Made by a program: the position numbers and the translations under genes
Shown: one piece after another, positions 1 to 61,621 of the stretch
Numbering within the stretch: position 1 is the stretch's first letter
Layout: each line of letters opens with the position of its first letter
Source of the DNA: Verrucomicrobiota bacterium
GTDB lineage: Bacteria > Verrucomicrobiota > Kiritimatiellia > SS1-B-03-39 > UBA6053
Assembly: GCA_020831625.1 (NCBI GenBank)
Contig: JAFIGD010000030.1
Location: 1-61,621, forward strand
Reading direction: 5' to 3'
Length of the DNA stretch: 61,621 nt
Notes under the pieces: model-generated
What the model was told of the DNA's origin: nothing
Seen by the model: the letters and a program-made list of their open reading frames with translations, nothing else
The model's database searches: none

Positions 1-565
1 TTCGGCGACCCCGACCGCACCATGTTCCCCGCCATCCCCAACCCCCGCTCCCCCCGGCCAGCCGCCCGGCCCGAAACCCCCGGCCCCCACCCCCACGCCG
101 CGCCCCCGGCCGCTCACCCCCGAGGAAATCCGCGAACGCATTCAGCGCGAACAGGGTCAAATTCCCCAGCGCCCCGCCCCGCAACCCGCGCTCTCCGCCG
201 AACAGCTCCAGCGCCAAATGGGACAGGGCCTGTCCTCCGGCGGCACCCCCGGCGGAGCGCCCACCGGCGCGGCCGGCGGCCCCTCCTTCGACTCCGTCGA
301 GAACGCCCTCCGCCAAAGACTCTACGCCGCATGGAATCAGCCCGCCGGATTGAGCGCCGCCTCGGGTTTCTTTGTCCAAGCCGAAGTAGACGTCAACCGC
401 GACGGCTCCATCCACGCCACCCGGGTCCTTCGCGCCTCCGGGCACGGTGAAATGGACCAAAGCGTGCGGGCCGCCCTCAACGCGGTCACATTTGCCGCCC
501 CTCTGCCGCCGGAATTCCGTGGACAACGCCACAGCTTTCGCATACGATTCGAAATCACACACTGA
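1..565 (+). CDS. TonB/TolA-like C-terminal domain protein (5' end outside window)
   Basis: Only the C-terminal part is present, open from base 2 of the window. The visible N-terminal part is very rich in Pro and Ala (the periplasm-spanning linker typical of TolA or TonB). A charged segment (PEEIRERIQRE) follows, and the last ~95 residues form a compact domain (VENALRQRLYAAWNQP ... QAEVDVNRDGSIHATRVL ... FRIRFEITH) that reads like the TonB/TolA C-terminal fold. TolA links the TolQR inner-membrane motor to TolB and Pal in the outer membrane. tolB starts 18 bp downstream and pal follows, so TolA is more likely than a TonB for nutrient uptake. tolQ and tolR would be expected just upstream of the window. 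Role inferred from context and domain form. Confidence 0.75.
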   Translation, partial: SATPTAPCSPPSPTPAPPGQPPGPKPPAPTPTPRPRPLTPEEIRERIQREQGQIPQRPAPQPALSAEQLQRQMGQGLSSGGTPGGAPTGAAGGPSFDSVENALRQRLYAAWNQPAGLSAASGFFVQAEVDVNRDGSIHATRVLRASGHGEMDQSVRAALNAVTFAAPLPPEFRGQRHSFRIRFEITH

Positions 566-583
566 CACCCCCGAAACCACTTC

Positions 584-1792
584 ATGAAACTCGCCTCACT
601 TCTCGCCCTTTGCATCTGTTTCGCGCCCGCCCTCACCCGGGCTCAGCGCGAAATCGTCATCACCGGCAGCGGCGGCGGACCCTCGGTCCTTGATTATACC
701 CGCTTTGCCGCCGACAGCGGATCCGGCCGCGTCTTTTACGACACCCTCCGCCGCAACCTGGACCTCACCGGACAGTTCCGCCAGGGCGCGCCCAGCGCCG
801 CCGATTTCCAGGTCACCGGAAACGCCCGCGAAAGCGGCGGACAACTCCACGTCACCGTTGAGCTTCTCGACCGCGCCAACCAGCGCCGGTTCGGCAAACG
901 CTATCAGGCCGCCCCCGATCAGGCCCGCATGCTCGGACGCCAGGCCGCCGATGAAATTTTGCTGGACCTCAAGCGCTCCCGGGGCTTCGCCACCAGCCGC
1001 ATCGCCATGATCGGCACCCGTGCCGGCTCCACCGCCAAAGAACTTTACCTGATGTATCCCGACGGCGAGGACGTTATCCAAGTCACCCGCTTCGGCCGCA
1101 TTGTTCTCGGCCCCCGCTGGGCACCCGACGGTCAATCCGTCCTCTACACCACCTACCACCGCGGTTTTCAGGATCTCGTCCGTCAACATCTGCAAACCGG
1201 ACGCCTCGAAACAATCTCCAGCTTCTCCGGCATGAACACCGGCGGGGCCATGTCGCCCGACGGCCGCTCCGTCGCTCTGATCCTCTCCCGCGACGGCCGC
1301 CCCGAACTCTACGTGCGCGACCTCCGCAGCGGCCGCCTCACCCGCCTCACAAACACCCCGAATTCCGGAAAATCCAGCCCCTCCTGGTCCCCGGACGGCA
1401 GCCAGATTGTCTTCGTCTCCGGCCATGAGGGACGCCCCCACCTCTACACCATCAGCCGCAACGGCGGTTCCCCCCGCCGGATCACCACCGGCGGCGCGGA
1501 AAATCTCTCCCCAAACTGGAGCAGCAACGGCCTCATCGTGTTCACCCGGCGCCTGGGACCGCGCTATCAAACCGCAGTCCTCAATCCCGCCGGCGGCGAT
1601 ATCCGCATCATCAGCCCCGAAGACAACGCCAACTACGAAGAACCCTCCTGGGCCCCGAACGGACGCCATATCGCCGTGACCCGCACCGAAGGCGGACAAT
1701 CCTCCATTTACTTGCTTGACACAGGGGGAACCGCCCCGATACCCTTACTCCACGGACGCGGCAACTGGCAAATGCCCGCCTGGTCTCCGTAA
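584..1792 (+). CDS. tolB: Tol-Pal system beta-propeller protein TolB
   Basis: 402 residues, usual TolB length. A signal peptide is evident (MKLASLLALCICFAPALTRA), so the protein is periplasmic. Residues ~22-140 match the TolB N-terminal domain (the region that contacts TolA), and the rest is a six-bladed propeller built from PD40/WD-like repeats whose signature can be read several times: WAPDGQSVLYTT, MSPDGRSVALIL, WSPDGSQIVFVS, WSSNGLIVFT, WAPNGRHIAVTR. TolB docks on Pal during cell-envelope constriction. The gene sits between a TolA-like gene and pal in one operon. Confidence 0.93.
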   Translation: MKLASLLALCICFAPALTRAQREIVITGSGGGPSVLDYTRFAADSGSGRVFYDTLRRNLDLTGQFRQGAPSAADFQVTGNARESGGQLHVTVELLDRANQRRFGKRYQAAPDQARMLGRQAADEILLDLKRSRGFATSRIAMIGTRAGSTAKELYLMYPDGEDVIQVTRFGRIVLGPRWAPDGQSVLYTTYHRGFQDLVRQHLQTGRLETISSFSGMNTGGAMSPDGRSVALILSRDGRPELYVRDLRSGRLTRLTNTPNSGKSSPSWSPDGSQIVFVSGHEGRPHLYTISRNGGSPRRITTGGAENLSPNWSSNGLIVFTRRLGPRYQTAVLNPAGGDIRIISPEDNANYEEPSWAPNGRHIAVTRTEGGQSSIYLLDTGGTAPIPLLHGRGNWQMPAWSP

Positions 1793-1841
1793 ACCCGAAT
1801 TTTCTAATCACCCTCCATCCCAAACCCCTCCTACTTCTCTC

Positions 1842-2384
1842 ATGAACTTTTTTTCCAAACGTATTCTGCTTGTCATTCTGGCCGCCTTCGCGCTGACCGC
1901 CTCCACCTGCCGCCGCGGCGGACGTCAGGACCCCAACGCCCTCCTCAATCAGGATGAGTTCCTGGACGGCTGGGACGACACCGACGGCTTCGGCGGTATT
2001 CCGCTCGACGACGAACGTTCCGGTATCTTCGCCACCGGCACCCCCGTCGCCCACTCCATCTCTCCGGTCTACTTCGCGTTCGACAGCTACCGCATCGCCG
2101 CCTCTGAACTGGTCAAAGTTCAAATGGCCGCCGAACACCTCCGCACCTTCCCGCGGGATGTCGTCGTCGTCGAAGGCCACACCGACGAACGCGGAAGCAG
2201 CGAATACAACCTCGCCCTCGGCGAACGCCGGGCCCTCGCCGTCCGCGAGGCCCTCGTCAACCTCGGCATCGGCTCCGAGCGCATCCAGACCCTCAGCTTC
2301 GGTGAGGAGCAGCCCGCCGTCCAAGGCACCGGCGAAGGCGTCTGGTCCCTCAACCGCCGCTCCGAATTCCGCTTCCTCCGCTAA
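1842..2384 (+). CDS. pal: Peptidoglycan-associated lipoprotein Pal (OmpA-C domain)
   Basis: 180 residues from the ATG at 1842, chosen because it opens with a signal sequence (MNFFSKRILLVILAAFALTA) ending in a cysteine (ASTC). An upstream in-frame TTG at 1716 lies inside tolB and is rejected. Thr at the -1 position is unusual for a lipobox, so lipidation is probable rather than certain. The C-terminal half is a clear OmpA-C/Pal peptidoglycan-binding domain: VYFAFDSYRIA, then VVVEGHTDERGSSEYNLALGERRA, with the Asp and Arg that clamp meso-diaminopimelate, and GIGSERIQTLSFGEEQP. Pal anchors the outer membrane to peptidoglycan and is the partner of TolB. It is the last gene of the operon, followed by a strong terminator. 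Confidence 0.93.
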   Translation: MNFFSKRILLVILAAFALTASTCRRGGRQDPNALLNQDEFLDGWDDTDGFGGIPLDDERSGIFATGTPVAHSISPVYFAFDSYRIAASELVKVQMAAEHLRTFPRDVVVVEGHTDERGSSEYNLALGERRALAVREALVNLGIGSERIQTLSFGEEQPAVQGTGEGVWSLNRRSEFRFLR

Positions 2385-2414
2385 AGCGGCACAAGCATAT
2401 CGGCCGCACCCGTC

Positions 2415-2443
2415 TCCCCCGCCTCACAGCGGGGGATTTTTTT
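2415..2443 (+). terminator. Rho-independent terminator after pal
   Basis: An eight-base stem TCCCCCGC / GCGGGGGA encloses the six-base loop CTCACA and is followed by seven T (2437-2443). It lies 31 bp after the pal stop and ends the tol-pal operon. Confidence 0.85.
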
Positions 2444-2578
2444 GGTAGTAAAATACCTGCTATTTTAAGAGCCCGACCGGCATACCACAAATCCCGCAAG
2501 GATCGGGCTTGCCCGTTCCGCGCGGCCATCATTTCCCGCCGGAAGAATTCTGACGGCAAAATACTTGATTCCTTCATG

Positions 2579-2598
2579 GTTATAACATATGTTCTAAC
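2579..2598. promoter_or_regulatory. Palindromic operator abutting the antitoxin start codon
   Basis: A 20-bp inverted repeat with nine of ten base pairs matched: arms GTTATAACAT and ATGTTCTAAC. It ends one base before the ATG at 2600. A possible promoter (TTGATT 2565-2570, 16 bp, TATGTT 2587-2592) overlaps it. Toxin-antitoxin operons are usually autorepressed through such palindromes, so an AbrB-type antitoxin bound here would block transcription and possibly translation. Function inferred. Confidence 0.5.
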
Positions 2599-2599
2599 G

Positions 2600-2830
2600 A
2601 TGAACATCAAAACCAAAGTGCGCAAAATCGGAAATTCCCAGGGAATCCTTCTGCCGAAGGAGGCTCTCCAACAGCTTCAGGTCAAAGAAGGCGACGCGAT
2701 CTACCTCACCAAGGCTCCCGACAACGCCCTCCGCATCAGCACCGGCGACCCCGCGTTTGAACGGAAAATGGCGATTGCCGACGATCTGATGAATCGTTAT
2801 CAAAACGCCCTGCGGGAACTGGCGAAATGA
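2600..2830 (+). CDS. AbrB/MazE-type antitoxin
   Basis: 76 residues from the ATG at 2600. The N-terminal half is a SpoVT-AbrB swapped-hairpin DNA-binding domain: KTKVRKIGNSQGILLPKEAL followed by LQVKEGDAIYL, as in MazE-like antitoxins. The C-terminal ~30 residues (FERKMAIADDLMNRYQNALRELAK) are helical and would be the toxin-neutralising tail. An alternative in-frame ATG at 2576 lies upstream of the palindrome and has no better ribosome site. The gene overlaps the following Doc-like toxin by 4 bp (ATGA), the standard translationally coupled arrangement. Confidence 0.85.
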   Translation: MNIKTKVRKIGNSQGILLPKEALQQLQVKEGDAIYLTKAPDNALRISTGDPAFERKMAIADDLMNRYQNALRELAK

Positions 2831-3219
2831 CAGAACTGGTCTGGCTCGGCTACGAAGAATGCCTAAACTGTCATTCGGTGCTACTCGCCCGGTTCGGTGG
2901 TTTGGACGGTGTGCGCGATCAGGGTCTTTTGGAGTCCGCGCTTCAAAGACCTCAAAACGTTTGGTCTTACGGCAGTCAAAATCTTTTCGACATGGCGGCC
3001 GCATACGCCTCCGGCATCGTGAAAAATCATCCGTTTCTGGATGGCAACAAGCGGACGGGATTTCTCGCCGCGGCTTTGTTTCTTGAAACCAACGGATATC
3101 ATTTCACCGCCCCCGAACCCGAAGCCGTTCTCATGACCGTTGATCTCGCCTCCGGAAAAATCGACGCCGGTCTCTACGCCCGCTGGCTGGAAGTCAACAG
3201 CCGTCCCGAAACCGACTGA
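2827..3219 (+). CDS. Doc-type toxin (Fic/Doc family)
   Basis: 130 residues, typical Doc size. The Fic/Doc motif is intact at residues 68-76, HPFLDGNKR, with catalytic His68. Upstream segments GLDGVRDQGLLESALQRPQN and DMAAAYASGIVKNHPF are typical of the Doc branch. P1 Doc inactivates EF-Tu by phosphorylation, and the same activity is plausible here. The gene overlaps the antitoxin by 4 bp and its stop lies 3 bp before hyuA, so the module sits between pal and the hydantoinase genes and may be co-transcribed with the latter. Confidence 0.88.
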   Translation: MTELVWLGYEECLNCHSVLLARFGGLDGVRDQGLLESALQRPQNVWSYGSQNLFDMAAAYASGIVKNHPFLDGNKRTGFLAAALFLETNGYHFTAPEPEAVLMTVDLASGKIDAGLYARWLEVNSRPETD

Positions 3220-3222
3220 GCC

Positions 3223-5184
3223 ATGGGAAACCCGATCGTACTTGGCGTGGACACCGGTGGAACCTTCACCGATGTCATCGCATTGGAAAACGGGACCCTG
3301 ACCGGGTTCAAGCTGAGCTCCACCCCGCCGAATTTCGAAGCGGCCGTCCTGGAGGGAGCCAGGACCCTCAGCCGCAGCGCCCAGCACACCCTCCTGCACA
3401 GCACCACCGTCGCCACCAACGCGCTGCTCGAACGCAAGGGCGCCAAAACCGCCCTCATCACCTCCGCCGGCTTCCGCGATGTCCTCGAGATCGGCCGCCA
3501 AAACCGCCCCTGTCTCTACGACCTCTTTCCCCGCCGCGCCCCCGGCCTCGTCCCCGGTCACCTCCGCTTCGAACTCCCCGAACGCGTCGCCGCCGACGGC
3601 TCCGTTCTCACGCCGTTAGACCTCTCCACCCTTCCGGACATCATTCAAACCCTCCGCGAACACCGCGTCGAATCCGTGGCCGTTCTTTTTCTGTTCAGCT
3701 TTTTAAGGCCGGATCACGAGCGGACCCTCGGAGCCGCGCTGGAGGCCGAAGGCTTTTCCGTCTCGCTCTCCTCCGAAATTCTGCCCGAGTTCCGCGAGGT
3801 CGAACGCGGCTCCACCACCCTCGTCAACGCCTATGTCGCCCCCGCCATGGGACGCTACCTCTCCCGCCTCAAACAGGGGCCCGCCTCCCGTCTGCATATC
3901 GTCCAGTCCAACCGGGGCTGCATGACCCCGGAGCGCGCCGCCCGCGAAGCCGTGCACACCCTCCTCTCCGGTCCCGCCGCCGGCGTGGTCGGAGCCATGA
4001 CCGTCGCGCGGGCCGGGCGTCACAACTTAAATCTCATTACCTTCGACATGGGCGGCACCTCCACCGATGTCGCGCTGATCAAAGAGCAGCCGGTGATCAC
4101 CACCCGGCACACCCTCGGCGGCTTCCCTGTCGGCGTGCCCATGGTCGATGTCCACACCGTTGGTGCCGGCGGCGGTTCCATCGCCTCGGTCGATGCCGGG
4201 GGTGCCCTGCGGGTTGGCCCCGAAAGCGCCGGCGCAGCTCCCGGCCCCGCCTGCTACGGCCGGGGCGATCAGCCCACCGTCACCGATGCCCACGTCGCCC
4301 TCGGCCACCTCCGCCCTGAAGCCTTTCTTCAGGGCCGCATGACCCTTCATCCAGAACGAGCCCGCGAAGCCCTCGCCCGCCTGGGCCAGGCCATGGGCGG
4401 ACTACCCGCCGAAGAATCCGCCCGGGATGTCCTCCGCCTCGCCAATCTTCATATGGAATCCGCCATTCGCGTCATCTCCGTGCAGCGCGGCCACGACCCC
4501 AAAGACTTCACCCTCGTCGGCTTCGGCGGCGCCGGCGGTCTGCACAGCTTCAGCCTCGCCGAAGCCCTGGGAATGACCCGCGTCCTCATTCCCGCCCACC
4601 CCGGCGTCCTCAGCGCCCTCGGATGTGTGGCCATGCCCCTCAGCTTCGAAACCGCCCAAACCGTCATGTGGCGCTGGGAGGACAACACCCCCGGTCAATT
4701 GACCGCCCTCCTCCGCGAGCTCCAGGCCGATCTGTTTGCCCGCTGCGCCGATGACAACATCGCCACCGACAGCCTGACCGTGTCCGTCACCCTCGCCATG
4801 CGCTACGCCGGCCAGTCGCACGAACTCGACATTCCCGGAGACGGAGACCCCGGCGGGCTCCTTGAGCGGTTCCACGAAACCCACCGTCAACACTTCGGAC
4901 ACTGCGCCCCGGACGAGCCGGTCGAACTGGTCACCGTCCGCCTCCGCGCCGAAACGCCTCCCCCGCAAATCCGGCTTCCCGGCCTGCCCGAACGCGCCCC
5001 CGAAGATCCCCCGCTCTCCGTCAAAAACGGCTGTGTCCGGCGCGAAGAGATTCGTCGCGGCGACACCCTCAAGGGCCCTCTGATCCTCACCGAAGATTTC
5101 TCCACCCACCTGATTCCCGCCGGCTGGACAGTCACCCCCGACGCCGTCGGCAATCTGCTCGGCACCCGGGAGGACCCCGCATGA
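3223..5184 (+). CDS. Hydantoinase/oxoprolinase subunit A
   Basis: 653 residues, usual length for HyuA-type proteins. The N-terminus (VLGVDTGGTFTDVIAL) is the ASKHA phosphate-binding motif of the Hydant_A_N domain. Further on, HSTTVATNALLERKGAKTALITSAGFRD, LSGPAAGVVGAM, FDMGGTSTDVAL and VHTVGAGGGSIA are characteristic blocks. The family performs ATP-dependent ring opening of 5-oxoproline or N-methylhydantoin (or acetone carboxylation in relatives), and the exact substrate cannot be told from sequence. It overlaps subunit B by 4 bp (ATGA), so the two are translationally coupled. No signal peptide; cytosolic. Confidence 0.9.
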   Translation: MGNPIVLGVDTGGTFTDVIALENGTLTGFKLSSTPPNFEAAVLEGARTLSRSAQHTLLHSTTVATNALLERKGAKTALITSAGFRDVLEIGRQNRPCLYDLFPRRAPGLVPGHLRFELPERVAADGSVLTPLDLSTLPDIIQTLREHRVESVAVLFLFSFLRPDHERTLGAALEAEGFSVSLSSEILPEFREVERGSTTLVNAYVAPAMGRYLSRLKQGPASRLHIVQSNRGCMTPERAAREAVHTLLSGPAAGVVGAMTVARAGRHNLNLITFDMGGTSTDVALIKEQPVITTRHTLGGFPVGVPMVDVHTVGAGGGSIASVDAGGALRVGPESAGAAPGPACYGRGDQPTVTDAHVALGHLRPEAFLQGRMTLHPERAREALARLGQAMGGLPAEESARDVLRLANLHMESAIRVISVQRGHDPKDFTLVGFGGAGGLHSFSLAEALGMTRVLIPAHPGVLSALGCVAMPLSFETAQTVMWRWEDNTPGQLTALLRELQADLFARCADDNIATDSLTVSVTLAMRYAGQSHELDIPGDGDPGGLLERFHETHRQHFGHCAPDEPVELVTVRLRAETPPPQIRLPGLPERAPEDPPLSVKNGCVRREEIRRGDTLKGPLILTEDFSTHLIPAGWTVTPDAVGNLLGTREDPA

Positions 5185-6758
5185 CCGCCCGCGCAACCGA
5201 TCTGGCCGTCTATCACCACATGTACCAGTCCATCGCCGACGAAATGGGAGCCGGACTGGCCCGCACCGCCTATTCCCCCAACATCAAAGAGCGCCGCGAC
5301 TTCAGTTGTGCCCTCTTCGACGCCGAAGGCCGGCTCCTCGCCCAGGCCGCGCACATTCCCGTGCACCTCGGCGCAATGCCCCGCAGCGTCGAGGCCGCCC
5401 GCCGCGCCTTTCCCGCCCTCAATCCCGGCGACGTGGTCATGCTCAACGACCCCTTCGAAGGCGGCACCCACCTCCCCGACATCACCCTCGTCAGCCCGGT
5501 CTTCCACCAAAACCAATGCATCGGCCACACCGCCACCCGCGCCCACCACGCCGATGTCGGCGGCATGACCCCCGGCTCGCTTCCCAACAGCCGCAGCATT
5601 TATCAGGAGGGGCTTCGCATCCCGCCCGTCCGCCTCGTCCGCGGCGGGGAAACCGACGACGATCTCCTCCGCATCGTCTGCGCCAACAGCCGCAATCCCG
5701 CCGAACGGCTCGGCGACATGCGCGCCCAGCTTCACGCACACCACCTCGGGGAGACCCGCTGGCATGAAATGATCCGTCGATACGGCCAACCCGCCCTCCT
5801 CCAGGCCCACGACGAACTCTTCGACTACGCCGAATCCTGCATGCGCGCCGCCCTGCGGGAACTCCCCGAAGGCCGCTGGACCGCCGAAGACGCCATCGAA
5901 AACCAGGCCGGCGACGGGGTCCAGGCCCGCATCCGCGCCGAACTTGTTTTAACAAACGGCACCGCCTCTCTGGATTTCACCGCCACCGACAACGCGGTTC
6001 CCGGTAGCCTCAACGCCGTCCGCGCCATCACCGAAGCCGCCGTCGCCTATGTGTTTCTCTGCTGGATGTGCAAAGACAACCCCGCCGATCCCCCGCCCGT
6101 CAATGCCGGATGCCTCAGGCCGCTGAACATTCACACCCGCCCCGGCTCCCTCATCGACGCCCGGGCCCCGAGCGCCGTGGCCGGCGGAAATGTCGAAACC
6201 TCCCAGCGGATCGTCGATGTCGTTATCGCCCTCCTCGCGCAGGCCGCGCCCGGCCGCTTTCCCGCCCAGTCCCAGGGCACCATGAACAACATCACCTTCG
6301 GCGGAACCGGTGCCGACGGGCAGGGATTCGCCTACTACGAGACCCTCGCCGGCGGCAGCGGCGCCGGCCCCGGCCGCCCCGGTGCCTCCGCCATTCAATG
6401 CCACATGACCAACACCCTCAACACCCCCGTTGAGGCCCTCGAATTTGCCTATCCCCTCCGGATCCGCGAACTCGCCGTCCGGCCGAACAGCGGCGGCAAA
6501 GGAAAGTCCCCCGGAGGCGACGGCATGATCCGCGAATGGGAGGCCCTCGTCCCCATGGACGTCACCTTCCTCACCGAACGCCGCTTCCTCGCGCCCGCGG
6601 GCACCCAGGGCGGCGGCAATGCCCTCCCCGGCAAACAAACCCTCCTCCGCGACGGCAAAACGCTCCCCCTCCCCGCCAAAGGCACTGTTTCCCTTCATCC
6701 CGGCGACCGGGTCCGCCTCGAAACCCCCGGCGGCGGCGGACACGGGCCTTGTTCATAA
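5181..6758 (+). CDS. Hydantoinase/oxoprolinase subunit B
   Basis: 525 residues. It opens with YHHMYQSIADEMGAGLARTA and contains IKERRDFSCALFDAEGRLLAQAAHIPVHLGAMP and DVVMLNDPFEGGTHLPDI, diagnostic of HyuB. Gly-rich blocks near the end (ETLAGGSGAGPGRPG, GGKGKSPGGDGMIREWE, GGGGHG) match the C-terminal core. It acts as partner of subunit A in ATP-dependent cleavage of 5-oxoproline or hydantoins. Starts 4 bp inside hyuA. Real gene order A-B is as in most bacteria; no operon partner that would reveal the substrate is seen downstream. Confidence 0.9.
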   Translation: MTARATDLAVYHHMYQSIADEMGAGLARTAYSPNIKERRDFSCALFDAEGRLLAQAAHIPVHLGAMPRSVEAARRAFPALNPGDVVMLNDPFEGGTHLPDITLVSPVFHQNQCIGHTATRAHHADVGGMTPGSLPNSRSIYQEGLRIPPVRLVRGGETDDDLLRIVCANSRNPAERLGDMRAQLHAHHLGETRWHEMIRRYGQPALLQAHDELFDYAESCMRAALRELPEGRWTAEDAIENQAGDGVQARIRAELVLTNGTASLDFTATDNAVPGSLNAVRAITEAAVAYVFLCWMCKDNPADPPPVNAGCLRPLNIHTRPGSLIDARAPSAVAGGNVETSQRIVDVVIALLAQAAPGRFPAQSQGTMNNITFGGTGADGQGFAYYETLAGGSGAGPGRPGASAIQCHMTNTLNTPVEALEFAYPLRIRELAVRPNSGGKGKSPGGDGMIREWEALVPMDVTFLTERRFLAPAGTQGGGNALPGKQTLLRDGKTLPLPAKGTVSLHPGDRVRLETPGGGGHGPCS

Positions 6759-6769
6759 AAATCAGCGAA

Positions 6770-7371
6770 ATGAAACGTTTAAAATACCTGTTCTGAAACA
6801 ACAGTCAATTTATCAAATTGGGTCCGTTTTTGTCGCCCCGGCGGATGACTTCACCATCAGCGGTGGGAGTGTGCTTATCGCCCTCGATTCCGGAGCAGAT
6901 CCTTATAACGTCGCCCTATCGTTGTTTTCGAACGACCCGACCAACAACATACCCCAAAATCTGCTTCTCGAACTGGATACCGTAGCCATTACCTCAACCG
7001 CCCAGACGGTGGTTTCATTCACCTCCTCCGATCCTTCCGAAGTGTTTACCGGTGGAGAACTTTATTGGTTGGTTCTCAGTGCTACCGGTTCGCCAGGAGC
7101 TCGGTGGTACCATACCGTCACCTCCACCCCTCTCGCCACCGCCCCCGGTTCTCTTGGTTCATTCCCCAACTTCAATCCGTTTTCCGGCTCTTCATCATGG
7201 GTCGCAGTCAGCGACGGGTTTAATCCAAACTTTGTTCTCCAATCCGGCTCTCCCGGCCAATTCGCTCTTGAAGGTGTCATCATTCCTGAGCCGGGAATGA
7301 TCGGCCTCCTCATCGGCGGTGCACTTTTCATCGGCATTCTCCGCCGCCGCAAAAATTCCGGCAGAAATTAG
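6770..7371 (+). pseudogene. PEP-CTERM protein lacking a valid 5' end
   Basis: The reading frame 6798-7371 encodes a beta-rich domain (QSIYQIGSVFVAPADDFTIS ... FTGGELYWLVLSATG) like the choice-of-anchor family. It ends in a textbook PEP-CTERM sorting signal: IIPEPGM, a hydrophobic stretch, then RRRKN. No ATG or signal peptide exists in this frame after the hyuB stop at 6758. A potential signal-peptide start, ATG at 6770 (MKRLKYLF), is in another frame and stops after eight codons. Either a frameshift/deletion removed the signal peptide, or translation starts unusually. The only close in-frame start, a GTG around 6870, would cut into the domain. Called a decayed gene with moderate certainty. 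It lies between hyuB and the TonB receptor. Confidence 0.5.
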
Positions 7372-7437
7372 AACAGCCAGAAAGACATTTTAAATTCCGC
7401 TTAACAGATCCCGTTCCTCGGGGTAATCTCGGTTTGC

Positions 7438-9513
7438 ATGAAATATTCCATGCTCTTTCTGGCGATGCTTGCTCCCGTGTTTTTGTTTGCCGATTCCGCC
7501 GAGCTTCCACCCCTTCTCGTCACCGCCGGACGGCGGTCCGAGGAACGCGACCGGAGTCCCCGCCGCATTGAAATCCGCGATGAGCTGGATCTTCAACTGG
7601 GCCGCATGCCCCGCTCCCTTCCCGAGGCCCTCCGCGAAACCCCCTCGGTCATGATCCAAAAAACCGGTCACGGCCAGGGCTCTCCCTACCTGCGGGGCTG
7701 GACCGGATTCCGCACCCTCATGATGATCGACGGCGTGCGGCTCAACAACAGCACCTTCCGCGACGGCCCCAACCAGTACTGGTCCACCATCGACACCCTC
7801 AGCCTGCGCCAACTGGAGCTGGTCCTCGGTCCAGGCTCCGTCCTGTACGGCTCCGACGCCATCGGCGGAACCGTCCAGGTCTTCACCTCCGATCCGCTCG
7901 CCCGCGCCGACGCCGGGGAGCGCGGCCGCGCGTATGTCCGCGGCGCCACCGCCGAACGCGCCGGATTCACCCGCATTGAATCCGTCTCCCCTCTCGGCGA
8001 AAACGCCGCCGCCCAGACCGGCGTCACCTACAAAAACCACGGCAATCTCCGCTCCGGCGACGGACGCCAGCCCGGCACCGCCTACCGGGAATGGGGCGCG
8101 GACGCCAAAGTCGCAGGCCGCAATCCCGCCGGCGACCGCTGGACCTTCGCCTTTCAGGAGTACCGCATTCTCGACGCCCCCCGCACCCACCGCACCCGGG
8201 ACGCCGTCCCCTTCAACGGCACCGACACCGGCACCGACCGCCGCCTCGATTTCGACCAGGGGCGAAGCCTGATCTACGGCCTCTGGGAACAACCGGAACC
8301 CTCCGGGCCCTTCCGCGACCTTCGCCTCCAGATCAGTTGGCATCAGCAGCGCGAAGATCAAATCCGCGTCCGCGAAACCGGACGCCGTGACGAGAGCGGC
8401 TTTCAGGTCGACACCCCCGGCATCTCCCTTCAGGGCGCTCTGGGCGATCCCGACCGGACCTGGATCCTCGGCACCGACACCTACTACGACCGCGTCTCCA
8501 GCTACGGCCGTGTCTTTCCCGATCCAGACGCCCCCCCGCAGCGCCAGATTCAGGGGCCCGTCGGCGATGAGGCCACCTACCTCACCACCGGAGCCTTCCT
8601 GCGGCACCTCCGCACTCTCGCCCCCCACACCGTCGCCGACCTCGGCCTCCGCGGGGAATACAGCCGCGCCCGGGTGGACCGTTTCCGCAATCCCCAGACC
8701 GGCGAACCGGATTCCCTCAACTCCGATTGGACTTCACTGGTCTCCAGCCTTCACCTGCGCCGCGACCTCACCGACACCCTTCAACTCCACGGCGGCGTCG
8801 CCCAGGGCTTCCGCGCCCCCAACCTCTCCGACCTCACCAGCCTCGGCGTCGCCCGCAGCGGCGAAGTCGAACTTCCCACCCCCTCCCTCGATCCCGAAAC
8901 CTTTCTCAATTACGAACTGGGACTCCGCCGCCACCGCGGCACCCTGCGCGGGGAACTCACCTTCTGGTACACCGACGCCCGCGACCTGATTACCCGCAGG
9001 CCCACCGGCGAAACCCTGGGCGGCGAACCCGCCGTCACCAAAACCAACGCCGCCTCCGGCCACCTCCGGGGCGTCGAAGCCACCCTCGAGTGGGAGCCCC
9101 ACACCGCCTGGCGTTTCTGGACCGCCGCCAGTTGGCAGACAGGAACGGTCGACAGCTTTCCCGGCCCCGAACCCGTCATCACCCGCGAGCCGTTCAGCCG
9201 CCTCATGCCCCTCACCGTCCATCTCGGCGCCCGCCACTGGCTGCGGGAACATCTTTGGACCGAACTCGTCGTGACCCACGCCGAGAAGGCGGACAAACTG
9301 TCTGCGGGCGACCGCCGCGACACCCAGCGCATACCGCCCGGGGGCACGCCCGGCTACACCGTCGCCCACCTCCGCTTCGGCATGGAGGTCAGCCCCGGTC
9401 TCCACATCAGCCTCGCGGTTGAAAACCTCCTCGACGAAAATTACCGCGTGCACGGCTCCGGCCTCAACGAACCCGGCCGCAACCTCGTCCTTGCCCTCGA
9501 CAAACGCTTCTGA
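7438..9513 (+). CDS. TonB-dependent outer-membrane receptor
   Basis: 691 residues with signal peptide MKYSMLFLAMLAPVFLFA. A TonB-box-like stretch (LPPLLVTAGRR) precedes the plug domain: LPEALRETPSVMIQKTG, PYLRGWTGFRTLMMIDGVRLN, LELVLGPGSVLYGSDAIGGTV. The rest is a 22-strand-type barrel ending in NLLDENYRVHGSGLNEPGRN and a terminal Phe, the outer-membrane insertion signal. The length and TonB_dep_Rec pattern resemble siderophore, haem or cobalamin receptors more than SusC. The substrate is not evident. The 66-bp leader is too short for a cobalamin riboswitch. It stands alone, convergent with the oxidoreductase downstream. Confidence 0.9.
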   Translation: MKYSMLFLAMLAPVFLFADSAELPPLLVTAGRRSEERDRSPRRIEIRDELDLQLGRMPRSLPEALRETPSVMIQKTGHGQGSPYLRGWTGFRTLMMIDGVRLNNSTFRDGPNQYWSTIDTLSLRQLELVLGPGSVLYGSDAIGGTVQVFTSDPLARADAGERGRAYVRGATAERAGFTRIESVSPLGENAAAQTGVTYKNHGNLRSGDGRQPGTAYREWGADAKVAGRNPAGDRWTFAFQEYRILDAPRTHRTRDAVPFNGTDTGTDRRLDFDQGRSLIYGLWEQPEPSGPFRDLRLQISWHQQREDQIRVRETGRRDESGFQVDTPGISLQGALGDPDRTWILGTDTYYDRVSSYGRVFPDPDAPPQRQIQGPVGDEATYLTTGAFLRHLRTLAPHTVADLGLRGEYSRARVDRFRNPQTGEPDSLNSDWTSLVSSLHLRRDLTDTLQLHGGVAQGFRAPNLSDLTSLGVARSGEVELPTPSLDPETFLNYELGLRRHRGTLRGELTFWYTDARDLITRRPTGETLGGEPAVTKTNAASGHLRGVEATLEWEPHTAWRFWTAASWQTGTVDSFPGPEPVITREPFSRLMPLTVHLGARHWLREHLWTELVVTHAEKADKLSAGDRRDTQRIPPGGTPGYTVAHLRFGMEVSPGLHISLAVENLLDENYRVHGSGLNEPGRNLVLALDKRF

Positions 9514-9548
9514 AAACGTACCGGGACTCTTAAGGCCACGCCCGCCGC

Positions 9549-10562
9549 TTACACCGGCGGGACGGACAGAATTTTCTGCATGATCTCCAGGACATGCGCC
9601 GCCAGATCCCCGTCGGCCTGATAGGTTCCGCCGTTTTCAATGGCCTCCGCCATCTCTGCAACGCCCAGACCCCGGCTGTTCTCCGAATAGGCATTCACAT
9701 GCGGCAGAATCGTTTCTTCTTTATTCTTCACCAACACCACGTCGCCGCCGAAGATGTTGGGGTCCGGCACCCGCAATCCGCCCTCGGTTCCGGACAGGGT
9801 GATGGGCGGAAGGCCGGGGTTGACCCCGTCAAACGATGTGACCAGCGTCCCCGCCGCGCCGCATTCGAAATCAAGAAGCGCGGTGATGTGCGTGTCCACC
9901 TCCACGGAGATTTCCGTGCCCTTCAGCGGGTTGCTGGTGATCATCCGCGTCGGAAACGTCTTGCGGTTCACGGCCTGCACCGACCGCACCTTCCCCAGCA
10001 TGGCCACCATGGCGGTGAGATAATAGGGGCCCATATCCATCAGGGGACCGCCGCCTTGCTGATAGTAAAAGGCCGGGGCCGGATGCCAGCTTTCATGCCC
10101 GCGGCAAATCATATGCCCCGTCACCGAGACCGGTATCCCGATCAAGCCCTCCTTCACCGCCCGCGCCGCAGTCTGAATGCCCGCGCCTAAAAACGTGTCG
10201 GGGGCGCAATCCACACGGACGCCGTGCTTCTCCGCCTCCCGCTGGAGTTCCGCAGCCTGATCCGTGTTCAGGGCCATCGGCTTTTCAGAGTAATGATGCT
10301 TGCCGGCCCGCACACAGGCAAGCCCGACCGGGTGGTGCGCCTGAGGAAGGGTGAGGTTCAGCACCAGCCCGATTTCCGGGTCGGCGAGCAGCTCTTCCAC
10401 TGTCACCGCTTCAACGCCGGGATGGGCGTCGGCAACCGCCTTGGCTTTGGCCGGATCCAGGTCCGCGCAGGCGCGAAGCGTCACCTGCGGCCAGAGGCCG
10501 GAGGTGAAATTTTTCACATAAATGCCGCTGATGTTTCCGCAGCCGATAATACCAATATTCAT
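9549..10562 (-). CDS. Gfo/Idh/MocA family oxidoreductase
   Basis: 337 residues. The N-terminal Rossmann motif reads MNIGIIGCGNISGIYVKN (GxGxxG). It is followed by the family blocks VLNLTLPQAHHPVGLACVRAGKHHYSEKPMA, where EKP is the NAD(P)-enzyme signature, and GGGPLMDMGPYYLTAM near the catalytic region. These enzymes oxidise or reduce sugars and inositols with NAD(P). The gene follows the ThuA-like gene by 17 bp on the same strand with a GGAG ribosome site. The ThuA plus Gfo/Idh pairing is common in sugar-catabolic operons of PVC bacteria. Substrate unknown. Confidence 0.9.
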   Translation of the reverse strand: MNIGIIGCGNISGIYVKNFTSGLWPQVTLRACADLDPAKAKAVADAHPGVEAVTVEELLADPEIGLVLNLTLPQAHHPVGLACVRAGKHHYSEKPMALNTDQAAELQREAEKHGVRVDCAPDTFLGAGIQTAARAVKEGLIGIPVSVTGHMICRGHESWHPAPAFYYQQGGGPLMDMGPYYLTAMVAMLGKVRSVQAVNRKTFPTRMITSNPLKGTEISVEVDTHITALLDFECGAAGTLVTSFDGVNPGLPPITLSGTEGGLRVPDPNIFGGDVVLVKNKEETILPHVNAYSENSRGLGVAEMAEAIENGGTYQADGDLAAHVLEIMQKILSVPPV

Positions 10563-10579
10563 ATACGTGTCTCCAAAAC

Positions 10580-11299
10580 TTAAATCATTTTTTTGTTACT
10601 GCGGTAGGCATCGCCGTTGACACCGTCGCGGAGCGCGGCATCCTTGCCCTCCGCGGCCCAGAGCAGCCCCCGGCGCATCAGCTCGCGGGCCTCGGGAATG
10701 TCGAAAACATCCGCGTGATGCCCCAGAGCATTGTAATAGACCCGCCCCACACCCCAGCGTTTCGTCCAAACCTGCGGCATGTCCACCTCCCGGTTCGAAC
10801 TGTGGAACCAGGTGGCAGACGGAAACCGCGTTGTCGCCAACACCTCAATCGCCGGATCCACGTGCAGATAATACTGTTCGCTTTTGATCGAAAAGTCCTG
10901 AATCCCCTCCACCAGCGGACTGCTGCTGTTGCGAAGATTGACCCGGTATTCCACCTGATCGCCGCCGGGATGCGACACCCAGTTCGCGCCGGTCATAAAC
11001 TGCCAGGTCACATCCTTGCGGAACGCGTCGCACATGCCGCCATGGCAGCCCGCCAGCCCTGTTCCGTCCGCCACCGCGTTCACCACATTGTTCGACCACG
11101 CCGGATCGATTTCCCCCATGGTCCAGATCGGAACAATCAGATGCAGGTCGCGCAGCCGTTCCAGGTCCGCGAACGCCTCCAGCGAATCAGAGCGGGTCAC
11201 AGAAAACCCCTCCTGCTCCAGCATCTCCGCAAACAGGGCCGAAACCTTGTCCGGTTCATGTCCGTCCCAGCCGCCATATACAATCAGTGCTTTTTTCAT
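10580..11299 (-). CDS. ThuA-like domain protein (glutamine-amidotransferase fold)
   Basis: 239 residues from the ATG at 11299, which begins directly with the fold (MKKALIVYGGWDGHEPDKVS). A longer version from 11347 would add a basic tail and is less likely. Characteristic ThuA segments are LHLIVPIWTMGEID, GLAGCHGGMCDAFR, HPGGDQVEYRVN, and a late block WTKRWGVGRVYYNALGHHADVF. ThuA-like proteins are implicated in trehalose and related disaccharide catabolism through 3-keto sugars, often with Gfo/Idh oxidoreductases, which is the neighbour here. Divergent from the AraC regulator, which is the likely controller. Confidence 0.85.
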   Translation of the reverse strand: MKKALIVYGGWDGHEPDKVSALFAEMLEQEGFSVTRSDSLEAFADLERLRDLHLIVPIWTMGEIDPAWSNNVVNAVADGTGLAGCHGGMCDAFRKDVTWQFMTGANWVSHPGGDQVEYRVNLRNSSSPLVEGIQDFSIKSEQYYLHVDPAIEVLATTRFPSATWFHSSNREVDMPQVWTKRWGVGRVYYNALGHHADVFDIPEARELMRRGLLWAAEGKDAALRDGVNGDAYRSNKKMI

Positions 11300-11373
11300 C
11301 GGTCTTTTTCCAATCGGTGTTTTGACTCGTTTTCGAACTTTTGACACTATATCAGACTCTAAAACTCCTTGAA

Positions 11374-12237
11374 ATGGAAGAATTGATTTTAAATATGGAC
11401 AATATGATATACCATCTCGGTCATCTCCCCCGATATCATTCCAACGGATTTTCGGTGCAAACCATTGGCCACACGCTCAAATCCGCCCCGGGGTTTATTC
11501 GAGAACGGCGGTTTGCCTCGGTGAATTTCTCCTTTATTCTGGGAGGCGCGGGCTCCGCTCAGGTGAATGCGGCGCCCCGGGTCAACATTAAAGCCCCTTG
11601 TGTGATCACGCAGGCGCCCGGGCACGTTTACTCCTATGGTCCGGAAGCGGGGCAAACTTGGCGGGAACTCTTTTTCATCTTTCCGGAAACCACCCTGGCT
11701 CCCTGGACAGATCTTCAGCTCTTCAACCCCACAGAACAAATTTGGAGCATCTCCAACAAGGCCGCGGTGGAGTCCCGGATCCAATCCCTCCTCCTCACCC
11801 TGGAGCAGCGGGACAGCAACGGCATGGCGGATGTGATTGACCGCCTCTGCGAACTGCTCATCCTCGAAAGCCGGCGCATGTCCCCGCCCCGCAACCTTCC
11901 CCGGCTGCACACCCGCCTCTATGCGCTTCGGGAGGAAATCGATCTGCATCCCGAGCGCGACTATGATTTCCCAAAGCTCGCCCGCACCTGTGGCTGCGCC
12001 TACTCCACCTTCCGCCGGGACTGGAAAATCCTCTTCGGCAAGCCCCCCGGCAAATACCATGGCGACCGCCGCCTGCAGGAGGCCCGCCGTTTGCTCGTGG
12101 AATCCAGCCTGACCATCGGTGAAATCGCCTCCCGGCTCGGGTTCGAAGACGCCCTGTACTTTTCCCGCCGGTTCCATGAACACGCCGGTCAAACCGCCAG
12201 CGATTACCGGCGCATCAACGAACCCGGCGGAAATTAA
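11374..12237 (+). CDS. AraC-family transcriptional regulator
   Basis: About 287 residues. The N-terminal ~160 residues form a cupin-like sensing domain (FILGGAGSAQVNAAPRVNIK, APGHVYSYGPEAG). The last ~95 residues carry two helix-turn-helix units of AraC type: DFPKLARTCGCAYSTFRRDWKILFG and LTIGEIASRLGFEDALYFSRRFHEHAGQTASDYR. The start is uncertain: ATG at 11374 or 11395, or TTG at 11341. None has a strong ribosome site. It is divergent from ThuA and Gfo/Idh, so it probably activates them in response to a sugar, and may also act on the sulfatase 69 bp downstream. Confidence 0.88.
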   Translation: MEELILNMDNMIYHLGHLPRYHSNGFSVQTIGHTLKSAPGFIRERRFASVNFSFILGGAGSAQVNAAPRVNIKAPCVITQAPGHVYSYGPEAGQTWRELFFIFPETTLAPWTDLQLFNPTEQIWSISNKAAVESRIQSLLLTLEQRDSNGMADVIDRLCELLILESRRMSPPRNLPRLHTRLYALREEIDLHPERDYDFPKLARTCGCAYSTFRRDWKILFGKPPGKYHGDRRLQEARRLLVESSLTIGEIASRLGFEDALYFSRRFHEHAGQTASDYRRINEPGGN

Positions 12238-12306
12238 CCCGCATATCACGGCAAACACATCCGAGTCCGGTGTTGCCATTTCAACCGGTTCGAATAGACT
12301 GACTCC

Positions 12307-13740
12307 ATGCCCGATTCGCCGCATATTCTGCTCTTTATTTCCGACCAGCACCGGGCCGACTGCATCGCCGCCGCCGGTGACCCGCGGGTGCTGACCCCGC
12401 ATTTGGACCGGCTTTTCCGGGAAGGCGCCTCCTTTCAGGCCGCATACTGCAATTCGCCGGTCTGCGGCCCCAGCCGCATGTCGCTGCTCACAGGTCAAAT
12501 GCCCGCCGCCAACGGCGTCCTCACCAACCGCCAGGCGCTCGCCTCCCATGTACCCACCCTCGCACACAGCCTGAGCGCCGCCGGATACGACACCGTCCTC
12601 TGCGGCCGCATGCACTTTATCGGCCCGGACCAGCTCCACGGATTTCAGGAACGCCTCGTCGGCGATATCGGCCCGGTCACCCCCGGATTCCATGAAACCC
12701 CAACCGGCCCCTTCGCCCACACCACCGGACAACACCGCGACACCCTCCGTGTCAGCGGCCCCGGCACCTGCCCCAGCCAGCTCTACGACGACGAAGTGGT
12801 GCGGCACGCCTGCGACCGCCTCGCCCGTCAACCCGCCGGCAAACCCCTCTTCCTCGTCATCGGCACCTACGGCCCACACAACCCCTACACCTGCCGTCCC
12901 GACCTCTACGAACACTACATCCAGGCCCTCCCCCGCCCCGCCATGGAGGAGATTCACGCCCGGTGGACCGGCGCCCATCCCCTCCTCTCCGCCTGGCGCG
13001 AAACCCGCGGCATGACCGAACTCACCGCCGAAGAACTCCATCGCTCCCGCGCCGCCTATTACGGCATGGTCGAGGAAACCGACGAACGCGTCGGAACCGT
13101 ACTCAACGCGATCGACCGAATGCCCGGAGCCGAAAACACCCTGTTCGCCTACCTTTCGGATCACGGAGACATGGCCGGCGAACACGGCATGTTCTGGAAA
13201 TCCTGCTTTCTGGAGGGCTCCGTCCGCGTTCCCCTTGTCTTTCGGGGAAAAAATATCCTGCCCGGCAAACAAATCTCCGCACCGGTCAGCCTGCTCGACC
13301 TGACCCCCACCCTCTGCGGCTTCGCCGAAGCCCCCCCGCCGCCGCACGCCGAAGGCCTCTCGCTCAAAGACCCGCTCACCCTCCCCCGCGCGTATCCCCC
13401 GGCGGACCGTCCGGTGCTCTCCGTGCTCGTCGATCCCAAAGCCGGACCGCAGGCCATGGTGCGCAAAGGGGAAATCAAGCACGTCAAAGCCCGAAACCTC
13501 CCGACGCCCCATTGCACGCGAGTCCCCGCCGACAACGAACTCCGTCACGATCCGGACGCACTCAGAGAATCCCCCACGCTGATGGACACACACGGCCCCT
13601 CCCCCGAAGTCTGGGCGGATATGGAGCGCGCCCACCGTCAGTCCCCCGAACTCAACGCCTTCTTCGCGAACGTCCCCGCCCCCGCGCACCGCGCCCGCGA
13701 TCAATGGGTGCCCGATCCCGCCGCCCTCAAACGGCTGTAA
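12307..13740 (+). CDS. Sulfatase (type I, formylglycine-dependent)
   Basis: 477 residues. The metal-binding N-terminus ILLFISDQHRADC and the sulfatase signature CGPSRMSLLTGQ (Cys53, converted to formylglycine) are intact. Later metal and substrate segments FAYLSDHGDMAGEHGMFWK are also present. It hydrolyses a sulfate ester, probably on a carbohydrate. There is no signal peptide, so it appears cytosolic. It lies outside the island and follows the AraC regulator on the same strand. Confidence 0.9.
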   Translation: MPDSPHILLFISDQHRADCIAAAGDPRVLTPHLDRLFREGASFQAAYCNSPVCGPSRMSLLTGQMPAANGVLTNRQALASHVPTLAHSLSAAGYDTVLCGRMHFIGPDQLHGFQERLVGDIGPVTPGFHETPTGPFAHTTGQHRDTLRVSGPGTCPSQLYDDEVVRHACDRLARQPAGKPLFLVIGTYGPHNPYTCRPDLYEHYIQALPRPAMEEIHARWTGAHPLLSAWRETRGMTELTAEELHRSRAAYYGMVEETDERVGTVLNAIDRMPGAENTLFAYLSDHGDMAGEHGMFWKSCFLEGSVRVPLVFRGKNILPGKQISAPVSLLDLTPTLCGFAEAPPPPHAEGLSLKDPLTLPRAYPPADRPVLSVLVDPKAGPQAMVRKGEIKHVKARNLPTPHCTRVPADNELRHDPDALRESPTLMDTHGPSPEVWADMERAHRQSPELNAFFANVPAPAHRARDQWVPDPAALKRL

Positions 13741-13794
13741 AATCCATGATCATATAAGATTGAGTCCCCGCGGTTCCATCCATAAGCACGCGCC

Positions 13795-16653
13795 ATGATT
13801 TTGGTGTACGAACTTCTGGAACCCCGCAACAACGCCCTCTCCGTGCAAATCTACGGCATGGAAATTGAGGAAGGACTGCCCATGCGCGGCACCCGCTATC
13901 CCGCCCAGCCGCAACGCCTGCTCGATAAAGGCATGTCCGGACTCACCCTCAGTAAGCAGGACCGCAAAATCCTCCTTAATATGATCATACAAGGCCAGAC
14001 CGGCAGCGCCCGGGCCGTTTTCCGCGGCCGCGACGCCCACCGCCTGATCGAACTCCTCATCCAAACCGGACGCGCCTACGCCTGGAATCACCCCGAAAGC
14101 CCTCTCGCCTTCGAACCCCGTCCCGCCAACGCACCGCTTGCCTGGAAAACCGCCGACATTGGCTTTGCCCCCACCGTCCGGCTCCCCGGGGATTGCAGCC
14201 TTCTCCCCGCCAAACCGATGCTCCTGCTCCACAGCCCTTCAGGCGTTTGCCAACCGCTCGGCCCGCCCGAACTCGACGATGCCGCCTGGGCCTGGCTCAC
14301 CACCCCGCCCATGCCCGAAACCGCCGTCAACCGCTTTTTTCAAACCCTGACCGACCGCTATCCGCACGCCGGACTTCCCCCGCCCCCCTCCCTCGAACAT
14401 GTCGTCCTCAATCACTTCGACCCCGTTCCCGGCCTGCACATCCATCTCGTGCCGGCCGACCGCGAAGACCGCTTCCTTGCCGAGCCCCTCTTCTATTACG
14501 GCGATAAAACCTTCCCACCCGCCACCAAAACCGAACGGATCCGTTTCCTCTACGAGGACCAGCTCGTGGAGGCTCCCCGCATGCTCGGCGCGGAACAGGC
14601 CGCCCTCGGCACCCTGGAAGAAAACGGAATGACCCCCTGCGCCGCCCCAAGCGCCGGGGATCTCTTCTCCGCCTCCAAAACCCAACGCGGCTGGGAGCCC
14701 GTGCAGCCCCTCACCTGGACCACCTTTTTCACCGAAACCACAAACACCCTCCAGTCCAAAGGCTGGCGGATCACCTTCGAACACAACGCCCAACCCCACC
14801 TCCCCTCAAAAGAAGACGGGTACGCCGAGTTCACCGAATCCAAACGCGGCTGGATGAGCTTCGAACAGGGCGTCCGCATCGATGGCAAGCCCGTCAACCT
14901 CCTTCCCGCCCTCCACGCCTTCCTCCAGAGCCGCGCCAAACACAGCCTCGACGACATCCGCGCCGAACTCCGCGCCAACGACGTCCCCGTCGCCACCCCC
15001 GAAGGCCTCGTCCTCATTCCCGGCCCCCGCTTCCTGCGCATGGTCGAACAGCTCCACGAACTCTTCGGAGCCGGTGCCCTCGACGCAAACAACCGCCTCC
15101 GCCTCAATCCCTGGCGCGCCGCCGAAGTTGCCGAGGGCACCCCCGGCAACTGGACACCCCCCGAAGAACTCCGGCAGGCCCTCCACCACCTCCGCGGCGC
15201 CCTCACCCTCGAACCCCTCGCCCCGCCGCCCGCCTTTCAGGGCGAACTCCGCGCCTACCAGCAGCGCGGCCTCGCCTGGCTCAACTTCCTCCGCCAAACC
15301 CGCCTCGGCGGCATTCTCGCCGACGACATGGGCCTCGGAAAAACCGTCCAGCTCCTCGCCCTCCTCGCCCTGCAGGCCGAAGAAAACCCCGACCACGAAC
15401 CCGTCCTCATCGTCTGTCCCGCCAGCGTCCTCCCCAACTGGCGCCGCGAATGCCGCCGCTTTACCCCCCACCTCAACATCGCGGTCATGCACGGAGCCGA
15501 CCGCCACGACGACCGCGCCCGCATCGAATCCGCCGACATCCTCCTCACCACCTACACCCTTCTCTGGCGCGACCAGACCTTCTACGAGCAGGTTCCCCTC
15601 TCCATGCTCATTCTCGACGAGGCCCAGGCCGTCAAAAACCCCAAATCCCGCGGCAGCCGCGTCGCCGCCTCCCTCAACGCCCGCCTCAAACTCGCCGTCA
15701 CCGGCACCCCCTGCGAAAACCACCTCGGCGACCTCTGGGCTCTCTTCCACATCGTCCAGCCCGGCTTTCTCGGCGGCGAAAAAGACTTCCGCACCCACTA
15801 CCGCAAACCCATCGAGCAGGAAGGCCGGGGCGCCCTCCGCAGCGCCCTGCAGAACCGCATCCGCCCCCTCCTCCTCCGCCGCACCAAAGACCTCGTCGCC
15901 CGGGATCTGCCGCCCAAAACCGAAATCATCGTCACCATTCCCCTCAGCGAGGTCCAGACCGATCAATATCAGACCATCCGCTCTGCCATGAGCGAAAAAA
16001 TTCAAACCGAAATGGCCGCCAAAGGCCTCAACCAAAGCCGGTTCACCATTCTGGACGCCATGCTCAAGCTGCGACAGACCTGCTGCGACCCGCGCCTCCT
16101 GCAGCCCGAACATCCCTACACCCTGCCCGACGACTCCGCCAAACTCGCCCACCTTATGGAGATGATTCCCGAACTCATCGAAGAGGGCCGCCGCATCCTC
16201 CTCTTCTCCCAGTTCACCTCCATGCTCGACCTCATCAAACCCGAACTCGCCAAACAAAAAATTCCCCATGTCGAAATCCGCGGCGACACCCGCGACCGCG
16301 ACACCCCCGTCCAGCGTTTTCAGAACGGCGAAGTCCCCCTCTTCCTCATCAGCCTCAAAGCCGGCGGCTCCGGCCTCAACCTCACCGCCGCCGACACCGT
16401 CATCCACTACGACCCCTGGTGGAATCCCGCCGTCGAGGCCCAGGCCACCGACCGTGCCCACCGCATCGGCCAGGACAAGCCCGTCTTCGTCTACAAGCTC
16501 ATCACCGAAGGCACCCTCGAAAACACCATCCTCGACATGCAGACCGAAAAACGCAAACTCGCCGGCCTCATCGAATCCGACGACACCTCCGCCTTCAACC
16601 TCACCCAAACCGACCTCCAGCGCCTCCTCGCCCCCCTCGACCTCGACGCATGA
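13795..16653 (+). CDS. SNF2-family helicase, copy A
   Basis: 952 residues. The first ~480 residues are the SNF2-associated region with no zinc-finger motif visible. The ATPase core follows: LADDMGLGKTVQLLALL near residue 512 (Walker A), LILDEAQAVKNP near 607 (DEAQ), LAVTGTPCEN, then the C-terminal helicase half with LLFSQFTSMLDLI, LISLKAGGSGLNLTAADTVI and ATDRAHRIGQ near 888. Such RapA/HepA-like proteins translocate on DNA and remodel protein-DNA complexes. Its stop overlaps the ATG of a dead fragment of SNF2 gene B by 4 bp. That shows A and B once formed a coupled pair, now separated by 31.5 kb. Confidence 0.92.
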   Translation: MILVYELLEPRNNALSVQIYGMEIEEGLPMRGTRYPAQPQRLLDKGMSGLTLSKQDRKILLNMIIQGQTGSARAVFRGRDAHRLIELLIQTGRAYAWNHPESPLAFEPRPANAPLAWKTADIGFAPTVRLPGDCSLLPAKPMLLLHSPSGVCQPLGPPELDDAAWAWLTTPPMPETAVNRFFQTLTDRYPHAGLPPPPSLEHVVLNHFDPVPGLHIHLVPADREDRFLAEPLFYYGDKTFPPATKTERIRFLYEDQLVEAPRMLGAEQAALGTLEENGMTPCAAPSAGDLFSASKTQRGWEPVQPLTWTTFFTETTNTLQSKGWRITFEHNAQPHLPSKEDGYAEFTESKRGWMSFEQGVRIDGKPVNLLPALHAFLQSRAKHSLDDIRAELRANDVPVATPEGLVLIPGPRFLRMVEQLHELFGAGALDANNRLRLNPWRAAEVAEGTPGNWTPPEELRQALHHLRGALTLEPLAPPPAFQGELRAYQQRGLAWLNFLRQTRLGGILADDMGLGKTVQLLALLALQAEENPDHEPVLIVCPASVLPNWRRECRRFTPHLNIAVMHGADRHDDRARIESADILLTTYTLLWRDQTFYEQVPLSMLILDEAQAVKNPKSRGSRVAASLNARLKLAVTGTPCENHLGDLWALFHIVQPGFLGGEKDFRTHYRKPIEQEGRGALRSALQNRIRPLLLRRTKDLVARDLPPKTEIIVTIPLSEVQTDQYQTIRSAMSEKIQTEMAAKGLNQSRFTILDAMLKLRQTCCDPRLLQPEHPYTLPDDSAKLAHLMEMIPELIEEGRRILLFSQFTSMLDLIKPELAKQKIPHVEIRGDTRDRDTPVQRFQNGEVPLFLISLKAGGSGLNLTAADTVIHYDPWWNPAVEAQATDRAHRIGQDKPVFVYKLITEGTLENTILDMQTEKRKLAGLIESDDTSAFNLTQTDLQRLLAPLDLDA

Positions 16654-16730
16654 AAACCCTTTCCCTTGACGCCATCCAATCCTGCACCCTTCCCGCCTAT
16701 TTCGAGGAGGGCAAACGCTGGTTCGACACC
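16647..16730 (+). repeat. Left copy of 84-bp direct repeat flanking the island
   Basis: Matches 48301-48384 at 82 of 84 positions in the same orientation. The differences are T/A at 16667 and C/T at 16724. Covers the start codon and first 27 codons of SNF2 gene B. Acts as the left boundary marker of the inserted segment. Confidence 0.9.
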
Positions 16731-16784
16731 CTGCACATCCCCCAGGTGCTCAACCTGCCGCCCGAGTCATGTCGTCATCCCTAA
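16650..16784 (+). pseudogene. Truncated 5' fragment of SNF2 gene B
   Basis: An ATG overlapping the stop of copy A starts 27 codons (MKTLSLDAIQSCTLPAYFEE and on to WFDT) identical in protein to the start of the intact gene at 48304. Then the sequence jumps to LHIPQVLNLPPES, which matches VHISQVLNIPPED found about 140 codons further along gene B. The join falls at a GACAC shared by both places in gene B (48379 and 48790), suggesting a microhomology deletion. After that the frame runs out at 16784, inside the end of the GntR gene on the other strand. The second part is more diverged (roughly 30 of 39 bases) than the first (82 of 84), so a mosaic origin or a related paralogue is possible. Confidence 0.85.
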
Positions 16785-17879
16785 ATGTAAAGAGCCTTTC
16801 AGATAAAAAATATTTTCATCAGAGTGCCTGTTTTTTGCAAGGTCATGAACTAATTGGAACGTCCTTTTCCCAATCTCCAAAAAAGGCAGTTTATATGTAG
16901 TGAGCTCTATTGAATTATCAGCTCCCGTGGCAGGCAAATAACCTCCGATTCCGGCGATTTTCATCGCTTCAGGAATCTTAATGCCTCTTTGTTTTGCAAC
17001 ATCCAGACAGCCCAAACCAATGAAGTCATCTGCACAGAGACACCCGTCGGGCAATGCATCAATGTGGTCAAACCATCGGCCCGCCAAACGACGGACACCC
17101 TCCAGCGGATGATCGAAGTCGGGCTTAATCTCAGGCACCTGAAGAATATGCGCCTGATGGAGCTCCAACCCTGAATCCTGCATGGCTTTTTTGTAGCCCA
17201 TGTACCGGTCCCGTATATTAATCGACAGCGAATCATTGCTGATAAAACCGATGGTGCGGCATCCCTTGTCGACCAAATGACGCGTCATGGTATAGGCGGC
17301 ATCAAACGCGTCCCCGATCACGGACGGAATATTCACGCCCGGAAGCGAGTTCTCCGCCAGGACCACCGGGCAGGGGCATTTCAGCAGGGCTTTTTCAATT
17401 TGATGCCGCTGGTCCACATTCACGATCAAGGGGTAGACAGCGACCGCCCGGACGTTAAAGTCGGTAAGATGGTTTAAAATCTGGGCCTCTTTTTCAAAAT
17501 CCGATCCCACGCTCAAAAGCAGCGTTCGGCGTCCAACCGATTGTGCCGCTTCATTAAACCCGCTGACAATCTGCCAAATTCCGGGATGATGTTCTCCCGG
17601 ATAGATGAAGGCGAAAGCGTTCAGATTGTGTTTTGCCGGTACCGGAGCTCCCGTCCTCTCCACCACTTTGGTGCCCACACGCGGTCTGCGCTCCACAAGG
17701 CCCAAATGCACCAGACTGGCCAATGCTTTACTCACAGTTCCGCGGCTGACCGCCAATTCCTCCGCCAACTCTGATTCCGTGGGCAAACACTCCCCCTGGG
17801 GATAAATCCCGCTTTCAATGCGCTCCAAAAGCATCTCCCGGATAGCATCCACTTTTAGCTTAGACCCTGATTGATTCAT
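16767..17879 (-). CDS. GntR-LacI hybrid transcriptional regulator (AraR-like layout)
   Basis: 370 residues. Residues 1-75 are a GntR winged helix: REMLLERIESGIYPQGECLP, TESELAEELAVSRGTVSKAL, LVHLGLVERRPRVGTKV. Residues ~85-365 form a LacI/periplasmic-binding-protein sensor: FAFIYPGEHHPGIWQIVSGF, AAYTMTRHLVDKGCRTIGFI, LPDGCLCADDFIGLGCLDVA, MKIAGIGGY. This arrangement is that of AraR, a sugar-responsive repressor. It is the last gene of the long minus-strand array and its stop overlaps the dead SNF2 fragment at the island edge. A half-site resembling the island palindrome lies 12 bp upstream of its start, suggesting autoregulation. Most likely controller of the island. Confidence 0.88.
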   Translation of the reverse strand: MNQSGSKLKVDAIREMLLERIESGIYPQGECLPTESELAEELAVSRGTVSKALASLVHLGLVERRPRVGTKVVERTGAPVPAKHNLNAFAFIYPGEHHPGIWQIVSGFNEAAQSVGRRTLLLSVGSDFEKEAQILNHLTDFNVRAVAVYPLIVNVDQRHQIEKALLKCPCPVVLAENSLPGVNIPSVIGDAFDAAYTMTRHLVDKGCRTIGFISNDSLSINIRDRYMGYKKAMQDSGLELHQAHILQVPEIKPDFDHPLEGVRRLAGRWFDHIDALPDGCLCADDFIGLGCLDVAKQRGIKIPEAMKIAGIGGYLPATGADNSIELTTYKLPFLEIGKRTFQLVHDLAKNRHSDENIFYLKGSLHLGMTT

Positions 17880-17890
17880 GACTTATGAAT

Positions 17891-17905
17891 ATTGAAACAT
17901 CAAAT
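17891..17905. promoter_or_regulatory. Half-site resembling the island operator, upstream of the GntR-LacI gene
   Basis: Read on the minus strand, ATTTGATGTTTCAAT matches the first 15 bases of the palindrome at 32535 (ATTTGATGTTTAAAT) at 14 positions. The second arm is not preserved. Located 12-26 bp upstream of the regulator start codon, where it could mediate weak autorepression. Confidence 0.4.
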
Positions 17906-17936
17906 AGAAGTCAAATGAATTGAACCCGGCAGAGGA

Positions 17937-18959
17937 TCAGGGAAGAATCAGTGGGAGCACCTCCTCGAAGTTTTGGCAAACCGCATGGCAAAATCCGTCC
18001 ATACCGCCTGTAGACAGATTCCCGCCGGCGACACCGATTACCGGGAAACCGGCAAGGCGAAGAGCCATGACTCCCGCCCCGCTGTCTTCTATCCCCACAA
18101 CGTGATGCCGCTCTTCAAAAGGAATCCCCAGGCCCACCCGGGCGGCTTCGGCATAGAGCCAGGGATGCGGTTTGGGACACAACTCCCCCAGAGTGCCGGG
18201 TTCCCCCGGCCGGAGCGCATGGCCGGCAGTGATGATCGTGTCATAAAACTCGGCGGGATCGCCCAGTCCGAGGGTTCTGAACGCATCCAGTATTTCCGGC
18301 CAGGCTTTTTCATGTAATCCGGAGGTGACCAGCGCGATTTTGATAGTATGCGCTTTCAGGGTGAGAAGAAATTCCTTGATGCCGGGTGCGGGGCGGAACG
18401 CCCCGCGAAGTCCGCTTCCCTGAAGAACAGCCTCCATTTCAACACGGGTAACATGATAGTACCTGCTTCTGGCTTCCTCCACCGTTTTATGAGGGCAATA
18501 CGTTCGTATGCAATAGAGCAGGTGTTCGGAAACAGAGTGACCGGATACAAAGGGCAGGTCTTCCGGTTTCAGGGCAAAACCGGGATCTTCAAGCAGCAAC
18601 GCCATGGTTTTTTGGATAATTCCAATCCAGAAGGCCTCACTGTGAACGGTCGTGCCGTCCAAATCCATCAGGACTGCTTTGATAGGCTTTTCCAACCGGA
18701 CGGAATGCAGCGGATAATAAGCAGGGTATCCCAGCTTGGAGCGGACATGCGCCAAAACCTTCCCGCTGCGAAATGAAACAAACTCAATCGTCCGGTCCGG
18801 CGTGCGGCGAACAGAAACAACCTCCGGATCCCGCAGCGCGAAAAGTCCATCCGCAGTTTCCGCCAGGGCCTCCAGGTTCTCATGCGGCAAAACGTCCGGT
18901 TCAAATGCCTTGCCGGGCGGTTCACCTTTTGCCAACGGGTTAGAGTTCCGGGGAGTCAT
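17937..18959 (-). CDS. HAD-superfamily phosphatase/phosphomutase with N-terminal extension
   Basis: 340 residues. HAD motif I is VLMDLDGTTVHSE (Asp99 nucleophile, Asp101). Motif II is IALVTSGLHEK, the conserved Lys region is CPKPHPWLYAEAARVG, and motif IV is VVGIEDSGAGVMALRLAG. The cap region follows motif I, as in beta-phosphoglucomutase-like and sugar-phosphate phosphatases. The first ~90 residues are an extra domain without recognised family, ending just before motif I. The start overlaps the stop of the ROK-like kinase by 4 bp, so the two are made together. A kinase-HAD pair suggests phosphorylation of a sugar followed by isomerisation or dephosphorylation. Substrate unknown. Confidence 0.82.
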   Translation of the reverse strand: MTPRNSNPLAKGEPPGKAFEPDVLPHENLEALAETADGLFALRDPEVVSVRRTPDRTIEFVSFRSGKVLAHVRSKLGYPAYYPLHSVRLEKPIKAVLMDLDGTTVHSEAFWIGIIQKTMALLLEDPGFALKPEDLPFVSGHSVSEHLLYCIRTYCPHKTVEEARSRYYHVTRVEMEAVLQGSGLRGAFRPAPGIKEFLLTLKAHTIKIALVTSGLHEKAWPEILDAFRTLGLGDPAEFYDTIITAGHALRPGEPGTLGELCPKPHPWLYAEAARVGLGIPFEERHHVVGIEDSGAGVMALRLAGFPVIGVAGGNLSTGGMDGFCHAVCQNFEEVLPLILP

Positions 18960-20362
18960 ATCGATTTCAGGGCGGGAAGACTTGCGGCGGCGACAGCCTG
19001 ACCCACACGGCGGAATCTCTCATCCGGCACATGCAGGGTGATGGAATGGCGGGAATCCCCAAACACCCTGTCTAAAACAGAGCGGGCGGTCTCAAGAATT
19101 GTTTCTCCCCCCGCTCCGGACAGGACCCTTCCCAATAACAGCACATGCTCAAAATCGAGATAGTCCCGGTAAAGAGGCAGGCTGTATCCCAGACAGACCC
19201 CGATGCTTTCAAAAATGCGCAGGGCATCCGGGTCCGCCTTGTCCGCAAGCACCTGCACCGCCCGCAAACGCTCTGGCAAAGGCATCTCCCCGGGAAAATG
19301 AAGACCCGTCCTTGGAGCCAGACGCGCCACGGCCTGCTGGGAAAAGTACTGGGCGCCGCAACCGAGGTCCCGGGCAATCGGCTCTTGTGCGGCCTCCGCC
19401 GAAAGATCGACCGGAACATAGGCCAATTCATGATAATTTCCGGTAAACCGGCATTCACCGTTCACAAAACCGGCCGCCTCGCTCGATCCCATCGCAATGC
19501 CCAGCAACGGGGCGCACCCGAGCGACATTGCGCCCGCCAGAGCTGTCACTTCTCCGTCATTCATTACTTCCAATGGAACTCCCCACTCTTTTTGCAGATT
19601 GAGAAACAGGGGTTCGACCCGGCGTTGAAAATCATCCGGAGGCACCGCACGAAACAGGGAGGCAACTTTCACCCGGTTGGCAACATAGGCCCCGGCAGCA
19701 CTGCCCCCAATGGCATCCACACGTGGAAGATGTTGAGCGGCAAGCTTAAGCCCGGCGCGAATTCGCTCGATATGGTACTCCGGATTCGATTCGCGGCCGG
19801 GATCCCAGGGAATTTCCGTGGTGAATACCGGTTCACCCTCTTTCACCGCGGCCAGCTTGTAGTCACTCGCGCCAAGATCGAACCCAATGCGGCAGCCGTC
19901 GAGATGGCCTCCCTGTGACAGACTCAGGGTCCGGGCGGGAGGCAGATCCGATTCCAGAACACGGTTCACCTCAAAAGGCTGTTCATACACCGTCTGCATC
20001 CGGATGACATCGGCCGCCCTTTCTCCCCCGCAGGAAAAAACGCTCTGCAGGTCCCCGCACAGTCTGCTTGGACCAGACAGACTGAGCCGGGTTCCGCCAT
20101 GAATCCAAAGCAGACTCTTCACCTGCCGCTCCACGTACCGGAACATGTCCGGATCCTTTCGACCCTCCGATCCGGGAATACGTAAACTCCGGCGCACCAC
20201 CACCCCGTCCGCTCTTTCGAGGGCGATATGGAGTGTTTGAGCATTTTTAGAATGCCGCGCAGCGTTCTCGATGCGCCGGTTTTCCAACACCACCGGACGG
20301 AAACCGGGGTCGAGGGGAACCGGAATGGGCGGCATGTTTTCAGAAGTCGAATGGATATTCAT
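18956..20362 (-). CDS. ROK-like ASKHA sugar kinase with unusual N-terminal domain
   Basis: 468 residues from the ATG at 20362; further upstream starts run into the neighbouring gene. Residues ~1-150 have no recognised family. From there an ASKHA core is seen: CRIGFDLGASDYKLAAVKEG (phosphate-1 loop with Asp, Gly and Lys), AIGGSAAGAYVANRV, VMNDGEVTALAGAMSLGCAP and LGIAMGSSEAAGFVNG (comparable to the ROK NDANAA and GTGVGGG blocks), and HVLLLGRVLSGAGGE near the adenosine site. The ROK zinc motif CxCGxxGCxE is absent and the catalytic Asp position reads NDGEV. Probably a sugar kinase of a divergent family, coupled by an ATGA overlap to the HAD gene. Confidence 0.65.
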   Translation of the reverse strand: MNIHSTSENMPPIPVPLDPGFRPVVLENRRIENAARHSKNAQTLHIALERADGVVVRRSLRIPGSEGRKDPDMFRYVERQVKSLLWIHGGTRLSLSGPSRLCGDLQSVFSCGGERAADVIRMQTVYEQPFEVNRVLESDLPPARTLSLSQGGHLDGCRIGFDLGASDYKLAAVKEGEPVFTTEIPWDPGRESNPEYHIERIRAGLKLAAQHLPRVDAIGGSAAGAYVANRVKVASLFRAVPPDDFQRRVEPLFLNLQKEWGVPLEVMNDGEVTALAGAMSLGCAPLLGIAMGSSEAAGFVNGECRFTGNYHELAYVPVDLSAEAAQEPIARDLGCGAQYFSQQAVARLAPRTGLHFPGEMPLPERLRAVQVLADKADPDALRIFESIGVCLGYSLPLYRDYLDFEHVLLLGRVLSGAGGETILETARSVLDRVFGDSRHSITLHVPDERFRRVGQAVAAASLPALKSI

Positions 20363-20393
20363 ACTAGGCCTTGAGACATGGAAGTTTTTGTGT

Positions 20394-21914
20394 TCATCGG
20401 GCAACCCAGATTGGACTGGACCAGGCCCATTGACGGTTCCACTGTTCCACCCGCACGCGATACACATCGTATCCATTGCCAAGCGGTTCACCGCCGGCCC
20501 GGTCGATTCCCGCCGTTTGAACTTCATACTGATCCGCCGTGGCGGCGGTCAGGCGGAACGCCGGTGTCCCATACCCGCCGATATAACTGCTCCGGGCTCC
20601 GGAAAGGAGCTCACTGAGCGGAAACGAAGTCAAACGTCCATTCACCTCCACTTCGATATGTGCATGCACGGGCATCTCCACTTCGAGAGAAAACCCCTGG
20701 TTGCTGTTGGTCACGGTGGTGCTGTTCCCCCGGGTCCGGGTATGGAAAGACACGGTGCGGCCGTCCTCCTGTTTCCAGGAGGAATAAGAGAACTCCTCCT
20801 CCGTTCCGTCCGGGGAAACGGTTTCGCTTCCCTTGAAACGGGGTTCCGCCGCCAATATCTCCCCTTCCCCCAGCCCGAAGCGGACCCGCCAGTCCACCGG
20901 CCGTCCCCGGGAGCCCCAGCCCACCTCCAGATTGACTTTGGCCCGAACGATGCCGGAGCGGGGACCCTCCCCGTCCGCGACAACCGGCCAGTACCGTTCC
21001 AACACCTTCTCATTTTTCAGCAGTTCAATTCCACGAATCGCCCCGCCGGCTTTGACCGACAGATTGAACTGCCGGGATTCAGACGACGTTTCGATGACGG
21101 AACCCGTGGGCGCGTCATTCAACGAAAAAAGGAGTTCGACATTGTCGCCGGTAAGCGCAACCGTTCGGCGGTTTTGTATCGCCTCCCAGATTGCGTGGCG
21201 GGTAAGCGACGCCGCCAGCACCGCGACCCGCCCGTGTCCGTGACTGCCGGGATGGGCACTGTGGTGGTCGGTGGAGGCGGTCACGCCCACAACATGGCCC
21301 ATTTTCAATCCGGCGCTGTAGGTGCTGTCCACATCGCAGGGTCCCATGGAGTGGAGGTAGGGATATGGAGAATGGTCCCCTTCGCTGCAACCATGCATGG
21401 AGAAAATTTCAACCACAGGGCTGACTTCACTGGAAAAGTTCCGCCAGTTAATCCCCCGGTAACCCTGCTTATAGCCAATATGGTGGGGGAAGCACATCGC
21501 CGCCACGCCCCGGCGGTTCAGTTCGGTCAGAGATTCACGAAGGGCCGTCACGTCAGGCGTATCCAGAATCCGCCCCTGTCCGTCCCGGTACATGACCGTT
21601 TGATCCCCGTCCGCGCAGGAATGCATTTCGTAGCCAAGAAAACTGACAAATTCCCCATCGCGGTTTGCCGAATCACTCTCTTCACAAAAAGCCTCCCAGC
21701 CGGACGCCAGTTTTCGGAACCCGTCCTCGTGATAACGGATCCGCCGCTCCATGCCCGGCTGATTGCGGGGCATGTCCGGCCAGAGTCCGTGTCCGGTCAC
21801 GGAAACAAAATCCAGTTGCATCCTCGCGTTGGCCAGTGCCTCCCGGAGAGAGCCATGACCATAACTGGCCCCGCAATGACTGTGAATATCCCCATAATAC
21901 GTTTTCAGCTTCAT
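20394..21914 (-). CDS. PHP/DUF3604-type metal-dependent hydrolase
   Basis: 506 residues without signal peptide. A PHP-superfamily metal site is readable: YGDIHSHCGASYGHGSLREA, LDFVSVTGHGL, CFPHHIGYKQG, VVEIFSMHGC and GVTASTDHHSAHPGSHGHGR give the His, Asp and Glu ligands in the usual order. The C-terminal ~170 residues look beta-rich (GIELLKNEKVLERY, YSSWKQEDGRTVSF) and may be an accessory domain. PHP enzymes hydrolyse phosphoesters or other bonds; this branch (DUF3604, CehA-like) has no settled reaction. Its start overlaps the NagB stop by 4 bp. A hydrolytic step on a phosphorylated or modified sugar would fit the operon. Confidence 0.75.
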   Translation of the reverse strand: MKLKTYYGDIHSHCGASYGHGSLREALANARMQLDFVSVTGHGLWPDMPRNQPGMERRIRYHEDGFRKLASGWEAFCEESDSANRDGEFVSFLGYEMHSCADGDQTVMYRDGQGRILDTPDVTALRESLTELNRRGVAAMCFPHHIGYKQGYRGINWRNFSSEVSPVVEIFSMHGCSEGDHSPYPYLHSMGPCDVDSTYSAGLKMGHVVGVTASTDHHSAHPGSHGHGRVAVLAASLTRHAIWEAIQNRRTVALTGDNVELLFSLNDAPTGSVIETSSESRQFNLSVKAGGAIRGIELLKNEKVLERYWPVVADGEGPRSGIVRAKVNLEVGWGSRGRPVDWRVRFGLGEGEILAAEPRFKGSETVSPDGTEEEFSYSSWKQEDGRTVSFHTRTRGNSTTVTNSNQGFSLEVEMPVHAHIEVEVNGRLTSFPLSELLSGARSSYIGGYGTPAFRLTAATADQYEVQTAGIDRAGGEPLGNGYDVYRVRVEQWNRQWAWSSPIWVAR

Positions 21915-22735
21915 ACATGTGCTCCTTCAGATACTTCCAGGGTAAACGTTTTCCGGGAAACCGTGTCCGGATTCGGACACGCGGATCCGGATGTCATCCG
22001 GAGCGCAGCCCCCGCCTCTGGATCCAGATACCACATGGCGTCCGAATGACCGCGCAAGGCGGAGGCGGGCACAACCGTGGACACCGGGCCGTGGACCGCC
22101 TCCGCGACCGCCCGGGCTTTGGATGGTCCGAACGCCAGCAGTTCGCACCTGCGCGCCTCCAGAATCGTGCGGATGCCCATGGTGATACTTTGCCGGGGAA
22201 CGGCGGCAGGACTGCCGTCAAAGAATCCCGCATTGTCGGAACGGGTCCGGGGGGTCAGTGTGCTCACCCGGGTGCGGGACAGAAAAGAGGTCCCGGGTTC
22301 ATTAAAGCCGATATGCCCGTTGCTGCCGACGCCCAGCACCAGCAGGTCGATTCCTCCGGCCTGCGCAATTGCGGCCTCGTACGCCTCACAGGCGGCAGGC
22401 AAATCCGCCGCCATTCCGTCCGGCAGATGGATCCGCTCCGGCGGCACATTCACCGCATCAAAAAAATTGCGCCGCATGAACGTGTGGAACGAACCGTCAT
22501 GGCCGGGCGGCAATCCCACATATTCATCCAGATTAAAGGTTGTCACCCGACTGAAATCCAGACCGGCCTCACGGTGAAGCCGGATCAATTCCCGGTACAG
22601 CAGACGCGGGCTGTTCCCGGTGGGCAAACCGAGTACCGCATCCGGCTTTTCACGGATCAGCCGGTCAATCCGCATTGCAAGCTCTCTGCTGGCGTCTTCA
22701 GGCGTATTATAAACCATAAATTTCATTGCATTCAT
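21911..22735 (-). CDS. nagB: Glucosamine-6-phosphate deaminase NagB family
   Basis: 274 residues, usual length. Diagnostic segments are AVLGLPTGNSPRLLYREL, TTFNLDEYVGLPPGHDGSFH (catalytic Asp), LLVLGVGSNGHIGFNEPG (catalytic His and Glu loop) and TMGIRTILEARRC. The enzyme converts glucosamine-6-phosphate to fructose-6-phosphate and ammonia. Its presence suggests that the glycan contains an amino sugar, or that this relative handles another sugar phosphate. Start ATG at 22735 or 22726. It is translationally coupled on both sides (ATGA overlaps with the ADP-ribosylglycohydrolase-fold gene and the PHP gene). Confidence 0.88.
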   Translation of the reverse strand: MNAMKFMVYNTPEDASRELAMRIDRLIREKPDAVLGLPTGNSPRLLYRELIRLHREAGLDFSRVTTFNLDEYVGLPPGHDGSFHTFMRRNFFDAVNVPPERIHLPDGMAADLPAACEAYEAAIAQAGGIDLLVLGVGSNGHIGFNEPGTSFLSRTRVSTLTPRTRSDNAGFFDGSPAAVPRQSITMGIRTILEARRCELLAFGPSKARAVAEAVHGPVSTVVPASALRGHSDAMWYLDPEAGAALRMTSGSACPNPDTVSRKTFTLEVSEGAHV

Positions 22736-24192
22736 TTTCCCTCAACCGTGAAGACTCCCGGAATCCATTGCCCTCCGTCATCCAGATCGGCGATTCCCGC
22801 CACCCATTCCACCACCCCCGCCTCTTCGGGACGGGCAATCACTGCGGTCAAAACATGCCTGCCGGGACTCATCACCCGGTCCACATACTGATTGATGGGA
22901 ATGCGGTGGGCGGAGGGAGCCATGCGCCCCCCTTCACGTCCAAACGCATACGCCCCGTCCACAAACACCCGGCAGTTTTCGCGGGTGTTGAAACAAATGC
23001 GCGCGCGGGTTTCCCGCCGGAGCTCCCATTCAAGCTGTAAAAACATCATGCCCGCCTGAAACGCATCTGTGTGAATCCGACCCAGAGTCCCCGGAAACCG
23101 TTTCGGGGACAACGGAGGCATCTTCAGCGTCATCGGTTTATTTCGCGACCAGCCCTGACCGAACCAGGGAACCTCCTGAAAACCAATCCCCACTTGAATG
23201 GTTTGCGCGGGAACCGGAACCGGCTCCGCCTCCGGGGGCGTGCGACCCTGCAAACGGTCCCGAAGGCTCACCACCAAATCCGTAAAGCCGTCCAGGGTTG
23301 GCGGGGGCGAAATCCCCCGGATCTGGGGGCTGAGTTTCAGATCCCGCCCTATCGGATCAAGCCATTTCGGGTCGATGCCGTCCGGATTCAGAATTCCCAG
23401 CAATGCCCCCACTGTCGCCGCCGTGCAGTCGGTGTCTTTTCCACAATTCGCCGCCGTGCAGATGGAGCGGGAAAAGTCTCCGTCTCCGTCCAGCAGGGCC
23501 AGCAGGATAAAGGCGATGTTTTCGGTGACATTGGTGAAATCCTCATGGCCATACCGATCCAGAATCTGCCGTCTGACCTCCCTCCAGTCCCCGGAGCCTT
23601 CCCACCACTGAAAGGTGTCCCGGACCGCCCGGGCCAGAATCGAGTCTGCCGGGATCTGTTTGAGCCCCGCCTCGACAACATCGCTTACACGCCTCATCTC
23701 AAAGGCGGCGGACTGCATCGCCGCCAGAAAGACTTCGGCCCAGAGCCCGTCCCGGTCATGATCAACACAGGCGTCCTCATAGGCATAGGCCGCGGCGAGT
23801 GCGGGGTTTCCCGGCGCCAGACAGGCCCACAGTTCACTGCGGATCGCCGCCCCCATGCCATTCATGAACCAATTGTCAAACGATCCGCTTTGCGGCGCGG
23901 CGATCCCCTCGCGCAGATTCCGGATACACACCGCATACTCATCCCAGGGAAACCCGATATGCTCCAGCCAGCCGCGGCTCAGGACATGCCGGCAAACCCG
24001 GGGGTCTGTCTCCCGGTCCAGAAGGCAGGCCCAGACCACCTGAAGATCCAAATCGTCATTGGGCAGCATTTCCCGGGGAACCGGGTCGTAAAACGCCAAA
24101 TCGAACGGACCGGACATCCCCTCGTAGGGCATCCCCAGTGTTCCGCCCACGGCTTTGCCAAGCCAGCAGCCCATAACCTGATCACGATACAT
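22732..24192 (-). CDS. ADP-ribosylglycohydrolase-fold protein
   Basis: 486 residues from the ATG at 24192, chosen because it starts the family motif YRDQVMGCWLGKAVGGTLGMPYEG. The di-metal ligand sets of the ADP-ribosylglycohydrolase fold are present in variant form: LPNDDLDLQVVW in place of the usual TDDT block and NCGKDTDCTAATVGALLG near residue 250. The last ~150 residues are beta-rich (FNTRENCRVFVDGAYAFGRE) and look like an appended accessory domain. Members of this subfamily recur in polysaccharide loci of PVC bacteria and Bacteroidota. There they more likely cleave an N- or O-glycoside than ADP-ribose, but no activity can be assigned here. Its 5' end overlaps the GH38-like gene by 11 bp. 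Confidence 0.8.
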   Translation of the reverse strand: MYRDQVMGCWLGKAVGGTLGMPYEGMSGPFDLAFYDPVPREMLPNDDLDLQVVWACLLDRETDPRVCRHVLSRGWLEHIGFPWDEYAVCIRNLREGIAAPQSGSFDNWFMNGMGAAIRSELWACLAPGNPALAAAYAYEDACVDHDRDGLWAEVFLAAMQSAAFEMRRVSDVVEAGLKQIPADSILARAVRDTFQWWEGSGDWREVRRQILDRYGHEDFTNVTENIAFILLALLDGDGDFSRSICTAANCGKDTDCTAATVGALLGILNPDGIDPKWLDPIGRDLKLSPQIRGISPPPTLDGFTDLVVSLRDRLQGRTPPEAEPVPVPAQTIQVGIGFQEVPWFGQGWSRNKPMTLKMPPLSPKRFPGTLGRIHTDAFQAGMMFLQLEWELRRETRARICFNTRENCRVFVDGAYAFGREGGRMAPSAHRIPINQYVDRVMSPGRHVLTAVIARPEEAGVVEWVAGIADLDDGGQWIPGVFTVEGK

Positions 24193-27061
24193 GCGTTGTC
24201 TCCCGGTTCCGCTCCGGCGTTTCAGGCTCGGAGACAAGTTCAAATTTGAGGGTCACGATTTTGTATGCGGGGAGTTCGATACGGAGTTCACAGCCCGAAG
24301 GGTGCAGGGTCTCGCGCTCCTCCTCGTTGCCGTTGCACCGCCAGACACGGGCGACCGGCTTGGGAAACCGGAGGCATTCCATAAGAGAGGTTCCCGTGGG
24401 ATTGTTCAGTCTGACAATCAGCGCCTCCGAATCTTCCGCTTTTTTCAGACAGAGAACCCGGGTGGCCGGATGCGCGGTCCGCAGAAAGCTCTGTTCAAAT
24501 CCGCCGTTTCCTCCCGGTTTCCGGGCATGTTGCATGGCCCGCATCGGAGCCGTATACCGGGCCGCCCGGGTGGCCAGTTCCCCTTCGGAGGTCCCCCCGG
24601 GATGCACCAACAGCGCATAGTCAAGCCGATGCCGCCCCGGGCACTGCGCATACGCCTCTTGTGAAGAAATCATCACATTCATATGCACCGGAAAATCCTG
24701 GGAGACCCCGCGGAGAAGCGTCAGATCTACAAATGGGTTGTCCGTGTTCCCCGTTTCGATTTCATGCAGCCCCCGGGTGATCAGCGTGATCCCGCCTTTG
24801 TCGTCTGACAGATCCACAAAGGTCTGCATGGGGTGACGGTAAATGACAGACTGCGGATCGTCGGCCTCCCCCACCGGATCCACCGCCCGCCGCTTCAACA
24901 TAAAGGAGGTGTCGGAAAGGGTTTCCTCCGCACAGACACCCGGTTGAAACCGGAGACTCAGCTTGTGATCCCGAACCGAATTCTCCACACAGGTGGTGAA
25001 ATCAATCCGCCGGCTGCCGGCGCGGAGACAAATGGAGGACCTGATTGGAACATCCACTTTGTCCGGACTGCGGCAGGAACGGTCTTCGGACAGCCCCCGG
25101 GGCAGCTGCATCACAAGCGAAAGGGCCAAGACGCCTGTAAGCGGGGAATTCTCCACGATTGCACAGGTGTGGGACGCACCCCGGGAGTCGTACACTTCGT
25201 TTCCGGGCGGGGGATTGTGCACCCAGACATTCCCGCAATCTCCGGAGTCGATAAACACATGCACACTGCAGTATTCCCGCCCGGTTTCATAGTCGAATAT
25301 CTTCAACGTCGCGTCCGGATTCAGCGTAACCCGGAGCACACCATTATCCAGGGTCCGGCTGTCACGTGCAATGAGCTGACGGAAATAACGGGGAACCCCG
25401 AACGGATTCGGCGCGTCGGTGGCCAGCCCTTTCTCCCGGTCGATCCGAAACGTCCGGTAGCCAAGAGGTGGAATCGCGGGAAGGTCCACGTCCACGAGAA
25501 CGGAGTGGGTATAGAGCGCCTTGGGCCGGTTCTCGGGGTTGATGGACGGGATATTCCGCCGCCCGGATTCCAGAACATGACAGCCGCATTCCCGTCCTTC
25601 CGACAGGTCCAGAATCCGAAAGCCGCGGACATAATCCTCGAGCGGCAGATCCAGTTCGAGTCTGAGGATCCCGGAACGTTCAACCGGCAGGGGATTGAAC
25701 ACCGTGAACACCAAGTCATCTTCATCAAGGGATGAGGTGTCGATTTCGCGCACCAGAAACTCCAAGGCTTTACGGGTCAGCGTCTCGGCAATTTCCTGGA
25801 CCTGAGCGATGCGGAATAGATTGTCCGGTGTGATTTTGTCCACGCCCGCTCCGTGTATCGAGTCGTGTGACTGCGCCTTGAGCAAATATTTCCAGGCAAA
25901 CCCCAGGATGTCTGACGGATAGGATCCGCCGGACACATAGGCGGCGGACTGAAACATCTCCGCATACTGAATCAGCTCCAGTTCCGCGGCAAAGAGTTTC
26001 AGTTTCATCGGCATGGTTCCGCTGAGTGTTTCGGAATGTACCTTCGAAATTGGGCCGCACCGCGCCTCCCCCCGGAAGACCCGCAGCCGGGAGAGATCCA
26101 CTTCCGCCCGGAAAGCTTTAAAGTAGTCCGGCAGGTTGCTGTGAATCAGCTTCACGTCTCCGTTCATGATTTCATTCGCGGCCCCGAGGGCTGCGGGAAT
26201 TTCCCGGAGCGGGGTGGAGAAATCGATCCCGTCGAATGCCAGCAGATTTTTCCGGGCGACAGTCCCCTCGACGCTTTGAATCACGTTAAGCACCGCGTCG
26301 TGAATTTCCTCCTCCCGTATCCGCAGATCCGGACAGAGTTCCGTGGCGGGATGCCGGTGATTCGCACGGTCTACATAATGACAGAGTCCGGTTCCGTCCG
26401 CATACCTCACATTCCATCCGGGCCGCATCATATGTCCTCCCAGAAGAACGGGAACGGTGAAATAGGCGAAGAAATTGAGGCGGCAGTCCTTGCCCAGCCG
26501 CGAACAAAGCGCGCGGGTTCCATCCGGTGCCTCCCAAATAAACTCCGAGTCTTTCATGACCGAAGGGGAAGCCCCCTTGTAAAAAATAAGCTCGTCAATA
26601 TCGAATTCCCCGTAGAGCTGGGGCAACTGCTCGATCTGTCCAAACGAGAAAATTGAGTACCCCGCTTTCATCACCGGCCCGAATTCGGCGGCCACCCGGT
26701 GTCCGGTCAGCAAATTCCGGAACAGGGATTCAGGATGCACCGCGCTGCAGTCAGGCAGAGAATACCAGGGCCCCACCAGAATCTTCCCGGAGGAGATATG
26801 TTGTTTCAGGCGCTCCCGGTTCCTGGGCCTGATTTCGAGATAGTCCTCCAGCACCACGGTCTGCCCGTCGAAGGTGAACGATTTAAAATCCGGTTCGGAC
26901 TCAATAATCTCCAGAAGCCGGTCCACCGCCTCCACCAGCATCATCCGTGTCTCCTGGAACCCGTGCCGGTGCTCCCGGTCCCAGTGCGTGTTGCTGAGGA
27001 CGTGAATGATTTGGGGCCGGTCCGCCTGCGGATCCGGTGCCGGGGTCACGTGATCGTTCAT
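24182..27061 (-). CDS. GH38-like alpha-mannosidase family protein with altered nucleophile motif
   Basis: 959 residues, normal for bacterial GH38. The N-terminal catalytic domain is clear: IHVLSNTHWDREHRHGFQET, MLVEAVDRLLEII, FDGQTVVLEDYLEI, KILVGPWYSLPDCSAVHPES. The middle and beta-sandwich C-terminal domains (FTVFNPLPVERSGIL, NGVLRVTLNPDATLKIFDYETG) also match. However, the block that normally carries the nucleophile Asp (pattern GYxPDxFGH or GYxPDxFGQ) reads GYSIFSFGQ near residue 134, so the Asp is Phe. The His and Asp of HWDRE are kept. It may have lost or moved its nucleophile. No signal peptide; ATGA overlap with the symporter gene. Confidence 0.82.
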   Translation of the reverse strand: MNDHVTPAPDPQADRPQIIHVLSNTHWDREHRHGFQETRMMLVEAVDRLLEIIESEPDFKSFTFDGQTVVLEDYLEIRPRNRERLKQHISSGKILVGPWYSLPDCSAVHPESLFRNLLTGHRVAAEFGPVMKAGYSIFSFGQIEQLPQLYGEFDIDELIFYKGASPSVMKDSEFIWEAPDGTRALCSRLGKDCRLNFFAYFTVPVLLGGHMMRPGWNVRYADGTGLCHYVDRANHRHPATELCPDLRIREEEIHDAVLNVIQSVEGTVARKNLLAFDGIDFSTPLREIPAALGAANEIMNGDVKLIHSNLPDYFKAFRAEVDLSRLRVFRGEARCGPISKVHSETLSGTMPMKLKLFAAELELIQYAEMFQSAAYVSGGSYPSDILGFAWKYLLKAQSHDSIHGAGVDKITPDNLFRIAQVQEIAETLTRKALEFLVREIDTSSLDEDDLVFTVFNPLPVERSGILRLELDLPLEDYVRGFRILDLSEGRECGCHVLESGRRNIPSINPENRPKALYTHSVLVDVDLPAIPPLGYRTFRIDREKGLATDAPNPFGVPRYFRQLIARDSRTLDNGVLRVTLNPDATLKIFDYETGREYCSVHVFIDSGDCGNVWVHNPPPGNEVYDSRGASHTCAIVENSPLTGVLALSLVMQLPRGLSEDRSCRSPDKVDVPIRSSICLRAGSRRIDFTTCVENSVRDHKLSLRFQPGVCAEETLSDTSFMLKRRAVDPVGEADDPQSVIYRHPMQTFVDLSDDKGGITLITRGLHEIETGNTDNPFVDLTLLRGVSQDFPVHMNVMISSQEAYAQCPGRHRLDYALLVHPGGTSEGELATRAARYTAPMRAMQHARKPGGNGGFEQSFLRTAHPATRVLCLKKAEDSEALIVRLNNPTGTSLMECLRFPKPVARVWRCNGNEEERETLHPSGCELRIELPAYKIVTLKFELVSEPETPERNRETTHVS

Positions 27062-29064
27062 ACGGATTCCTCCTCTTTTGACGGCACAAACCCATCATCC
27101 TCCTCATCCCGCTTCAGTTCGCTGAGGGTCCGGAACAACACCTTCAGATCCATTGAACCCCCGATAATAAACCAGACCGTGGTGCTGACCGCCATGGCAA
27201 TCATAATAACCAGGTAGAAAAGCCACCAGCGCGCCCAGGCGTCCTCGCTCACATCGCGGAACAAATTGTAGACGGTCCCCACCGCGAAGCTGATCACAAA
27301 AAACAGGGTCCATCCGATCCGCAGCAAATAAATAATCTTGTCGCCGCGGGTAAATTCACGTCCCACCCCAAGCCTCCGCCAAAAGGAACTGACGCCATAA
27401 TCTTTATGTTCCCCCGCAACTGAAAATTCACCCCGGTGCAGAATGCGGTCCATATCCACCCGCTGACGGCGGCATGTCAGCAATGAAACCAGCACATAAG
27501 AGGACATTGCGATCAAGGCCGAATAAAACGAAATCTGGACGCCGTGCAGCGGAAATTCGGACGGCAGGGACTGCAGCCAGGTCCACTGCGGCCTTGCCGC
27601 AATCATGTCCGGAAGCCTTGGCCAGAGAATGTTGTTGAGTACAATGCCGGACACCGCCAAAAACGATCCGACCGACATTGCCGTCCACGCCCCGGCCGTG
27701 GTTCCGTTTTTCCAGTAGAGCCCCCCGATAATCACGGAACCCGCTCCGCCAATATAAATCGCGCCGGTAATGGTGGTGAACATCACAATGTATTCCCGCA
27801 GCGGGAAAACGGTGCTGAACACAAAAGCGAACACCGCCACCCCGATCACCGCCCGGCGGAGCCAGAGAATATGCTGCTCGGGGCTCAGACGTTCTTTCCG
27901 GAGCGGAAGCACCACATCCTGAATGAAAATACTGCCCCATGAATGCAGATAGGTGTTGTCGGTTGACACCGCAGCGGCAATAATCACTGTGCTCATCAAC
28001 CCGAAAAGACCCACCGGCAGGATTTCCGCCAGTGACAACGGAACCGTCATCTGAACCCGCACCTGTTCATGCGGAATGCCCTCCAGGGCTGCCCGAACCG
28101 ATTCCGCCGCAGGCTGGGTATGCGGACTGTTGAGCAGCACATAGGCCCCCACCGCCCCGGTCATGTACATCAGCCAGGTTATCTGCAACCGCCACTGTCC
28201 CAGCACCCCCGCCATCCGGGCTTCATGAGGAGTCCTCGCTGCGCTGCGGTATCCCTGATCCCCCTGCCAAACGCGAAAGCCGTAAATTGCGATAAACGTC
28301 TGCATCAGAAAGAATCCGGCATTGAACTGGGGAATATTCGCCTGTTTAAACGGATTCAGCATGGAATTCCCTTCCGGAGCCTGTTTCAACACCTCGACAA
28401 TATGCCCCCAGCCGAACGTAAACAGGATAAACAGACTCACGCTGATGAAGACCACATGAAAAACAGAAGCCTGCAGAAAGTCGGTCACCATGACCGCCAC
28501 ATGCCCCCCGGCCAGCGTGCACAGCAGCGCAATCGACAGCAGCACCAGCATGACCGCCGCCATCGTCAGATCCAGTTCCATGCCCAGCAGTTCAGTGGTC
28601 ATGACCGGAAACCCGAAAAAATAAATCACAAACCGGGCCGTGACCGCCGGAAAAATCCCGTAATTTATGATCCCGGAAAAAAAGGCCAGCATCCCCGCAA
28701 AGACCCGAAACCTTCGACTGTAGCGCATTTCAAAAAATTGCGCCATGGTCAGCGCCCGGGTTTCGCGAAAGCGGTAGACCACCCAGCCGCTCAACGAAAG
28801 GACCAGACCCACCGGCATCAGCATCGTGAGCCACCAGGCCACCGGAAAGCCGGCCTGATAATACTGTTCAAACCGGGCCACAATGCCCATGGCACCCACG
28901 GCGACCGCCCCTTCAGCCATCGTCAGCAGGTAGCGCCCGGCGCAGCGGTTCCCGGAAAGAAAATCCGCCACGCTGCGCGTATACCGCCGGGTCCGCAGGG
29001 CCATCAGAGTGATCCCCCCCAGAATACCAAACAGGATCAACCAGTCAAACCAGTGTAAATTCAT
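27058..29064 (-). CDS. Sodium:solute symporter (SSS family)
   Basis: 668 residues from the ATG at 29064, preceded by GAGGTG at good spacing; the GTG at 29073 has no such site. The protein is strongly hydrophobic with about 13-14 membrane segments. SSS features include the first helix LHWFDWLILFGILGGITLMAL, TRSVADFLSGNRCAGRYLL and FGLMSTVIIAAAVSTDNTYLHSWGSIFIQDV, where the Ser-Thr rich stretch belongs to the sodium site. It probably imports the sugar or sugar derivative released outside by the GH42-like enzyme encoded 21 bp upstream. It sits at the head of the cytosolic enzyme block. Confidence 0.9.
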   Translation of the reverse strand: MNLHWFDWLILFGILGGITLMALRTRRYTRSVADFLSGNRCAGRYLLTMAEGAVAVGAMGIVARFEQYYQAGFPVAWWLTMLMPVGLVLSLSGWVVYRFRETRALTMAQFFEMRYSRRFRVFAGMLAFFSGIINYGIFPAVTARFVIYFFGFPVMTTELLGMELDLTMAAVMLVLLSIALLCTLAGGHVAVMVTDFLQASVFHVVFISVSLFILFTFGWGHIVEVLKQAPEGNSMLNPFKQANIPQFNAGFFLMQTFIAIYGFRVWQGDQGYRSAARTPHEARMAGVLGQWRLQITWLMYMTGAVGAYVLLNSPHTQPAAESVRAALEGIPHEQVRVQMTVPLSLAEILPVGLFGLMSTVIIAAAVSTDNTYLHSWGSIFIQDVVLPLRKERLSPEQHILWLRRAVIGVAVFAFVFSTVFPLREYIVMFTTITGAIYIGGAGSVIIGGLYWKNGTTAGAWTAMSVGSFLAVSGIVLNNILWPRLPDMIAARPQWTWLQSLPSEFPLHGVQISFYSALIAMSSYVLVSLLTCRRQRVDMDRILHRGEFSVAGEHKDYGVSSFWRRLGVGREFTRGDKIIYLLRIGWTLFFVISFAVGTVYNLFRDVSEDAWARWWLFYLVIMIAMAVSTTVWFIIGGSMDLKVLFRTLSELKRDEEDDGFVPSKEEESV

Positions 29065-29085
29065 CGAAAACACCTCATAAGGCTA

Positions 29086-32000
29086 TCAGTCATTGGTTCT
29101 GCCCTGGAATTGAATTACCATTAAGGCATGGGGTCCAATCTCAGTGGTTAACACATGATTTGAGATTTCTATCGATCTTTCCGAAACCAAATCCAATCCC
29201 GTGGCTTGGTCAATTCCGTTGACACGGTACCGGACATCCAACCACTCTTTGTTGTCGTTAACTAATGCCACAAAAATATCCCCGTTTTTTTGAAAGATCA
29301 TACTGCGGACCGGCCTGGGCTCCAAAGCCAGCAGCGGTTCCGAATTCAGAAGACCGGCTTCGCTAAGAAGTGCTTTGAAAAAAGAAACATTATTTACCGC
29401 AAACTCTGTTCCCCGCCAGCGGCGCTGCAGGCTCGGATATCCACCCAGAACCATAACACTTCCCTTGCCGAGTTCTCGGCGTGCCACAAGCGTCTCTCCG
29501 AATTTAGAGGTCAAGACCGGGGTCCAGGAGCCGGTATGCCCCAGAACATATCCGTCATTGAATTGTGCGGCATATCCATTCCAGTCCGCCGTTGTGTCAC
29601 GTTTATTTCCTTCGAACCGAAGGCCTTCCAATCCCATGCGCTCTGCAAAATGTGACGGTGTTGCCCGGCCAAGGATATATCGCCCTGATTCGGGAAACAA
29701 CACCAGTTTGCCCCCGTTGGCCACATAGGCACCCAGACGCTCCACATCCCGATCACTGATCAGTTGGGACGCCGCATCAATCACCAGATCATATTTATCC
29801 AGAGCATGGTCGGTGAAATCCGTGAAATATTCCACAGTTGCACCCGTATATTGCAGCCCGAAAATAAAAGACTTATAGAACCTCCAGTCCCAATAAAAAT
29901 TTCCGGTAAAGGATTTGGCGTGATCGATGATGGAGCGATAGGATACATGGATACCAATCCTCGGCACCGGGCGATCGTTGTGTGCATGATCGAGAACATG
30001 AATCATGCTGTCAAAGTGCTGTTTCGTCGGTACCGTCTGAGACAAATTCGGAAAATTCACAATTCCCCCAGCATCATGCAGGATCCTCCCGGCGTGCAGC
30101 TTGCTGAACAGGGCACCCTCCGGACGATTGGGGTCCAGCCCGGCAGGTTCAATGTACATTCGCAGACCACTGCGTCGGTACATATCGTTCACCACATGGA
30201 AGTAGAACGTCTGCGCCGAGCAAATCCCTCCGAATGCATCGTGTTTTTTGAGAAGGTCGAACATGTTCTCCACAGGGCCAAACCCGCCGTAGTTGTAGAG
30301 CGTCAAAAACTTGTCGGTTTGTTCCCGGACGGATGTGAGCAGTGCGTCCGCCACGTAACGCAGGCCATACATTTTAAACTCGTTGAAATCATGCCATTTC
30401 CAGGAGGGATCGGTCTCAAAGAAGCGAGGCAAGGGGAGATCAATGCACTCCCAGGAAGTGTACTTTTCACCATGCCGCTCTGAAAGGGATTCCAATGTAT
30501 GCCCCTGGTCTTCAAGATACCGGCGGAAATGAACCCGTGACGCCTCGGAGTAGTCGAAGCTTTGCTCCCTGAATGCAGCCCCTGCAAACCCCCATTCGAC
30601 CGCCCTCAAGGATAGATGATATCCAATCACATGTGGAAAGGAATCATATCGCCGGACGATTTGCCGCATTAAATCACGGTATCCTTGATTCGTCTTCTCC
30701 GAAAATAGATTCGGGACCATCTTAAACCGAAACCCCTCGCTACGTGAAACCTCCCCGTCCTGGTCGACCATGTACTCTTCAGCCATCAGCCATATTGGAA
30801 TGCGATGCGCCTGGAACAGTGGGAAAAAAGTAACACTCAACCCGTGCTCGGCTGCTTTTTTGACGATCTCGTCAAGCCGCTGGAAATTATACCCCCCTGG
30901 GATCACTTCCAAATCATCCCAGTGCACGATGATCCGAATTCCATCGTACCCCGCCTCCTTGAGTATCGGAAAGTCATGGTCTGGATTACTCGAGACTCCC
31001 ACCTCCGGATGGTTAGCGCCAACATCCATCGGATAATACTGCGTTAGCAGGGGACGATCCGTGGGGAGAGAAACCGGTGTGATCGGAAAGTCCGGTGGAG
31101 TATCGTCATATTGTACCCCGACATAGAGTCGCCTTTCAGCAATTTTCCGGTCGCTGGAGTCATAGAGCGACACATGAAGCCTGTAGACACCCGCCTCGAC
31201 GGAATCCGTACTGAATGAAACCGCGTTCCTGGAGTCGAGGGCCCTGGATTCCTCCCAGACAGGAGAGAGGGTTTCAATCTTCCGGAGAAGCGAGGGAACA
31301 TACCGAGTGATGTACGGGTACAGCTGACAGACAACCCTCATCCCGTCCGCCCGCTCCGGGCTAGGCAACACCTCGAATGCCAATAAGTTGTCAGAAAACA
31401 GTTTATCCGTCCCGTCTATAGACAGAGGGATGATATTCCGATGCTTGTTCATATAGCGAGCCTCGCTGTGAATCGCGGTCTGGATCCGCTCCGAAAAAAA
31501 AGTCAGCGGCTTAGCTATTTCACCCAGTGTGGTTCCGGGCAACTCCCAGTCCTCGGGGACAAGGCTGACCTGCAAGCCTGAACGGACGGCGGAGCCCGAG
31601 GGGGCCAGGCCGGCCGGACTCGATATGTCCATACCGACATGAAGATACTCGACCTCGATCGCCCCCTGTGTCTGCGTGTTGTCGTCATTATGATAGATGC
31701 GGTACAGGAGCAACTGATCTGCTGCATCCTGGTCGCGGATGCCCACGCCCGTGGCCACCGTCGTCCAGGAATCGGTGTCGTGCAGGCGACGGTAGATATC
31801 GACGGTACCGGCCCCGGCCCCGGGCACTTGAGTGACTTCAAACTGCCAGGTATACCAGGTGTTCTCCGCAGTGGCGATCGACGCCGCCTCGTTCCAGGAC
31901 CCCCCGCCATTGACCCACACCCCGTCCGGTTGCAGCGCGATCCAGGTCCGGTCGAACCCACGGATATCCATAACGTTGATTCCCGATGAGCTCTGTGCCA

Positions 32001-32364
32001 CAGTGGGATCAAAGTCGTCGTCCGGAAACTGGGTTACCCTCATGCGGGTCGTCACAACGTAGTTGGTGGCGGCATGAAATGCATATGTGCCGAGCCCAAC
32101 GCTTTTTAATTGCGTCATTCCTCCCGTCGCGCCCTCCATCGTCACCTTCAGCGTACCGTCACTTACGGATGGAGCTTGACCGTTTTCTCCTGTATCGACG
32201 TTGAACCCGACGCGGTTGGTGGATGATCCGTCCAGCCTGGCCATTTCAATGCGCATGTCGACCGCCCAGTCCTGATTCACAAACCGGGCATCGTTGACCA
32301 ATCCTGCATACGCGGCCATGCCGCTAAAAACCACTGTAAGCCCAACCAGTATCCTTTTTTTCAT
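29086..32364 (-). CDS. Secreted GH42-like glycoside hydrolase
   Basis: 1092 residues with signal peptide MKKRILVGLTVVFSGMAAYA. Residues ~22-250 form a concanavalin-like sandwich (DRTWIALQPDGVWVNGGGSW, NTWYTWQFEVTQV). Residues ~430-830 are a TIM barrel of GH42 type (DFPILKEAGYDGIRIIVHWD, GYNFQRLDEIVKKAAEHGL, VIGYHLSLRAVEWGFAG with a candidate acid/base Glu). After that comes a glutamine-amidotransferase-like domain (YDLVIDAASQLISDRDVERL) as in GH42, and a C-terminal beta domain. It would cleave beta-galactoside-like bonds, though the substrate is uncertain. Ribosome site AAAGGAG is present. It heads the unit GH42-symporter-GH38-...-GntR, with the palindromic operator 171 bp upstream of its start. 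GC is lower than most of the island. Confidence 0.75.
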   Translation of the reverse strand: MKKRILVGLTVVFSGMAAYAGLVNDARFVNQDWAVDMRIEMARLDGSSTNRVGFNVDTGENGQAPSVSDGTLKVTMEGATGGMTQLKSVGLGTYAFHAATNYVVTTRMRVTQFPDDDFDPTVAQSSSGINVMDIRGFDRTWIALQPDGVWVNGGGSWNEAASIATAENTWYTWQFEVTQVPGAGAGTVDIYRRLHDTDSWTTVATGVGIRDQDAADQLLLYRIYHNDDNTQTQGAIEVEYLHVGMDISSPAGLAPSGSAVRSGLQVSLVPEDWELPGTTLGEIAKPLTFFSERIQTAIHSEARYMNKHRNIIPLSIDGTDKLFSDNLLAFEVLPSPERADGMRVVCQLYPYITRYVPSLLRKIETLSPVWEESRALDSRNAVSFSTDSVEAGVYRLHVSLYDSSDRKIAERRLYVGVQYDDTPPDFPITPVSLPTDRPLLTQYYPMDVGANHPEVGVSSNPDHDFPILKEAGYDGIRIIVHWDDLEVIPGGYNFQRLDEIVKKAAEHGLSVTFFPLFQAHRIPIWLMAEEYMVDQDGEVSRSEGFRFKMVPNLFSEKTNQGYRDLMRQIVRRYDSFPHVIGYHLSLRAVEWGFAGAAFREQSFDYSEASRVHFRRYLEDQGHTLESLSERHGEKYTSWECIDLPLPRFFETDPSWKWHDFNEFKMYGLRYVADALLTSVREQTDKFLTLYNYGGFGPVENMFDLLKKHDAFGGICSAQTFYFHVVNDMYRRSGLRMYIEPAGLDPNRPEGALFSKLHAGRILHDAGGIVNFPNLSQTVPTKQHFDSMIHVLDHAHNDRPVPRIGIHVSYRSIIDHAKSFTGNFYWDWRFYKSFIFGLQYTGATVEYFTDFTDHALDKYDLVIDAASQLISDRDVERLGAYVANGGKLVLFPESGRYILGRATPSHFAERMGLEGLRFEGNKRDTTADWNGYAAQFNDGYVLGHTGSWTPVLTSKFGETLVARRELGKGSVMVLGGYPSLQRRWRGTEFAVNNVSFFKALLSEAGLLNSEPLLALEPRPVRSMIFQKNGDIFVALVNDNKEWLDVRYRVNGIDQATGLDLVSERSIEISNHVLTTEIGPHALMVIQFQGRTND

Positions 32365-32448
32365 TTCCTTTGTCTCCTTTGTTACCTTGTTGTATTCGGC
32401 CCCTCAGTATAAACATCCAGGTGGCGATTTGTCATGTAAACGCGAATC
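32335..32448. repeat. Duplicated sulfatase-GH42 junction, copy 1
   Basis: Resembles 44291-44395 in the same orientation, with a 9-base length difference in the spacer. Shared blocks include TTCATTTCCTTTGT, GGCCCCTCAGTATAA and TTGTCATGTAAACG. It covers the first ten codons of the GH42-like gene, its leader and the last codons of a vanished sulfatase gene. Confidence 0.8.
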
Positions 32449-32532
32449 GAGCATCAGGCTGAAGTATTCAGATATCTCACTTGATAATCGATCAATTGTT
32501 GATTCATACACAGAAAATCTGGATGAGGCAAG
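32404..32532 (-). pseudogene. 3' remnant of a sulfatase gene
   Basis: On the minus strand a 42-codon open stretch ends in DSRLHDKSPPGCLY and a stop. The intact sulfatase at 44351-45760 ends in DSRLHDKSLLGSLY and a stop, identical at 11 of 14 positions, and the non-coding bases after the stop also match. The upstream part (TIDRLSSEISEYF) is compatible with a sulfatase C-terminus but too diverged to be certain. The rest of that gene is missing. The remnant now forms the leader of the GH42-like gene. Confidence 0.75.
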
Positions 32533-32534
32533 TC

Positions 32535-32557
32535 ATTTGATGTTTAAATGATCAAAT
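32535..32557. promoter_or_regulatory. Palindromic candidate operator upstream of the GH42-like gene
   Basis: Inverted repeat ATTTGAT, nine bases, ATCAAAT. Its reverse complement matches the site at 48179-48201 at 21 of 23 positions and shares 15 consecutive bases with 41810-41824. It lies 171-193 bp upstream of the GH42-like start codon. AraR-type regulators bind ATTTGT-like half-sites, which fits the island's own GntR-LacI protein. Binding is inferred. Confidence 0.6.
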
Positions 32558-32608
32558 AAATAACCAGCCGTTTTCTTTTGGATCTTTAATCATAAGCAGA
32601 GACAAGCG

Positions 32609-34837
32609 TTAGCAGGCCGAATGGAAGCGATGCGCTCCCCTGCCAACGGTTCTCATGATGCCGTCAGGGGTTTGTATGGTTGCGGTGCTTCCCATCGGAA
32701 TCTCAACATCGAGCTGAATCGCATCTTTTGCCTTTTCCCAGCGGACCCGGATTGTTCCATGCGGGGCAGCATGTTCCGCCTCCACCCACTCAAGAGTTGG
32801 AGGAATTTTCGGGGAAATCAGCATATGTCGGAAGCCGGGCTGTTCGGGATCGGGGCGGATCCCGGCAAGAAAATGATACATCCATGCCGAAACATCCCCG
32901 AACATGATATGATTGCGTGAACCGGAGCCATCCCAATTTTCCCAAAGCGATGTCGCACCCCGCTTTAACCAGTGCCCCCAGCCGGGAAAGTCGGTCTGGG
33001 TAAGTAATCGGTACGCCAGATCGATCCGTCCGTATTCCGCCAAAACTCTAGGGACATATTTTGCTCCCAGAACGCCAAAGTCGGCTTTACAATGCGCATT
33101 TTCGACCGAACGGGACAACCTCATCACCACAGACTCTTTTTCAGTTTCTTCAACAAGACCCTGATACAGTGCGCAGGCCAGAGCAGTCTGCTCCCCTTGG
33201 GCATAAAGCCCACTGCCTTTATAAAACGTTTTGTTAAAAGACTCCCGAATGGATACCGCCCAGTCGGCATACTCCTTGCTGTCCCTTGAACGTCCCGTGA
33301 TCAGGGCAAAACGTGAAAGAAGGACCGAAAGCCTGTAAGCATACCCGGTATCCGTTACCGCCCTGTCCACCATGCGTTCGGGATCCGGAGAACACCAATC
33401 CCCCAATCCGAAATCAGCGATTCCGTCTTTCGATCGTCTCAAACAGTAGTTCACATATCGTTTCATGGCCTGATAATGACGATGAATGGGTTCAGGATTT
33501 CCCGTGTATAAGTAGATGTACCAGGGAATCAGCAGAAACGCGCTGTCCCACGCAGGTCCGTTGCCCCAGTTGAAGCCCCACCCCGTTGTAGGAACAATAC
33601 CAGGTAACTGACCGCTAGGCCTTTGACTGTCAGCAATGGAATCAATCCATTGACTGTAGGCTTCCGCTGCGGAAAACTGCATGAGCCCGGTTTCCGCAGC
33701 AAGGTGTGCGTCCCCTGTCCATCCATTTTTCTCCCGATGAGGACAGTCGGTAGGTATCGAGGTGAAATTACTGAGATAGGAGCGAACCGTAATCTTTTGC
33801 AAACGGTTTATTGCTGGGTCCGAAGCTATGAATTTACCTATTTGCGCGAAGGCCGTGTGAACAACCCGTCCTTCGACCCGAAACAGTTCCGCCCGGGTAG
33901 AAATCTGTATATATTGGAATCCATGGTAACTGAAGCGCGGCTCCCATATTTCCCCCCCCCCGCCTTTCAAACGGTACCGGTCGGTTTGAAAGCCGCCATC
34001 CAGAATAAACTTATCAATTTCCCCAGTATCGAGCCTCCCTTCTGAGTCCAGTTGCTCCCCGTAACGAATTACCACCTCCTCTCCGGCTTCACCAGAAACC
34101 ATAATCCGTGCCCATCCGGAAATATTGGCTCCAAGATCATACATAAAGTCCTCCTCTGCGGTCCTCCATGACCGTACAGGTTCAAGTGTCTCCATTACCT
34201 TGCAGGGAGGCATGAGCTGAGGAACGAGCTTCCCGCCGGGAGGTGCCGTTTCCACAGAAGTAACCCAGTCCGAATCATCGTAACCGGGTGCTGACCAGCC
34301 TTCGCATTCCCGGGCGGCGTCATAGTGCTCGCCATTACGGAGACCATCAAAACGTATCGGTCCTGAGGAATATTTCCAGGTAACGTCCGAGGAAACCTGA
34401 ACCGCTTCGTTCACCTCCAAATCCAGTAAAAATTTAGGGTAATCCCGCCAGGAGGCTTTATCAAAATTCCAGGATGCCGGGGTGAAACAATTGTACCATC
34501 CGTTTCCGAGTATAACCCCCACCACGTTTAGGCCCGGCCGCAGAAAGCCACAAACATCGTATTCTACAAACAAAACCCTTCTGTCATATTGCGTGACTCC
34601 GGGATCGAGCACGTGATCCCCGACTTTTTCGCCATTCAGATACAGTTCATAGTATCCCAGGCCACAAATTCGTATGCGGGCACTCCGGGGAGCCCCATCC
34701 ATCGTGAATGATTTTCTAAACAGGGGTGCAGGCAGGACCGGTCGGGTGGAATTAAACAGCACCGCGCCGGGAATACCAATCCACCGGCCTGTAAACTGCA
34801 CAGGAGTGCCACCCTCGGAAAACGTATCACTCTCCAT
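32609..34837 (-). CDS. Alpha-L-rhamnosidase (GH78)
   Basis: 742 residues. The N-terminal accessory domain of GH78 is plain: ARIRICGLGYYELYLNGEKV, DHVLDPGVTQYDRRVLFVEY, VVGVILGNGWYN. The catalytic (alpha/alpha)6 barrel contains IPTDCPHREKNGWTGDAHLA near residue 360, the family motif with the general acid Asp. The beta-sandwich C-terminus (GTIRVRWEKAKDAIQLDVEI) closes the protein. It removes terminal alpha-L-rhamnose from glycans or glycosides. No signal peptide, hence probably cytosolic. The start overlaps the upstream sulfatase stop by 11 bp, so desulfation and derhamnosylation are co-expressed. Confidence 0.92.
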   Translation of the reverse strand: MESDTFSEGGTPVQFTGRWIGIPGAVLFNSTRPVLPAPLFRKSFTMDGAPRSARIRICGLGYYELYLNGEKVGDHVLDPGVTQYDRRVLFVEYDVCGFLRPGLNVVGVILGNGWYNCFTPASWNFDKASWRDYPKFLLDLEVNEAVQVSSDVTWKYSSGPIRFDGLRNGEHYDAARECEGWSAPGYDDSDWVTSVETAPPGGKLVPQLMPPCKVMETLEPVRSWRTAEEDFMYDLGANISGWARIMVSGEAGEEVVIRYGEQLDSEGRLDTGEIDKFILDGGFQTDRYRLKGGGGEIWEPRFSYHGFQYIQISTRAELFRVEGRVVHTAFAQIGKFIASDPAINRLQKITVRSYLSNFTSIPTDCPHREKNGWTGDAHLAAETGLMQFSAAEAYSQWIDSIADSQRPSGQLPGIVPTTGWGFNWGNGPAWDSAFLLIPWYIYLYTGNPEPIHRHYQAMKRYVNYCLRRSKDGIADFGLGDWCSPDPERMVDRAVTDTGYAYRLSVLLSRFALITGRSRDSKEYADWAVSIRESFNKTFYKGSGLYAQGEQTALACALYQGLVEETEKESVVMRLSRSVENAHCKADFGVLGAKYVPRVLAEYGRIDLAYRLLTQTDFPGWGHWLKRGATSLWENWDGSGSRNHIMFGDVSAWMYHFLAGIRPDPEQPGFRHMLISPKIPPTLEWVEAEHAAPHGTIRVRWEKAKDAIQLDVEIPMGSTATIQTPDGIMRTVGRGAHRFHSAC

Positions 34838-36416
34838 GGCTTGTCCCTCGCGGGATCATCAGTTTACGGGCGGGATCCCCCAGAGTTCCAGACTTCAACT
34901 CGACTTTGACTCCGTTAACCTCGGGACAATTTCGGTACTGAGGAATCCGGGCACTCCGCATGTAGGCTCTCGAAAACCTCTCATATAAACTTAGTTTCCG
35001 TTCCCTATACTGCGACTCATAAAATAAATTCACCTGTTCATCCGGATCAGCAGTCAAATCAAACATTTCTCCGAGGCCATCCGTATGGTAGATTGTAAAC
35101 CGCCACCCATCCGAGGTGATTATGCTGCGAACGCTATCCTCCTCATTGGCACAGTACTCAACCGTTACTTCATGCCAAGCTTCTGATGAGGTCTGGCCTC
35201 GCAAAGCCGGTGTAAACGAGCGGCCTTCAAGTGGCGGTAGTGACCGGGTGCATTCCGCCAGTTCACAAACCGACGGGAAAAAATCAAGCGTGCAAACCAA
35301 TTGAGAAAGGACGCAGTCCTTGCCAATTCCCGGTCCGGAAACAATCAGTGGACAGTGGATAGCTTTATCATAGTGCTTCTGACCTTTTCCCGGAAGGCCA
35401 TGGTCTCCGATTAAATCTCCGTGGTCGGACGTGAACACAATGATCGTATTTTCTTTAAGTCCTTTTTGTTCCAGGTATTCAAGAATCCTGTTTATTTGAT
35501 CATCCACAAACCTTACCGAGCCCGCATACAATGCACGGGCCTGCTTGATCGCACGCACGTCCCCTTCCACCTTCCTGAAATTCAGATAATCTTTTGAGCG
35601 CTCCAGAACCGGATTCCCTTTTTGCTGCCAGGTGCCCGGAAGCGGATCAGGCATCTCCTCGGGCGAAAACATTGTGTTGTATGGAACCGGAGGATCATAA
35701 GGATCATGAGGATCCACATAAGACACAAATGCGCAAAAAGGAGATTCAGGCTCCGAATCAAGATGCCGGGCGATAAAATCCAGCGACTGATCCGTAATCC
35801 AGGTGGTCTGATGCAACTCCTTCCGCAAAGGGGAAGAATAGGCTGACGGCCAATCCGACGCAGCACGAATCGGTTGTAGAATGTTTCGGCGAGCTGTCTG
35901 AATCCGGCTGAAGAGATCCTCATTTGTGACTCCATACTGCCGGCTGTAATCAATCGGCCAGGTGATTGAAAGAGCATGTTCCGCATCTTCGGGATACTCA
36001 CGGCGAACCCAGTCAATCCATGGACCCAGTTTAGGGTCCTCGGTGGCGGCGGTTTCATTGAACCCCAGAGAGGAGAAGTCCGGCGGTAGCGGGGCACCCA
36101 TGCTGGTCAGATGGAATTTTCCGAAGCCGCCTGTTTTGTACCCATCGGCCTGCAGCACTTGGAACAACGTCGGGATGTCGCTTTTCAACTCGTAATTATT
36201 ATCTGTCACACCGTGAACAACCGGACTTCGCCCGGTAAAAAGTGTGGCCCGGCTGGGACCGCAAACAGGAATCGAGACATAACAGCGCTCAAAACGGGTT
36301 CCCTCCCGGGCCAGCCGGTCCAGGGTCGGCGAAACGGAAAGTCCGCTCCCGTAACAGCCCAAAATAGAGGCCGGAAGCTGGTCCATCATAACGAAAAGGA
36401 TGTTGGGTCGTTCCAT
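34827..36416 (-). CDS. Sulfatase (type I)
   Basis: 529 residues. The start MERPNILFVMMDQLPASILG carries the metal Asp, and the signature CGPSRATLFTGRSPVVHG has Cys52 for formylglycine. IIVFTSDHGDLIGDHGLPGKG gives the second metal cluster and GKGQKHYDKAIHCPLIVSGPG the conserved Lys-His region. It cleaves sulfate esters on a carbohydrate, probably the rhamnose-containing glycan handled by GH78 downstream, with which it overlaps by 11 bp. No signal peptide. GC is lower than in the flanks, like the GH78 and GH42-like genes. Confidence 0.92.
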   Translation of the reverse strand: MERPNILFVMMDQLPASILGCYGSGLSVSPTLDRLAREGTRFERCYVSIPVCGPSRATLFTGRSPVVHGVTDNNYELKSDIPTLFQVLQADGYKTGGFGKFHLTSMGAPLPPDFSSLGFNETAATEDPKLGPWIDWVRREYPEDAEHALSITWPIDYSRQYGVTNEDLFSRIQTARRNILQPIRAASDWPSAYSSPLRKELHQTTWITDQSLDFIARHLDSEPESPFCAFVSYVDPHDPYDPPVPYNTMFSPEEMPDPLPGTWQQKGNPVLERSKDYLNFRKVEGDVRAIKQARALYAGSVRFVDDQINRILEYLEQKGLKENTIIVFTSDHGDLIGDHGLPGKGQKHYDKAIHCPLIVSGPGIGKDCVLSQLVCTLDFFPSVCELAECTRSLPPLEGRSFTPALRGQTSSEAWHEVTVEYCANEEDSVRSIITSDGWRFTIYHTDGLGEMFDLTADPDEQVNLFYESQYRERKLSLYERFSRAYMRSARIPQYRNCPEVNGVKVELKSGTLGDPARKLMIPRGTSHGE

Positions 36417-36458
36417 TTGTCTTTCTCTTTCAGGACACAGTGTAACGTGAACCTTCCC

Positions 36459-39400
36459 TCATTGCGCGTCACTAATGCGGCGGATTTTAATTGCGTTGCA
36501 GAGACGGGTGCTGCTTCGATGGCCTTCCGGAACCGATAGATCCAGCCTCAGGACCCCGTCGGTGACATCCACCGGCCCGAAGGTTCGGACAAGCGATCCC
36601 TCAAACACCCCGCCCTGCTCAAGAAATAAATCCATGCGGTCCGCCACCCGCGTTCTCTGCAGATCAATATTCAGCAGAAACCAGCCCGGTCTGGCGTTCC
36701 GCTCGAAACCGGTGCGCATATAAAGGGTCACCTCATAGATTCCATTGGGCACGGTAAACCGGTAGCCTTCAAAATCGTAAGACTCCGTGGAGAATAATTC
36801 CGGGTCCTCCGCACCGGACCCCTGCAGCCGGGCCACCGTTCGCACCACACTTTTGCGGTCAGGCCCCACATAGCCAAACGAGCCTTCCTCATACGCCCGG
36901 TCCGGCTGAAAAAGCGTCCCGTCCGATGAGAGGAAATAATCGCGGGCCCCGCAGTTCACGGCAATCACCCCCTCCTTTTCCATTGCCGCAAGTTTTTGAT
37001 AATACCCCCGGGACGCGGCACGGGTCCGCAGCTCAAGCCGGGAAAGCTCCGTGCTGGTCAGGGTGTAGAGCGCGGCCTCCATCCGTTCAGAAGCCAGCAG
37101 GTTCCGGGCTGAATTCAGCAGCTCACGCTCACGGGCGGTATCGACATGCTGCGCGGACAGCGCATCCACCTGTTGGGTCAGCCGCTCCAGCTGCCGCCGC
37201 AAATAGACAAACGCCTCGGAGGAAACTTCGGCAGTGACGTTCGTGACTTCAGCATGTTCTCCGTGGACAAAAAACGACCGCAGTTGATACGGCTTCAGGG
37301 AAACCTCCAGATCCGGACCTTGCTCACCCGGCAAATCCCCCGACAGGTCACGCACAGCCACCGGATTGGCAAACGTCAGCCTGGCCTCAATTTCCGCAAA
37401 CGAGGTGTTCACCAGATAAAGATACATTCCGGTTTCGGTTCGGTAATACCGCACCGTAAGATCCTCCCGTGGGTGCGCATACTCCTGAAAAGGCGTTGCG
37501 GGCAAGGCACGGAATGCGCGGGCGAACTCCCGGGTTTCCCTCTCCCGCCCCAGCGTGCCCACCGGTTGACCGCCCAGCAGCAGCCAGTCGCTGTCAAACT
37601 GTGCAACATTAAAGGCCCATTCCTTTAAAAAATACCGTCCCGATGGTTTCACATCCGCATTTTGAAAGTAGGAGGGAAATCTCTCCGGATCCAGGGAGTT
37701 GTTAAACGATTCGAAGTAAGGGGCGAAACTCCATACGGGAACCGGGCCGGTGCCCTGCTGGTAAACGTTCCAGTTTCGCCCTGTGTACAGCATTTGATTG
37801 TGTGTGGAGATTCTCCCGTCCCAGGCCTGCTGCCAGCGGTGCATTCCATGACGCATCGGCGCCACCCGCACATTGGGCAGCCTGCGGATTTCAGGAAGAT
37901 CCAGAGCCCGGTGCTCAAAAAAATACGCTCCGGCATCCGCCAGATTCCCGGGAAAACCTTCCTGCGGAAGGCTGGTGTTAAGGACCAGGACACGGTCCGG
38001 ATTTATCTCGCTCATCCTCCGGCGGATCTCGCGGATCCATTCCGTGTTTTGCCGTGCCCGCCAGCGAATCCAAATCTCCCGGTTTTCCTCTGTCAAAAAC
38101 TTCCACCGCGCTTCAAACCGGTCCGGTCCCTCCACCCCGGGAACCGCAAGGCCCGTGTCCTCCTCAAAACGCTGCACAGTGAAGTCGTCATAGCCGAACT
38201 CCAGCCCGCCCGGGAACAGCGGAGAGGGATTTCCCCACAAACCGGAGGTCCACAAATCAATTCCTAGAAAAGCGGGATGATCCCCGAAACGGTCCATGAC
38301 CTCCATAATATGGGCCGTCACCGCGTCCCGCACTTCCGGGTGATAGATGTTGAGAACAAAACTGTTTCGGACCCCGGCAATTTTAATTTCAGAGGGACGT
38401 CCGTTTCGGTCCAGCGCAAAATAATTCCTGCGGGTATGCTCCTCAACCCGGTCGGGTCTTCGGCTCAGCTCCGGAACACTCCGCAAATTCACCGCCGCCA
38501 AAACCTGAATGCCGGCCGCGCCAAACACATCCAGCAGGGCGTGCAAATGCCCCGGAGCGTGCAGCCCCTCAAGCGTATGTCCCGGCTGAGCATACCCGGG
38601 TGTATCGTACCGCAGGAACGGATACGAAAAAAGATTCTGACCGGTATACGCAAAATACTCCGCCATCCGCTGAAACAGAATCACCGGGTAAAACGGGTCT
38701 GACCGTTCGTGGATATCATCATAGTTAAAATGAATTTGAAAGGTCTGGTCCTCATCGAAAAATCCCAGACGCCGCGCCGGATACCCTTCGGGCGTTTCAA
38801 GCGCCAGTGCCGGCAGCACCTCCTCCAGCGGACGCACCCGGATTTTGGAAACCGCCGCGGGCATCCCCTCCACCATGGTTCTCGCCTCAAACAAATAGCT
38901 CTGAACTCCCGGATAAAACAAATGGCGGGTCATAATTTCCTCACCTGTGACAGGAAATTCGTTTCCGCTTTGAATGCCCGCACCCAGACGGTCGCGGTGC
39001 TGCGGATTGCGCGCCTCAGGATACAGATACCAGCCCATTGAGCGCGGACGGTCATCCGGCCACAGAAATTCCAGCATCACCGGCCGCCCGGTGCCCACGT
39101 GTTCTTCCGGAAAACGAATCTCAAAACTGAACCGGTCGAATTTGTTTCCGCCCGCCTCCAGATAGTCTGATCCGTCCGCCGTCACCCCACGCCGCGTGGG
39201 CGCATTCGAAATCACCTGATCCATTAGATCCGTCGGGCGGATCACCCGCACCGGCTCACCCAGGGCGACCTCTTCCGCGCGGGGCACCCTGGGATTCGCC
39301 GGAGTGTACGCCCTCAGCAAGGTGGTCCGCTGAACCGCGCCATGGGCACTGCGGATGTCCAGCCGGAGACGGTGAAGCCCCTCCTCCAACGGAGGCAGTG

Positions 39401-40769
39401 AGGCCGTCACGGTCACACGCTCCCTGACCGCCCCCTGAAAAAGCTCCGCGCTCCGCACGATCCGCCCCGCGTCATCCTCCAGATGCATGGACACCGTCAC
39501 TTCCCCGGTATCCCGCCCGCCCGCCTCCGGACCGGGAAGGAGCAGAACCGGAAGCTCCAAAGCCTGGCCCGCCGGCACAAATCGTCGCTCCAACACAGGC
39601 TCCACCGGCATGAGTGCCCCATAAGCCTCCTGGACTTCCCCGTCGTTCAACGGGCGGTTATACAGGTGAACCTCCGAAAACATCCCATCCGCACGCCCGC
39701 CGATGACCATCTGGCCGAGCTGCGTGAACGGCATGGGTGCCAGCTGAATACTTCCCGGCGTGTACAGGACATGTTCATAGGGAATTCCGTTGACATATAG
39801 CCGGTTCCAGCCCTGGTCATTCCACACCACCGCAACGTGTATTCCGTCTCCGCGATGCATCAGATCCCGCGCCCCCCGCTTCACCAGATGCCGCTCCCCG
39901 AACTCCGGATGCATCAGCCTCACCCGCAGACGCTGAGCCATCACCATATCCATAAGCAGTCCGCCGTTTTCATCAGACAAGGTCAACAGAGTGCGGGCGG
40001 GCTGTCCGGAGCCCCGGCTGTCCCACTCCGGCCGGTACCAGAACATCACCGTCCCTGAACCGGCGGCGAACAGATCACGGTCCTCCACAGTGTGCCGCAC
40101 CTCCTCCAGGGGCACACCGTCCAGTCCCGCAGTGAAGACGGGGCCCTCCTGAACCGCCGCCGGTGCGGCAGCCAGATCCAGTGCTCCGGCCTCCAGGATC
40201 TCCACGGCAATATTGACCCGGTGCGCATACAGGGAGGTGCTCCGCACCACGCCGATATCCGGAAACGCGCCCTGCCCCCACTGCACCGGATTTCCGTTGA
40301 TCACCAGTTGCAGGCTCTGCCGGTACCACACAAACCGAACTTCATTCCATTCGCTGTCTTCGGATTCCGGCCAGACTTCAGGAAAACGGGAGCGCTGGCT
40401 GGACACACTTTGATTGTCTACCGACACCCGGGCCACCACCCGGTTTGGCCAGAAATGCACCGCCAAATCCCCTTTCTCCCCGTGGAAAATCAGGCCGCCA
40501 TGCCGTCCGCCCTCTTCTCCTTCGGTAAACCGAATCCGAAGCATTCCTCTGAATTCCACCAGATCCGGCCCGGCAAAAGTCAGCCGCTTGGATCCGGAGC
40601 CCTCTGAACGCAGAACGGACTCCCCGGCAGTCCAAAGGCCGTTTCGCCCGGTGATTGTGGCCGGGGTTCCGGTTTCATGCCAGCGAATACCCGTCCATTC
40701 GCTTTGGACCGCCCGCCCGGCATGAGCGCATGAACACAGCAGCAAAAAGCAACCCAGAAAATATCGCAA
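36459..40769 (-). CDS. Secreted 1436-residue multidomain protein (LamG, TIM-barrel, malectin-like)
   Basis: It starts at a TTG at 40769, since no ATG lies in frame after the upstream stop. The N-terminus MRYFLGCFLLLCSCAHA is a signal peptide, possibly a lipobox. Residues ~25-200 are a sandwich domain. Residues ~205-385 are LamG-like (VMFWYRPEWDSRGSGQ, IHVAVVWNDQGWNRLYVNGI, MFSEVHLYNRPLNDGE). Residues ~680-1130 form a TIM-barrel hydrolase-like region (TRRNYFALDRNGRPSEI, FLGIDLWTSGLWGNPSPLFP). A coiled helical segment lies near 1180-1265, and the last ~168 residues are malectin-like (VIAVNCGARDYFLSSDG, YRFTVPNGIYEVTLYMRTGF). I assign no glycoside hydrolase family. It probably degrades or binds the glycan outside the cell. 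Confidence 0.7.
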   Translation of the reverse strand: MRYFLGCFLLLCSCAHAGRAVQSEWTGIRWHETGTPATITGRNGLWTAGESVLRSEGSGSKRLTFAGPDLVEFRGMLRIRFTEGEEGGRHGGLIFHGEKGDLAVHFWPNRVVARVSVDNQSVSSQRSRFPEVWPESEDSEWNEVRFVWYRQSLQLVINGNPVQWGQGAFPDIGVVRSTSLYAHRVNIAVEILEAGALDLAAAPAAVQEGPVFTAGLDGVPLEEVRHTVEDRDLFAAGSGTVMFWYRPEWDSRGSGQPARTLLTLSDENGGLLMDMVMAQRLRVRLMHPEFGERHLVKRGARDLMHRGDGIHVAVVWNDQGWNRLYVNGIPYEHVLYTPGSIQLAPMPFTQLGQMVIGGRADGMFSEVHLYNRPLNDGEVQEAYGALMPVEPVLERRFVPAGQALELPVLLLPGPEAGGRDTGEVTVSMHLEDDAGRIVRSAELFQGAVRERVTVTASLPPLEEGLHRLRLDIRSAHGAVQRTTLLRAYTPANPRVPRAEEVALGEPVRVIRPTDLMDQVISNAPTRRGVTADGSDYLEAGGNKFDRFSFEIRFPEEHVGTGRPVMLEFLWPDDRPRSMGWYLYPEARNPQHRDRLGAGIQSGNEFPVTGEEIMTRHLFYPGVQSYLFEARTMVEGMPAAVSKIRVRPLEEVLPALALETPEGYPARRLGFFDEDQTFQIHFNYDDIHERSDPFYPVILFQRMAEYFAYTGQNLFSYPFLRYDTPGYAQPGHTLEGLHAPGHLHALLDVFGAAGIQVLAAVNLRSVPELSRRPDRVEEHTRRNYFALDRNGRPSEIKIAGVRNSFVLNIYHPEVRDAVTAHIMEVMDRFGDHPAFLGIDLWTSGLWGNPSPLFPGGLEFGYDDFTVQRFEEDTGLAVPGVEGPDRFEARWKFLTEENREIWIRWRARQNTEWIREIRRRMSEINPDRVLVLNTSLPQEGFPGNLADAGAYFFEHRALDLPEIRRLPNVRVAPMRHGMHRWQQAWDGRISTHNQMLYTGRNWNVYQQGTGPVPVWSFAPYFESFNNSLDPERFPSYFQNADVKPSGRYFLKEWAFNVAQFDSDWLLLGGQPVGTLGRERETREFARAFRALPATPFQEYAHPREDLTVRYYRTETGMYLYLVNTSFAEIEARLTFANPVAVRDLSGDLPGEQGPDLEVSLKPYQLRSFFVHGEHAEVTNVTAEVSSEAFVYLRRQLERLTQQVDALSAQHVDTARERELLNSARNLLASERMEAALYTLTSTELSRLELRTRAASRGYYQKLAAMEKEGVIAVNCGARDYFLSSDGTLFQPDRAYEEGSFGYVGPDRKSVVRTVARLQGSGAEDPELFSTESYDFEGYRFTVPNGIYEVTLYMRTGFERNARPGWFLLNIDLQRTRVADRMDLFLEQGGVFEGSLVRTFGPVDVTDGVLRLDLSVPEGHRSSTRLCNAIKIRRISDAQ

Positions 40770-40821
40770 CGGGATCCAGTCGTTAAATTGAAGATTTGTG
40801 ATCTGAATAAACGGCGGACGC

Positions 40822-41772
40822 TTATTTCCGGCGGCGGAAGCGCGTCAAATAGGTGACCAGACCCGCGATGGCCACCAGGCCCAGCGTGCCCGGTTCCGGA
40901 ATCACGGTTAACACCAAATCCTGATTGTTGTTGTCCAGACTAAGCGTCCAGTCAAAACTCCCGCCGTTCAGCACCTCAAAGTTACTGTTGGCAAACGAAC
41001 CGGTGCCCGAGAACGCGCCGCTTTCAGTGTCCAGCCAGGTACGCAGAGAGCCTCCAATGGTGACGCCGGCATTGGGATTTGTAATCAGAGAATAGGTTTG
41101 CATCACCTCCAGATTCGCCAGATCCACCTGCAGGAGACCATCGAGAACGTTTTGGCCTTCGGATGCCCTGGTTGTCTGAAGAGTGGTCACCGAATCGGTT
41201 CCGAACTGGAACGTAATGACCCCACCCAACCTCAGGTCAATTCTCGGTGCCTGCAGGGTTGCTCCGGACTCCACCGTTAAAAAACTCCTGTTGGCAGGTG
41301 TATTCGAAGCACTGGTACTATGGCCAATTTGCAGAAATCCTGGGTCCAGACCGCCCGTTCCGTCATTGGTGATTGCACCTCCGGACCGCAAGGTCAGTGA
41401 TCCCTGATATGCGGCTCTCCCTCCTTGACCCACAATGACGTTTCTTGTTCTCAAGGTCCCCCCATCCGCTATCTCAACGTAGACCCGGCCAGAAGGATCG
41501 TTAGCAGCTTCAAAAGATTCAATACGCACCACGCCCATGGTCACGTTAAAACCCGAGTCCACAATGGCCGGATTGGCCGCGGTGGCATTGTCCAGGGTGA
41601 ACGAAGACAATTCATTACCAGCGACTGGAAACGTAGTCCAGTTCCCGGTTGTGGACCAGAGATTGTCGGCTCCTTCTCCTGTGAATATCACATTGTCGGC
41701 ATGCAGCGGCTGATACGCGGCAAGCAGAAGACCGCCTGCAAACAAAAGAATTCTGGAGGAATGGATGTTCAT
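40822..41772 (-). CDS. PEP-CTERM sorted surface protein
   Basis: 316 residues with signal peptide ending QPLHA. The body is beta-helix-like, rich in G, T and N, starting DNVIFTGEGADNLWSTTGNW, with VVRIESFEA, VIVGQGGRAAYQGSLTLRSG and FEVLNGGSFDWTLSLDNNNQ. The C-terminus VIPEPGTLGLVAIAGLVTYL plus RFRRRK is a complete PEP-CTERM signal for exosortase processing. It is probably an extracellular or exopolysaccharide-associated protein. It is a tandem paralogue of the gene at 41890-42747. A candidate operator (41810-41832) lies 38 bp upstream of its start. Confidence 0.88.
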   Translation of the reverse strand: MNIHSSRILLFAGGLLLAAYQPLHADNVIFTGEGADNLWSTTGNWTTFPVAGNELSSFTLDNATAANPAIVDSGFNVTMGVVRIESFEAANDPSGRVYVEIADGGTLRTRNVIVGQGGRAAYQGSLTLRSGGAITNDGTGGLDPGFLQIGHSTSASNTPANRSFLTVESGATLQAPRIDLRLGGVITFQFGTDSVTTLQTTRASEGQNVLDGLLQVDLANLEVMQTYSLITNPNAGVTIGGSLRTWLDTESGAFSGTGSFANSNFEVLNGGSFDWTLSLDNNNQDLVLTVIPEPGTLGLVAIAGLVTYLTRFRRRK

Positions 41773-41809
41773 AGCTTCACCTTGGGTTGGGGGTTGTCAT
41801 CATTTGTTG

Positions 41810-41832
41810 ATTTGATCATTTAAATGTAGTCC
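41810..41832. promoter_or_regulatory. Partial copy of the island palindrome upstream of the PEP-CTERM gene
   Basis: ATTTGATCATTTAAA is identical over 15 bases to the reverse complement of the 32535 site, but the second arm has diverged. Located 38-60 bp upstream of the start at 41772, a position suited to promoter control. Confidence 0.5.
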
Positions 41833-41889
41833 CTGCTGACAGTCAAGGGTTATTTTGGAAAATTTTTATCTCGCGTTTCCCAGCAGACC

Positions 41890-42747
41890 TCAGGGATGAA
41901 TCACCAAAACCAGATCCCGCCGGTTCCGCTCCAACCGGAGCGTCCACCGGTGCTCGCCTCCGTTGAGCACTTCGAAATGCTCATGAGTGAAGGATCCCCG
42001 TCCCGAAACCGCGCCGTTGTTTGCCTGAAGCCATTCCGACAGATATCCGCCAATCGGAAGATGATTCACCTCGCTGCGGATGAGGGGATATGTTTTCGGG
42101 GTGTTAAGTTTGGCGAGATCCACCTGCACGCGTCCGCTTAAACGGTTTTCATACCCGCGGTCTCTGCGGGTGGTGTGGATGGGGGTCACACGGTCGGCTC
42201 CAAACTCAAAACGCAGCATCCCTCCGGCCCGCAGCTCAATCAAGGGCGCCTGAACCAGCCGTGCCCCGTCCGACAGAATTAAAAAACTCGGGTGCTGCGG
42301 GTCCCCGCCGCCGACTTGCAGCATCCCGATCCCCTGAAAGCGGTGTTCGATGGCACCTCCGCGCAGCACCCGCAGCGAACCCTGATACGCCGGACGTCCG
42401 CCCTGCCCGACAAAAACACTGTGGGCCCGCAGGGTCGCCCCCTCTGAAATGTCCACGTGCACCCGTCCGGGAACAGGTGCCGAACCCATAAAGGACTCAA
42501 TCCGCACCACCCCCAGTTCGAGATCAAAATCCGGATCGAGAATTGCGGGATTTCCCTCAGGGGTTTTGTCCGCGCGGAAGCCCTCAATCTCCGCCATTGC
42601 ACCGGGGAAAGGATCCCAATTCGCGGGATTCGACCAGAGGTTGTCCGCCCCCGCTCCGTTAAACATCACCTCCTCGGACACCGTCAGGGCGGGAACGGTC
42701 AGGATGCCGAGAGCAAAAAGAAATTTTATAAGACGGGATGTGTTCAT
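41890..42747 (-). CDS. Paralogue of the PEP-CTERM protein without its sorting signal
   Basis: 285 residues. Signal peptide MNTSRLIKFLFALGILTVPALT, then a body clearly homologous to the next gene (ADNLWSNPANWDPFPG, GVVRIESFMGSAPVPGRVHV, VFVGQGGRPAYQGSLRVL, FEVLNGGEHRWTLRLERNRR). The protein stops at LVLVIHP, just where the paralogue reads LVLTVIPEPG. One base out of frame the DNA still encodes IPE before diverging, so a frameshift probably removed the PEP-CTERM tail. It may now be released rather than anchored. The start overlaps the upstream sulfatase stop by 4 bp. Confidence 0.8.
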   Translation of the reverse strand: MNTSRLIKFLFALGILTVPALTVSEEVMFNGAGADNLWSNPANWDPFPGAMAEIEGFRADKTPEGNPAILDPDFDLELGVVRIESFMGSAPVPGRVHVDISEGATLRAHSVFVGQGGRPAYQGSLRVLRGGAIEHRFQGIGMLQVGGGDPQHPSFLILSDGARLVQAPLIELRAGGMLRFEFGADRVTPIHTTRRDRGYENRLSGRVQVDLAKLNTPKTYPLIRSEVNHLPIGGYLSEWLQANNGAVSGRGSFTHEHFEVLNGGEHRWTLRLERNRRDLVLVIHP

Positions 42748-44225
42748 GGCGTATGCTCCTTGGCGGAAGGTTCGGGTGTCATGCGTTCTCGAAAATAAGC
42801 CTTCACTTTTTCAGGGGAAATATCCGGCTGTTTGATTTGCGGGGCGGTTTCATCCACGAGGGTTTCATACCCCCCGGAGTGCTCCCTGTCGAACTGTTCC
42901 GCCTTTTCCCGCAGTTCCTCAATCACCGGCTGACAGGCCGGATCGTGCAGACGGTTTTTCTGTTCCAGGGGATCCGCAGTCAGGTCGAAAAACAAGTCCT
43001 CACACATTCCCCCGTTCAAGAGCAATTTATGATTCCGGGTCCGGATCATGCTGCGCCGCCCGCTGCCGGCCTCGCAAATCACCTGCGGCCTTCCCCGGGG
43101 GGTTCCCCGGATCGGAATACCCTCCATCGAATCCGGAACCTCAACCCCGGCGGATGTCAGAATCTCGGTGGTCACATCCACACTGCTGAACAGACTGGAA
43201 CGGACTCCGCCCGCCTGATCGCCGCCGGGATATTTAATGAACAGCGGCACCCGGGCCAGCGGGTCATACAAATGATTGCTTTTCAGCAGAAGGTGATGGA
43301 AACCCATATACTCGCCGTGATCGCTGTTCACAATGATCATCGTGTCTTCATAAAGGCCCTGATCTTTTAGAGAGCGGATCAATTCCCCAATTACCTGATC
43401 AATATGACTGATCGACGCATAGTAGGCGGCCATCACGTGCCGGAGGGTGTCCTCCGTCAAATCCCGGTTCGGGAAAAAGCCTTCATTCAGGCACGCATCC
43501 ACATCCGCCAGCGTGTCGGTCCATCCCGGGAGCAGGGTCAAGGCACCGGGATCATATCGGTCCAGAAAGGATCGGGGGGGATCAAAAGGGTGGTGAGGCT
43601 TGATAAAGCTGACCATCAGCAGATTGGACTCCCGCTCATTCCAGTTTGAGAGGGCTTCCATGGCTTTGCGGCCGATCCAGGCAGTAGAGTGAAAACGGTC
43701 GGGCAGATTGGAGGCTTTGGCTCCGCAGGAGGCGTGGTAGTCGGCATTCGCCCCGGCACGGAACTCCTCCACCTGGTCGATCAAATCGTTTTCATCCACC
43801 AGGCCCTCCCGCATCAGCTCCGTATGGTAATCGTCCTCCCAGCGCCCGGGTCCATTCTGTTCGGCCAGACACATGCGTTGAAACCCCACGTCCAGATAGG
43901 TGGGCGTGAAATGCATTTTTCCCACCGCCGCCGTTTTCCATCCCGCCCGGGCAAGCGTTTTGGGAAAGGTGGGAATCTCCGAACGGAGGGTGCAGTGGTT
44001 GGACCATCCGCCGTGGCGGGAAACATACTGACCGGACAAGAAGGAATACCGGGAGGGTGTGCAGACCGGATGCGTGCAAAAGCAGTTGGTATAGCGCACG
44101 CCGTCCGCAGCCAGTGCGTCCATCACCGGTGTGTGCACATCCTGATTGCCATAGGCGCCCATACAGTCCCATCGATGCTGGTCTGTCTGCAGAATTAAAA
44201 TGTTTTTGGCTTTTTTTTCAGTCAT
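42744..44225 (-). CDS. Sulfatase (type I)
   Basis: 493 residues. N-terminus KNILILQTDQHRWDCMGAYG, signature CTPSRYSFLSGQYVSRHG with Cys55, metal segment MIIVNSDHGEYMGFHHLLLK and SNHLYDPLARVPLFIKYPGG with the conserved basic residues. It removes sulfate from a carbohydrate. No signal peptide. It overlaps the 41890-42747 gene by 4 bp downstream and the relic GH42 start upstream. Composition is more GC-rich than the sulfatase at 44351. Confidence 0.92.
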   Translation of the reverse strand: MTEKKAKNILILQTDQHRWDCMGAYGNQDVHTPVMDALAADGVRYTNCFCTHPVCTPSRYSFLSGQYVSRHGGWSNHCTLRSEIPTFPKTLARAGWKTAAVGKMHFTPTYLDVGFQRMCLAEQNGPGRWEDDYHTELMREGLVDENDLIDQVEEFRAGANADYHASCGAKASNLPDRFHSTAWIGRKAMEALSNWNERESNLLMVSFIKPHHPFDPPRSFLDRYDPGALTLLPGWTDTLADVDACLNEGFFPNRDLTEDTLRHVMAAYYASISHIDQVIGELIRSLKDQGLYEDTMIIVNSDHGEYMGFHHLLLKSNHLYDPLARVPLFIKYPGGDQAGGVRSSLFSSVDVTTEILTSAGVEVPDSMEGIPIRGTPRGRPQVICEAGSGRRSMIRTRNHKLLLNGGMCEDLFFDLTADPLEQKNRLHDPACQPVIEELREKAEQFDREHSGGYETLVDETAPQIKQPDISPEKVKAYFRERMTPEPSAKEHTP

Positions 44226-44320
44226 TGCCTTTTCTGTACGTTGTCTGGTCTGATAGTTAAACCTTCATTATATTTATGAACCGTCTCAAGCGTGAGTTCA
44301 AACAATATCCCTTTCTTCAT
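44222..44320 (-). pseudogene. 5' remnant of a GH42-like gene
   Basis: Directly behind the sulfatase at 44351, with the ribosome site AACAAAGGAA, an ATG opens 32 codons starting MKKGILFELT. The intact GH42-like gene starts MKKRILVGLT, and the first 30 bases agree at 22 positions, as does the leader. After codon ten similarity is lost and the frame ends at a TGA overlapping the next sulfatase start. It is a relic of a second GH42 copy, the mirror image of the sulfatase relic at 32404-32532. Confidence 0.7.
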
Positions 44321-44395
44321 TTCCTTTGTTTCCTTGTGGTATTTGGCCCCTCAGTATAAGCTGCCGAGTAGCGACTTGTCATGTAAACGTGAATC
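44291..44395. repeat. Duplicated sulfatase-GH42 junction, copy 2
   Basis: Direct repeat partner of 32335-32448. Here the sulfatase side is intact and the GH42 side is broken, the reverse of copy 1. Confidence 0.8.
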
Positions 44396-45760
44396 CAACG
44401 GATGCTCTTGAAGCCATCTATTTAACCTGGAAAGCAGGTCCTCCACAATGTGTTGCATCCGCTCCTCCTTGAACAGGTTCGTTTTTTCTTCAGGATCACT
44501 CCCAAGATCATACAGCCCCCCATCCAGTAAGTCTTTATCGGACATGTTTAGCGAAAACGGCAACGTTACATCCATGCGATACGACGCGTGACGAACTGCA
44601 GCGCGGAAATGGGGCTCTGTCTCATCTGCGTATGCCCATTCCGGACGAATCGCACCAAAAGCAACCCCTCCTTCCCCCTCCGTGAATAAATCCCTCCCTA
44701 CCCATAGATCGGGAACAGAATTCTGTAAACCAAGGCATCCAAAAAGCGTCCGGGCAAGATCCACTTGTTCACAGATTCCATTACGTCGCTCTCCCTGGGG
44801 AACAAGACCCGGTCGCCAACAGATAAAAGGCACCCGCCATACACAATCGTCGAAGGTATCCTTTTCTCCAACACCCCATTCCCCCAACGATTTGCCATGA
44901 TCGGTTGAATAAACAATTAATGTGTCATCCAGAACATCTAAATTCTTCAGTCCGGCAAGCAGCCGCCCAACTTCATGGTCGACATACGAACACAAGCCCA
45001 TGTAATCGCGCCACATCTGGACTACCTGAGATTCCGACAGTTTGTCCATTCGGTCCTGCAACGCTTTTTTCCGATCATATTCCGGCCGCCCCTCACGCTG
45101 TGCTTTGTCAAACCGTCGAATAGGCAGTTCCTGCGCCTGGTAGGTATCCCCCCAAGGATCAGGGGGCAATACCGGCGTATGGGGAAAAAGATGATTCACT
45201 CGAATAAAAAACGGATGTGACCGGTCCATTGACCGAATAAACTCAAGTGCACGATCGGTGACATGAGTTGCCGGATTGTCCTTTACATCAGGATACCTGC
45301 CAGCAAGGATAATAGGTGCTCCGCCGGGGCGTTTAATGACGCGATGTTCTGCTTCATCAAATCCCTCCGGCAGCCCGTAGAATCCGATGTGCTTTTCTTC
45401 GATGACAAACACGTCATCGTGCTGCCACACCTCATGGCCCATGATATGCCGCTTTCCGAAGCTGGCTGTACAATAACCGCTATCTTTCAGTGCCTCCGGC
45501 AGTGATTTGTGTCCGTCCGGAGGAGAAAACGATAAGGCCCGGTTATGAAGACATCCGATTGCCTGGGGATAATCCACCCAGACTTGCGAAGAACGGCTTG
45601 GCACACATACAGGTGCCTGGCAATATGCGTTTTCAAAAACGGTGCCCTCTTTGGCCAAGCGATCAATGTTCGGTGTCTTCGCCCATTTCGACCCGTAACA
45701 ACCCAGAGAATCCACCCTCTGCTCATCAGTCTGTATCCATATTACATTCATCTTTCTCAT
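44351..45760 (-). CDS. Sulfatase (type I) with atypical signature tail
   Basis: 469 residues from ATG 45760 (or 45751). MNVIWIQTDEQRVDSLGCYG and CVPSR (Cys52) are intact. The usual xxxLTG part after the CxPSR core is replaced by SSQVWVDYPQAIG, so the second half of the standard signature is missing. Since the CxPxR core is what the formylglycine-generating enzyme recognises, activation should still be possible. LIVYSTDHGKSLGEWGVGEKDTF provides the second metal cluster, also slightly atypical. Low GC, like the GH42-like gene with which it was once adjacent. No signal peptide. Confidence 0.87.
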   Translation of the reverse strand: MRKMNVIWIQTDEQRVDSLGCYGSKWAKTPNIDRLAKEGTVFENAYCQAPVCVPSRSSQVWVDYPQAIGCLHNRALSFSPPDGHKSLPEALKDSGYCTASFGKRHIMGHEVWQHDDVFVIEEKHIGFYGLPEGFDEAEHRVIKRPGGAPIILAGRYPDVKDNPATHVTDRALEFIRSMDRSHPFFIRVNHLFPHTPVLPPDPWGDTYQAQELPIRRFDKAQREGRPEYDRKKALQDRMDKLSESQVVQMWRDYMGLCSYVDHEVGRLLAGLKNLDVLDDTLIVYSTDHGKSLGEWGVGEKDTFDDCVWRVPFICWRPGLVPQGERRNGICEQVDLARTLFGCLGLQNSVPDLWVGRDLFTEGEGGVAFGAIRPEWAYADETEPHFRAAVRHASYRMDVTLPFSLNMSDKDLLDGGLYDLGSDPEEKTNLFKEERMQHIVEDLLSRLNRWLQEHPLDSRLHDKSLLGSLY

Positions 45761-45772
45761 CCATTTCTCCTG

Positions 45773-47302
45773 TCAGGCAAAGGAGGGTCTGCTTTGCCAC
45801 GGGCCCGCAATCCCCATCCGATACCGGATCAGTTGCGCCGCCATCTGACGGATTCGAGTCTGCTGTTCCGAGTTCAATGCCACGTTGTTCATCTCATCCG
45901 GATCCTCCGTAAAATCATACAACTCCATCTCGTCACGTTTTTCCGCCAGTATGGAGTGGACACTCAACCGATGGGTCCGGGTAATCCAACTGTTCACGTA
46001 AAGACCCCGTTCAACACGGTGATCGATCAGCACTCCCTCGCGCAGATTCCGATTCGGCTCCAGCAATTCGGCAAGTTGATCCACCCCCTGCATGCGCGGG
46101 TGCGGATCAAGCCCCGCCGCCCTCATCAACGTTGCCGGAAGATCCACCTGACTGATGAGGCTGTCGCTGGATGATCCGGCAGGAATATGTCCGGGCCAGC
46201 GCATCAGCAGCGGAATCCGAACCGCCGCATCATAATGACTCCCCCCCTTGGACCACATCCAGTGATCCCCCATCAAATCACCATGATCTGAAAGAAAAAC
46301 AACCAGGGTGTTCCCGTCCAACCCCAGCTCCGCCAGTCGGTCCAGAATTTTACCGAACGAATGATCCACCATCGACTGCATGCCCATGTAAACCCGCCAC
46401 ATGCGGAGTTCCTCTTCGGAGCGGCCCGGACCGGTGGCCGAAGGCTCCAGATGCTGACAGGGCGGCCCCGCGTGATCGTGCCAGCCCAGCTCCTTCAGAC
46501 GTCCTTCGCGCGTCGCCCGGTACAAGGTGGTGCCGTTGTCCTCATCCCGGGTGCGCACCGGTTCGGGAGGCTCCGCATCCTCATGCAGGCTGCACCAGGG
46601 CTCGGGCACCACAAACGGCCGGTGCGGATCCGGAAAATTCACACTGAGAAAAAAAGGCCGGTCTTTATGCTCCGCCTGATGCCGCTCCAGATAGGCCAGG
46701 GTTTCCTCTTCCACCCATTTGGTCGGATGGAACGCCTCCGGCAGCGCCCACTCGCCCACACTTTGCCGGCCGTCCGGGTTTGTGTAAAAATAAGGTTCCC
46801 GGTCCGGAATCCCCCGGTCACGCAACCAGAGTCCGTAATGCATGGCATACGCATGGGGCTCGTGGGTGTGACCGATGCTGATTTTCGCCTCGTCAAATCC
46901 ATACCAGGGACCCTGCCAGTTCCGGAAGAAATCCCAGTCCCGCGAGCGGGGCGGTGCTTCAAAGCTCCCCGGAGTGCTTCCGGGCTGCAAATGACTCTTC
47001 CCGATCATTGCCGTGCGGTATCCCCCTTGTTCGGCCAACTGGCGGGGCAGAGAAACACAATCCTCGTCCAGGGCCGTGCCGATACTCCAGGCACCGTGAC
47101 GTGACGGGTACTGCCCCGTTACCAGCGTGGCCCGGGCCGGAGTGCACAAGGGACAGGCCGCGTAGGCGCGGTGAAACAAGAGCCCCTGCTCTCTGAATTG
47201 ATCCAGACGCGGCGTGCGCACCGGAACACGTCCCGCACACCCGAGCAAATCCGCGCGTTGCTGGTCCGTGGTCACAACTAAAAGATTCGGCGTTTTATTC
47301 AA
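45773..47302 (-). CDS. Sulfatase (type I), CTPAR variant, TTG start
   Basis: 509 residues. The frame has no ATG between the pseudopilin gene and the conserved start, so a TTG at 47302 (MNKTPNLLVVTTDQQRADLL) is used. The signature is CTPARATLVTGQYPSRHG with Cys53, with Ala instead of Ser in the core, a known functional variant. The metal cluster is LVVFLSDHGDLMGDHWMWSKG and GGSHYDAAVRIPLLMRWPGH follows. Probably acts on the same glycan. No signal peptide. It lies 12 bp upstream of the next sulfatase. Confidence 0.9.
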   Translation of the reverse strand: MNKTPNLLVVTTDQQRADLLGCAGRVPVRTPRLDQFREQGLLFHRAYAACPLCTPARATLVTGQYPSRHGAWSIGTALDEDCVSLPRQLAEQGGYRTAMIGKSHLQPGSTPGSFEAPPRSRDWDFFRNWQGPWYGFDEAKISIGHTHEPHAYAMHYGLWLRDRGIPDREPYFYTNPDGRQSVGEWALPEAFHPTKWVEEETLAYLERHQAEHKDRPFFLSVNFPDPHRPFVVPEPWCSLHEDAEPPEPVRTRDEDNGTTLYRATREGRLKELGWHDHAGPPCQHLEPSATGPGRSEEELRMWRVYMGMQSMVDHSFGKILDRLAELGLDGNTLVVFLSDHGDLMGDHWMWSKGGSHYDAAVRIPLLMRWPGHIPAGSSSDSLISQVDLPATLMRAAGLDPHPRMQGVDQLAELLEPNRNLREGVLIDHRVERGLYVNSWITRTHRLSVHSILAEKRDEMELYDFTEDPDEMNNVALNSEQQTRIRQMAAQLIRYRMGIAGPWQSRPSFA

Positions 47303-47358
47303 AGGATCAGGTTGGTTAATGTACGAATGCGCCGGAGCGTTACCGCCCCGGAAGAAAT

Positions 47359-48102
47359 CTAAATGTCCGGCGGGTCATAGGATACTCTCACATCCCATGT
47401 AGGCCCCCCCTCGACCCCAAACATAAAATTATAGTCAAATCGCCCACTAGCATTAATCGACTGCGTGAATCCGGTGTACGTCCGCACACTCCCGTCCACG
47501 AATGCGGCATTGACAATACGCCTCCCCTCCACCGTGTTAAAAAAACCCAGATCATTTCCGCCCCAGTCCCGGACCTGGTTGTACGCGACCTGCCGGTTGG
47601 GAAAACCAAAATCATACATGCGGACCGGACGCTCAATCAGCGTGGAAAAAACATTGAAGGCATGACGGAAGCGATACGAAACCTGAGCTCCGGGGGCATC
47701 GTTCCGCCGCCGGGCATCCACCCGTGGATCCAGAGGAGAATACACCACACTCAACAGATCCCCCAAAAAAGGTTCCAAAGCGGTTGGCCACCCCTCCATT
47801 GTCAGCTCAAAGCGTTGGTGCGCCCCCCCCGCACCTGTATTCGCCATGTAATTTCCGGGAACACCTCCAACTAAAAACAGACTCGGAAACTCTCCGCTGT
47901 TTTCCACCGCATAACTGTGCGTGGCGATAATGATATTCCGCAGGTTGCTTAAACAGGCTGTGGATCTTGCCCGGCGCACCGCCGAGTTCACCACGGGTGT
48001 AATCAGGCCAATCAACAGAACAATGATCGCGATGACCACAAGCATCTCAATCAGCGTAAACGCCTTTTTCCTGTTACCTTGTCTTGTGTTTTGGTCTGCC
48101 AT
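47359..48102 (-). CDS. Type II/IV pseudopilin-like protein with N-terminal methylation motif
   Basis: 247 residues. The short basic leader ends RKKAFTLIEMLVVIAIIVLL, the prepilin peptidase site (A/FTLIE) and hydrophobic helix of type II secretion pseudopilins. LSNLRNIIIATHSYAVENSG follows, typical of the PVC family with a DUF1559-like or GspG/H-like tail. The tail contains FNTVEGRRIVNAAFVDGSVR, resembling the H-x-G-D/VDGHV element of these proteins. It is the first gene of the minus-strand array and is followed by two sulfatases. The family is multi-copy in PVC genomes and its role is not established; surface display or secretion is a guess. Confidence 0.85.
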   Translation of the reverse strand: MADQNTRQGNRKKAFTLIEMLVVIAIIVLLIGLITPVVNSAVRRARSTACLSNLRNIIIATHSYAVENSGEFPSLFLVGGVPGNYMANTGAGGAHQRFELTMEGWPTALEPFLGDLLSVVYSPLDPRVDARRRNDAPGAQVSYRFRHAFNVFSTLIERPVRMYDFGFPNRQVAYNQVRDWGGNDLGFFNTVEGRRIVNAAFVDGSVRTYTGFTQSINASGRFDYNFMFGVEGGPTWDVRVSYDPPDI

Positions 48103-48160
48103 AACTCACCATACGGATGAAAGGATAGAATTTATCATGCCACAAGAATTAACACCTGTA

Positions 48161-48182
48161 AAATAATGTGTCAACATTATTT
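48161..48182. promoter_or_regulatory. Perfect inverted repeat upstream of the pseudopilin gene
   Basis: Arms AAATAATGT and ACATTATTT around GTCA, overlapping by four bases the palindrome at 48179-48201. It could be a second operator or part of the promoter region of the pseudopilin gene, 59 bp upstream of its start. Confidence 0.4.
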
Positions 48183-48201
48183 GATTATTTAATCATCAAA
48201 T
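48179..48201. promoter_or_regulatory. Palindromic candidate operator at the head of the island
   Basis: ATTTGAT, nine bases, ATCAAAT; the best-formed copy of the island palindrome. It differs from the reverse complement of 32535-32557 at two of 23 positions. Lies 77-99 bp upstream of the pseudopilin start and would control the first transcription unit of the array. Confidence 0.6.
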
Positions 48202-48300
48202 TAAAAGCGGTACTATGATGTTGGGTCAGACGCGACAAGCGGGGCGATTTGAAATGAATAAAGATTGCCTCTCCGTTCTGGATCCGTATGCAAAGCTCCC

Positions 48301-48384
48301 CGCATGAAAACCCTTTCCCTAGACGCCATCCAATCCTGCACCCTTCCCGCCTATTTCGAGGAGGGCAAACGCTGGTTTGACACC
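48301..48384 (+). repeat. Right copy of 84-bp direct repeat flanking the island
   Basis: Start of the intact SNF2 gene B; 82 of 84 bases match 16647-16730. Marks the right boundary of the inserted segment. Confidence 0.9.
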
Positions 48385-51300
48385 GGCCGCGTGGAGCACT
48401 GGACCCGCGAGGACGACCGCTTTGAGGGCCGCCTCTCCATCGGCCACCGCTCGCAAATCTGCCGCTTCCGTCTCGACGACAACGGCCATCCGCAAAACGA
48501 CTGTCCCTGCAAGGTCAGCCGCGATGAGGGCATGATCTGCGGGCATGTCGTCGCGATTCTGCTGGCCTGGCGTGCCGAAAACGCCGATCCCCACGCCGAG
48601 CGCGAAGAGCGCGTCCTCAAACGCTTCTCCGTTCCCGCCGACCGCCGCCGCGGCACCGTCCGCACCGGTCCCACCGGCGTGCAGGCCAAATTTCGCATCA
48701 CCCTCCGCCGCACCTGGCCCCAGGAGGTCCTCGCCGGCAAACTCCACATGATCCCCAGCTTCGAATTCAACGGACGCACCCAGCGCCCCGACACGGTGCA
48801 CATCTCCCAGGTGCTGAATATTCCGCCCGAAGACGAAAAACTGCTCCTGTTGCTCGAAGACATTCACGGCGGAGCGCTCCCCCCCGTCTTTCCGGTCAGT
48901 ATTCCCGACTTCGTCCACATCCTCACCTGGCGTGCGCCCGCCCCCGTGCATGTCCTCGACTGGCTCCTCCCCATCCAGCTCAACGCCAAAGAGGTCCTCT
49001 CCATTTTAACCGTCGACCTCGACGCCGCCAGCGGCGAACTCATTCTCACCCTCACCCTCGACCTTCCCAAAAGCGCGCCCGCCGGCACCTCTCCCATCAC
49101 CGTTCTCTCCCATGCCGCCGGCTGGGTGCTCTCCGGCGACAACGCCTGGCCGCTCGCCGCCGTCCCCCCGCCCGAACTCCAGGGGCTCTGCAACGGCCCC
49201 GTCCGCATTCCCCGCGAACGCGTCCTGCCCTTCCTGCATGAGGACCTCCCCCGCCTCGAAGAGGCCATGCTGGTCGACAACCGGGTCGATGCCGGCAAAT
49301 TCACCGACAGCCAGGTCCCGCCCCCCTTTCACCTCGAACTCAAAGGCGGACGCCAATACGCCACCGGCGTGCTTCACGCGGTCTACGGCGAGGTTCGCGT
49401 GGTCGCCGGCGGCCCCGATCCCGGCAAAACCCTCAGCATTCCCGATCCCGCCCATCCGCTCGCCTACGGACGCCGCAATCCCGGGGCCGAACAACAGGCC
49501 CTCGATCTGCTCAAACAAAGCGGATTCGCCGCCCAGTCCGGCGATCAGCTCAGCGCCATCGAAGGCCAGTCCAACATTTTCAACCTGCTCGCCCGCGTCC
49601 GCTACGAGTTCGAGCCGCGCGGATGGACGGTCACCCTCCGCGGCGATCTCGAAGCCCTCGCCGGCCGCGCCGCCCTCCTGCTCGCTCAGGTCGGCATCGA
49701 AGACAGCGACTCCCCCGACTGGTTCACCTTCAACCTCACCCTGCGCGGAAGCGACGGCTCATCGGTCACCGAAGCCGCGGTCCGCCGCGCCCTCGAACGC
49801 GGCGAGGATTTTATCGAACACAAGGGCGACGTGATACTCCTGCCCCGTCAACAGGCCGAAGCCCTTGTCGACGCCGCCCGCGAGGCCAAGCCCGGACCCG
49901 GCGGCAGCCTCCGCATTCCCAAGCAAAGCTGCGGGTTTGTGGCCTCCCGCCTCAACGGCGTCCCTGGCATTCCCGTCAACACCGCCGAGGCCTGGAAAGA
50001 GGAGGCCGCCAAACAAAATCAGGACGTGCAGCTCGAGCCCGTCGATCTCCCCGCAGGCCTTCAGGCCACCCTCCGTCCTTATCAGGAATACGGGGTCCGC
50101 TGGCTGCGGTTCCTGGAACAGGGTGGCTTTGGCGGCATTCTTGCCGACGATATGGGCCTTGGCAAGACCCTGCAAACCCTCGTCTGGCTCGCGCTTCCGC
50201 GTGTCCGCGCCGACGAAAGCCAGCAGCCCGCCCTCATCGTCTGTCCCGCCTCCCTGGTCGAAAACTGGATTGAGGAGGCCAACCGCTTTCTGCCCGGCCT
50301 CACCGCCGTCGCCATTCACGGCTCCAAACGCAAGCCTCTATGGGAACAGGCCGCCACCGCCGATCTCGTGGTCATCGCCTACAGCCTCCTGCGCCGCGAC
50401 CTCGCCGAGGCGACCGCCATCGAATGGTCCGCTCTGGTGCTCGACGAGGCGCAGCACATCAAAAACCCCGGCACCCAGAACGCCCTCGCCGCCAAGAAGC
50501 TCAAAGCAGGTCACCGCGTCGTTCTCACCGGCACCCCCATGGAAAACCAGGTCCGCGACCTCTGGTCTCTAATGGATTTTCTCATGCCGGGCTACCTCGA
50601 CACTCAGGCCAAATTCCAGAAGCGCTTTGGGGCCCCCATTCAGGCCGGCGGACCCGGGGCGGCTTCGGCGATGAATCTTCTCCGCCGCAAAATCAAACCC
50701 TTCCTCCTCCGCCGCCTCAAAACCGATGTCGCCAAAGACCTTCCTCCACGCCTCGAAAAACGCGTCTACTGCGACCTTACCCCCGCCCAGCGCGCCCTCT
50801 ACGAAACCCTCGAGGCCCGGGTCAAGCAGGAGGCCGAAGCGGCCATTAAGGCCGGCAAGCCCCAAATCGCCGTGCTCCAGGGACTCATGCGCCTCCGGCA
50901 GGTCTGTTGCCACCCGGCGCTGCTGCCCGACAACCCAATCGATGAAAGCGGAAAGATGGACATGTTCCTCGAACTGCTCGATGAGGTCATCGACGGCGGG
51001 CACCGCGTCCTCGTCTTCAGTCAGTTCACCTCCATGCTCGCCCTCCTCCGCGACGAACTCACCCGGCGCGAAATCGCCCACAGTTATCTTGACGGCTCCA
51101 CGCAAAACCGCCAGGCCCTGGTCAACGAATTCAACCAAAGCCCTGATATTCCCGTCTTCCTCATCAGCCTCATGGCCGGGGGCACCGGGCTCAACCTCAC
51201 CGGAGCCGATGTGGTCATTCACTACGATCCCTGGTGGAACCCCGCCGTGGAGGATCAGGCCACCGACCGCGCCCACCGCATCGGTCAGGACCGGACGGTC

Positions 51301-51456
51301 TACTCCATGAAACTCATCACCCGCAACACGCTCGAGGCCCGCGTCACCCTGCTGCAGGACAAAAAACGCGAACTGATCGAATCCGCCCTGACCGGCGACG
51401 AGGCCGTGCTCGAACGCCTCAGTTGGGACGATGTCCGCGAACTCCTTGAAATGTAG
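48304..51456 (+). CDS. SNF2-family helicase with SWIM zinc finger, copy B
   Basis: 1050 residues from the ATG at 48304, the start shared with the dead fragment at 16650. An upstream TTG at 48265 is rejected. The SWIM finger is CPCKVSRDEGMICGH (CxC...CxH) near residues 66-80. The ATPase core contains LADDMGLGKTLQTLVWLALP near 615, LVLDEAQHIKNPGTQNALAA near 713, VVLTGTPMENQ, VLVFSQFTSMLALL, LISLMAGGTGLNLTGADVVI and ATDRAHRIGQ near 990. It is probably a DNA translocase related to RapA. The family role in bacteria is poorly defined. It is a paralogue of copy A and once lay directly behind it. GC-rich like the flanks. What promoter it now uses is unclear, because its old upstream context is gone. 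Confidence 0.92.
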   Translation: MKTLSLDAIQSCTLPAYFEEGKRWFDTGRVEHWTREDDRFEGRLSIGHRSQICRFRLDDNGHPQNDCPCKVSRDEGMICGHVVAILLAWRAENADPHAEREERVLKRFSVPADRRRGTVRTGPTGVQAKFRITLRRTWPQEVLAGKLHMIPSFEFNGRTQRPDTVHISQVLNIPPEDEKLLLLLEDIHGGALPPVFPVSIPDFVHILTWRAPAPVHVLDWLLPIQLNAKEVLSILTVDLDAASGELILTLTLDLPKSAPAGTSPITVLSHAAGWVLSGDNAWPLAAVPPPELQGLCNGPVRIPRERVLPFLHEDLPRLEEAMLVDNRVDAGKFTDSQVPPPFHLELKGGRQYATGVLHAVYGEVRVVAGGPDPGKTLSIPDPAHPLAYGRRNPGAEQQALDLLKQSGFAAQSGDQLSAIEGQSNIFNLLARVRYEFEPRGWTVTLRGDLEALAGRAALLLAQVGIEDSDSPDWFTFNLTLRGSDGSSVTEAAVRRALERGEDFIEHKGDVILLPRQQAEALVDAAREAKPGPGGSLRIPKQSCGFVASRLNGVPGIPVNTAEAWKEEAAKQNQDVQLEPVDLPAGLQATLRPYQEYGVRWLRFLEQGGFGGILADDMGLGKTLQTLVWLALPRVRADESQQPALIVCPASLVENWIEEANRFLPGLTAVAIHGSKRKPLWEQAATADLVVIAYSLLRRDLAEATAIEWSALVLDEAQHIKNPGTQNALAAKKLKAGHRVVLTGTPMENQVRDLWSLMDFLMPGYLDTQAKFQKRFGAPIQAGGPGAASAMNLLRRKIKPFLLRRLKTDVAKDLPPRLEKRVYCDLTPAQRALYETLEARVKQEAEAAIKAGKPQIAVLQGLMRLRQVCCHPALLPDNPIDESGKMDMFLELLDEVIDGGHRVLVFSQFTSMLALLRDELTRREIAHSYLDGSTQNRQALVNEFNQSPDIPVFLISLMAGGTGLNLTGADVVIHYDPWWNPAVEDQATDRAHRIGQDRTVYSMKLITRNTLEARVTLLQDKKRELIESALTGDEAVLERLSWDDVRELLEM

Positions 51457-51543
51457 GCACACATTCTGCTTGATCTCTTTGCAGTCAATAGACTAACAAC
51501 ACCTTTGAACATCGACGACGAACACCCAAACCCAGGACCCTGT

Positions 51544-52077
51544 ATGAACCTTCGTAAAAAACTCTTGACCACACTGCTGCTGAGCGCCTCGGCCTTTATG
51601 ATTCAGACTCAAGCCGAAACACATCCTGTAAAACAGGCCCCCGCCGTGCGTGCGGCCGCCCTCTATGCTCCCGATTACACCCGCGGCCAGGAAGGCGTCT
51701 GGGGTTTCGAACTTGGGTATGCCTCTCCGATTTTCCCTTTTGAAAACATGTCCTTCTCCTGGGGGCATATTTCCTCCAACGACATCCAGCACAATTACTT
51801 TCTTCTCAATTTTGAGGACAGCTACCGCTTGATTGAAAACGTTTATCTGGTCGGAGGAAGCGGTTTGGGTGTAATTTTGGCGGACGAAAAGCCCGGCCCG
51901 GACAAAGAGGCGGCTTTGGGACGGCTTTCGGTCGGCTTCCGCTATGATGCCTGTTCCGCAGTCTCCCTTTTTGCGGATGCCAACTTCCTGATTGCATCTA
52001 AAGATGTTTTTCTGGACGGCCGGTCACATGACAACAAAACCTGGCAGTATCTGATCGGACTGCAATACCGCTTCTAA
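51544..52077 (+). CDS. Small outer-membrane beta-barrel protein
   Basis: 177 residues with signal peptide (MNLRKKLLTTLLLSASAFMI to TQA). Alternating hydrophobic strands follow (FELGYASPIFPFENMSFSWG, LIENVYLVGGSGLGVILADE, AALGRLSVGFRYDACSAVSL) and the protein ends in LIGLQYRF with a terminal Phe, the outer-membrane assembly signal. An eight-stranded OmpA/OprG-like barrel is likely. No function can be named. It stands alone, 87 bp behind SNF2 gene B. Confidence 0.75.
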   Translation: MNLRKKLLTTLLLSASAFMIQTQAETHPVKQAPAVRAAALYAPDYTRGQEGVWGFELGYASPIFPFENMSFSWGHISSNDIQHNYFLLNFEDSYRLIENVYLVGGSGLGVILADEKPGPDKEAALGRLSVGFRYDACSAVSLFADANFLIASKDVFLDGRSHDNKTWQYLIGLQYRF

Positions 52078-52093
52078 TTCTTAAAAAATGAGG

Positions 52094-52121
52094 TTGTCAG
52101 ATTTCCCGATCGCGGTATACT
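52094..52121 (+). promoter_or_regulatory. Sigma70-type promoter of the 6S RNA candidate
   Basis: -35 TTGTCA (52094-52099), 16-bp spacer, -10 TATACT (52116-52121). Transcription would start near 52128, exactly at the 5' arm of the closing stem of the RNA described below. Confidence 0.65.
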
Positions 52122-52127
52122 GAATCA

Positions 52128-52306
52128 GGAATTCCTGCCGTGCCCGCGACAAGGGTCATTCTTTGGCCTTTCTATTAAAACGGGAGCTGATAAACGGTGA
52201 TGACGAGCATGCCCCTCTACGGGGACGTTCCGAGTCATCACTCATAGTTCCCACTTTGAACTCCGGTTCAAAGATTGTCCCTGAACGACACGGTGGTGTT
52301 CCTTTT
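52128..52306 (+). ncRNA. ssrS: Probable 6S RNA
   Basis: A ~180-nt non-coding stretch folds by eye like 6S RNA. The closing stem GGAAU...GCCGUG pairs with CACGGU...GUUCC. A large central bubble has on its 3' strand a small hairpin CUUUGAA-CUCCGG-UUCAAAG, as E. coli 6S RNA has around its UUGAACC stem. The long apical arm is made of GGGAGCU/AGUUCCC, GUGAUGAC/GUCAUCAC and CCCC/GGGG with loop UCUAC, and contains GAGCAUGC as in E. coli. It is followed by six U. 6S RNA mimics an open promoter and sequesters sigma70 RNA polymerase in stationary phase. The identification rests on manual folding and remembered E. coli features; a covariance-model search (Rfam RF00013) was not possible. Confidence 0.7.
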
Positions 52307-52311
52307 TTATT

Positions 52312-52387
52312 GCCAGTATAGCTCAGTTGGTAGAGCAGCTGATTTGTAATCAGCAGGTCGTCGGTTCGAACCCGACTGCTGGCTCCA
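52312..52387 (+). tRNA. tRNA-Thr (anticodon TGT)
   Basis: Full cloverleaf: acceptor GCCAGTA / TGCTGGC, D arm GCTC...GAGC, anticodon stem GCTGA / TCAGC with loop TTTGTAA (anticodon TGT), T arm GTCGG-TTCGAAC-CCGAC, discriminator T and encoded CCA. It begins four bases after the U-run of the 6S RNA candidate, leaving no room for its own promoter between them. Confidence 0.97.
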
Positions 52388-52491
52388 TTTTCAAGGAACC
52401 ATACCTATTCGCCTTTCCGGCACCGACAACTTCCTTGCCCTGCTTTTCTATCACCTTTGACTTCATCCGGTCCTTTTCAGGGCTGAATTTA

Positions 52492-54636
52492 CTAAAAGGG
52501 AGGCGGTGAAACGCTCCAGGTTTCGACGGGACCGGAAATGAGTTCGCCGCCCTGAATCAGGTCCCGGTGGCGGAGCCAGGATTGTTCGAGGGGCTGTCCG
52601 TTCCAGAGCAGTCCCTGCAGGGCGGGATCTTTGCGGAGGGTCAGCGCGGTCCGGTCGGGTCCCACATGCCAGCGGACTTCATCCATGACCGGCGGGAGCA
52701 GAAGATAGAGGTCGGTGCCCATGAGGGGATACACCCCGGCCAGCGCGCCGAGCGCGAAGCTGCTCTGACTGCCCATGTCCTCGTTGTCGATGAGTCCCGC
52801 GCGGCCGGGAAGGTAATGCGTGTCCAGGCATTCGCGCACCCGCCGGGCGCTGAGATCGGGGCGTCCGGCGAAATGATAGAGCCAGGGAACGTGCAGGAGG
52901 ATCTCTTTCCAGAGAAAAAACCCGTGGTCAAAGAGTCGGTCGAGGTGCTCAATAAATCCCTGCGGTCCGCCGTGGAGGTCGATGAGATCGTCCAGGAGAT
53001 GCAGGCAGGTGAGGCTCCACTCGTGTCCGGTGCCCTCGTAGGTGTGCGGATCGGACCAGAAATCAAGGCGTTGAGGCTTCCAGGGATCATAGCCGGGAGC
53101 GCGGGAGCCATCGGCGGTTTTCGGAGCGAAACATTTGAGATCGGGGTCCCAGAGTTCCAGCACCTTCCGGGAGAGGGCGCGGGCCTCGCGGGCGAGGCCG
53201 GTTTCGCCGAGGCTTTCAGCCAGCCGGGCGAGGTTTTCCTCCTGAAAGGAGTATTCCAGCGAGCGGGAAAGGCACTGGGGCACGGTGTCGGGAAGCCAGC
53301 CGCGTTCGGCGTAACCGGAATACCGTCCGGTGCGCACCGGATCGGGCGAAGGGGTCGCGCGCTCGGCGAGCATGCGCCGCAGCGCCTCGCGGGGATCCAC
53401 GCCGTCCAGTCCCTTGAGGCGGGCCTCGGTGAAGAGAGTGAAAGCGGAACAGCCGCCCTGCACCGCCCCGCGTTGTCCCATGATCCAGGCGTCGGGGGTC
53501 CATCCGGTGTGGTCGGCGATTTCAAGCAGCGCGTTGCAGAGGTCGGTCTCGAACTCCGGCTCCCAAAGGGCGAAAAAGCTGTTGGCATTGCGGACACTGT
53601 CCCAGAGGCAGTAGAGGTTGTTGAATTGACGGCGGCGGTTGGGAAACCAGGGGCATTCCTCCAGTCCAAGGTCGTCCGGCATGCAAAAGAACCGGTAGAG
53701 CATGGTGTGATACAGCCGCAGATAGTGCGGGTCTTTACTCCCGGCGGCAAGCGGCGCCAGTTGTCGGTTCCAAATGGACGCGGCATCGGCGGCGGTCTCG
53801 TCAAAAGACCGCCCCCCGAGTTCCTCTTCGCGGTGGGCCCGGGCTTTGACCGCGCTCACATAGGAAATCCCCACTTCGAGTTCCACGGTGGAATCGCAGG
53901 GGAAGCCGGCGATGGCGGTGATGTTGCGGGCGCGGCCGCCTTCGGGAAATCGGTCCGTGCCGGCGATGGCGCCGCGGTGTTCGGGGCATTGCCGGAACCG
54001 GGCGCTGAAGTAAATCGTGTAGGGTTCATCATGTCCCCATCCCCCGCGCAGGGTGCCGAAGCCCTCGCAGGTTTGCGGATCGGTCCACACCGCTTCGCCG
54101 TCGAGCGCCTCCCCGCAAAGCGCCGCCCCGGTTTCAAGGGCGATATGGGGCTTGTCCGTGCCGAACATGCAGGGACCGCCCCGGAAGGTGTAGCGGTGCA
54201 GAGCCGCGTGGGGGGTGCTGGTGAGTTCGGCGGTCACAGGACCGGGAGTCAACGCCGCGCGGTAATATCCGGGACGGGCGGTCTCGTCATGGATCTGAAA
54301 CCCGAGCGGATTGATCCCGGGATGCCGCGGAGAGGGAACCACCCCGATATTCGCATAACGGCCGTGCCCGCCGGTGCCGCTGACATGGGTGTGGGAGAAC
54401 CGCAGCAGCGGCTGACCCGAGGCGTAGCTGTTGGGATTGGGATTCAGGGTGTCGGGTCCGACCCGCACCATGGAAAAGGGAAGATACGGTCCGGGCAGAC
54501 AACTGCCGGTGCCGTCCACGCCGTGGAAGCAATCGATGAGGCCGGTGAGGCCGGAGGTCAACGGACGGGAGGCGGCAAGGGAATCGGCACGGGGGCTGTC
54601 GGGATCCGAATCAGGGGTGTCATGCATGGATTTCAT
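52492..54636 (-). CDS. GH92-family alpha-mannosidase
   Basis: 714 residues. N-terminal GH92 block: LPGPYLPFSMVRVGPDTLNP and LLRFSHTHVSGTGGHGRYAN. The middle has NLYCLWDSVRNANSFFALWE and DHTGWTPDAWIMGQRGAVQG, the (alpha/alpha)6 domain. Near the end LIDNEDMGSQSSFALGALAG corresponds to the usual catalytic NDDxGQ region in variant form (NEDMGSQ). GH92 enzymes are calcium-dependent exo-alpha-mannosidases. No signal peptide is present, unusual for the family, and the first ~30 residues are acidic and disordered. Start at ATG 54636 or 54627. It is divergent from the GH36-like gene over a 125-bp shared intergenic region. Confidence 0.85.
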   Translation of the reverse strand: MKSMHDTPDSDPDSPRADSLAASRPLTSGLTGLIDCFHGVDGTGSCLPGPYLPFSMVRVGPDTLNPNPNSYASGQPLLRFSHTHVSGTGGHGRYANIGVVPSPRHPGINPLGFQIHDETARPGYYRAALTPGPVTAELTSTPHAALHRYTFRGGPCMFGTDKPHIALETGAALCGEALDGEAVWTDPQTCEGFGTLRGGWGHDEPYTIYFSARFRQCPEHRGAIAGTDRFPEGGRARNITAIAGFPCDSTVELEVGISYVSAVKARAHREEELGGRSFDETAADAASIWNRQLAPLAAGSKDPHYLRLYHTMLYRFFCMPDDLGLEECPWFPNRRRQFNNLYCLWDSVRNANSFFALWEPEFETDLCNALLEIADHTGWTPDAWIMGQRGAVQGGCSAFTLFTEARLKGLDGVDPREALRRMLAERATPSPDPVRTGRYSGYAERGWLPDTVPQCLSRSLEYSFQEENLARLAESLGETGLAREARALSRKVLELWDPDLKCFAPKTADGSRAPGYDPWKPQRLDFWSDPHTYEGTGHEWSLTCLHLLDDLIDLHGGPQGFIEHLDRLFDHGFFLWKEILLHVPWLYHFAGRPDLSARRVRECLDTHYLPGRAGLIDNEDMGSQSSFALGALAGVYPLMGTDLYLLLPPVMDEVRWHVGPDRTALTLRKDPALQGLLWNGQPLEQSWLRHRDLIQGGELISGPVETWSVSPPPF

Positions 54637-54761
54637 TTAGGGAATTGACACCGGGAAACAAGCGAAGATTCAACAAGACGACGGTCGGCAGAGAATTTTC
54701 TTGTTCCGCTTTTGTCTGAAGTTAGGGGTGGCCGTCCGACACACGAACCAAAAGCCTCCCC

Positions 54762-56369
54762 ATGATCCCCACGCCCTCCCCCGCCACCGGCATCGAACAG
54801 GATTCGGCCCCGGCCCCCGCCGCGACCGCTCCGAACGGCCTCACTCTTCCCGGCCGCCATTTCCGCCTCACCGCGGTGCATCTTCAAGACGGCAGTGACC
54901 TGGCGGACGGTCTGGTGCAGGAGCGCGTCTGGCTGCTGCACCCCAACGAACCCCTCCGCCTCCGGGGAAATCTCTTCTGCATTGAAGCGCTGGATATCGA
55001 CCGTCAAACCCTGTTTATTCTGCCTGAACCCCTGCCCCATGCCCGGCCGAACCCTGTGGAGGCGGATTTGTGCACAACGCTGAGCCGCAGCCGGGATCTG
55101 CAGGTCGAACTCAGCGACGGCCCCTGGGTTCTCCTGGAATGTGCGGGCGGCGCCCCGGCCCGCGCCCGGGCTCTGCAGGACTGGCAGCGGTCTCAGCGCC
55201 CCGCGACCCCCGGTCACCGTCTCCCCGCGTTTCTCAGCAACACCTGGGGGGACCGCTCCCGCGACAGCCGCATGAACCAGGCGTTTATGGAGGCGGAAAT
55301 CGAGGCCGCCGCCCGGCTGGGCGTCGACGGGGTCCAGTTGGATGACGGCTGGCAAAAAGGGATCACCTCCAATTCCGTCCGGGCCGCGGAGGGCGGCGTC
55401 TGGGAGGGTTTCTGGAACGCCGATCCCGATTTCTGGTCGCCCCACCCCGAACGCTTTCCCAACGGACTCGAGCCCCTCGCGGCTCTCGCGCGGGAGAAAG
55501 GCCTGCGCATCGGACTCTGGTTCGCGCCCGATTCCTGGAACGAGTTCGTCCATTGGCAGCGCGATGCCGACGTGCTCCTCGACCTTCACCGCCGGCTGGA
55601 TGTCTGCAACGTGAAAATCGACGGAATCAAAATTCACACCGAAACCGCGCTCGCCAATCTGCGGAAATTGATCGCCCGTGTTTTGGAGGGCTCCGAAGGG
55701 CGGGTGGTCTTCGATCTCGATGTGACTGCGGAAACGCGTCCCGGACCTTTCGGCCTCATCTCCTGCGGTCCGCTCTTCATTGAGAACCGCTATACCGACT
55801 GGGTGTCGTACTGGCCGCACCACACGCTCCGAACCCTGTGGCAATTGACCCGCTGGGTGGATCCGCTGCGTCTGCGGATGGAATTCCTCAATCCGGAACG
55901 CAACACCGGCCTGTATGGTGATGATCCCCTCGCGCCCGCCGCCTACGGAGCCGACATGCTTTTTGCCACGGTCATGGCCGCCAATCCCCTGGGGTGGTTC
56001 GAAGTCACCGGCCTTTCTGACACGTTCACGCACGCGCTCCACGGTCTGGTCACCGTATGGAAAGAACACCGGGCCAGGATGGCCGACTGCACCGTGCTTC
56101 CTGTCGGCGACTGTCCGGACGGCTTCAATTTCTCCGGATTTCTTTTCGTCCCCCGGGAGGCGGACGCGTCGGCCTACCTGCTCCTGTTTCGGGGAAACAC
56201 CCCGGACCCGGAAGGCCGCATGACTCTGCCCGTGCCGCTTCCCGGCCGCTGGAGCCGTCTTGCGGGTGAGGGATCCCTCGAGACCAACGAACGCGAACTG
56301 CGCTTCACCATCCCCGCCCCACGGCGCTATCTCTTTGCCTGTTCCCGGTTGAAACCGTTGCAGCCGTGA
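54762..56369 (+). CDS. GH36-like (clan GH-D) alpha-galactosidase family protein
   Basis: 535 residues, shorter than classical GH36 (about 700). Core TIM-barrel strands are AEIEAAARLGVDGVQLDDGW, LAREKGLRIGLWFAPDSW and VCNVKIDGIKI (candidate nucleophile Asp in KID). FDLDVTAETRPGPFGLISCG holds the probable acid Asp, and YWPHHTLRTLWQLTRWVDP and VMAANPLGWFEVTGLS follow. The N-terminal ~140 residues form a beta-sandwich, and a short beta domain closes the protein. The expected activity is alpha-galactosidase or a related alpha-glycosidase. No signal peptide. Divergent from GH92, so both may act on the same imported oligosaccharide. Confidence 0.75.
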   Translation: MIPTPSPATGIEQDSAPAPAATAPNGLTLPGRHFRLTAVHLQDGSDLADGLVQERVWLLHPNEPLRLRGNLFCIEALDIDRQTLFILPEPLPHARPNPVEADLCTTLSRSRDLQVELSDGPWVLLECAGGAPARARALQDWQRSQRPATPGHRLPAFLSNTWGDRSRDSRMNQAFMEAEIEAAARLGVDGVQLDDGWQKGITSNSVRAAEGGVWEGFWNADPDFWSPHPERFPNGLEPLAALAREKGLRIGLWFAPDSWNEFVHWQRDADVLLDLHRRLDVCNVKIDGIKIHTETALANLRKLIARVLEGSEGRVVFDLDVTAETRPGPFGLISCGPLFIENRYTDWVSYWPHHTLRTLWQLTRWVDPLRLRMEFLNPERNTGLYGDDPLAPAAYGADMLFATVMAANPLGWFEVTGLSDTFTHALHGLVTVWKEHRARMADCTVLPVGDCPDGFNFSGFLFVPREADASAYLLLFRGNTPDPEGRMTLPVPLPGRWSRLAGEGSLETNERELRFTIPAPRRYLFACSRLKPLQP

Positions 56370-56384
56370 GCAGCACGCGTAATC

Positions 56385-56680
56385 GAAATCAGGCCCAACG
56401 GCCCGGCTCATCCCAGCCCAGTCCGTCAGGACTGGGTCTCAGACCCCACACCATTCACACAGGGCCAAGGGCCCGGCTCAATTCCGGCCTCCGCCTCGTA
56501 CCGATTGAGCCGCACCTTCAGTGCTCTGCCTGGATTTGCGGTCAAAAACCCGGTCCTGACGGACCGGGCTGTGTAAAGTCGGGCCTTTGGCCCTGCATTT
56601 GTTTCATCACAATCCTAACCGTAATCCTCACGCGGATTTCCTCCGCAACCGAAACCACCACCTGCTCGTAAGAGTGCAAC
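56385..56680. repeat. Intergenic region with REP-like palindromes
   Basis: No gene is seen from 56370 to 56799. Two perfect hairpins share a loop theme: CCCAGTCC-GTCA-GGACTGGG (56417-56436) and CCCGGTCC-TGAC-GGACCGGG (56549-56568). GGCCCGGCTCA occurs twice, and CAGGGCCAAGGGCCC is inverted as GGGCCTTTGGCCCTG further on. This is the pattern of extragenic palindromic repeats. They lie behind the GH36-like gene and could also end transcription or protect mRNA. Confidence 0.6.
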
Positions 56681-56797
56681 GAAGCTGCCGCTTTGCGGGG
56701 CACGGTTCTCCAACCGGGGTGTTTTGTGAGGGTCAAAGGTGGTGAAAGCGGTAGCTTCGCGAGGCTCGCTACACGCACTCCAAAGCGGCTTCGCCGC
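56681..56797 (+). repeat. Dispersed intergenic repeat, copy 1
   Basis: A 117-bp stretch nearly identical to 61506-61621 (116 bp to the window edge), with only a few substitutions and one-base gaps. It contains the inverted motifs GAAGCTGCCGCTTT and AAAGCGGTAGCTTC and ends CAAAGCGGCTTCGCCGC. It directly follows the palindromic region and abuts the end of the PEP-CTERM gene. No coding capacity; MITE-like or REP-like. Confidence 0.8.
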
Positions 56798-56799
56798 AC

Positions 56800-57714
56800 T
56801 TATCGGCGGCGGAAGAACAGCAGGGAACCCAGGGCGATGCCGACCAAAGCGAGTGTGCCGGGCTCGGGAATCAACACCGCATCCAGGCTGGTGCCCATGC
56901 GGAATTCGTCGAAACGGGGGGTGGTGTCTGTGGTGCTGTTTCCGGTATTGTTATGGTTAAAAACCAGATAACCCAACTGGGCGGCACCGAAGTCGGCGGC
57001 GGCCACATCGTCAAAATTGGTGACGGTGGGGTTCAGAGGGTCGGTTGCATCAGAATCGTAAAGATTCATGGTGATGCGGTGAAACCCGACACTGTGGTTG
57101 AAATCGATGCTTGTCGTGAACAAATACGTTTGGCCGGCGGCGAGGCTTGCCACAGAGGTTTCCTTGGTGGTACCGCCCGAGGTGGTCACGCTCAACATGA
57201 ATGCGCCATTATCGCCCACTCTGGCAAAGACACCGCCGTTGGTGTGCAATTGGCTGTGAGTCCGGTCAGCCCCCAGCCCCAATTGAACGGTTGAACCTCC
57301 CGAGGCTTGATGTGACCAGTTTTCACCACCCACTAAACCACTGAAATAGAGGGTTCCGTTGTTGGTAATGAGGTCATTGATGGTTGCGTTCACGGTTCCG
57401 TCAAACGCGCGGGTCACGGTGCGTCCGGTGTTATTCGCCACGGCGAAAATGGATCCGTCCGCGGTAGACCCGGATACCAGATTATGGCTCAGGGATTCTG
57501 CAGAGGCTTGTAAATTAGCTGTGGTTTGATTATTTTCATTGCTCCATGCTCCGGAAAACCCGGAGTTGGAAACGGTGGGATTAATGCCGTAAAGACTTCC
57601 GCTGTTGTATCCGCCAGTACCCACAAAAAAGGAGTCCGTCGCAATCAGGCTTGCCTGGGCGGTGGCGGTGGCGAAAAGGGCAATTAAAGCGGATGTTAAG
57701 AATTTTGGGTACAT
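56800..57714 (-). CDS. PEP-CTERM sorted protein
   Basis: 304 residues from the ATG at 57714, preceded by GAAGGAA and opening the signal peptide MYPKFLTSALIALFATATAQ. An upstream GTG frame to 57813 is rejected. The body is a Ser/Thr/Gly-rich beta-sandwich resembling bacterial lectin-like passenger domains (LYFSGLVGGENWSHQASGGS, FMLSVTTSGGTTKETSVASL, YLFTTSIDFNHSVGFHRITM). The tail LIPEPGTLALVGIALGSLLF with RRR is the exosortase sorting signal. It probably ends up outside the cell or in the extracellular matrix. Divergent from the LacI regulator. Confidence 0.88.
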   Translation of the reverse strand: MYPKFLTSALIALFATATAQASLIATDSFFVGTGGYNSGSLYGINPTVSNSGFSGAWSNENNQTTANLQASAESLSHNLVSGSTADGSIFAVANNTGRTVTRAFDGTVNATINDLITNNGTLYFSGLVGGENWSHQASGGSTVQLGLGADRTHSQLHTNGGVFARVGDNGAFMLSVTTSGGTTKETSVASLAAGQTYLFTTSIDFNHSVGFHRITMNLYDSDATDPLNPTVTNFDDVAAADFGAAQLGYLVFNHNNTGNSTTDTTPRFDEFRMGTSLDAVLIPEPGTLALVGIALGSLLFFRRR

Positions 57715-57796
57715 GGGGATTCCTTCTTTATACGTTTTAGACAGACTGGCATTAACGGCGCAGTTTTCAACCCTGACAAAGTAACCGAAGTTATCC

Positions 57797-57826
57797 TTGA
57801 CAGCAACCCTCACGAAACTTTACCAT
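57797..57826 (+). promoter_or_regulatory. Promoter of the LacI-family gene (near-leaderless)
   Basis: -35 TTGACA (57797-57802, perfect), 18-bp spacer, -10 TACCAT (57821-57826). The predicted start of transcription falls on or a few bases before the ATG at 57833 and no ribosome site precedes it, so the mRNA may be leaderless. Confidence 0.45.
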
Positions 57827-57832
57827 TAAAGT

Positions 57833-58861
57833 ATGCCTGAATCCCGCAATATTACCCTGAAAGACATCGCCGAGCGGGCGGGGGTGAGTGTGATGGCGGT
57901 GTCGATGGCGCTGCGGGGGCGGTCGGGGGTGTCGGACAAAACCCGGGAAACGCTGATCGCGCTGGCGGAGGAAATGGGGTATCGCAAAGACCCGCTGCTT
58001 TCGTCGCTGTCCGCCCGGCGAAAAGGGGGCGAACGCCATGTGAACCGTGTGGCGTATGTGGGTGCGTGGGAAACGGATGATTTTATGGAGATTGGCTATA
58101 ACCGTCAGTTTTATCGCGGGGCGGTCGAGGCGGGGAAAGAGCTGGGATATGATCTGGAGCCGTATTGGCTGAACCCCGCCCATTCTCTGGAGCGTCACAG
58201 CGGGATTCTGTATCATCGCGGGTTTGACGGTTTGCTGATCGCGCCGGTGGCGGCGGGGTTCGAGAATTTGGAATTGGACTGGAAACGCTTTTCGTCGGTG
58301 GCTCTGGGTCGGTCACTCGAATCCCCCGCCCTGCATTTCGCCAGCGCCAACCATTTTGGGGGGCTGATTCAGGTTTGCCGGGAATTGCAGAACCTTGGAT
58401 ACCGGCGCATCGGCCTCGCCATGCGGAACGACACCAATCACCGCACCCAGGGGCGCTGGGCGGGCGCAATGCTGGAGGTGAACCGCGCGGTCTCACCGGA
58501 ACTGCGGGTCCCTCCCCTGATCTCGGAACCCATGAGCCGTGAGATTTTAGTCGACTGGGTTCATCGGGAAACCCCGGATGTGGTGATCAGTCTGGGGAAC
58601 CGTCCCCTCCATTGGCTCCTGGAGTCGGGATTCCGAATTCCGGAGGAGATCGGTTACGTGATGCTGGAGCGCATGGAGGACGAGCCCGGCCAACCCGCGT
58701 ACAGCGCCCTGGATCAGAACCTGCCCGAGGTGGGCCGGGCGGCTCTGAAACTTCTCCACGCCGAGATTTCCGCCAGGCACCGCGGCGTACCCGCAATTCG
58801 GTCCTCCCTTTTAATCGACGGCACCTGGGTGCGGGGGGAACGGGTGGGGCGGAGAGCTTAA
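57833..58861 (+). CDS. LacI-family transcriptional regulator
   Basis: 342 residues. The N-terminal helix-turn-helix is diagnostic: ITLKDIAERAGVSVMAVSMA followed by LRGRSGVSDKTRETLIALAE and EMGYRKDPLLS. The sensor domain (VAYVGAWETDDFMEIGYNRQ, YRRIGLAMRNDTNHRTQGRW, IGYVMLERMEDEPGQPAYSA, LDQNLPEVGRAALKLL) is of periplasmic-binding-protein type. It probably represses the surrounding carbohydrate genes (PEP-CTERM, GH31, perhaps the GH92/GH36 pair) until a sugar is bound. Convergent with GH31, divergent from the PEP-CTERM gene. Confidence 0.92.
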   Translation: MPESRNITLKDIAERAGVSVMAVSMALRGRSGVSDKTRETLIALAEEMGYRKDPLLSSLSARRKGGERHVNRVAYVGAWETDDFMEIGYNRQFYRGAVEAGKELGYDLEPYWLNPAHSLERHSGILYHRGFDGLLIAPVAAGFENLELDWKRFSSVALGRSLESPALHFASANHFGGLIQVCRELQNLGYRRIGLAMRNDTNHRTQGRWAGAMLEVNRAVSPELRVPPLISEPMSREILVDWVHRETPDVVISLGNRPLHWLLESGFRIPEEIGYVMLERMEDEPGQPAYSALDQNLPEVGRAALKLLHAEISARHRGVPAIRSSLLIDGTWVRGERVGRRA

Positions 58862-58877
58862 CCCGCATCCTGTTGGT

Positions 58878-61373
58878 TTAGGATATGAGTCCGCAGGCGG
58901 CCCGGAGGAGTTTCTGGGCGCGGGTGAGGGCTTCCGTTTGTTGCGCGGCGCGTTTGAATTTGGGATTCACTTTGGGTTTGGCGCGGGTGCAGGCGCGGGC
59001 CAGAGCGGTCATGCCCTCCTGTAACTGCCGCAGTTCCTCCCCGGCGGTGTCGGGCGCGGCGGCGATGCGGTGCGCGGTGAGCGCGAGACGCCCGGCGGGT
59101 CGCAGCAGATCGTGGCACGCGGTGCGCAAAACGTCGAAGGCGAGATGACAGCGGCGCAGGGCTCCGGTGAGGCCGGCGGCGGTCCCGGGGGCGGTTTGCA
59201 ACGCCCAGCGGATGTGCAGGGACAGAGGTTGATCGTGATCAACCTCGGGGATCTGAATCACCGTGGCCAGGCGTTCGCCGCACCAGTGCCAGGTTTGCGG
59301 CTGTCCATCGCGGGTGACCTCGGCGGGCGGCAGGGTGTGGGGGATGCGCAGCATGAGCGGACGCCGCTTGCGAATGCCTTCGAAATCGCCGGTCATCGGC
59401 TCAAGGCTCACGGAAAGCGTGGTCGGGGTGGATTGGCTGTGAATGACCAGCTCGGCAAAGCCGCCTTTCTCGTACGCGGTACTGACGCCGTCGTCCTCAT
59501 AGAGTGTGTAGGTGTCCCCTCCGCCGGGAAATACGGTGATGTCCAGTTCGGGATATCCGCCCGCGGCGAGGCGTTTGACGGGGCCCTGGCCGGGCAGGAT
59601 GCAGCCGGGCCGCACAAACACCGGGGTCTCCGCCAGAGTGTAACGACGCCGATGCCGTCCGCCCCTGAGCCGTTCGCCGGTTTCGGCATCGATCCACTCT
59701 CCCTCCGGCAGCCAAAAGGAGACCGGCGCAAGTCCGTCTTTGCCCGCCGGTTGAGTGACCGGAGCCACCAGCATGCGGGAACCGAAACCGTATTGCCGCG
59801 GAAAGTTGTAGGCATCCGCTTCCGCGGGTTCGCGATGGTAAAGCGGATGGCAAAGAGATTCCGGTCCCTCGGCCATGCGGCGGCATTCGGTGTAGAGGTA
59901 GGGAATGAGGTGATACCGCTTCCGCAGCGCGTCGGACATGAGAGAGCCGTACGGTTCTCCCCAAAGGCGGAAACGGCGGTCTCCGGCCGGTTCGCGGGCG
60001 CAATGGGTGCGGAAGATCGGTTGGTAGACCGTGGCCTGCACCCAGCGCAAATACAGTTCGCCGGAGGTTTGGCCTTCCCAGGGACTGCAGAAAAAGCCGC
60101 CGGTGTCGTGACTCCAGTACCCAAAGAGGCTGTTGGCGCTCTCGGCGGTGAGACGGAGCAGATATTGCAGACTGCGCCAGGAACTTTCGATGTCGCCCGA
60201 GAAGCCCATGGGCGTGCGCCCGGCGCCGGGACCGCCGTAGCGGGAGAAGTTCAGAGGACGTTTTCCGGGATGACGCTCCTGCTGATCCCGCCAGTGCAAA
60301 TGGTTCAGCCAGGGAAGCGGATCGAGTCCGGGAATGGGGCTTTTTTTGCCCTGCTGCCAGTCCAGCCACCAGACATCCACGCCAATGTCCTCGTGGGGGT
60401 GCAGACATTCGCGGAACATCGCCCGCATGTAGTCGGGGTCGGTGCAGTCGAAGGGAACTTTCTCCGCGTCCGCGGGCAGCTCCAACGCCCCGGCCATGGC
60501 GGGAAATTGCTTGTGTTCCCTGGCCACCCCCGAACTCGGATGCAGGTTGCAGGCAATTTTCAGACCCCGGTCGCGCATGCCGCGCAGGAAGGCGGCGGGA
60601 TCCGGGAACAGATCCCGTTCCCAATCGTAGCCGCCCCAGCCTTTGGTGTGCCATTCCATGTCCAGCACCAGCACATCAATGGGCAGATCCTGGTGTTCGA
60701 ATTCCGTCACCAGCGCCACCAGTTCAGGCGCGGTGTAGGCCCACCAGCGGCTCCACCAGTAGCCCAGCGCCCAGCGGGGAACCAGAGGTTGAGCACCGAA
60801 GAGAAGGCGGGCATCGCGCAGCGCGTCCAGATAGTCGGTGCCGTGGCAAAAAAGATAGAGGTCAGAGATGTCCGGACGGCGGGCCTCGGGCCATTGACCG
60901 CCGGGAGCGTCGGCGCGGGCGGCGAGGACGGGGGTTGCGGAATCGTCCACCACGACCCAGCCATCGCGCGAGCAAAAACCCGGCTCATTGCCGGCGGAGA
61001 CCATGCGTTTTCCGTTCCAGAGCAGATTGCCGTGATGCGAATCCACGGTGCGTTTCGCCCCGTGCAGATTGCCGGTGTCCTTCAGACCCGGATGCCAGTG
61101 TCCTGGAGAGCCGTTGAGGTCAAAGTGAACCGAGAGATTGTCCGCGTCGGGCACGCGCCCGTCCTCCAGAAAACGGATGCGCACCGCGCCGGTGTCCAGC
61201 ACCACGGTTTCACCGTCGCGGGTGACCTGTAAATCGCCTTGTGGATCCGGGCGGTTGGCCACGGTGAGGGTGGGCCGGTCTTCGAAAGAGCCGTCAGGGG
61301 CATATTCCATGCGGATCAGACGGGAGGTCAGCGCGGTGAATCGGACGGTGGCGAAAGTAATGGATGCGGGCAT
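58878..61373 (-). CDS. GH31-family alpha-glycosidase with helical C-terminal extension
   Basis: 831 residues. The GH31 barrel is clear: FGAQPLVPRWALGYWWSRWW, LPIDVLVLDMEWHTKGWGGY, IGVDVWWLDWQQG (nucleophile Asp in WLD), RTPMGFSGDIESSWRSLQYL (acid/base Asp in SGD) and YRWVQ-like repeat YLRWVQATVYQPIFRTHC. Members cleave alpha-glucosides, alpha-xylosides or sulfoquinovosides; the exact substrate is unclear. The last ~115 residues, after the C-terminal beta domains, are Ala-, Arg- and Leu-rich helices (EELRQLQEGMTALARACTRA, RAAQQTEALTRAQKLLRAAC), an unusual addition. No signal peptide. It ends 17 bp from the LacI gene on the opposite strand. Confidence 0.88.
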   Translation of the reverse strand: MPASITFATVRFTALTSRLIRMEYAPDGSFEDRPTLTVANRPDPQGDLQVTRDGETVVLDTGAVRIRFLEDGRVPDADNLSVHFDLNGSPGHWHPGLKDTGNLHGAKRTVDSHHGNLLWNGKRMVSAGNEPGFCSRDGWVVVDDSATPVLAARADAPGGQWPEARRPDISDLYLFCHGTDYLDALRDARLLFGAQPLVPRWALGYWWSRWWAYTAPELVALVTEFEHQDLPIDVLVLDMEWHTKGWGGYDWERDLFPDPAAFLRGMRDRGLKIACNLHPSSGVAREHKQFPAMAGALELPADAEKVPFDCTDPDYMRAMFRECLHPHEDIGVDVWWLDWQQGKKSPIPGLDPLPWLNHLHWRDQQERHPGKRPLNFSRYGGPGAGRTPMGFSGDIESSWRSLQYLLRLTAESANSLFGYWSHDTGGFFCSPWEGQTSGELYLRWVQATVYQPIFRTHCAREPAGDRRFRLWGEPYGSLMSDALRKRYHLIPYLYTECRRMAEGPESLCHPLYHREPAEADAYNFPRQYGFGSRMLVAPVTQPAGKDGLAPVSFWLPEGEWIDAETGERLRGGRHRRRYTLAETPVFVRPGCILPGQGPVKRLAAGGYPELDITVFPGGGDTYTLYEDDGVSTAYEKGGFAELVIHSQSTPTTLSVSLEPMTGDFEGIRKRRPLMLRIPHTLPPAEVTRDGQPQTWHWCGERLATVIQIPEVDHDQPLSLHIRWALQTAPGTAAGLTGALRRCHLAFDVLRTACHDLLRPAGRLALTAHRIAAAPDTAGEELRQLQEGMTALARACTRAKPKVNPKFKRAAQQTEALTRAQKLLRAACGLIS

Positions 61374-61505
61374 GGGGTGGAGTGACGAATGACGAGTGAC
61401 GAGTGCGGAATGCGGAGTTTATGCGACGCGAAGCGTCTTTGAAGTGCGGCAGCGAGTGCAACAAAGCTGCCGCTTTCGAGTGCGGAGTGACGAGTGCGGA
61501 ATGAC

Positions 61506-61621
61506 GAAGCTGCCGCTGTGCGGGGCACGGGTCTCCGACCGGGGTGTTTTGTGGGGGCAACGGTGGTGAAAGCGGTAGCTTCGCGAGGCTCGCTACACGC
61601 ACTCCAAAGCGGCTTCGCCGC
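61506..61621 (+). repeat. Dispersed intergenic repeat, copy 2 (runs to window edge)
   Basis: Near-identical to 56681-56797 in the same orientation. The stretch 61374-61505 before it has no gene. It holds short reiterated pieces such as GACGAGTG and GTGCGGA, a small hairpin GACGC-GAA-GCGTC, and an extra partial copy of the repeat start (GTGCAACAAAGCTGCCGCTT, from about 61455). Confidence 0.8.

Follow-up and report, generated by a model that had tools for sequence, protein, structure and literature searches.

Integrative elements carry attachment-site direct repeats at both edges of a large accessory block. Other systems add or exchange genes by homology. In E. coli, Amarir-Bouhram and colleagues (PMC3240628) describe linear DNA that was trimmed into a homologous gene, religated and integrated by a single crossover; their pJA2/lacZ experiments yielded partial lacZ duplications of 109–950 bp in 14 sequenced clones. 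The same paper gives deletion of resident DNA as the predicted outcome of homology-facilitated illegitimate recombination. For Vibrio cholerae, this type of recombination was proposed to underlie the turnover of T6SS effector modules, leaving remnants (PMC5361080).

The locus described here lies in a window of 61,621 nucleotides, the whole stretch of DNA that was analysed, which makes up contig C44 of a draft genome that totals 4.89 Mb over 111 contigs (Table 1). As in integrative elements, a direct repeat stands at both edges of a large accessory block, here a catabolic island; unlike in such elements, no integrase was found and the repeat stems from the start of a protein-coding gene, diverged between the copies, and is no attachment site. 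The locus resembles the E. coli pJA2/lacZ system (PMC3240628) in that the gene of homology is partly duplicated over a similar size (109–950 bp there; here 120 bp remain of 528 bp or more) without a site-specific recombinase, and differs from it in that a laboratory plasmid and a known event there stand against a 31.5-kb locus, diverged copies and reconstructed steps here. Apparently foreign genes at a homologous anchor, no integrase and displaced remnants of old genes are shared with the V. cholerae case (PMC5361080). Unlike the deletion predicted in PMC3240628 for homology-facilitated illegitimate recombination, sequence has been added here and gene B is whole. Such recombination combines one homologous and one microhomology junction; short shared bases do occur at the joins of the locus and could, but need not, mark a junction of the second type.

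Table 1. Features of the 61,621-nt window, in order of position
Feature	Position	Strand	Description and basis
Gene A	13795..16653	+	SNF2-family helicase, 952 aa; Pfam SNF2-rel_dom, Helicase_C
Fragment head	16647..16730	+	First 27 codons of a B-type gene, ATG overlapping the stop of A; 82/84 identical to 48301–48384
Fragment tail	16731..16766	+	B codons 165–176, in frame with the head past a 411-bp deletion; 29/36 identical
Catabolic island	16767..48258	-	18 assigned genes (16767–48102), every one on the minus strand; left edge is the regulator stop codon
GntR/LacI-type sugar regulator	16767..17879	-	Pfam GntR, Peripla_BP_3
HAD hydrolase, NagB-type isomerase, ADP-ribosylglycohydrolase family, GH38, sodium:solute symporter, two without Pfam match	17937..29073	-	Pfam, NCBIfam
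GH42-like protein, GH78 rhamnosidase, sulfatase	29086..36416	-	Pfam
LamG/malectin protein, three sulfatases, two proteins without Pfam match	36459..47302	-	Pfam, NCBIfam
Pseudopilin-like protein	47359..48102	-	N-terminal methylation motif; Pfam, NCBIfam
Inherited B upstream	48259..48303	+	45 bp conserved in congener G002; right edge of the island as far as the comparison shows
Right repeat copy	48301..48384	+	Start of intact gene B; 82/84 identical to the left copy
Gene B	48304..51456	+	SNF2-family helicase, 1050 aa; Pfam; 89% identity to G002
B stretch matching the fragment tail	48796..48831	+	Sequence comparison
6S RNA and tRNA-Thr	52129..52387	+	6S RNA 52129–52303, tRNA-Thr 52312–52387; same block after B in G002

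A first-pass annotation of this stretch had reported an 84-bp direct repeat with 82 identical bases, an ATGA overlap of A onto the first 27 codons of B, and an internal deletion of the fragment joined at a GACAC. All three were confirmed. The stop of A overlaps the ATG of the fragment at 16650–16653, and the tail, which matches B 411 bp further on, keeps the frame of the head across the internal deletion; in the resident B, GACAC is present at both ends of the stretch that the fragment has lost. By-eye counting gave 56 bp as the longest exact run within the repeat. A chance origin of the tail match was ruled out, as its 29 identities exceed the maxima of 24 of 36 against 300 random 3,153-bp stretches of the same genome and of 23 when, in reverse, 300 random 36-mers were compared with B. 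Besides coding sequence, the fragment has only the three bases before the ATG in common with B, and its end meets the stop codon of the minus-strand regulator at 16767–16769. Short bases are shared at two joins, CGC at that between A and the fragment and GACAC inside the fragment. The C-terminus of gene A, which ends in LLAPLDLDA, is about as long as in seven relatives; A and B are paralogues with approximately 45% identity across their helicase halves. Sequence comparison supports the fragment as a relic of a B-type gene.

The orientation of the island opposite to A and B, also claimed earlier, applies to 18 of 18 assigned genes. Four of the 18 proteins have no Pfam family at the threshold used, one of which, encoded within 17937..29073, matched a CehA/McbA metallohydrolase below the cut-off (NCBIfam); the island encodes four sulfatases in all. 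No recombinase, transposase or integrase was detected among the 18 island proteins and the 17 other proteins of the window, A and B included (Pfam; NCBIfam for nine), in agreement with the first-pass annotation. An integrase-borne genomic island was rejected, given that this set held no tyrosine or serine recombinase and that the only tRNA of the window lies outside the island. Inside the island, two similar stretches (32336–32448 and 44292–44395; TTGTCATGTAAACGYGAATC core in common, 82% along their longest parts), one upstream of the GH42-like gene and one upstream of a sulfatase gene, might serve as binding sites of the island's own GntR/LacI-type regulator, which is a guess at their function.

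The window contains further repeats. An intergenic repeat at 56378–56672 is dispersed and recurs many times on further contigs of this genome, with up to 96% identity among the matches listed; it includes a match to the Acido-Lenti-1 RNA at 56549–56594, and such a match also occurs upstream of B in the congener G002. A second intergenic repeat is found at 61375–61621 and 56679–56797 (95% between 61504–61621 and 56679–56797), with further places in the same genome and in another congener, G001, among the matches listed. Copies of a short repeat of about 35 bp at 2474–2539 are present on several other contigs of the genome.

Lower GC of the island had been pointed out in the first-pass annotation, and profiles of GC and codon usage were computed. 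The step at the boundaries is real, with 64.1% GC in the left flank, 56.0% in the island and 62.2% in the right flank, but it did not hold up as a foreign signature. The genome baseline amounts to a mean of 58.4% and a 1-kb median of about 59% (18 unmasked stretches, 290,317 bases, chosen by contig number and not at random; L118 and L121 were masked and left out). Relative to this sample, 1-kb windows of the island fall on average on the 33rd GC percentile and those of the left flank on the 80th. In pooled codon usage, the left flank is farthest from 126 genes of the sample (distance 0.089), followed by the island (0.071) and the right flank (0.052); the figure for the island is an approximation, as the plus-strand reading frames 20271–22046 and 21917–22888, picked by length, replace two assigned genes. 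GC3 of the island ranges from the 6th to the 39th percentile, on the low side yet within the range of the genome. The flanks, which are the GC-rich part, depart more from the GC norm of the genome than the island does. A foreign origin by composition was therefore rejected, as both GC and codon usage of the island are within the genome's range.

At least eight relatives of the same family possess both orthologues (57–89% identity for B, 39–86% for A). In seven of these eight, the three congeners among them, A and B are on different contigs, and in the one-contig relative G008 they are 124 kb apart. Gene B was absent 3′ of A in all seven relatives read, over 1.6 to 6.7 kb past A, and the only B-like match in these stretches was A itself. 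This reading left out G009, in which A is truncated and matched over 703 of 952 residues, and genomes of other families with more distant A matches, e.g., G051, G085 and G086. Hence, the uninterrupted A–B pair with its ATGA, which had been presumed to be the inherited state, has no counterpart in any of the seven relatives. The best 80 of at least 591 relatives in a search with A were all distant, with best segments of at most 47% identity and no conspecific strain among them, in a search that may exclude records near the window's own genome.

In the closest congener, G002 (protein identity 86% for A and 89% for B), the two genes are on different contigs; that of A continues for 4.5 kb past the gene, and the next gene there was judged by eye, on its sequence, to be sulfatase-like. 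The match of G002 to the window extends from 48259 to 52390, that is, from 45 bp before the start of B through B, the 6S RNA and tRNA-Thr; upstream of 48259, similarity to G002 did not rise above that of shuffled sequences. Neither 6S RNA nor tRNA turned up next to B in the stretches searched of G001, G003, G004, G005 and G007–G010, where the G007 stretch (L013) holds only 268 bases after B, and among the genomes looked at, the B–6S–tRNA-Thr block is common to the window and G002 only. Neighbours of A and of B vary between species in the relatives read. Because G002 shares both the 45 bp upstream and this block, the context of the right-hand B is inherited; judged from these alignments, it is so on both sides, and the left fragment has the end of A only. 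This makes it unlikely that the fragment is the decayed original and B its copy, as had been suggested, since the inherited upstream sequence accompanies the right copy and is missing from the left.

Similarity to G002 ends at 52387–52390, at the 3′ end of tRNA-Thr, though the G002 contig has another 1.8 kb. In the window, GH92 and other genes come next, and this region could be a separate accessory insertion at the tRNA end.

Looking for the same island elsewhere, as the first-pass annotation had proposed, we found no block-level DNA counterpart in 12 other genomes, the three congeners included (at most 23 candidate places scored per genome). Apart from the B-start repeat, these genomes contained single island matches only, with 64–92% identity and a longest match of 672 bp. 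As the three congeners are drafts of 88–96% completeness, absence of the island there is no proof. With the first half of the island, matches at E ≤ 1e-40 were obtained in 19 of 386 other genomes of the phylum (66–74%; at most two candidates scored per genome), all of them outside the family of the window; a congener visible among the listed genomes of that search, G001, was without a match. In 12 stretches from 11 genomes around some of the best island matches, a maximum of two island genes occurred together: genes 18956 and 20394 in G086, the NagB-type gene and 18956 in G007 and G008, and the HAD gene and 18956 in G056. Sulfatase matches were set aside in this comparison, being many, of 24–41% identity, and paralogues. 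Based on these searches, the island looks acquired, because no block-level DNA counterpart was found in the congeners searched, and looks composite.

The divergence of the fragment was estimated from 117 comparable sites. The fragment differs from its own B at nine sites, as compared with 23 between own B and G002 and 21 between the fragment and G002, and for this reason it may be read as a sister allele. The differences from own B are distributed as 2 of 81 in the head and 7 of 36 in the tail. Between own B and G002, 10 of 81 and 13 of 36 sites differ, respectively, with the same tail-heavy tendency, and because these local rates agree, the divergence of head and tail is consistent with a single allele. 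By-eye reading indicated that the fragment carries the G002 base at both head differences and that both are synonymous. One sister-lineage B allele or an old paralogue could explain both parts of the fragment, which with 117 sites is suggestive only.

We tentatively favour a scenario in which recombination independent of an integrase left the fragment as its scar when a circularised island with a partial B integrated by one crossover in B. The incoming DNA would have consisted of the island, the 45 bp that precede B and a sister-lineage B gene of which no more than the first part was present. Ligation of its trimmed B end to the regulator end would have created the join between fragment and regulator and closed the circle. 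If the recipient was then arranged as A–ATGA–B, one RecA-type crossover between the partial B of the circle and the resident B would integrate the island and give the order A, B start, B tail, regulator, rest of the island, upstream sequence, B start and rest of B. The 411-bp deletion would have arisen in the partial copy at the GACAC repeat. We infer the circle, the crossover, the sister-lineage donor and the A–B adjacency in the recipient.

This single-crossover scenario is favoured because the left copy has the end of A and the right copy has G002-like upstream sequence, so that one context would be the recipient's and the other the donor's. It draws support from the lack of both a block-level island match in 12 genomes and a recombinase. 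As in Campbell-type integration, the direct repeat is part of a resident gene with one copy truncated. The ATGA join of the last codons of A to the start of B resembles a coupled gene pair and would be hard to obtain by chance. The scenario needs such a pair, which may have existed in this lineage alone, as the join suggests. Counting against it, the empty site A–ATGA–B was not seen in any of the seven relatives read, which include no conspecific strain, and neither an island-free empty site nor a donor was found among the genomes searched. Homology for the crossover is short, namely the present 84 bp and any sequence since lost to the deletion, and the evidence from divergence comprises 117 sites only. 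A ComEC-family protein was detected in 11 of 11 genomes searched (the window's own and ten others), which allows DNA uptake but proves nothing; it says little because such proteins are common (10 of 14 control genomes). Ku was found in none of these genomes (0 of 11), which makes Ku-dependent end joining unlikely, again without proof.

The main rival, which we consider rather unlikely, holds that B never stood beside A and that break repair at a rearrangement joining A to the regulator copied the 84- and 36-bp stretches of B at microhomologies, long ago. Such filler DNA would fit the lack of A–B adjacency in any of seven relatives, the inherited context retained by the right-hand copy and the few bases (CGC, GACAC) in common at the joins. 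Yet it makes a coincidence of a copy that starts within a few bases of the B start codon, of an ATGA that supplies the stop of A and of a tail in frame, and nine differences in 117 sites demand great age or a foreign template.

Improbable is the idea that a second complete B-type gene, a paralogue or xenologue, was once translationally coupled to A and decayed by deletion, while the island arrived independently beside it. It would account for the ATGA overlap, for the in-frame remnant and for a divergence older than that of a fresh copy, but leaves unexplained why one island should have the relic at one edge and the intact B at the other; moreover, around A in seven relatives, A itself is the sole B-like match. 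Still less probable, and by a clear step, is an assembly artefact, in which the assembler crossed between two places via the repeat. The draft state of the genome, with 111 contigs, and the 56-bp exact run would permit this, but ordinary reads can span an 84-bp repeat with two mismatches, and neither the join of A with the fragment nor that of the fragment with the regulator had a match running across it elsewhere in the window or in the genome it comes from (no more than 23 candidate places scored per genome).

Insertion of the island with target duplication, one of the two interpretations in the first-pass annotation, is hardly credible despite the direct repeat at both edges, because a simple duplication predicts the inherited upstream sequence at the left copy and none at the right, the reverse of what is seen, and because homology reaching at least 528 bp into B means that 84 bp was never the duplicated unit, quite apart from the divergence of the copies. 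Of the insertion as first described, the acquired look of the island, the absence of a mobility gene and the B-type relic stand. Transposition with target-site duplication was rejected on these grounds and because the scan of the 18 island proteins found no transposase; mutations acquired later could account for the nine differences in 117 sites, not for the length of B involved.

Whether it arose by the single crossover or from a copied stretch of B used as filler, the feature belongs to a known kind of recombination scar. It looks like an ordinary recombination event that added the island, rather than a new kind of mobile element. Repeats at the edges and a GC step should accordingly be compared with relatives and with the genome baseline before they are called an insertion signature. 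That in these sulfatase-rich genomes glycan loci enter repeatedly without mobility genes, anchored by homology beside housekeeping genes and each leaving a truncated 5′ gene scar, is a generalisation we regard as quite improbable; if true, donor and time could be read from each such scar. The locus itself would be one example of a large sugar-degradation locus that joined a genome without an integrase and left a scar that can be read.

Follow-up and report, generated by a model that had tools for sequence, protein, structure and literature searches.

The window, by which we mean the whole stretch of 61,621 nucleotides analysed from a Verrucomicrobiota bacterium, carries seven minus-strand ORFs that form one operon at 17937-29064. 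Neighbouring genes overlap by 4-11 bp (27058/27061, 24182/24192, 22732/22735, 21911/21914 and 18956/18959), apart from a 31-bp gap between the PHP and KIN genes when the KIN start is taken at 20362, an arrangement that a first-pass annotation had described and that our ORF check recovered at every coordinate. Directly downstream and on the same strand lies a regulator gene, and upstream, same-strand glycan genes span 29086..47302:

16767..17879, minus strand: regulator with a GntR-type HTH and a LacI-type sugar-sensor domain (Pfam GntR and Peripla_BP_3, above cut-off)
17937..18959, minus strand: HAD-superfamily protein, beta-phosphoglucomutase-like, with a ~90-aa N-terminal extension (PF00702/PF13419, above cut-off)
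18956..20362, minus strand: KIN, ROK-superfamily sugar kinase (family alignment, profile match to 2qm1)
20394..21914, minus strand: PHP, predicted CehA-like metal-dependent hydrolase adjoining KIN (NF038032, weak DUF3604)
21911..22735, minus strand: NagB, glucosamine-6-phosphate deaminase (TIGR00502, above cut-off)
22732..24192, minus strand: ARH, ADP-ribosylglycohydrolase-fold protein (PF03747; ORF open to 24243, ATG at 24192)
24182..27061, minus strand: GH38-like protein (PF01074 and PF07748, above cut-off)
27058..29064, minus strand: sodium:solute symporter, SSS family (PF00474, 61.9 bits; ORF to 29073, ATG at 29064)
29086-32364, minus strand: GH42-like protein (Pfam)
32609-34837, minus strand: GH78 rhamnosidase (Pfam)
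34827-36416, 42744-44225, 44351-45760 and 45773-47302, minus strand: four sulfatases (Pfam)
36459-40769, minus strand: GHL10/laminin-G/malectin protein (Pfam)

The KIN ORF is open up to 20527, and the ATG at 20362 fits the length of its homologues (~468 aa; about 460-480); translation thus probably starts at this ATG, and some 55 N-terminal residues of the longest ORF would not be translated. Taken with its surroundings, the operon, which is built on an amino-sugar core, looks like the cytosolic portion of a gene cluster for using sulfated glycans.

One component of this core is NagB, which by its sequence is a true member of its family. It scores 274.4 bits against TIGR00502 (cut-off 236.9), aligns with B. 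subtilis NagB (2bkv) at E=6e-64 with the same Asn, and carries the active-site motifs NLDEY and GHxxFNE as NLDEYVG and GVGSNGHIGFNE. It is the sole nagB of its genome, where no match to NagA (TIGR00221) was found at E<=1e-3. The same genome encodes a PIG-L protein of the KIN-associated subtype (450 bits), unlinked to the operon on contig C18, and its KIN is of the PHP-linked type only. A separate clade for the NagBs of PHP-KIN loci was considered but found no support, the window NagB not being sister to the others.

The second component is KIN, which has no Pfam or NCBIfam match and falls short of the gathering score of PF00480, as does its relative L044 (19.6 bits, cut-off 22.9). A family profile built from 29 relatives matches the ROK glucokinase 2qm1 (E=1e-4), and also a ROK regulator and the ManNAc kinase domain of GNE. 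The protein contains a phosphate-binding motif (DLGASDYK) and a catalytic-Asp motif (NDGEVTALAG), and within the ROK signatures DxGxxxxK and ND...AL, the latter with the catalytic Asp, residues D162, G164, K169, N268 and D269 are invariant in a 39-row alignment. The ROK zinc motif CxCGxxGC is absent, the family consensus at that place being DEWSGDxGCGxxYFSQQ. Ahead of the ROK-like domain lies a ~150-aa region that no model recognises; the first-pass annotation had rightly pointed to a new N-terminal domain here, yet the region is common to the whole KIN family, so the notion that it is special to this operon was rejected. Of 116 relatives, 75 encode KIN homologues, and the loci number at least 581, spread over Verrucomicrobia, Lentisphaerae, Aminicenantes, Acidobacteria, Armatimonadetes, Chloroflexi and further groups; this widespread family has apparently not been described before. 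We consider it highly probable that KIN is an amino-sugar kinase, and its most likely role is that of an N-acyl-amino-sugar kinase feeding NagB.

The genes next to KIN indicate what may happen between these two steps. In a survey of 124 distinct KIN loci, in which a partner had to lie within 1.6 kb on the same strand, the partner was PIG-L (PF02585) in 82 loci, NagA in six and the window-type PHP in five, this last figure being no frequency, since three of the five came from a search with PHP. NagB often follows the partner. No locus contained two of the three partners, and 31 contained none of them, several of these having NagB directly adjoining or lying on short contigs. On the KIN tree, the PIG-L, NagA and PHP states need only four changes, and all five KINs that adjoin PHP fall into a single clade (SH-aLRT 100). 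The simplest reading is that proteins of different folds fill a single slot in the pathway, de-N-acetylation. NagB and KIN are both present in 62 of the 116 genomes (odds ratio 8.3, p=1e-6, ignoring kinship), and NagB lies within 6 kb of KIN in 33, always on the same strand. Additionally, NagA is absent from 21 of these 33 genomes vs 11 of the 42 others that have KIN (p=0.002, again ignoring kinship).

The PIG-L neighbour found in most relatives belongs to the same PF02585 family as TkDAC, BshB, MshB and PIG-L, of which TkDAC is an archaeal enzyme acting in chitin catabolism (PMC4101496). KIN-linked PIG-L proteins score below the BshB cut-offs, and their expected substrate is GlcNAc or GlcNAc-6-P; none is encoded in the window operon. 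Two relatives, G153 and G160, lack NagA and carry KIN, PIG-L and NagB in a row. We infer that they correspond to Pontiella sulfatireligans F21 and P. desulfatans F1, respectively, both able to use N-acetylglucosamine and chondroitin sulfate for growth, but not glucosamine (PMC7356697; PMC6388578). Use of GlcNAc but not of GlcN without NagA is as predicted for a GlcNAc kinase acting with PIG-L and NagB, and we consider it likely that KIN-PIG-L-NagB is a NagA-independent GlcNAc route in relatives. The open-access literature yielded no account of a GlcNAc route based on PIG-L. If PIG-L replaces NagA in this way, current annotation would miss GlcNAc catabolism, and many uncultured members of the PVC group, Aminicenantes, Acidobacteria, Armatimonadetes and Chloroflexi would use N-acetyl amino sugars via an unnamed kinase family. 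In G160, no close PHP was found within the class sample, though chondroitin sulfate supports growth of the species that it probably represents.

In the window clade, comparative genomics shows PHP sitting in the deacetylase slot next to KIN. The best curated model for this protein is that of the CehA/McbA-type PHP hydrolases, which include carbaryl hydrolases (NF038032); it keeps their metal-binding motifs but scores 51.1 bits, below the cut-off of 80 (57.5 bits for the orthologue in G210), and its context is amino sugar rather than pesticide. The match to DUF3604 is weak (22.0 bits). Close orthologues (63-67% identity) were found in four other sampled genomes of the class, each immediately adjoining KIN, whereas no PHP relatives were found in viral contigs. 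The motifs HxH, GH and DHH are kept in the five orthologues, and the residues invariant among these five close orthologues only (D9, H11, H13, H42, H98, H144, H145, E169, D216, H217 and H218) include the His and Asp residues of the predicted metal-binding motifs of the PHP superfamily. We know of no PHP protein that deacetylates amino-sugar phosphates. From its genomic position, the window PHP is a plausible candidate, at about even odds, for a de-N-acylase of an amino sugar or amino-sugar phosphate.

Collectively, these observations are best explained, by a modest preference, by a cytosolic amino-sugar core pathway with PHP in the deacetylase slot. The SSS symporter would import a desulfated mono- or oligosaccharide, from which ARH and/or the GH38-like protein may release an N-acylated amino sugar. 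KIN, judging from its fold motifs and conserved context, would phosphorylate this sugar, most likely at C6. The N-acyl group would then be removed by a deacetylase, that is, by the adjacent PIG-L or NagA in most relatives and putatively by PHP in the window clade. NagB, a role well supported by its family, would finally deaminate GlcN-6-P to fructose-6-P and ammonia, and the HAD protein may handle a side or co-product sugar phosphate. Of the route proposed in the first-pass annotation, cytosolic phosphorylation of an amino sugar and deamination by NagB thus hold up, while nothing was found that would speak for an N-linked (glycan-Asn) substrate.

A less probable account, but one to be taken seriously, retains KIN and NagB as amino-sugar catabolism and assigns deacetylation to the PIG-L on contig C18, so that PHP would remove another substituent (sulfamate, another acyl group, an ester or phosphate) before or after phosphorylation. 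Since this PIG-L is of the right subtype, deacetylation could indeed happen there, and the PHP reaction is not forced. Likewise, three of the four other PHP-KIN genomes (G086, G153 and G172) also hold a complete KIN-PIG-L-NagB set, and the fourth, G210, has two NagA matches and a further KIN that is incomplete because its contig ends within it, so the role of PHP may differ from standard deacetylation. The PHP-KIN pairs also lie among sulfatase and lyase genes: PL8 lyases are found nearby in G086 and G153, and sulfatases together with heparinase II/III-like, GH3 or DUF2264 genes in G086, G153 and G172. Against this account, PHP never shares a KIN locus with PIG-L or NagA and occupies the same position as they do, and a second NagB near PHP-KIN in G153 and G172 suggests a complete separate branch. 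These loci suggest that PHP-KIN runs in parallel with the standard set and handles an amino sugar derived from a polymer resembling glycosaminoglycans.

The ARH protein scores 142 bits against PF03747 (cut-off 26.2), has a C-terminal region outside the family model and keeps the metal motifs NDDLD and GKDTDCTA; its nearest solved chains are weak matches. Its three orthologues (64-68%) lie two genes from PHP-KIN in G210, after a sulfatase in G204 and at a contig end, and more distant relatives flank GH2-like enzymes. In the open-access literature, we found no account of gene clusters in which ADP-ribosylglycohydrolase proteins serve as glycan enzymes.

The first-pass annotation had joined all seven genes in a single dedicated and undescribed pathway, which would remove an amino sugar, N-linked or modified, and then phosphorylate and deaminate it; in the version weighed here, ARH makes the cut. 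The tight overlaps imply co-expression, and the intact ARH metal-binding motifs and the proximity of ARH to PHP-KIN in G210 are in line with this proposal. However, the seven-gene set was found in no other genome among the ~288 of the class, where only sub-modules recur, and the operon neighbourhood contained no recognisable gene specific to N-glycans (e.g., aspartylglucosaminidase). At identity thresholds of >60% for PHP, >60% for ARH and >40% for GH38, orthologues are present in 5, 4 and 3 of the 288 sampled class genomes, respectively, the window's own included. PHP and KIN are paired in all five of the PHP genomes, and ARH accompanies PHP-KIN in one other genome, G210. In G153, by contrast, orthologues of the GH38-like and HAD proteins (439 bits for the latter) share a sulfatase locus that lacks KIN, PHP and ARH. 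Another HAD orthologue (391 bits) lies near a KIN-PIG-L-NagB set. Because GH38 with HAD and ARH with PHP and KIN recur separately, the window operon is a mosaic of modules. Thus, a single seven-gene pathway is improbable, and the better-supported reading is a core of kinase, deacetylase and deaminase, of which the deacetylase can be exchanged, set into a cluster for sulfated glycans. Least credible of all is that ARH and PHP take part in the turnover of nucleotides or ADP-ribose, being in the operon only by chance or for NAD recycling: the ARH family is named for ADP-ribosyl hydrolysis and PHP enzymes are often phosphoesterases, but ARH relatives adjoin sulfatases (G204) and GH2-like enzymes, and PHP always adjoins KIN.

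The preferred core pathway resembles the canonical NagK-NagA-NagB system in its kinase and NagB, and in the six KIN loci mentioned above NagA itself adjoins KIN. It differs in that the window genome lacks NagA, in that its kinase diverges from other members of the ROK superfamily and bears an additional N-terminal region, and in that the deacetylase position is taken by PIG-L in relatives or by PHP in the window clade. The window operon would therefore work alike, yet it is no strict member of that system, as NagA is absent, KIN scores below the Pfam ROK threshold and lacks the zinc motif, and PHP scores below the CehA/McbA cut-off. Three features stand out as most valuable: a kinase family that has no name, the deacetylases that replace one another beside it, and the GH38 group that lacks the nucleophile; the open-access papers searched describe none of them. 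More tentatively, and with the balance somewhat against it, PHP could be an amino-sugar-phosphate de-N-acylase of a new, third structural type, distinct from NagA and PIG-L, paired with an undescribed ROK-superfamily kinase family and specialised for an amino sugar from sulfated, glycosaminoglycan-like polymers, in an operon whose nucleophile-less GH38 would need a different mechanism. If so, the PHP variant would be a case of the same step being filled by a third unrelated fold.

The GH38-like protein scores above the cut-offs of PF01074 (87.4 bits) and PF07748 (52.4 bits), and shares with GH38 alpha-mannosidases such as SpGH38 (2wyh) and MngB the domain order, the His/Asp/His zinc site and the acid/base Asp. 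In SpGH38, Asp125 is both the nucleophile and the fourth zinc ligand, Asp232 is the acid/base, and the remaining zinc ligands are His13, Asp15 and His351 (PMC2815779). Alignment to 2wyh/3lvt shows that the window protein keeps His13, Asp15, His351 and Asp232, whereas Asp125 is replaced by Phe; its score against the MngB equivalog is 375, well short of the cut-off of 1138. With the nucleophile missing, the GH38-like protein is no standard α-mannosidase. No description of nucleophile-less GH38 proteins was found in the open-access literature. Among 30 GH38 homologues of the class, 28 have Phe, Cys or Thr at the nucleophile position and Gln replacing His, and the Asp nucleophile is kept in only two, which are among the most distant of the 30. 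This nucleophile-less subfamily may point to a novel glycosidase chemistry.

The operon's GH38-like protein has homologues across the window's class:

window 24182-27061, GH38-like protein
L221-L250, class homologues

Judged from sequence, the catalytic nucleophile is missing from a GH38-like group in this class. The position of Asp125 in the reference alpha-mannosidase SpGH38 is occupied by Phe, Cys or Thr in 28 of the 30 class homologues, and the same 28 carry Gln in place of the His that follows. One sampled genome, G153, has a locus in which orthologues of GH38 and HAD occur with two sulfatases and an 834-aa protein (L267:1041-11319), and KIN (the ROK-superfamily putative amino-sugar kinase), PHP and ARH are all absent from it.

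The glucosamine-6-phosphate deaminase (NagB) copies near PHP-KIN in two genomes carry Ser in place of E. coli NagB Asp141, and both exceed the nagB cut-off:

L167:14131-14910 (G172), GRSGHIGFNE
L168:5209-5991 (G153), GQSGHIGFNE

In about 10 loci, a gene that lies divergently to KIN-PIG-L-NagB encodes a protein of ~290 aa that is conserved and, as judged by eye, may be a regulator of the AraC type:

L251:9244-10074
L252:8716-9573
L067:10321-11226

KIN often has in its vicinity a phosphotransferase-family (APH) protein (L062, L077, L128, L138, L143, L269) that appears, by eye, to resemble N-acetylhexosamine kinases, with a nucleotidyltransferase-like protein also present in some loci. In one Chloroflexi locus, L109, KIN is preceded by a NagC-like regulator and directly followed by a protein that looks SIS-domain-like (4499-5230), an arrangement that is possibly a further amino-sugar variant.

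The window's glycan cluster is flanked on each side by an SNF2-type helicase gene:

13795-16653, opposite strand, recognized from motifs alone
48265-51456, opposite strand, Pfam-confirmed

Follow-up and report, generated by a model that had tools for sequence, protein, structure and literature searches.

The carbohydrate-gene island within our window (the whole stretch of DNA that was analysed, 61,621 nt of contig JAFIGD010000030.1 from a 4.9 Mb Verrucomicrobiota genome) raises the question as to how one short segment, which joins the end of a sulfatase gene to the beginning of a GH42-like gene, came to stand at both ends of a 12-kb block of other genes. We consider it somewhat better than an even bet that a segment carrying the GH42 promoter, leader and gene start was copied in front of an operon headed by a second sulfatase gene (promoter capture), truncating the sulfatase gene upstream. 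The repeat looks like a modest, known kind of genome rearrangement and not like an inserted gene block. The island genes, on the minus strand, encode four sulfatases, an alpha-L-rhamnosidase, a LamG-malectin protein, two paralogues (one with a PEP-CTERM end) and GH42, and further an SSF transporter, a GH38, an ADP-ribosylglycohydrolase, a sugar isomerase, a DUF3604 protein, a HAD protein and a GntR/LacI-type regulator. One of the two paralogues (41890–42747) is a tandem relative, at ~50%, of the PEP-CTERM protein at 40822–41772; its TGA stands just before the sorting signal, and it may have lost its anchor. The features on which the argument turns are the following:

32335 to 32448, minus strand: left copy of the repeat, with a promoter-like site, leader, Shine-Dalgarno sequence and the first ten GH42-like codons

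44291 to 44395, minus strand: right copy of the repeat, in which the end of sulfatase A (14 codons and stop) is followed by a leader and ten GH42-like codons

32449 to 44290, minus strand: 12-kb block between the copies, with sulfatase 2, two paralogous export-type proteins, the LamG-malectin protein, a sulfatase and the rhamnosidase

29086 to 32364, minus strand: GH42-like gene, 1092 aa, with an N-terminal domain also found in a genome of another family (G125); proposed donor

44351 to 45760, minus strand: sulfatase A, 469 aa, its last 15 codons atypical and proposed to be supplied by the copied segment

42744 to 44225, minus strand: sulfatase 2, at the head of the unit that is proposed to have acquired a promoter

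Over the 114 columns of a global alignment, the 32.3-kb and 44.3-kb regions differ by 19 substitutions and one 9-nt indel; the two copies are 82% identical, in direct orientation and ~11.95 kb apart. At this identity, a misjoin of the copies in the assembly is improbable. Whole-genome BLAST with the left region returns the left and right copies only (weaker E = 3.6e-18), and a 44-nt pattern with up to three mismatches matches these two places only, with 0 matches for its reversed control; neither search reveals a third copy in the 4.9 Mb genome. The likeness of the two copies is far beyond chance. Both hold 14 codons and a stop (DSRLHDKS..G.LY*), followed by ten GH42 codons (MKKRILVGLT and MKKGILFELT). 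The original prediction of a segment duplicated at both sites, in direct orientation and ~12 kb apart, is thus borne out by alignment, BLAST and pattern search. It was equally right that the GH42 and sulfatase A genes are both intact, each an open frame with the stated domain, and that the right copy contains the GH42 gene beginning, which puts a gene-boundary segment at both ends of the 12-kb block. Both genes are also low in GC as claimed, but this does not set them apart, the rhamnosidase (0.525) and inner sulfatase (0.518) of the block being equally low, and we rejected low GC as a link between GH42 and sulfatase A. Within 0.8 Mb sampled from the same genome, short direct repeats (50–400 nt) are common, mostly as intergenic families or within-gene repeats, and few join gene edges as the GH42/sulfatase A pair does. 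Another gene-edge patch lies on contig C94 (L167), where 70 nt from the 3' part of a gene recur, at 98.6% identity, in an intergenic position (12949–13018 and 18454–18523).

Judged by its protein sequence, the GH42 half of the repeat is native to the GH42 gene, since the gene starts with MKKRILVGLTVVFSGMAAYA, a signal peptide by inspection, and alignment to the G125 relatives of its N-terminal domain begins at residue 1. Those codons lead, in the right copy, into MKKGILFELTLETVHKYNEG, a sequence without the look of a signal peptide. A segment from upstream of GH42 recurs upstream of a different gene, as a promoter duplication would have it, and we infer that copying went from GH42 to the end of sulfatase A. 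The copied GH42 ATG also opens a short frame:

44222 to 44320, minus strand: 32-codon frame (MKKGILFELTLETVHKYNEGLTIRPDNVQKRQ*), which may be fortuitous

Its stop overlaps the sulfatase 2 start (44225) as ATGA.

What had been taken for a relic of a sulfatase tail in front of the GH42 gene fares less well. Of 355 gene ends in the 0.8 Mb sampled, the last 15 codons of sulfatase A score lowest in codon usage and, scored by the gene's own usage, fall below all 440 windows of sulfatase A; the SGSH_C domain match stops at residue 448, ahead of the repeat. Moreover, this half of the repeat carries a promoter-like site:

32406 to 32435, minus strand: sigma-70-like site ATGACA-18-TATACT of the left copy (10/12), by consensus match only

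44353 to 44382, minus strand: sigma-70-like site ATGACA-18-TATACT of the right copy, its -10 entering the sulfatase A stop codon, by consensus match only

A scan finds one such site in each region, at the same repeat position in both copies; the hexamers contain none of the 19 substitutions and the 18-nt spacer contains 7. Random placement equals this pattern with P = 0.003, in a test devised after the pattern had been seen, and for the absence of hexamer substitutions alone P = 0.08; it counts against promoter capture that shuffled regions carry 0.5–0.9 sigma-70-like sites on average. Because the codon usage is atypical and the promoter-like site is conserved as a promoter would be, the shared 15 codons look more like pasted regulatory DNA than like native sulfatase DNA. 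The predicted site is presumed to act as a promoter, with transcripts expected to start at ~32399 and ~44346 and to have leaders of ~35 nt (GH42) and ~120 nt (sulfatase 2), and the right copy probably gives the sulfatase-2 operon its own predicted promoter.

The contrary evidence comes from the sulfatase family. Each of the 20 sulfatase relatives examined continues beyond the position equivalent to residue 455, and therefore a native tail is expected at the end of sulfatase A. It also counts against capture that the end of sulfatase A at residue 469 is normal for the family (462–577 equivalents), and that a promoter overlapping a native sulfatase end would distort codon usage equally. The longer native tails of relatives are consistent with a truncated sulfatase A, and we read the gene as having once had a tail that was lost to the pasted segment, though the present tail could also be native. 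The codon positions of the substitutions (5 of 8 in the tail are third positions) were set aside: every model has the right copy coding, and they therefore do not reveal the direction of copying.

A native tail would suit the main rival explanation, a true junction relic, which we hold to be unlikely. In this scenario the lineage once had the order block, sulfatase operon, GH42, and a tandem duplication followed by reciprocal losses produced the order sulfatase operon, block, GH42, with a GH42 head left behind the sulfatase and a sulfatase tail left before GH42. It predicts reciprocal relics in direct orientation, as found, and the duplication-random-loss model behind it is well described for mitochondria (PMC5745709). 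Our locus agrees with that model's prediction of reciprocal relics at new boundaries and departs from it in its sulfatase half, which by codon usage does not have the look of a decayed sulfatase; the non-native usage of the tail thus speaks against the relic.

Under promoter capture, ~105–114 nt of the GH42 5' end, comprising the sigma-70-like promoter, the ~35-nt leader, the Shine-Dalgarno sequence, the ATG and ten codons, would have been duplicated in direct orientation, the new copy coming to lie immediately before the sulfatase-2 operon and taking the place of the last codons and stop at the 3' end of sulfatase A. By the most economical route, which we infer, a tandem duplication that began upstream of sulfatase 2 and ended at GH42 codon 10 would have fused the GH42 promoter and start to sulfatase 2, and a deletion ending inside the promoter segment would then have removed the first unit save its last ~105 nt, together with the sulfatase A tail; a direct ectopic copy of ~110 nt would also be possible. 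No intermediate genome for the capture route is known, which counts against it. Bacteria are known to capture promoters through tandem duplication or deletion (PMC11111574, citing the E. coli citrate transporter case). As in that work, a rearrangement would have set a promoter before other genes, with a new junction of gene start and captured genes in direct orientation; unlike it, our case consists of a footprint only, which is old (82% identity) and has lost most of the duplicated unit, and the promoter is predicted. Promoter propagation in prokaryotes (Matus-Garcia et al. 2012), to go by its citations in PMC5906472 and PMC11111574, is similar in that a promoter region, here a predicted one, is found twice in one genome before unrelated genes, and dissimilar in that here there are two copies only, which include ten donor codons. 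If the capture reading is true, the locus holds a promoter-capture footprint inside a natural sulfated-glycan degradation cluster in which donor, recipient and truncated neighbour can all still be read.

Could the two copies instead be maintained as a common regulatory element? The island has operator-like sites and a regulator of its own:

32536 to 32556, minus strand: palindromic operator-like site TTTGATNATTTAANCATCAAA upstream of GH42, outside the repeat

48180 to 48200, no strand assigned: palindromic operator-like site TTTGATNATTTAANCATCAAA upstream of the first island gene

17884 to 17904, plus strand: weaker operator-like site TTTGATNATTTAANCATCAAA directly upstream of the regulator gene

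16767 to 17879, minus strand: GntR/LacI-type regulator, whose sole strong relative, among 346 genomes, lies in the orthologous cluster of G125

A partial copy of the palindrome lies at 41804–41824, and beyond the island sites the 4.9 Mb genome has one other match to TTTGATNATTTAANCATCAAA, a weak one. With such palindromes at both, the block and its flanks share what looks like one regulon, and the island-specific sites, including the one directly before the regulator gene, make a self-contained regulon likely. The operator was rejected as a part of the repeat, the palindrome lying outside the copies. A shared regulatory leader under selection, in which co-regulated units carry the same promoter and leader and the likeness of the gene edges is incidental, would agree with the conservation pattern of the promoter and with the fact that both copies precede a multi-gene unit of the apparent single regulon. 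We regard it as rather improbable: the likeness extends ten codons into GH42, the genome holds only these two copies, with none at the remaining promoters that have an operator, and the repeat has no match to an Rfam family and no conserved RNA fold with compensatory change (shared structure was rejected for want of a compensatory pair, with covariation drawn from two sequences only). The likeness of the two operator-bearing upstream regions was rejected as proof of one duplicated unit, since it ends with operator and promoter. Past these elements, what precedes GH42 bears no likeness to what precedes the first sulfatase operon, which also tells against the junction relic.

The regulator provides a way to find related clusters. 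Compared with 346 genomes of the class, it has a frameshift-split relative of 55–65% identity on contig C161 of G125, and the next best match has 32%. The G125 contig, from a different family, carries SSF fragments, an MFS transporter, an esterase, a gene with two GH42 N-domains, a lamG gene and a rhamnosidase. Its GH42 N-domains are 42–47% identical to ours, in a gene without the GH42 catalytic domain, and its lamG protein is 33–35% identical over ~1200 residues; the rhamnosidase is assigned by Pfam family. This cluster (L084) looks to be decaying, with its regulator frameshifted and its transporter left as fragments. Leader homology in G125 is not significant, and further upstream only a 27-nt operator/-35 stretch resembles ours, with a score reached by 3 of 4000 random windows; we place no weight on it. 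In this one cluster of G125, two gene types of the block, rhamnosidase and lamG, stand beside a GH42 N-domain gene and the same regulator, and they probably already did so when the two clusters parted at 42–47% protein identity. The repeat copies, largely non-coding and 82% identical, would be younger than that split unless gene conversion kept them alike. Since block gene types were probably already beside the GH42 N-domain gene and the copies would be younger than the split, it is unlikely that the block came in late between sulfatase A and GH42.

This bears directly on the original prediction, in which the 12-kb block entered at a junction between sulfatase and GH42 genes and duplicated ~110 nt of its target, as one of several nested events of the same kind. 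Direct repeats do flank the block, and at the outer edges of the island, too, a gene start is directly repeated. Against this stand the G125 cluster, where two gene types of the block lie beside the GH42 N-domain gene instead of being absent or separate, operator sites of the same apparent regulon inside and outside the block, and the lack of an integrase, transposase or recombinase among the island proteins scanned with Pfam; together with an outer edge that is one-sided (see below), we consider block insertion very unlikely. Short shared gene edges are not proof of block insertion, and the orthologous cluster in another family argues against an insertion history. The G125 cluster is also at odds with the junction relic, having no sulfatase between lamG and the GH42 N-domain gene. 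None of the relatives searched has the sulfatase and GH42 side by side, as both models of a former junction would have it, an outcome that the original prediction had itself named as refuting; this is weak evidence, as close relatives of both genes are missing altogether. Two scans of genome contigs gave no relatives of GH42 and sulfatase A, and class-wide searches gave no full-length GH42 relative and sulfatase homologues of ~34% identity at best.

The outer edges of the island, where two SNF2 genes (SNF2a and SNF2b) adjoin it, had been thought to show the same pattern:

16647 to 16730, plus strand: 84-nt copy of the SNF2b head, now supplying the stop of SNF2a; outer comparison

The copy, at the left edge next to SNF2a (13795–16653), is 97.6% identical to the SNF2b head. 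A GC-rich patch (16731–16775) separates it from the 3' end of the regulator gene. The three same-genus genomes all have SNF2a and SNF2b on separate contigs; in one of these, G002, they are 86% (SNF2a) and 89% (SNF2b) identical to ours, and another sulfatase follows SNF2a. What lies upstream of SNF2b in G002 matches the island's right edge (score 54, versus 41 or less in shuffles). The intact SNF2b has no SNF2a sequence before it, only the SNF2b head being duplicated at the outer edges. Because the two genes are on separate contigs in relatives and the native upstream sequence of SNF2b is kept at the right edge, the outer edge is, by this comparison, not a duplicated SNF2a-SNF2b junction, and it is one-sided. 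SNF2a has lost its native end (APLDLDA*, versus APLHVDRSEA* in G002) and now ends at a stop codon provided by the pasted SNF2b start, much as the GH42 segment seems to provide that of sulfatase A. What stands of the supposed common pattern is therefore that a copied gene start supplies the stop of a truncated upstream gene; nested insertions at duplicated junctions do not. A broader idea, decidedly doubtful in our view, is that carbohydrate-gene islands of this lineage grow or reshuffle by recurrent pasting of a gene start (80–115 nt) from the far side of a block to its near side, where the upstream gene is cut short and given a stop codon, as might be visible here on two nested scales (84 nt at the edge, ~110 nt inside).

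Elsewhere in the window, a 119-nt direct repeat (56679–56797 and 61504–61621) is 95% identical between its copies, the second of which ends at the contig end, and a 6S RNA adjoining a tRNA gene and an Acido-Lenti-1 RNA are found at 52129–52384 and 56549–56594.
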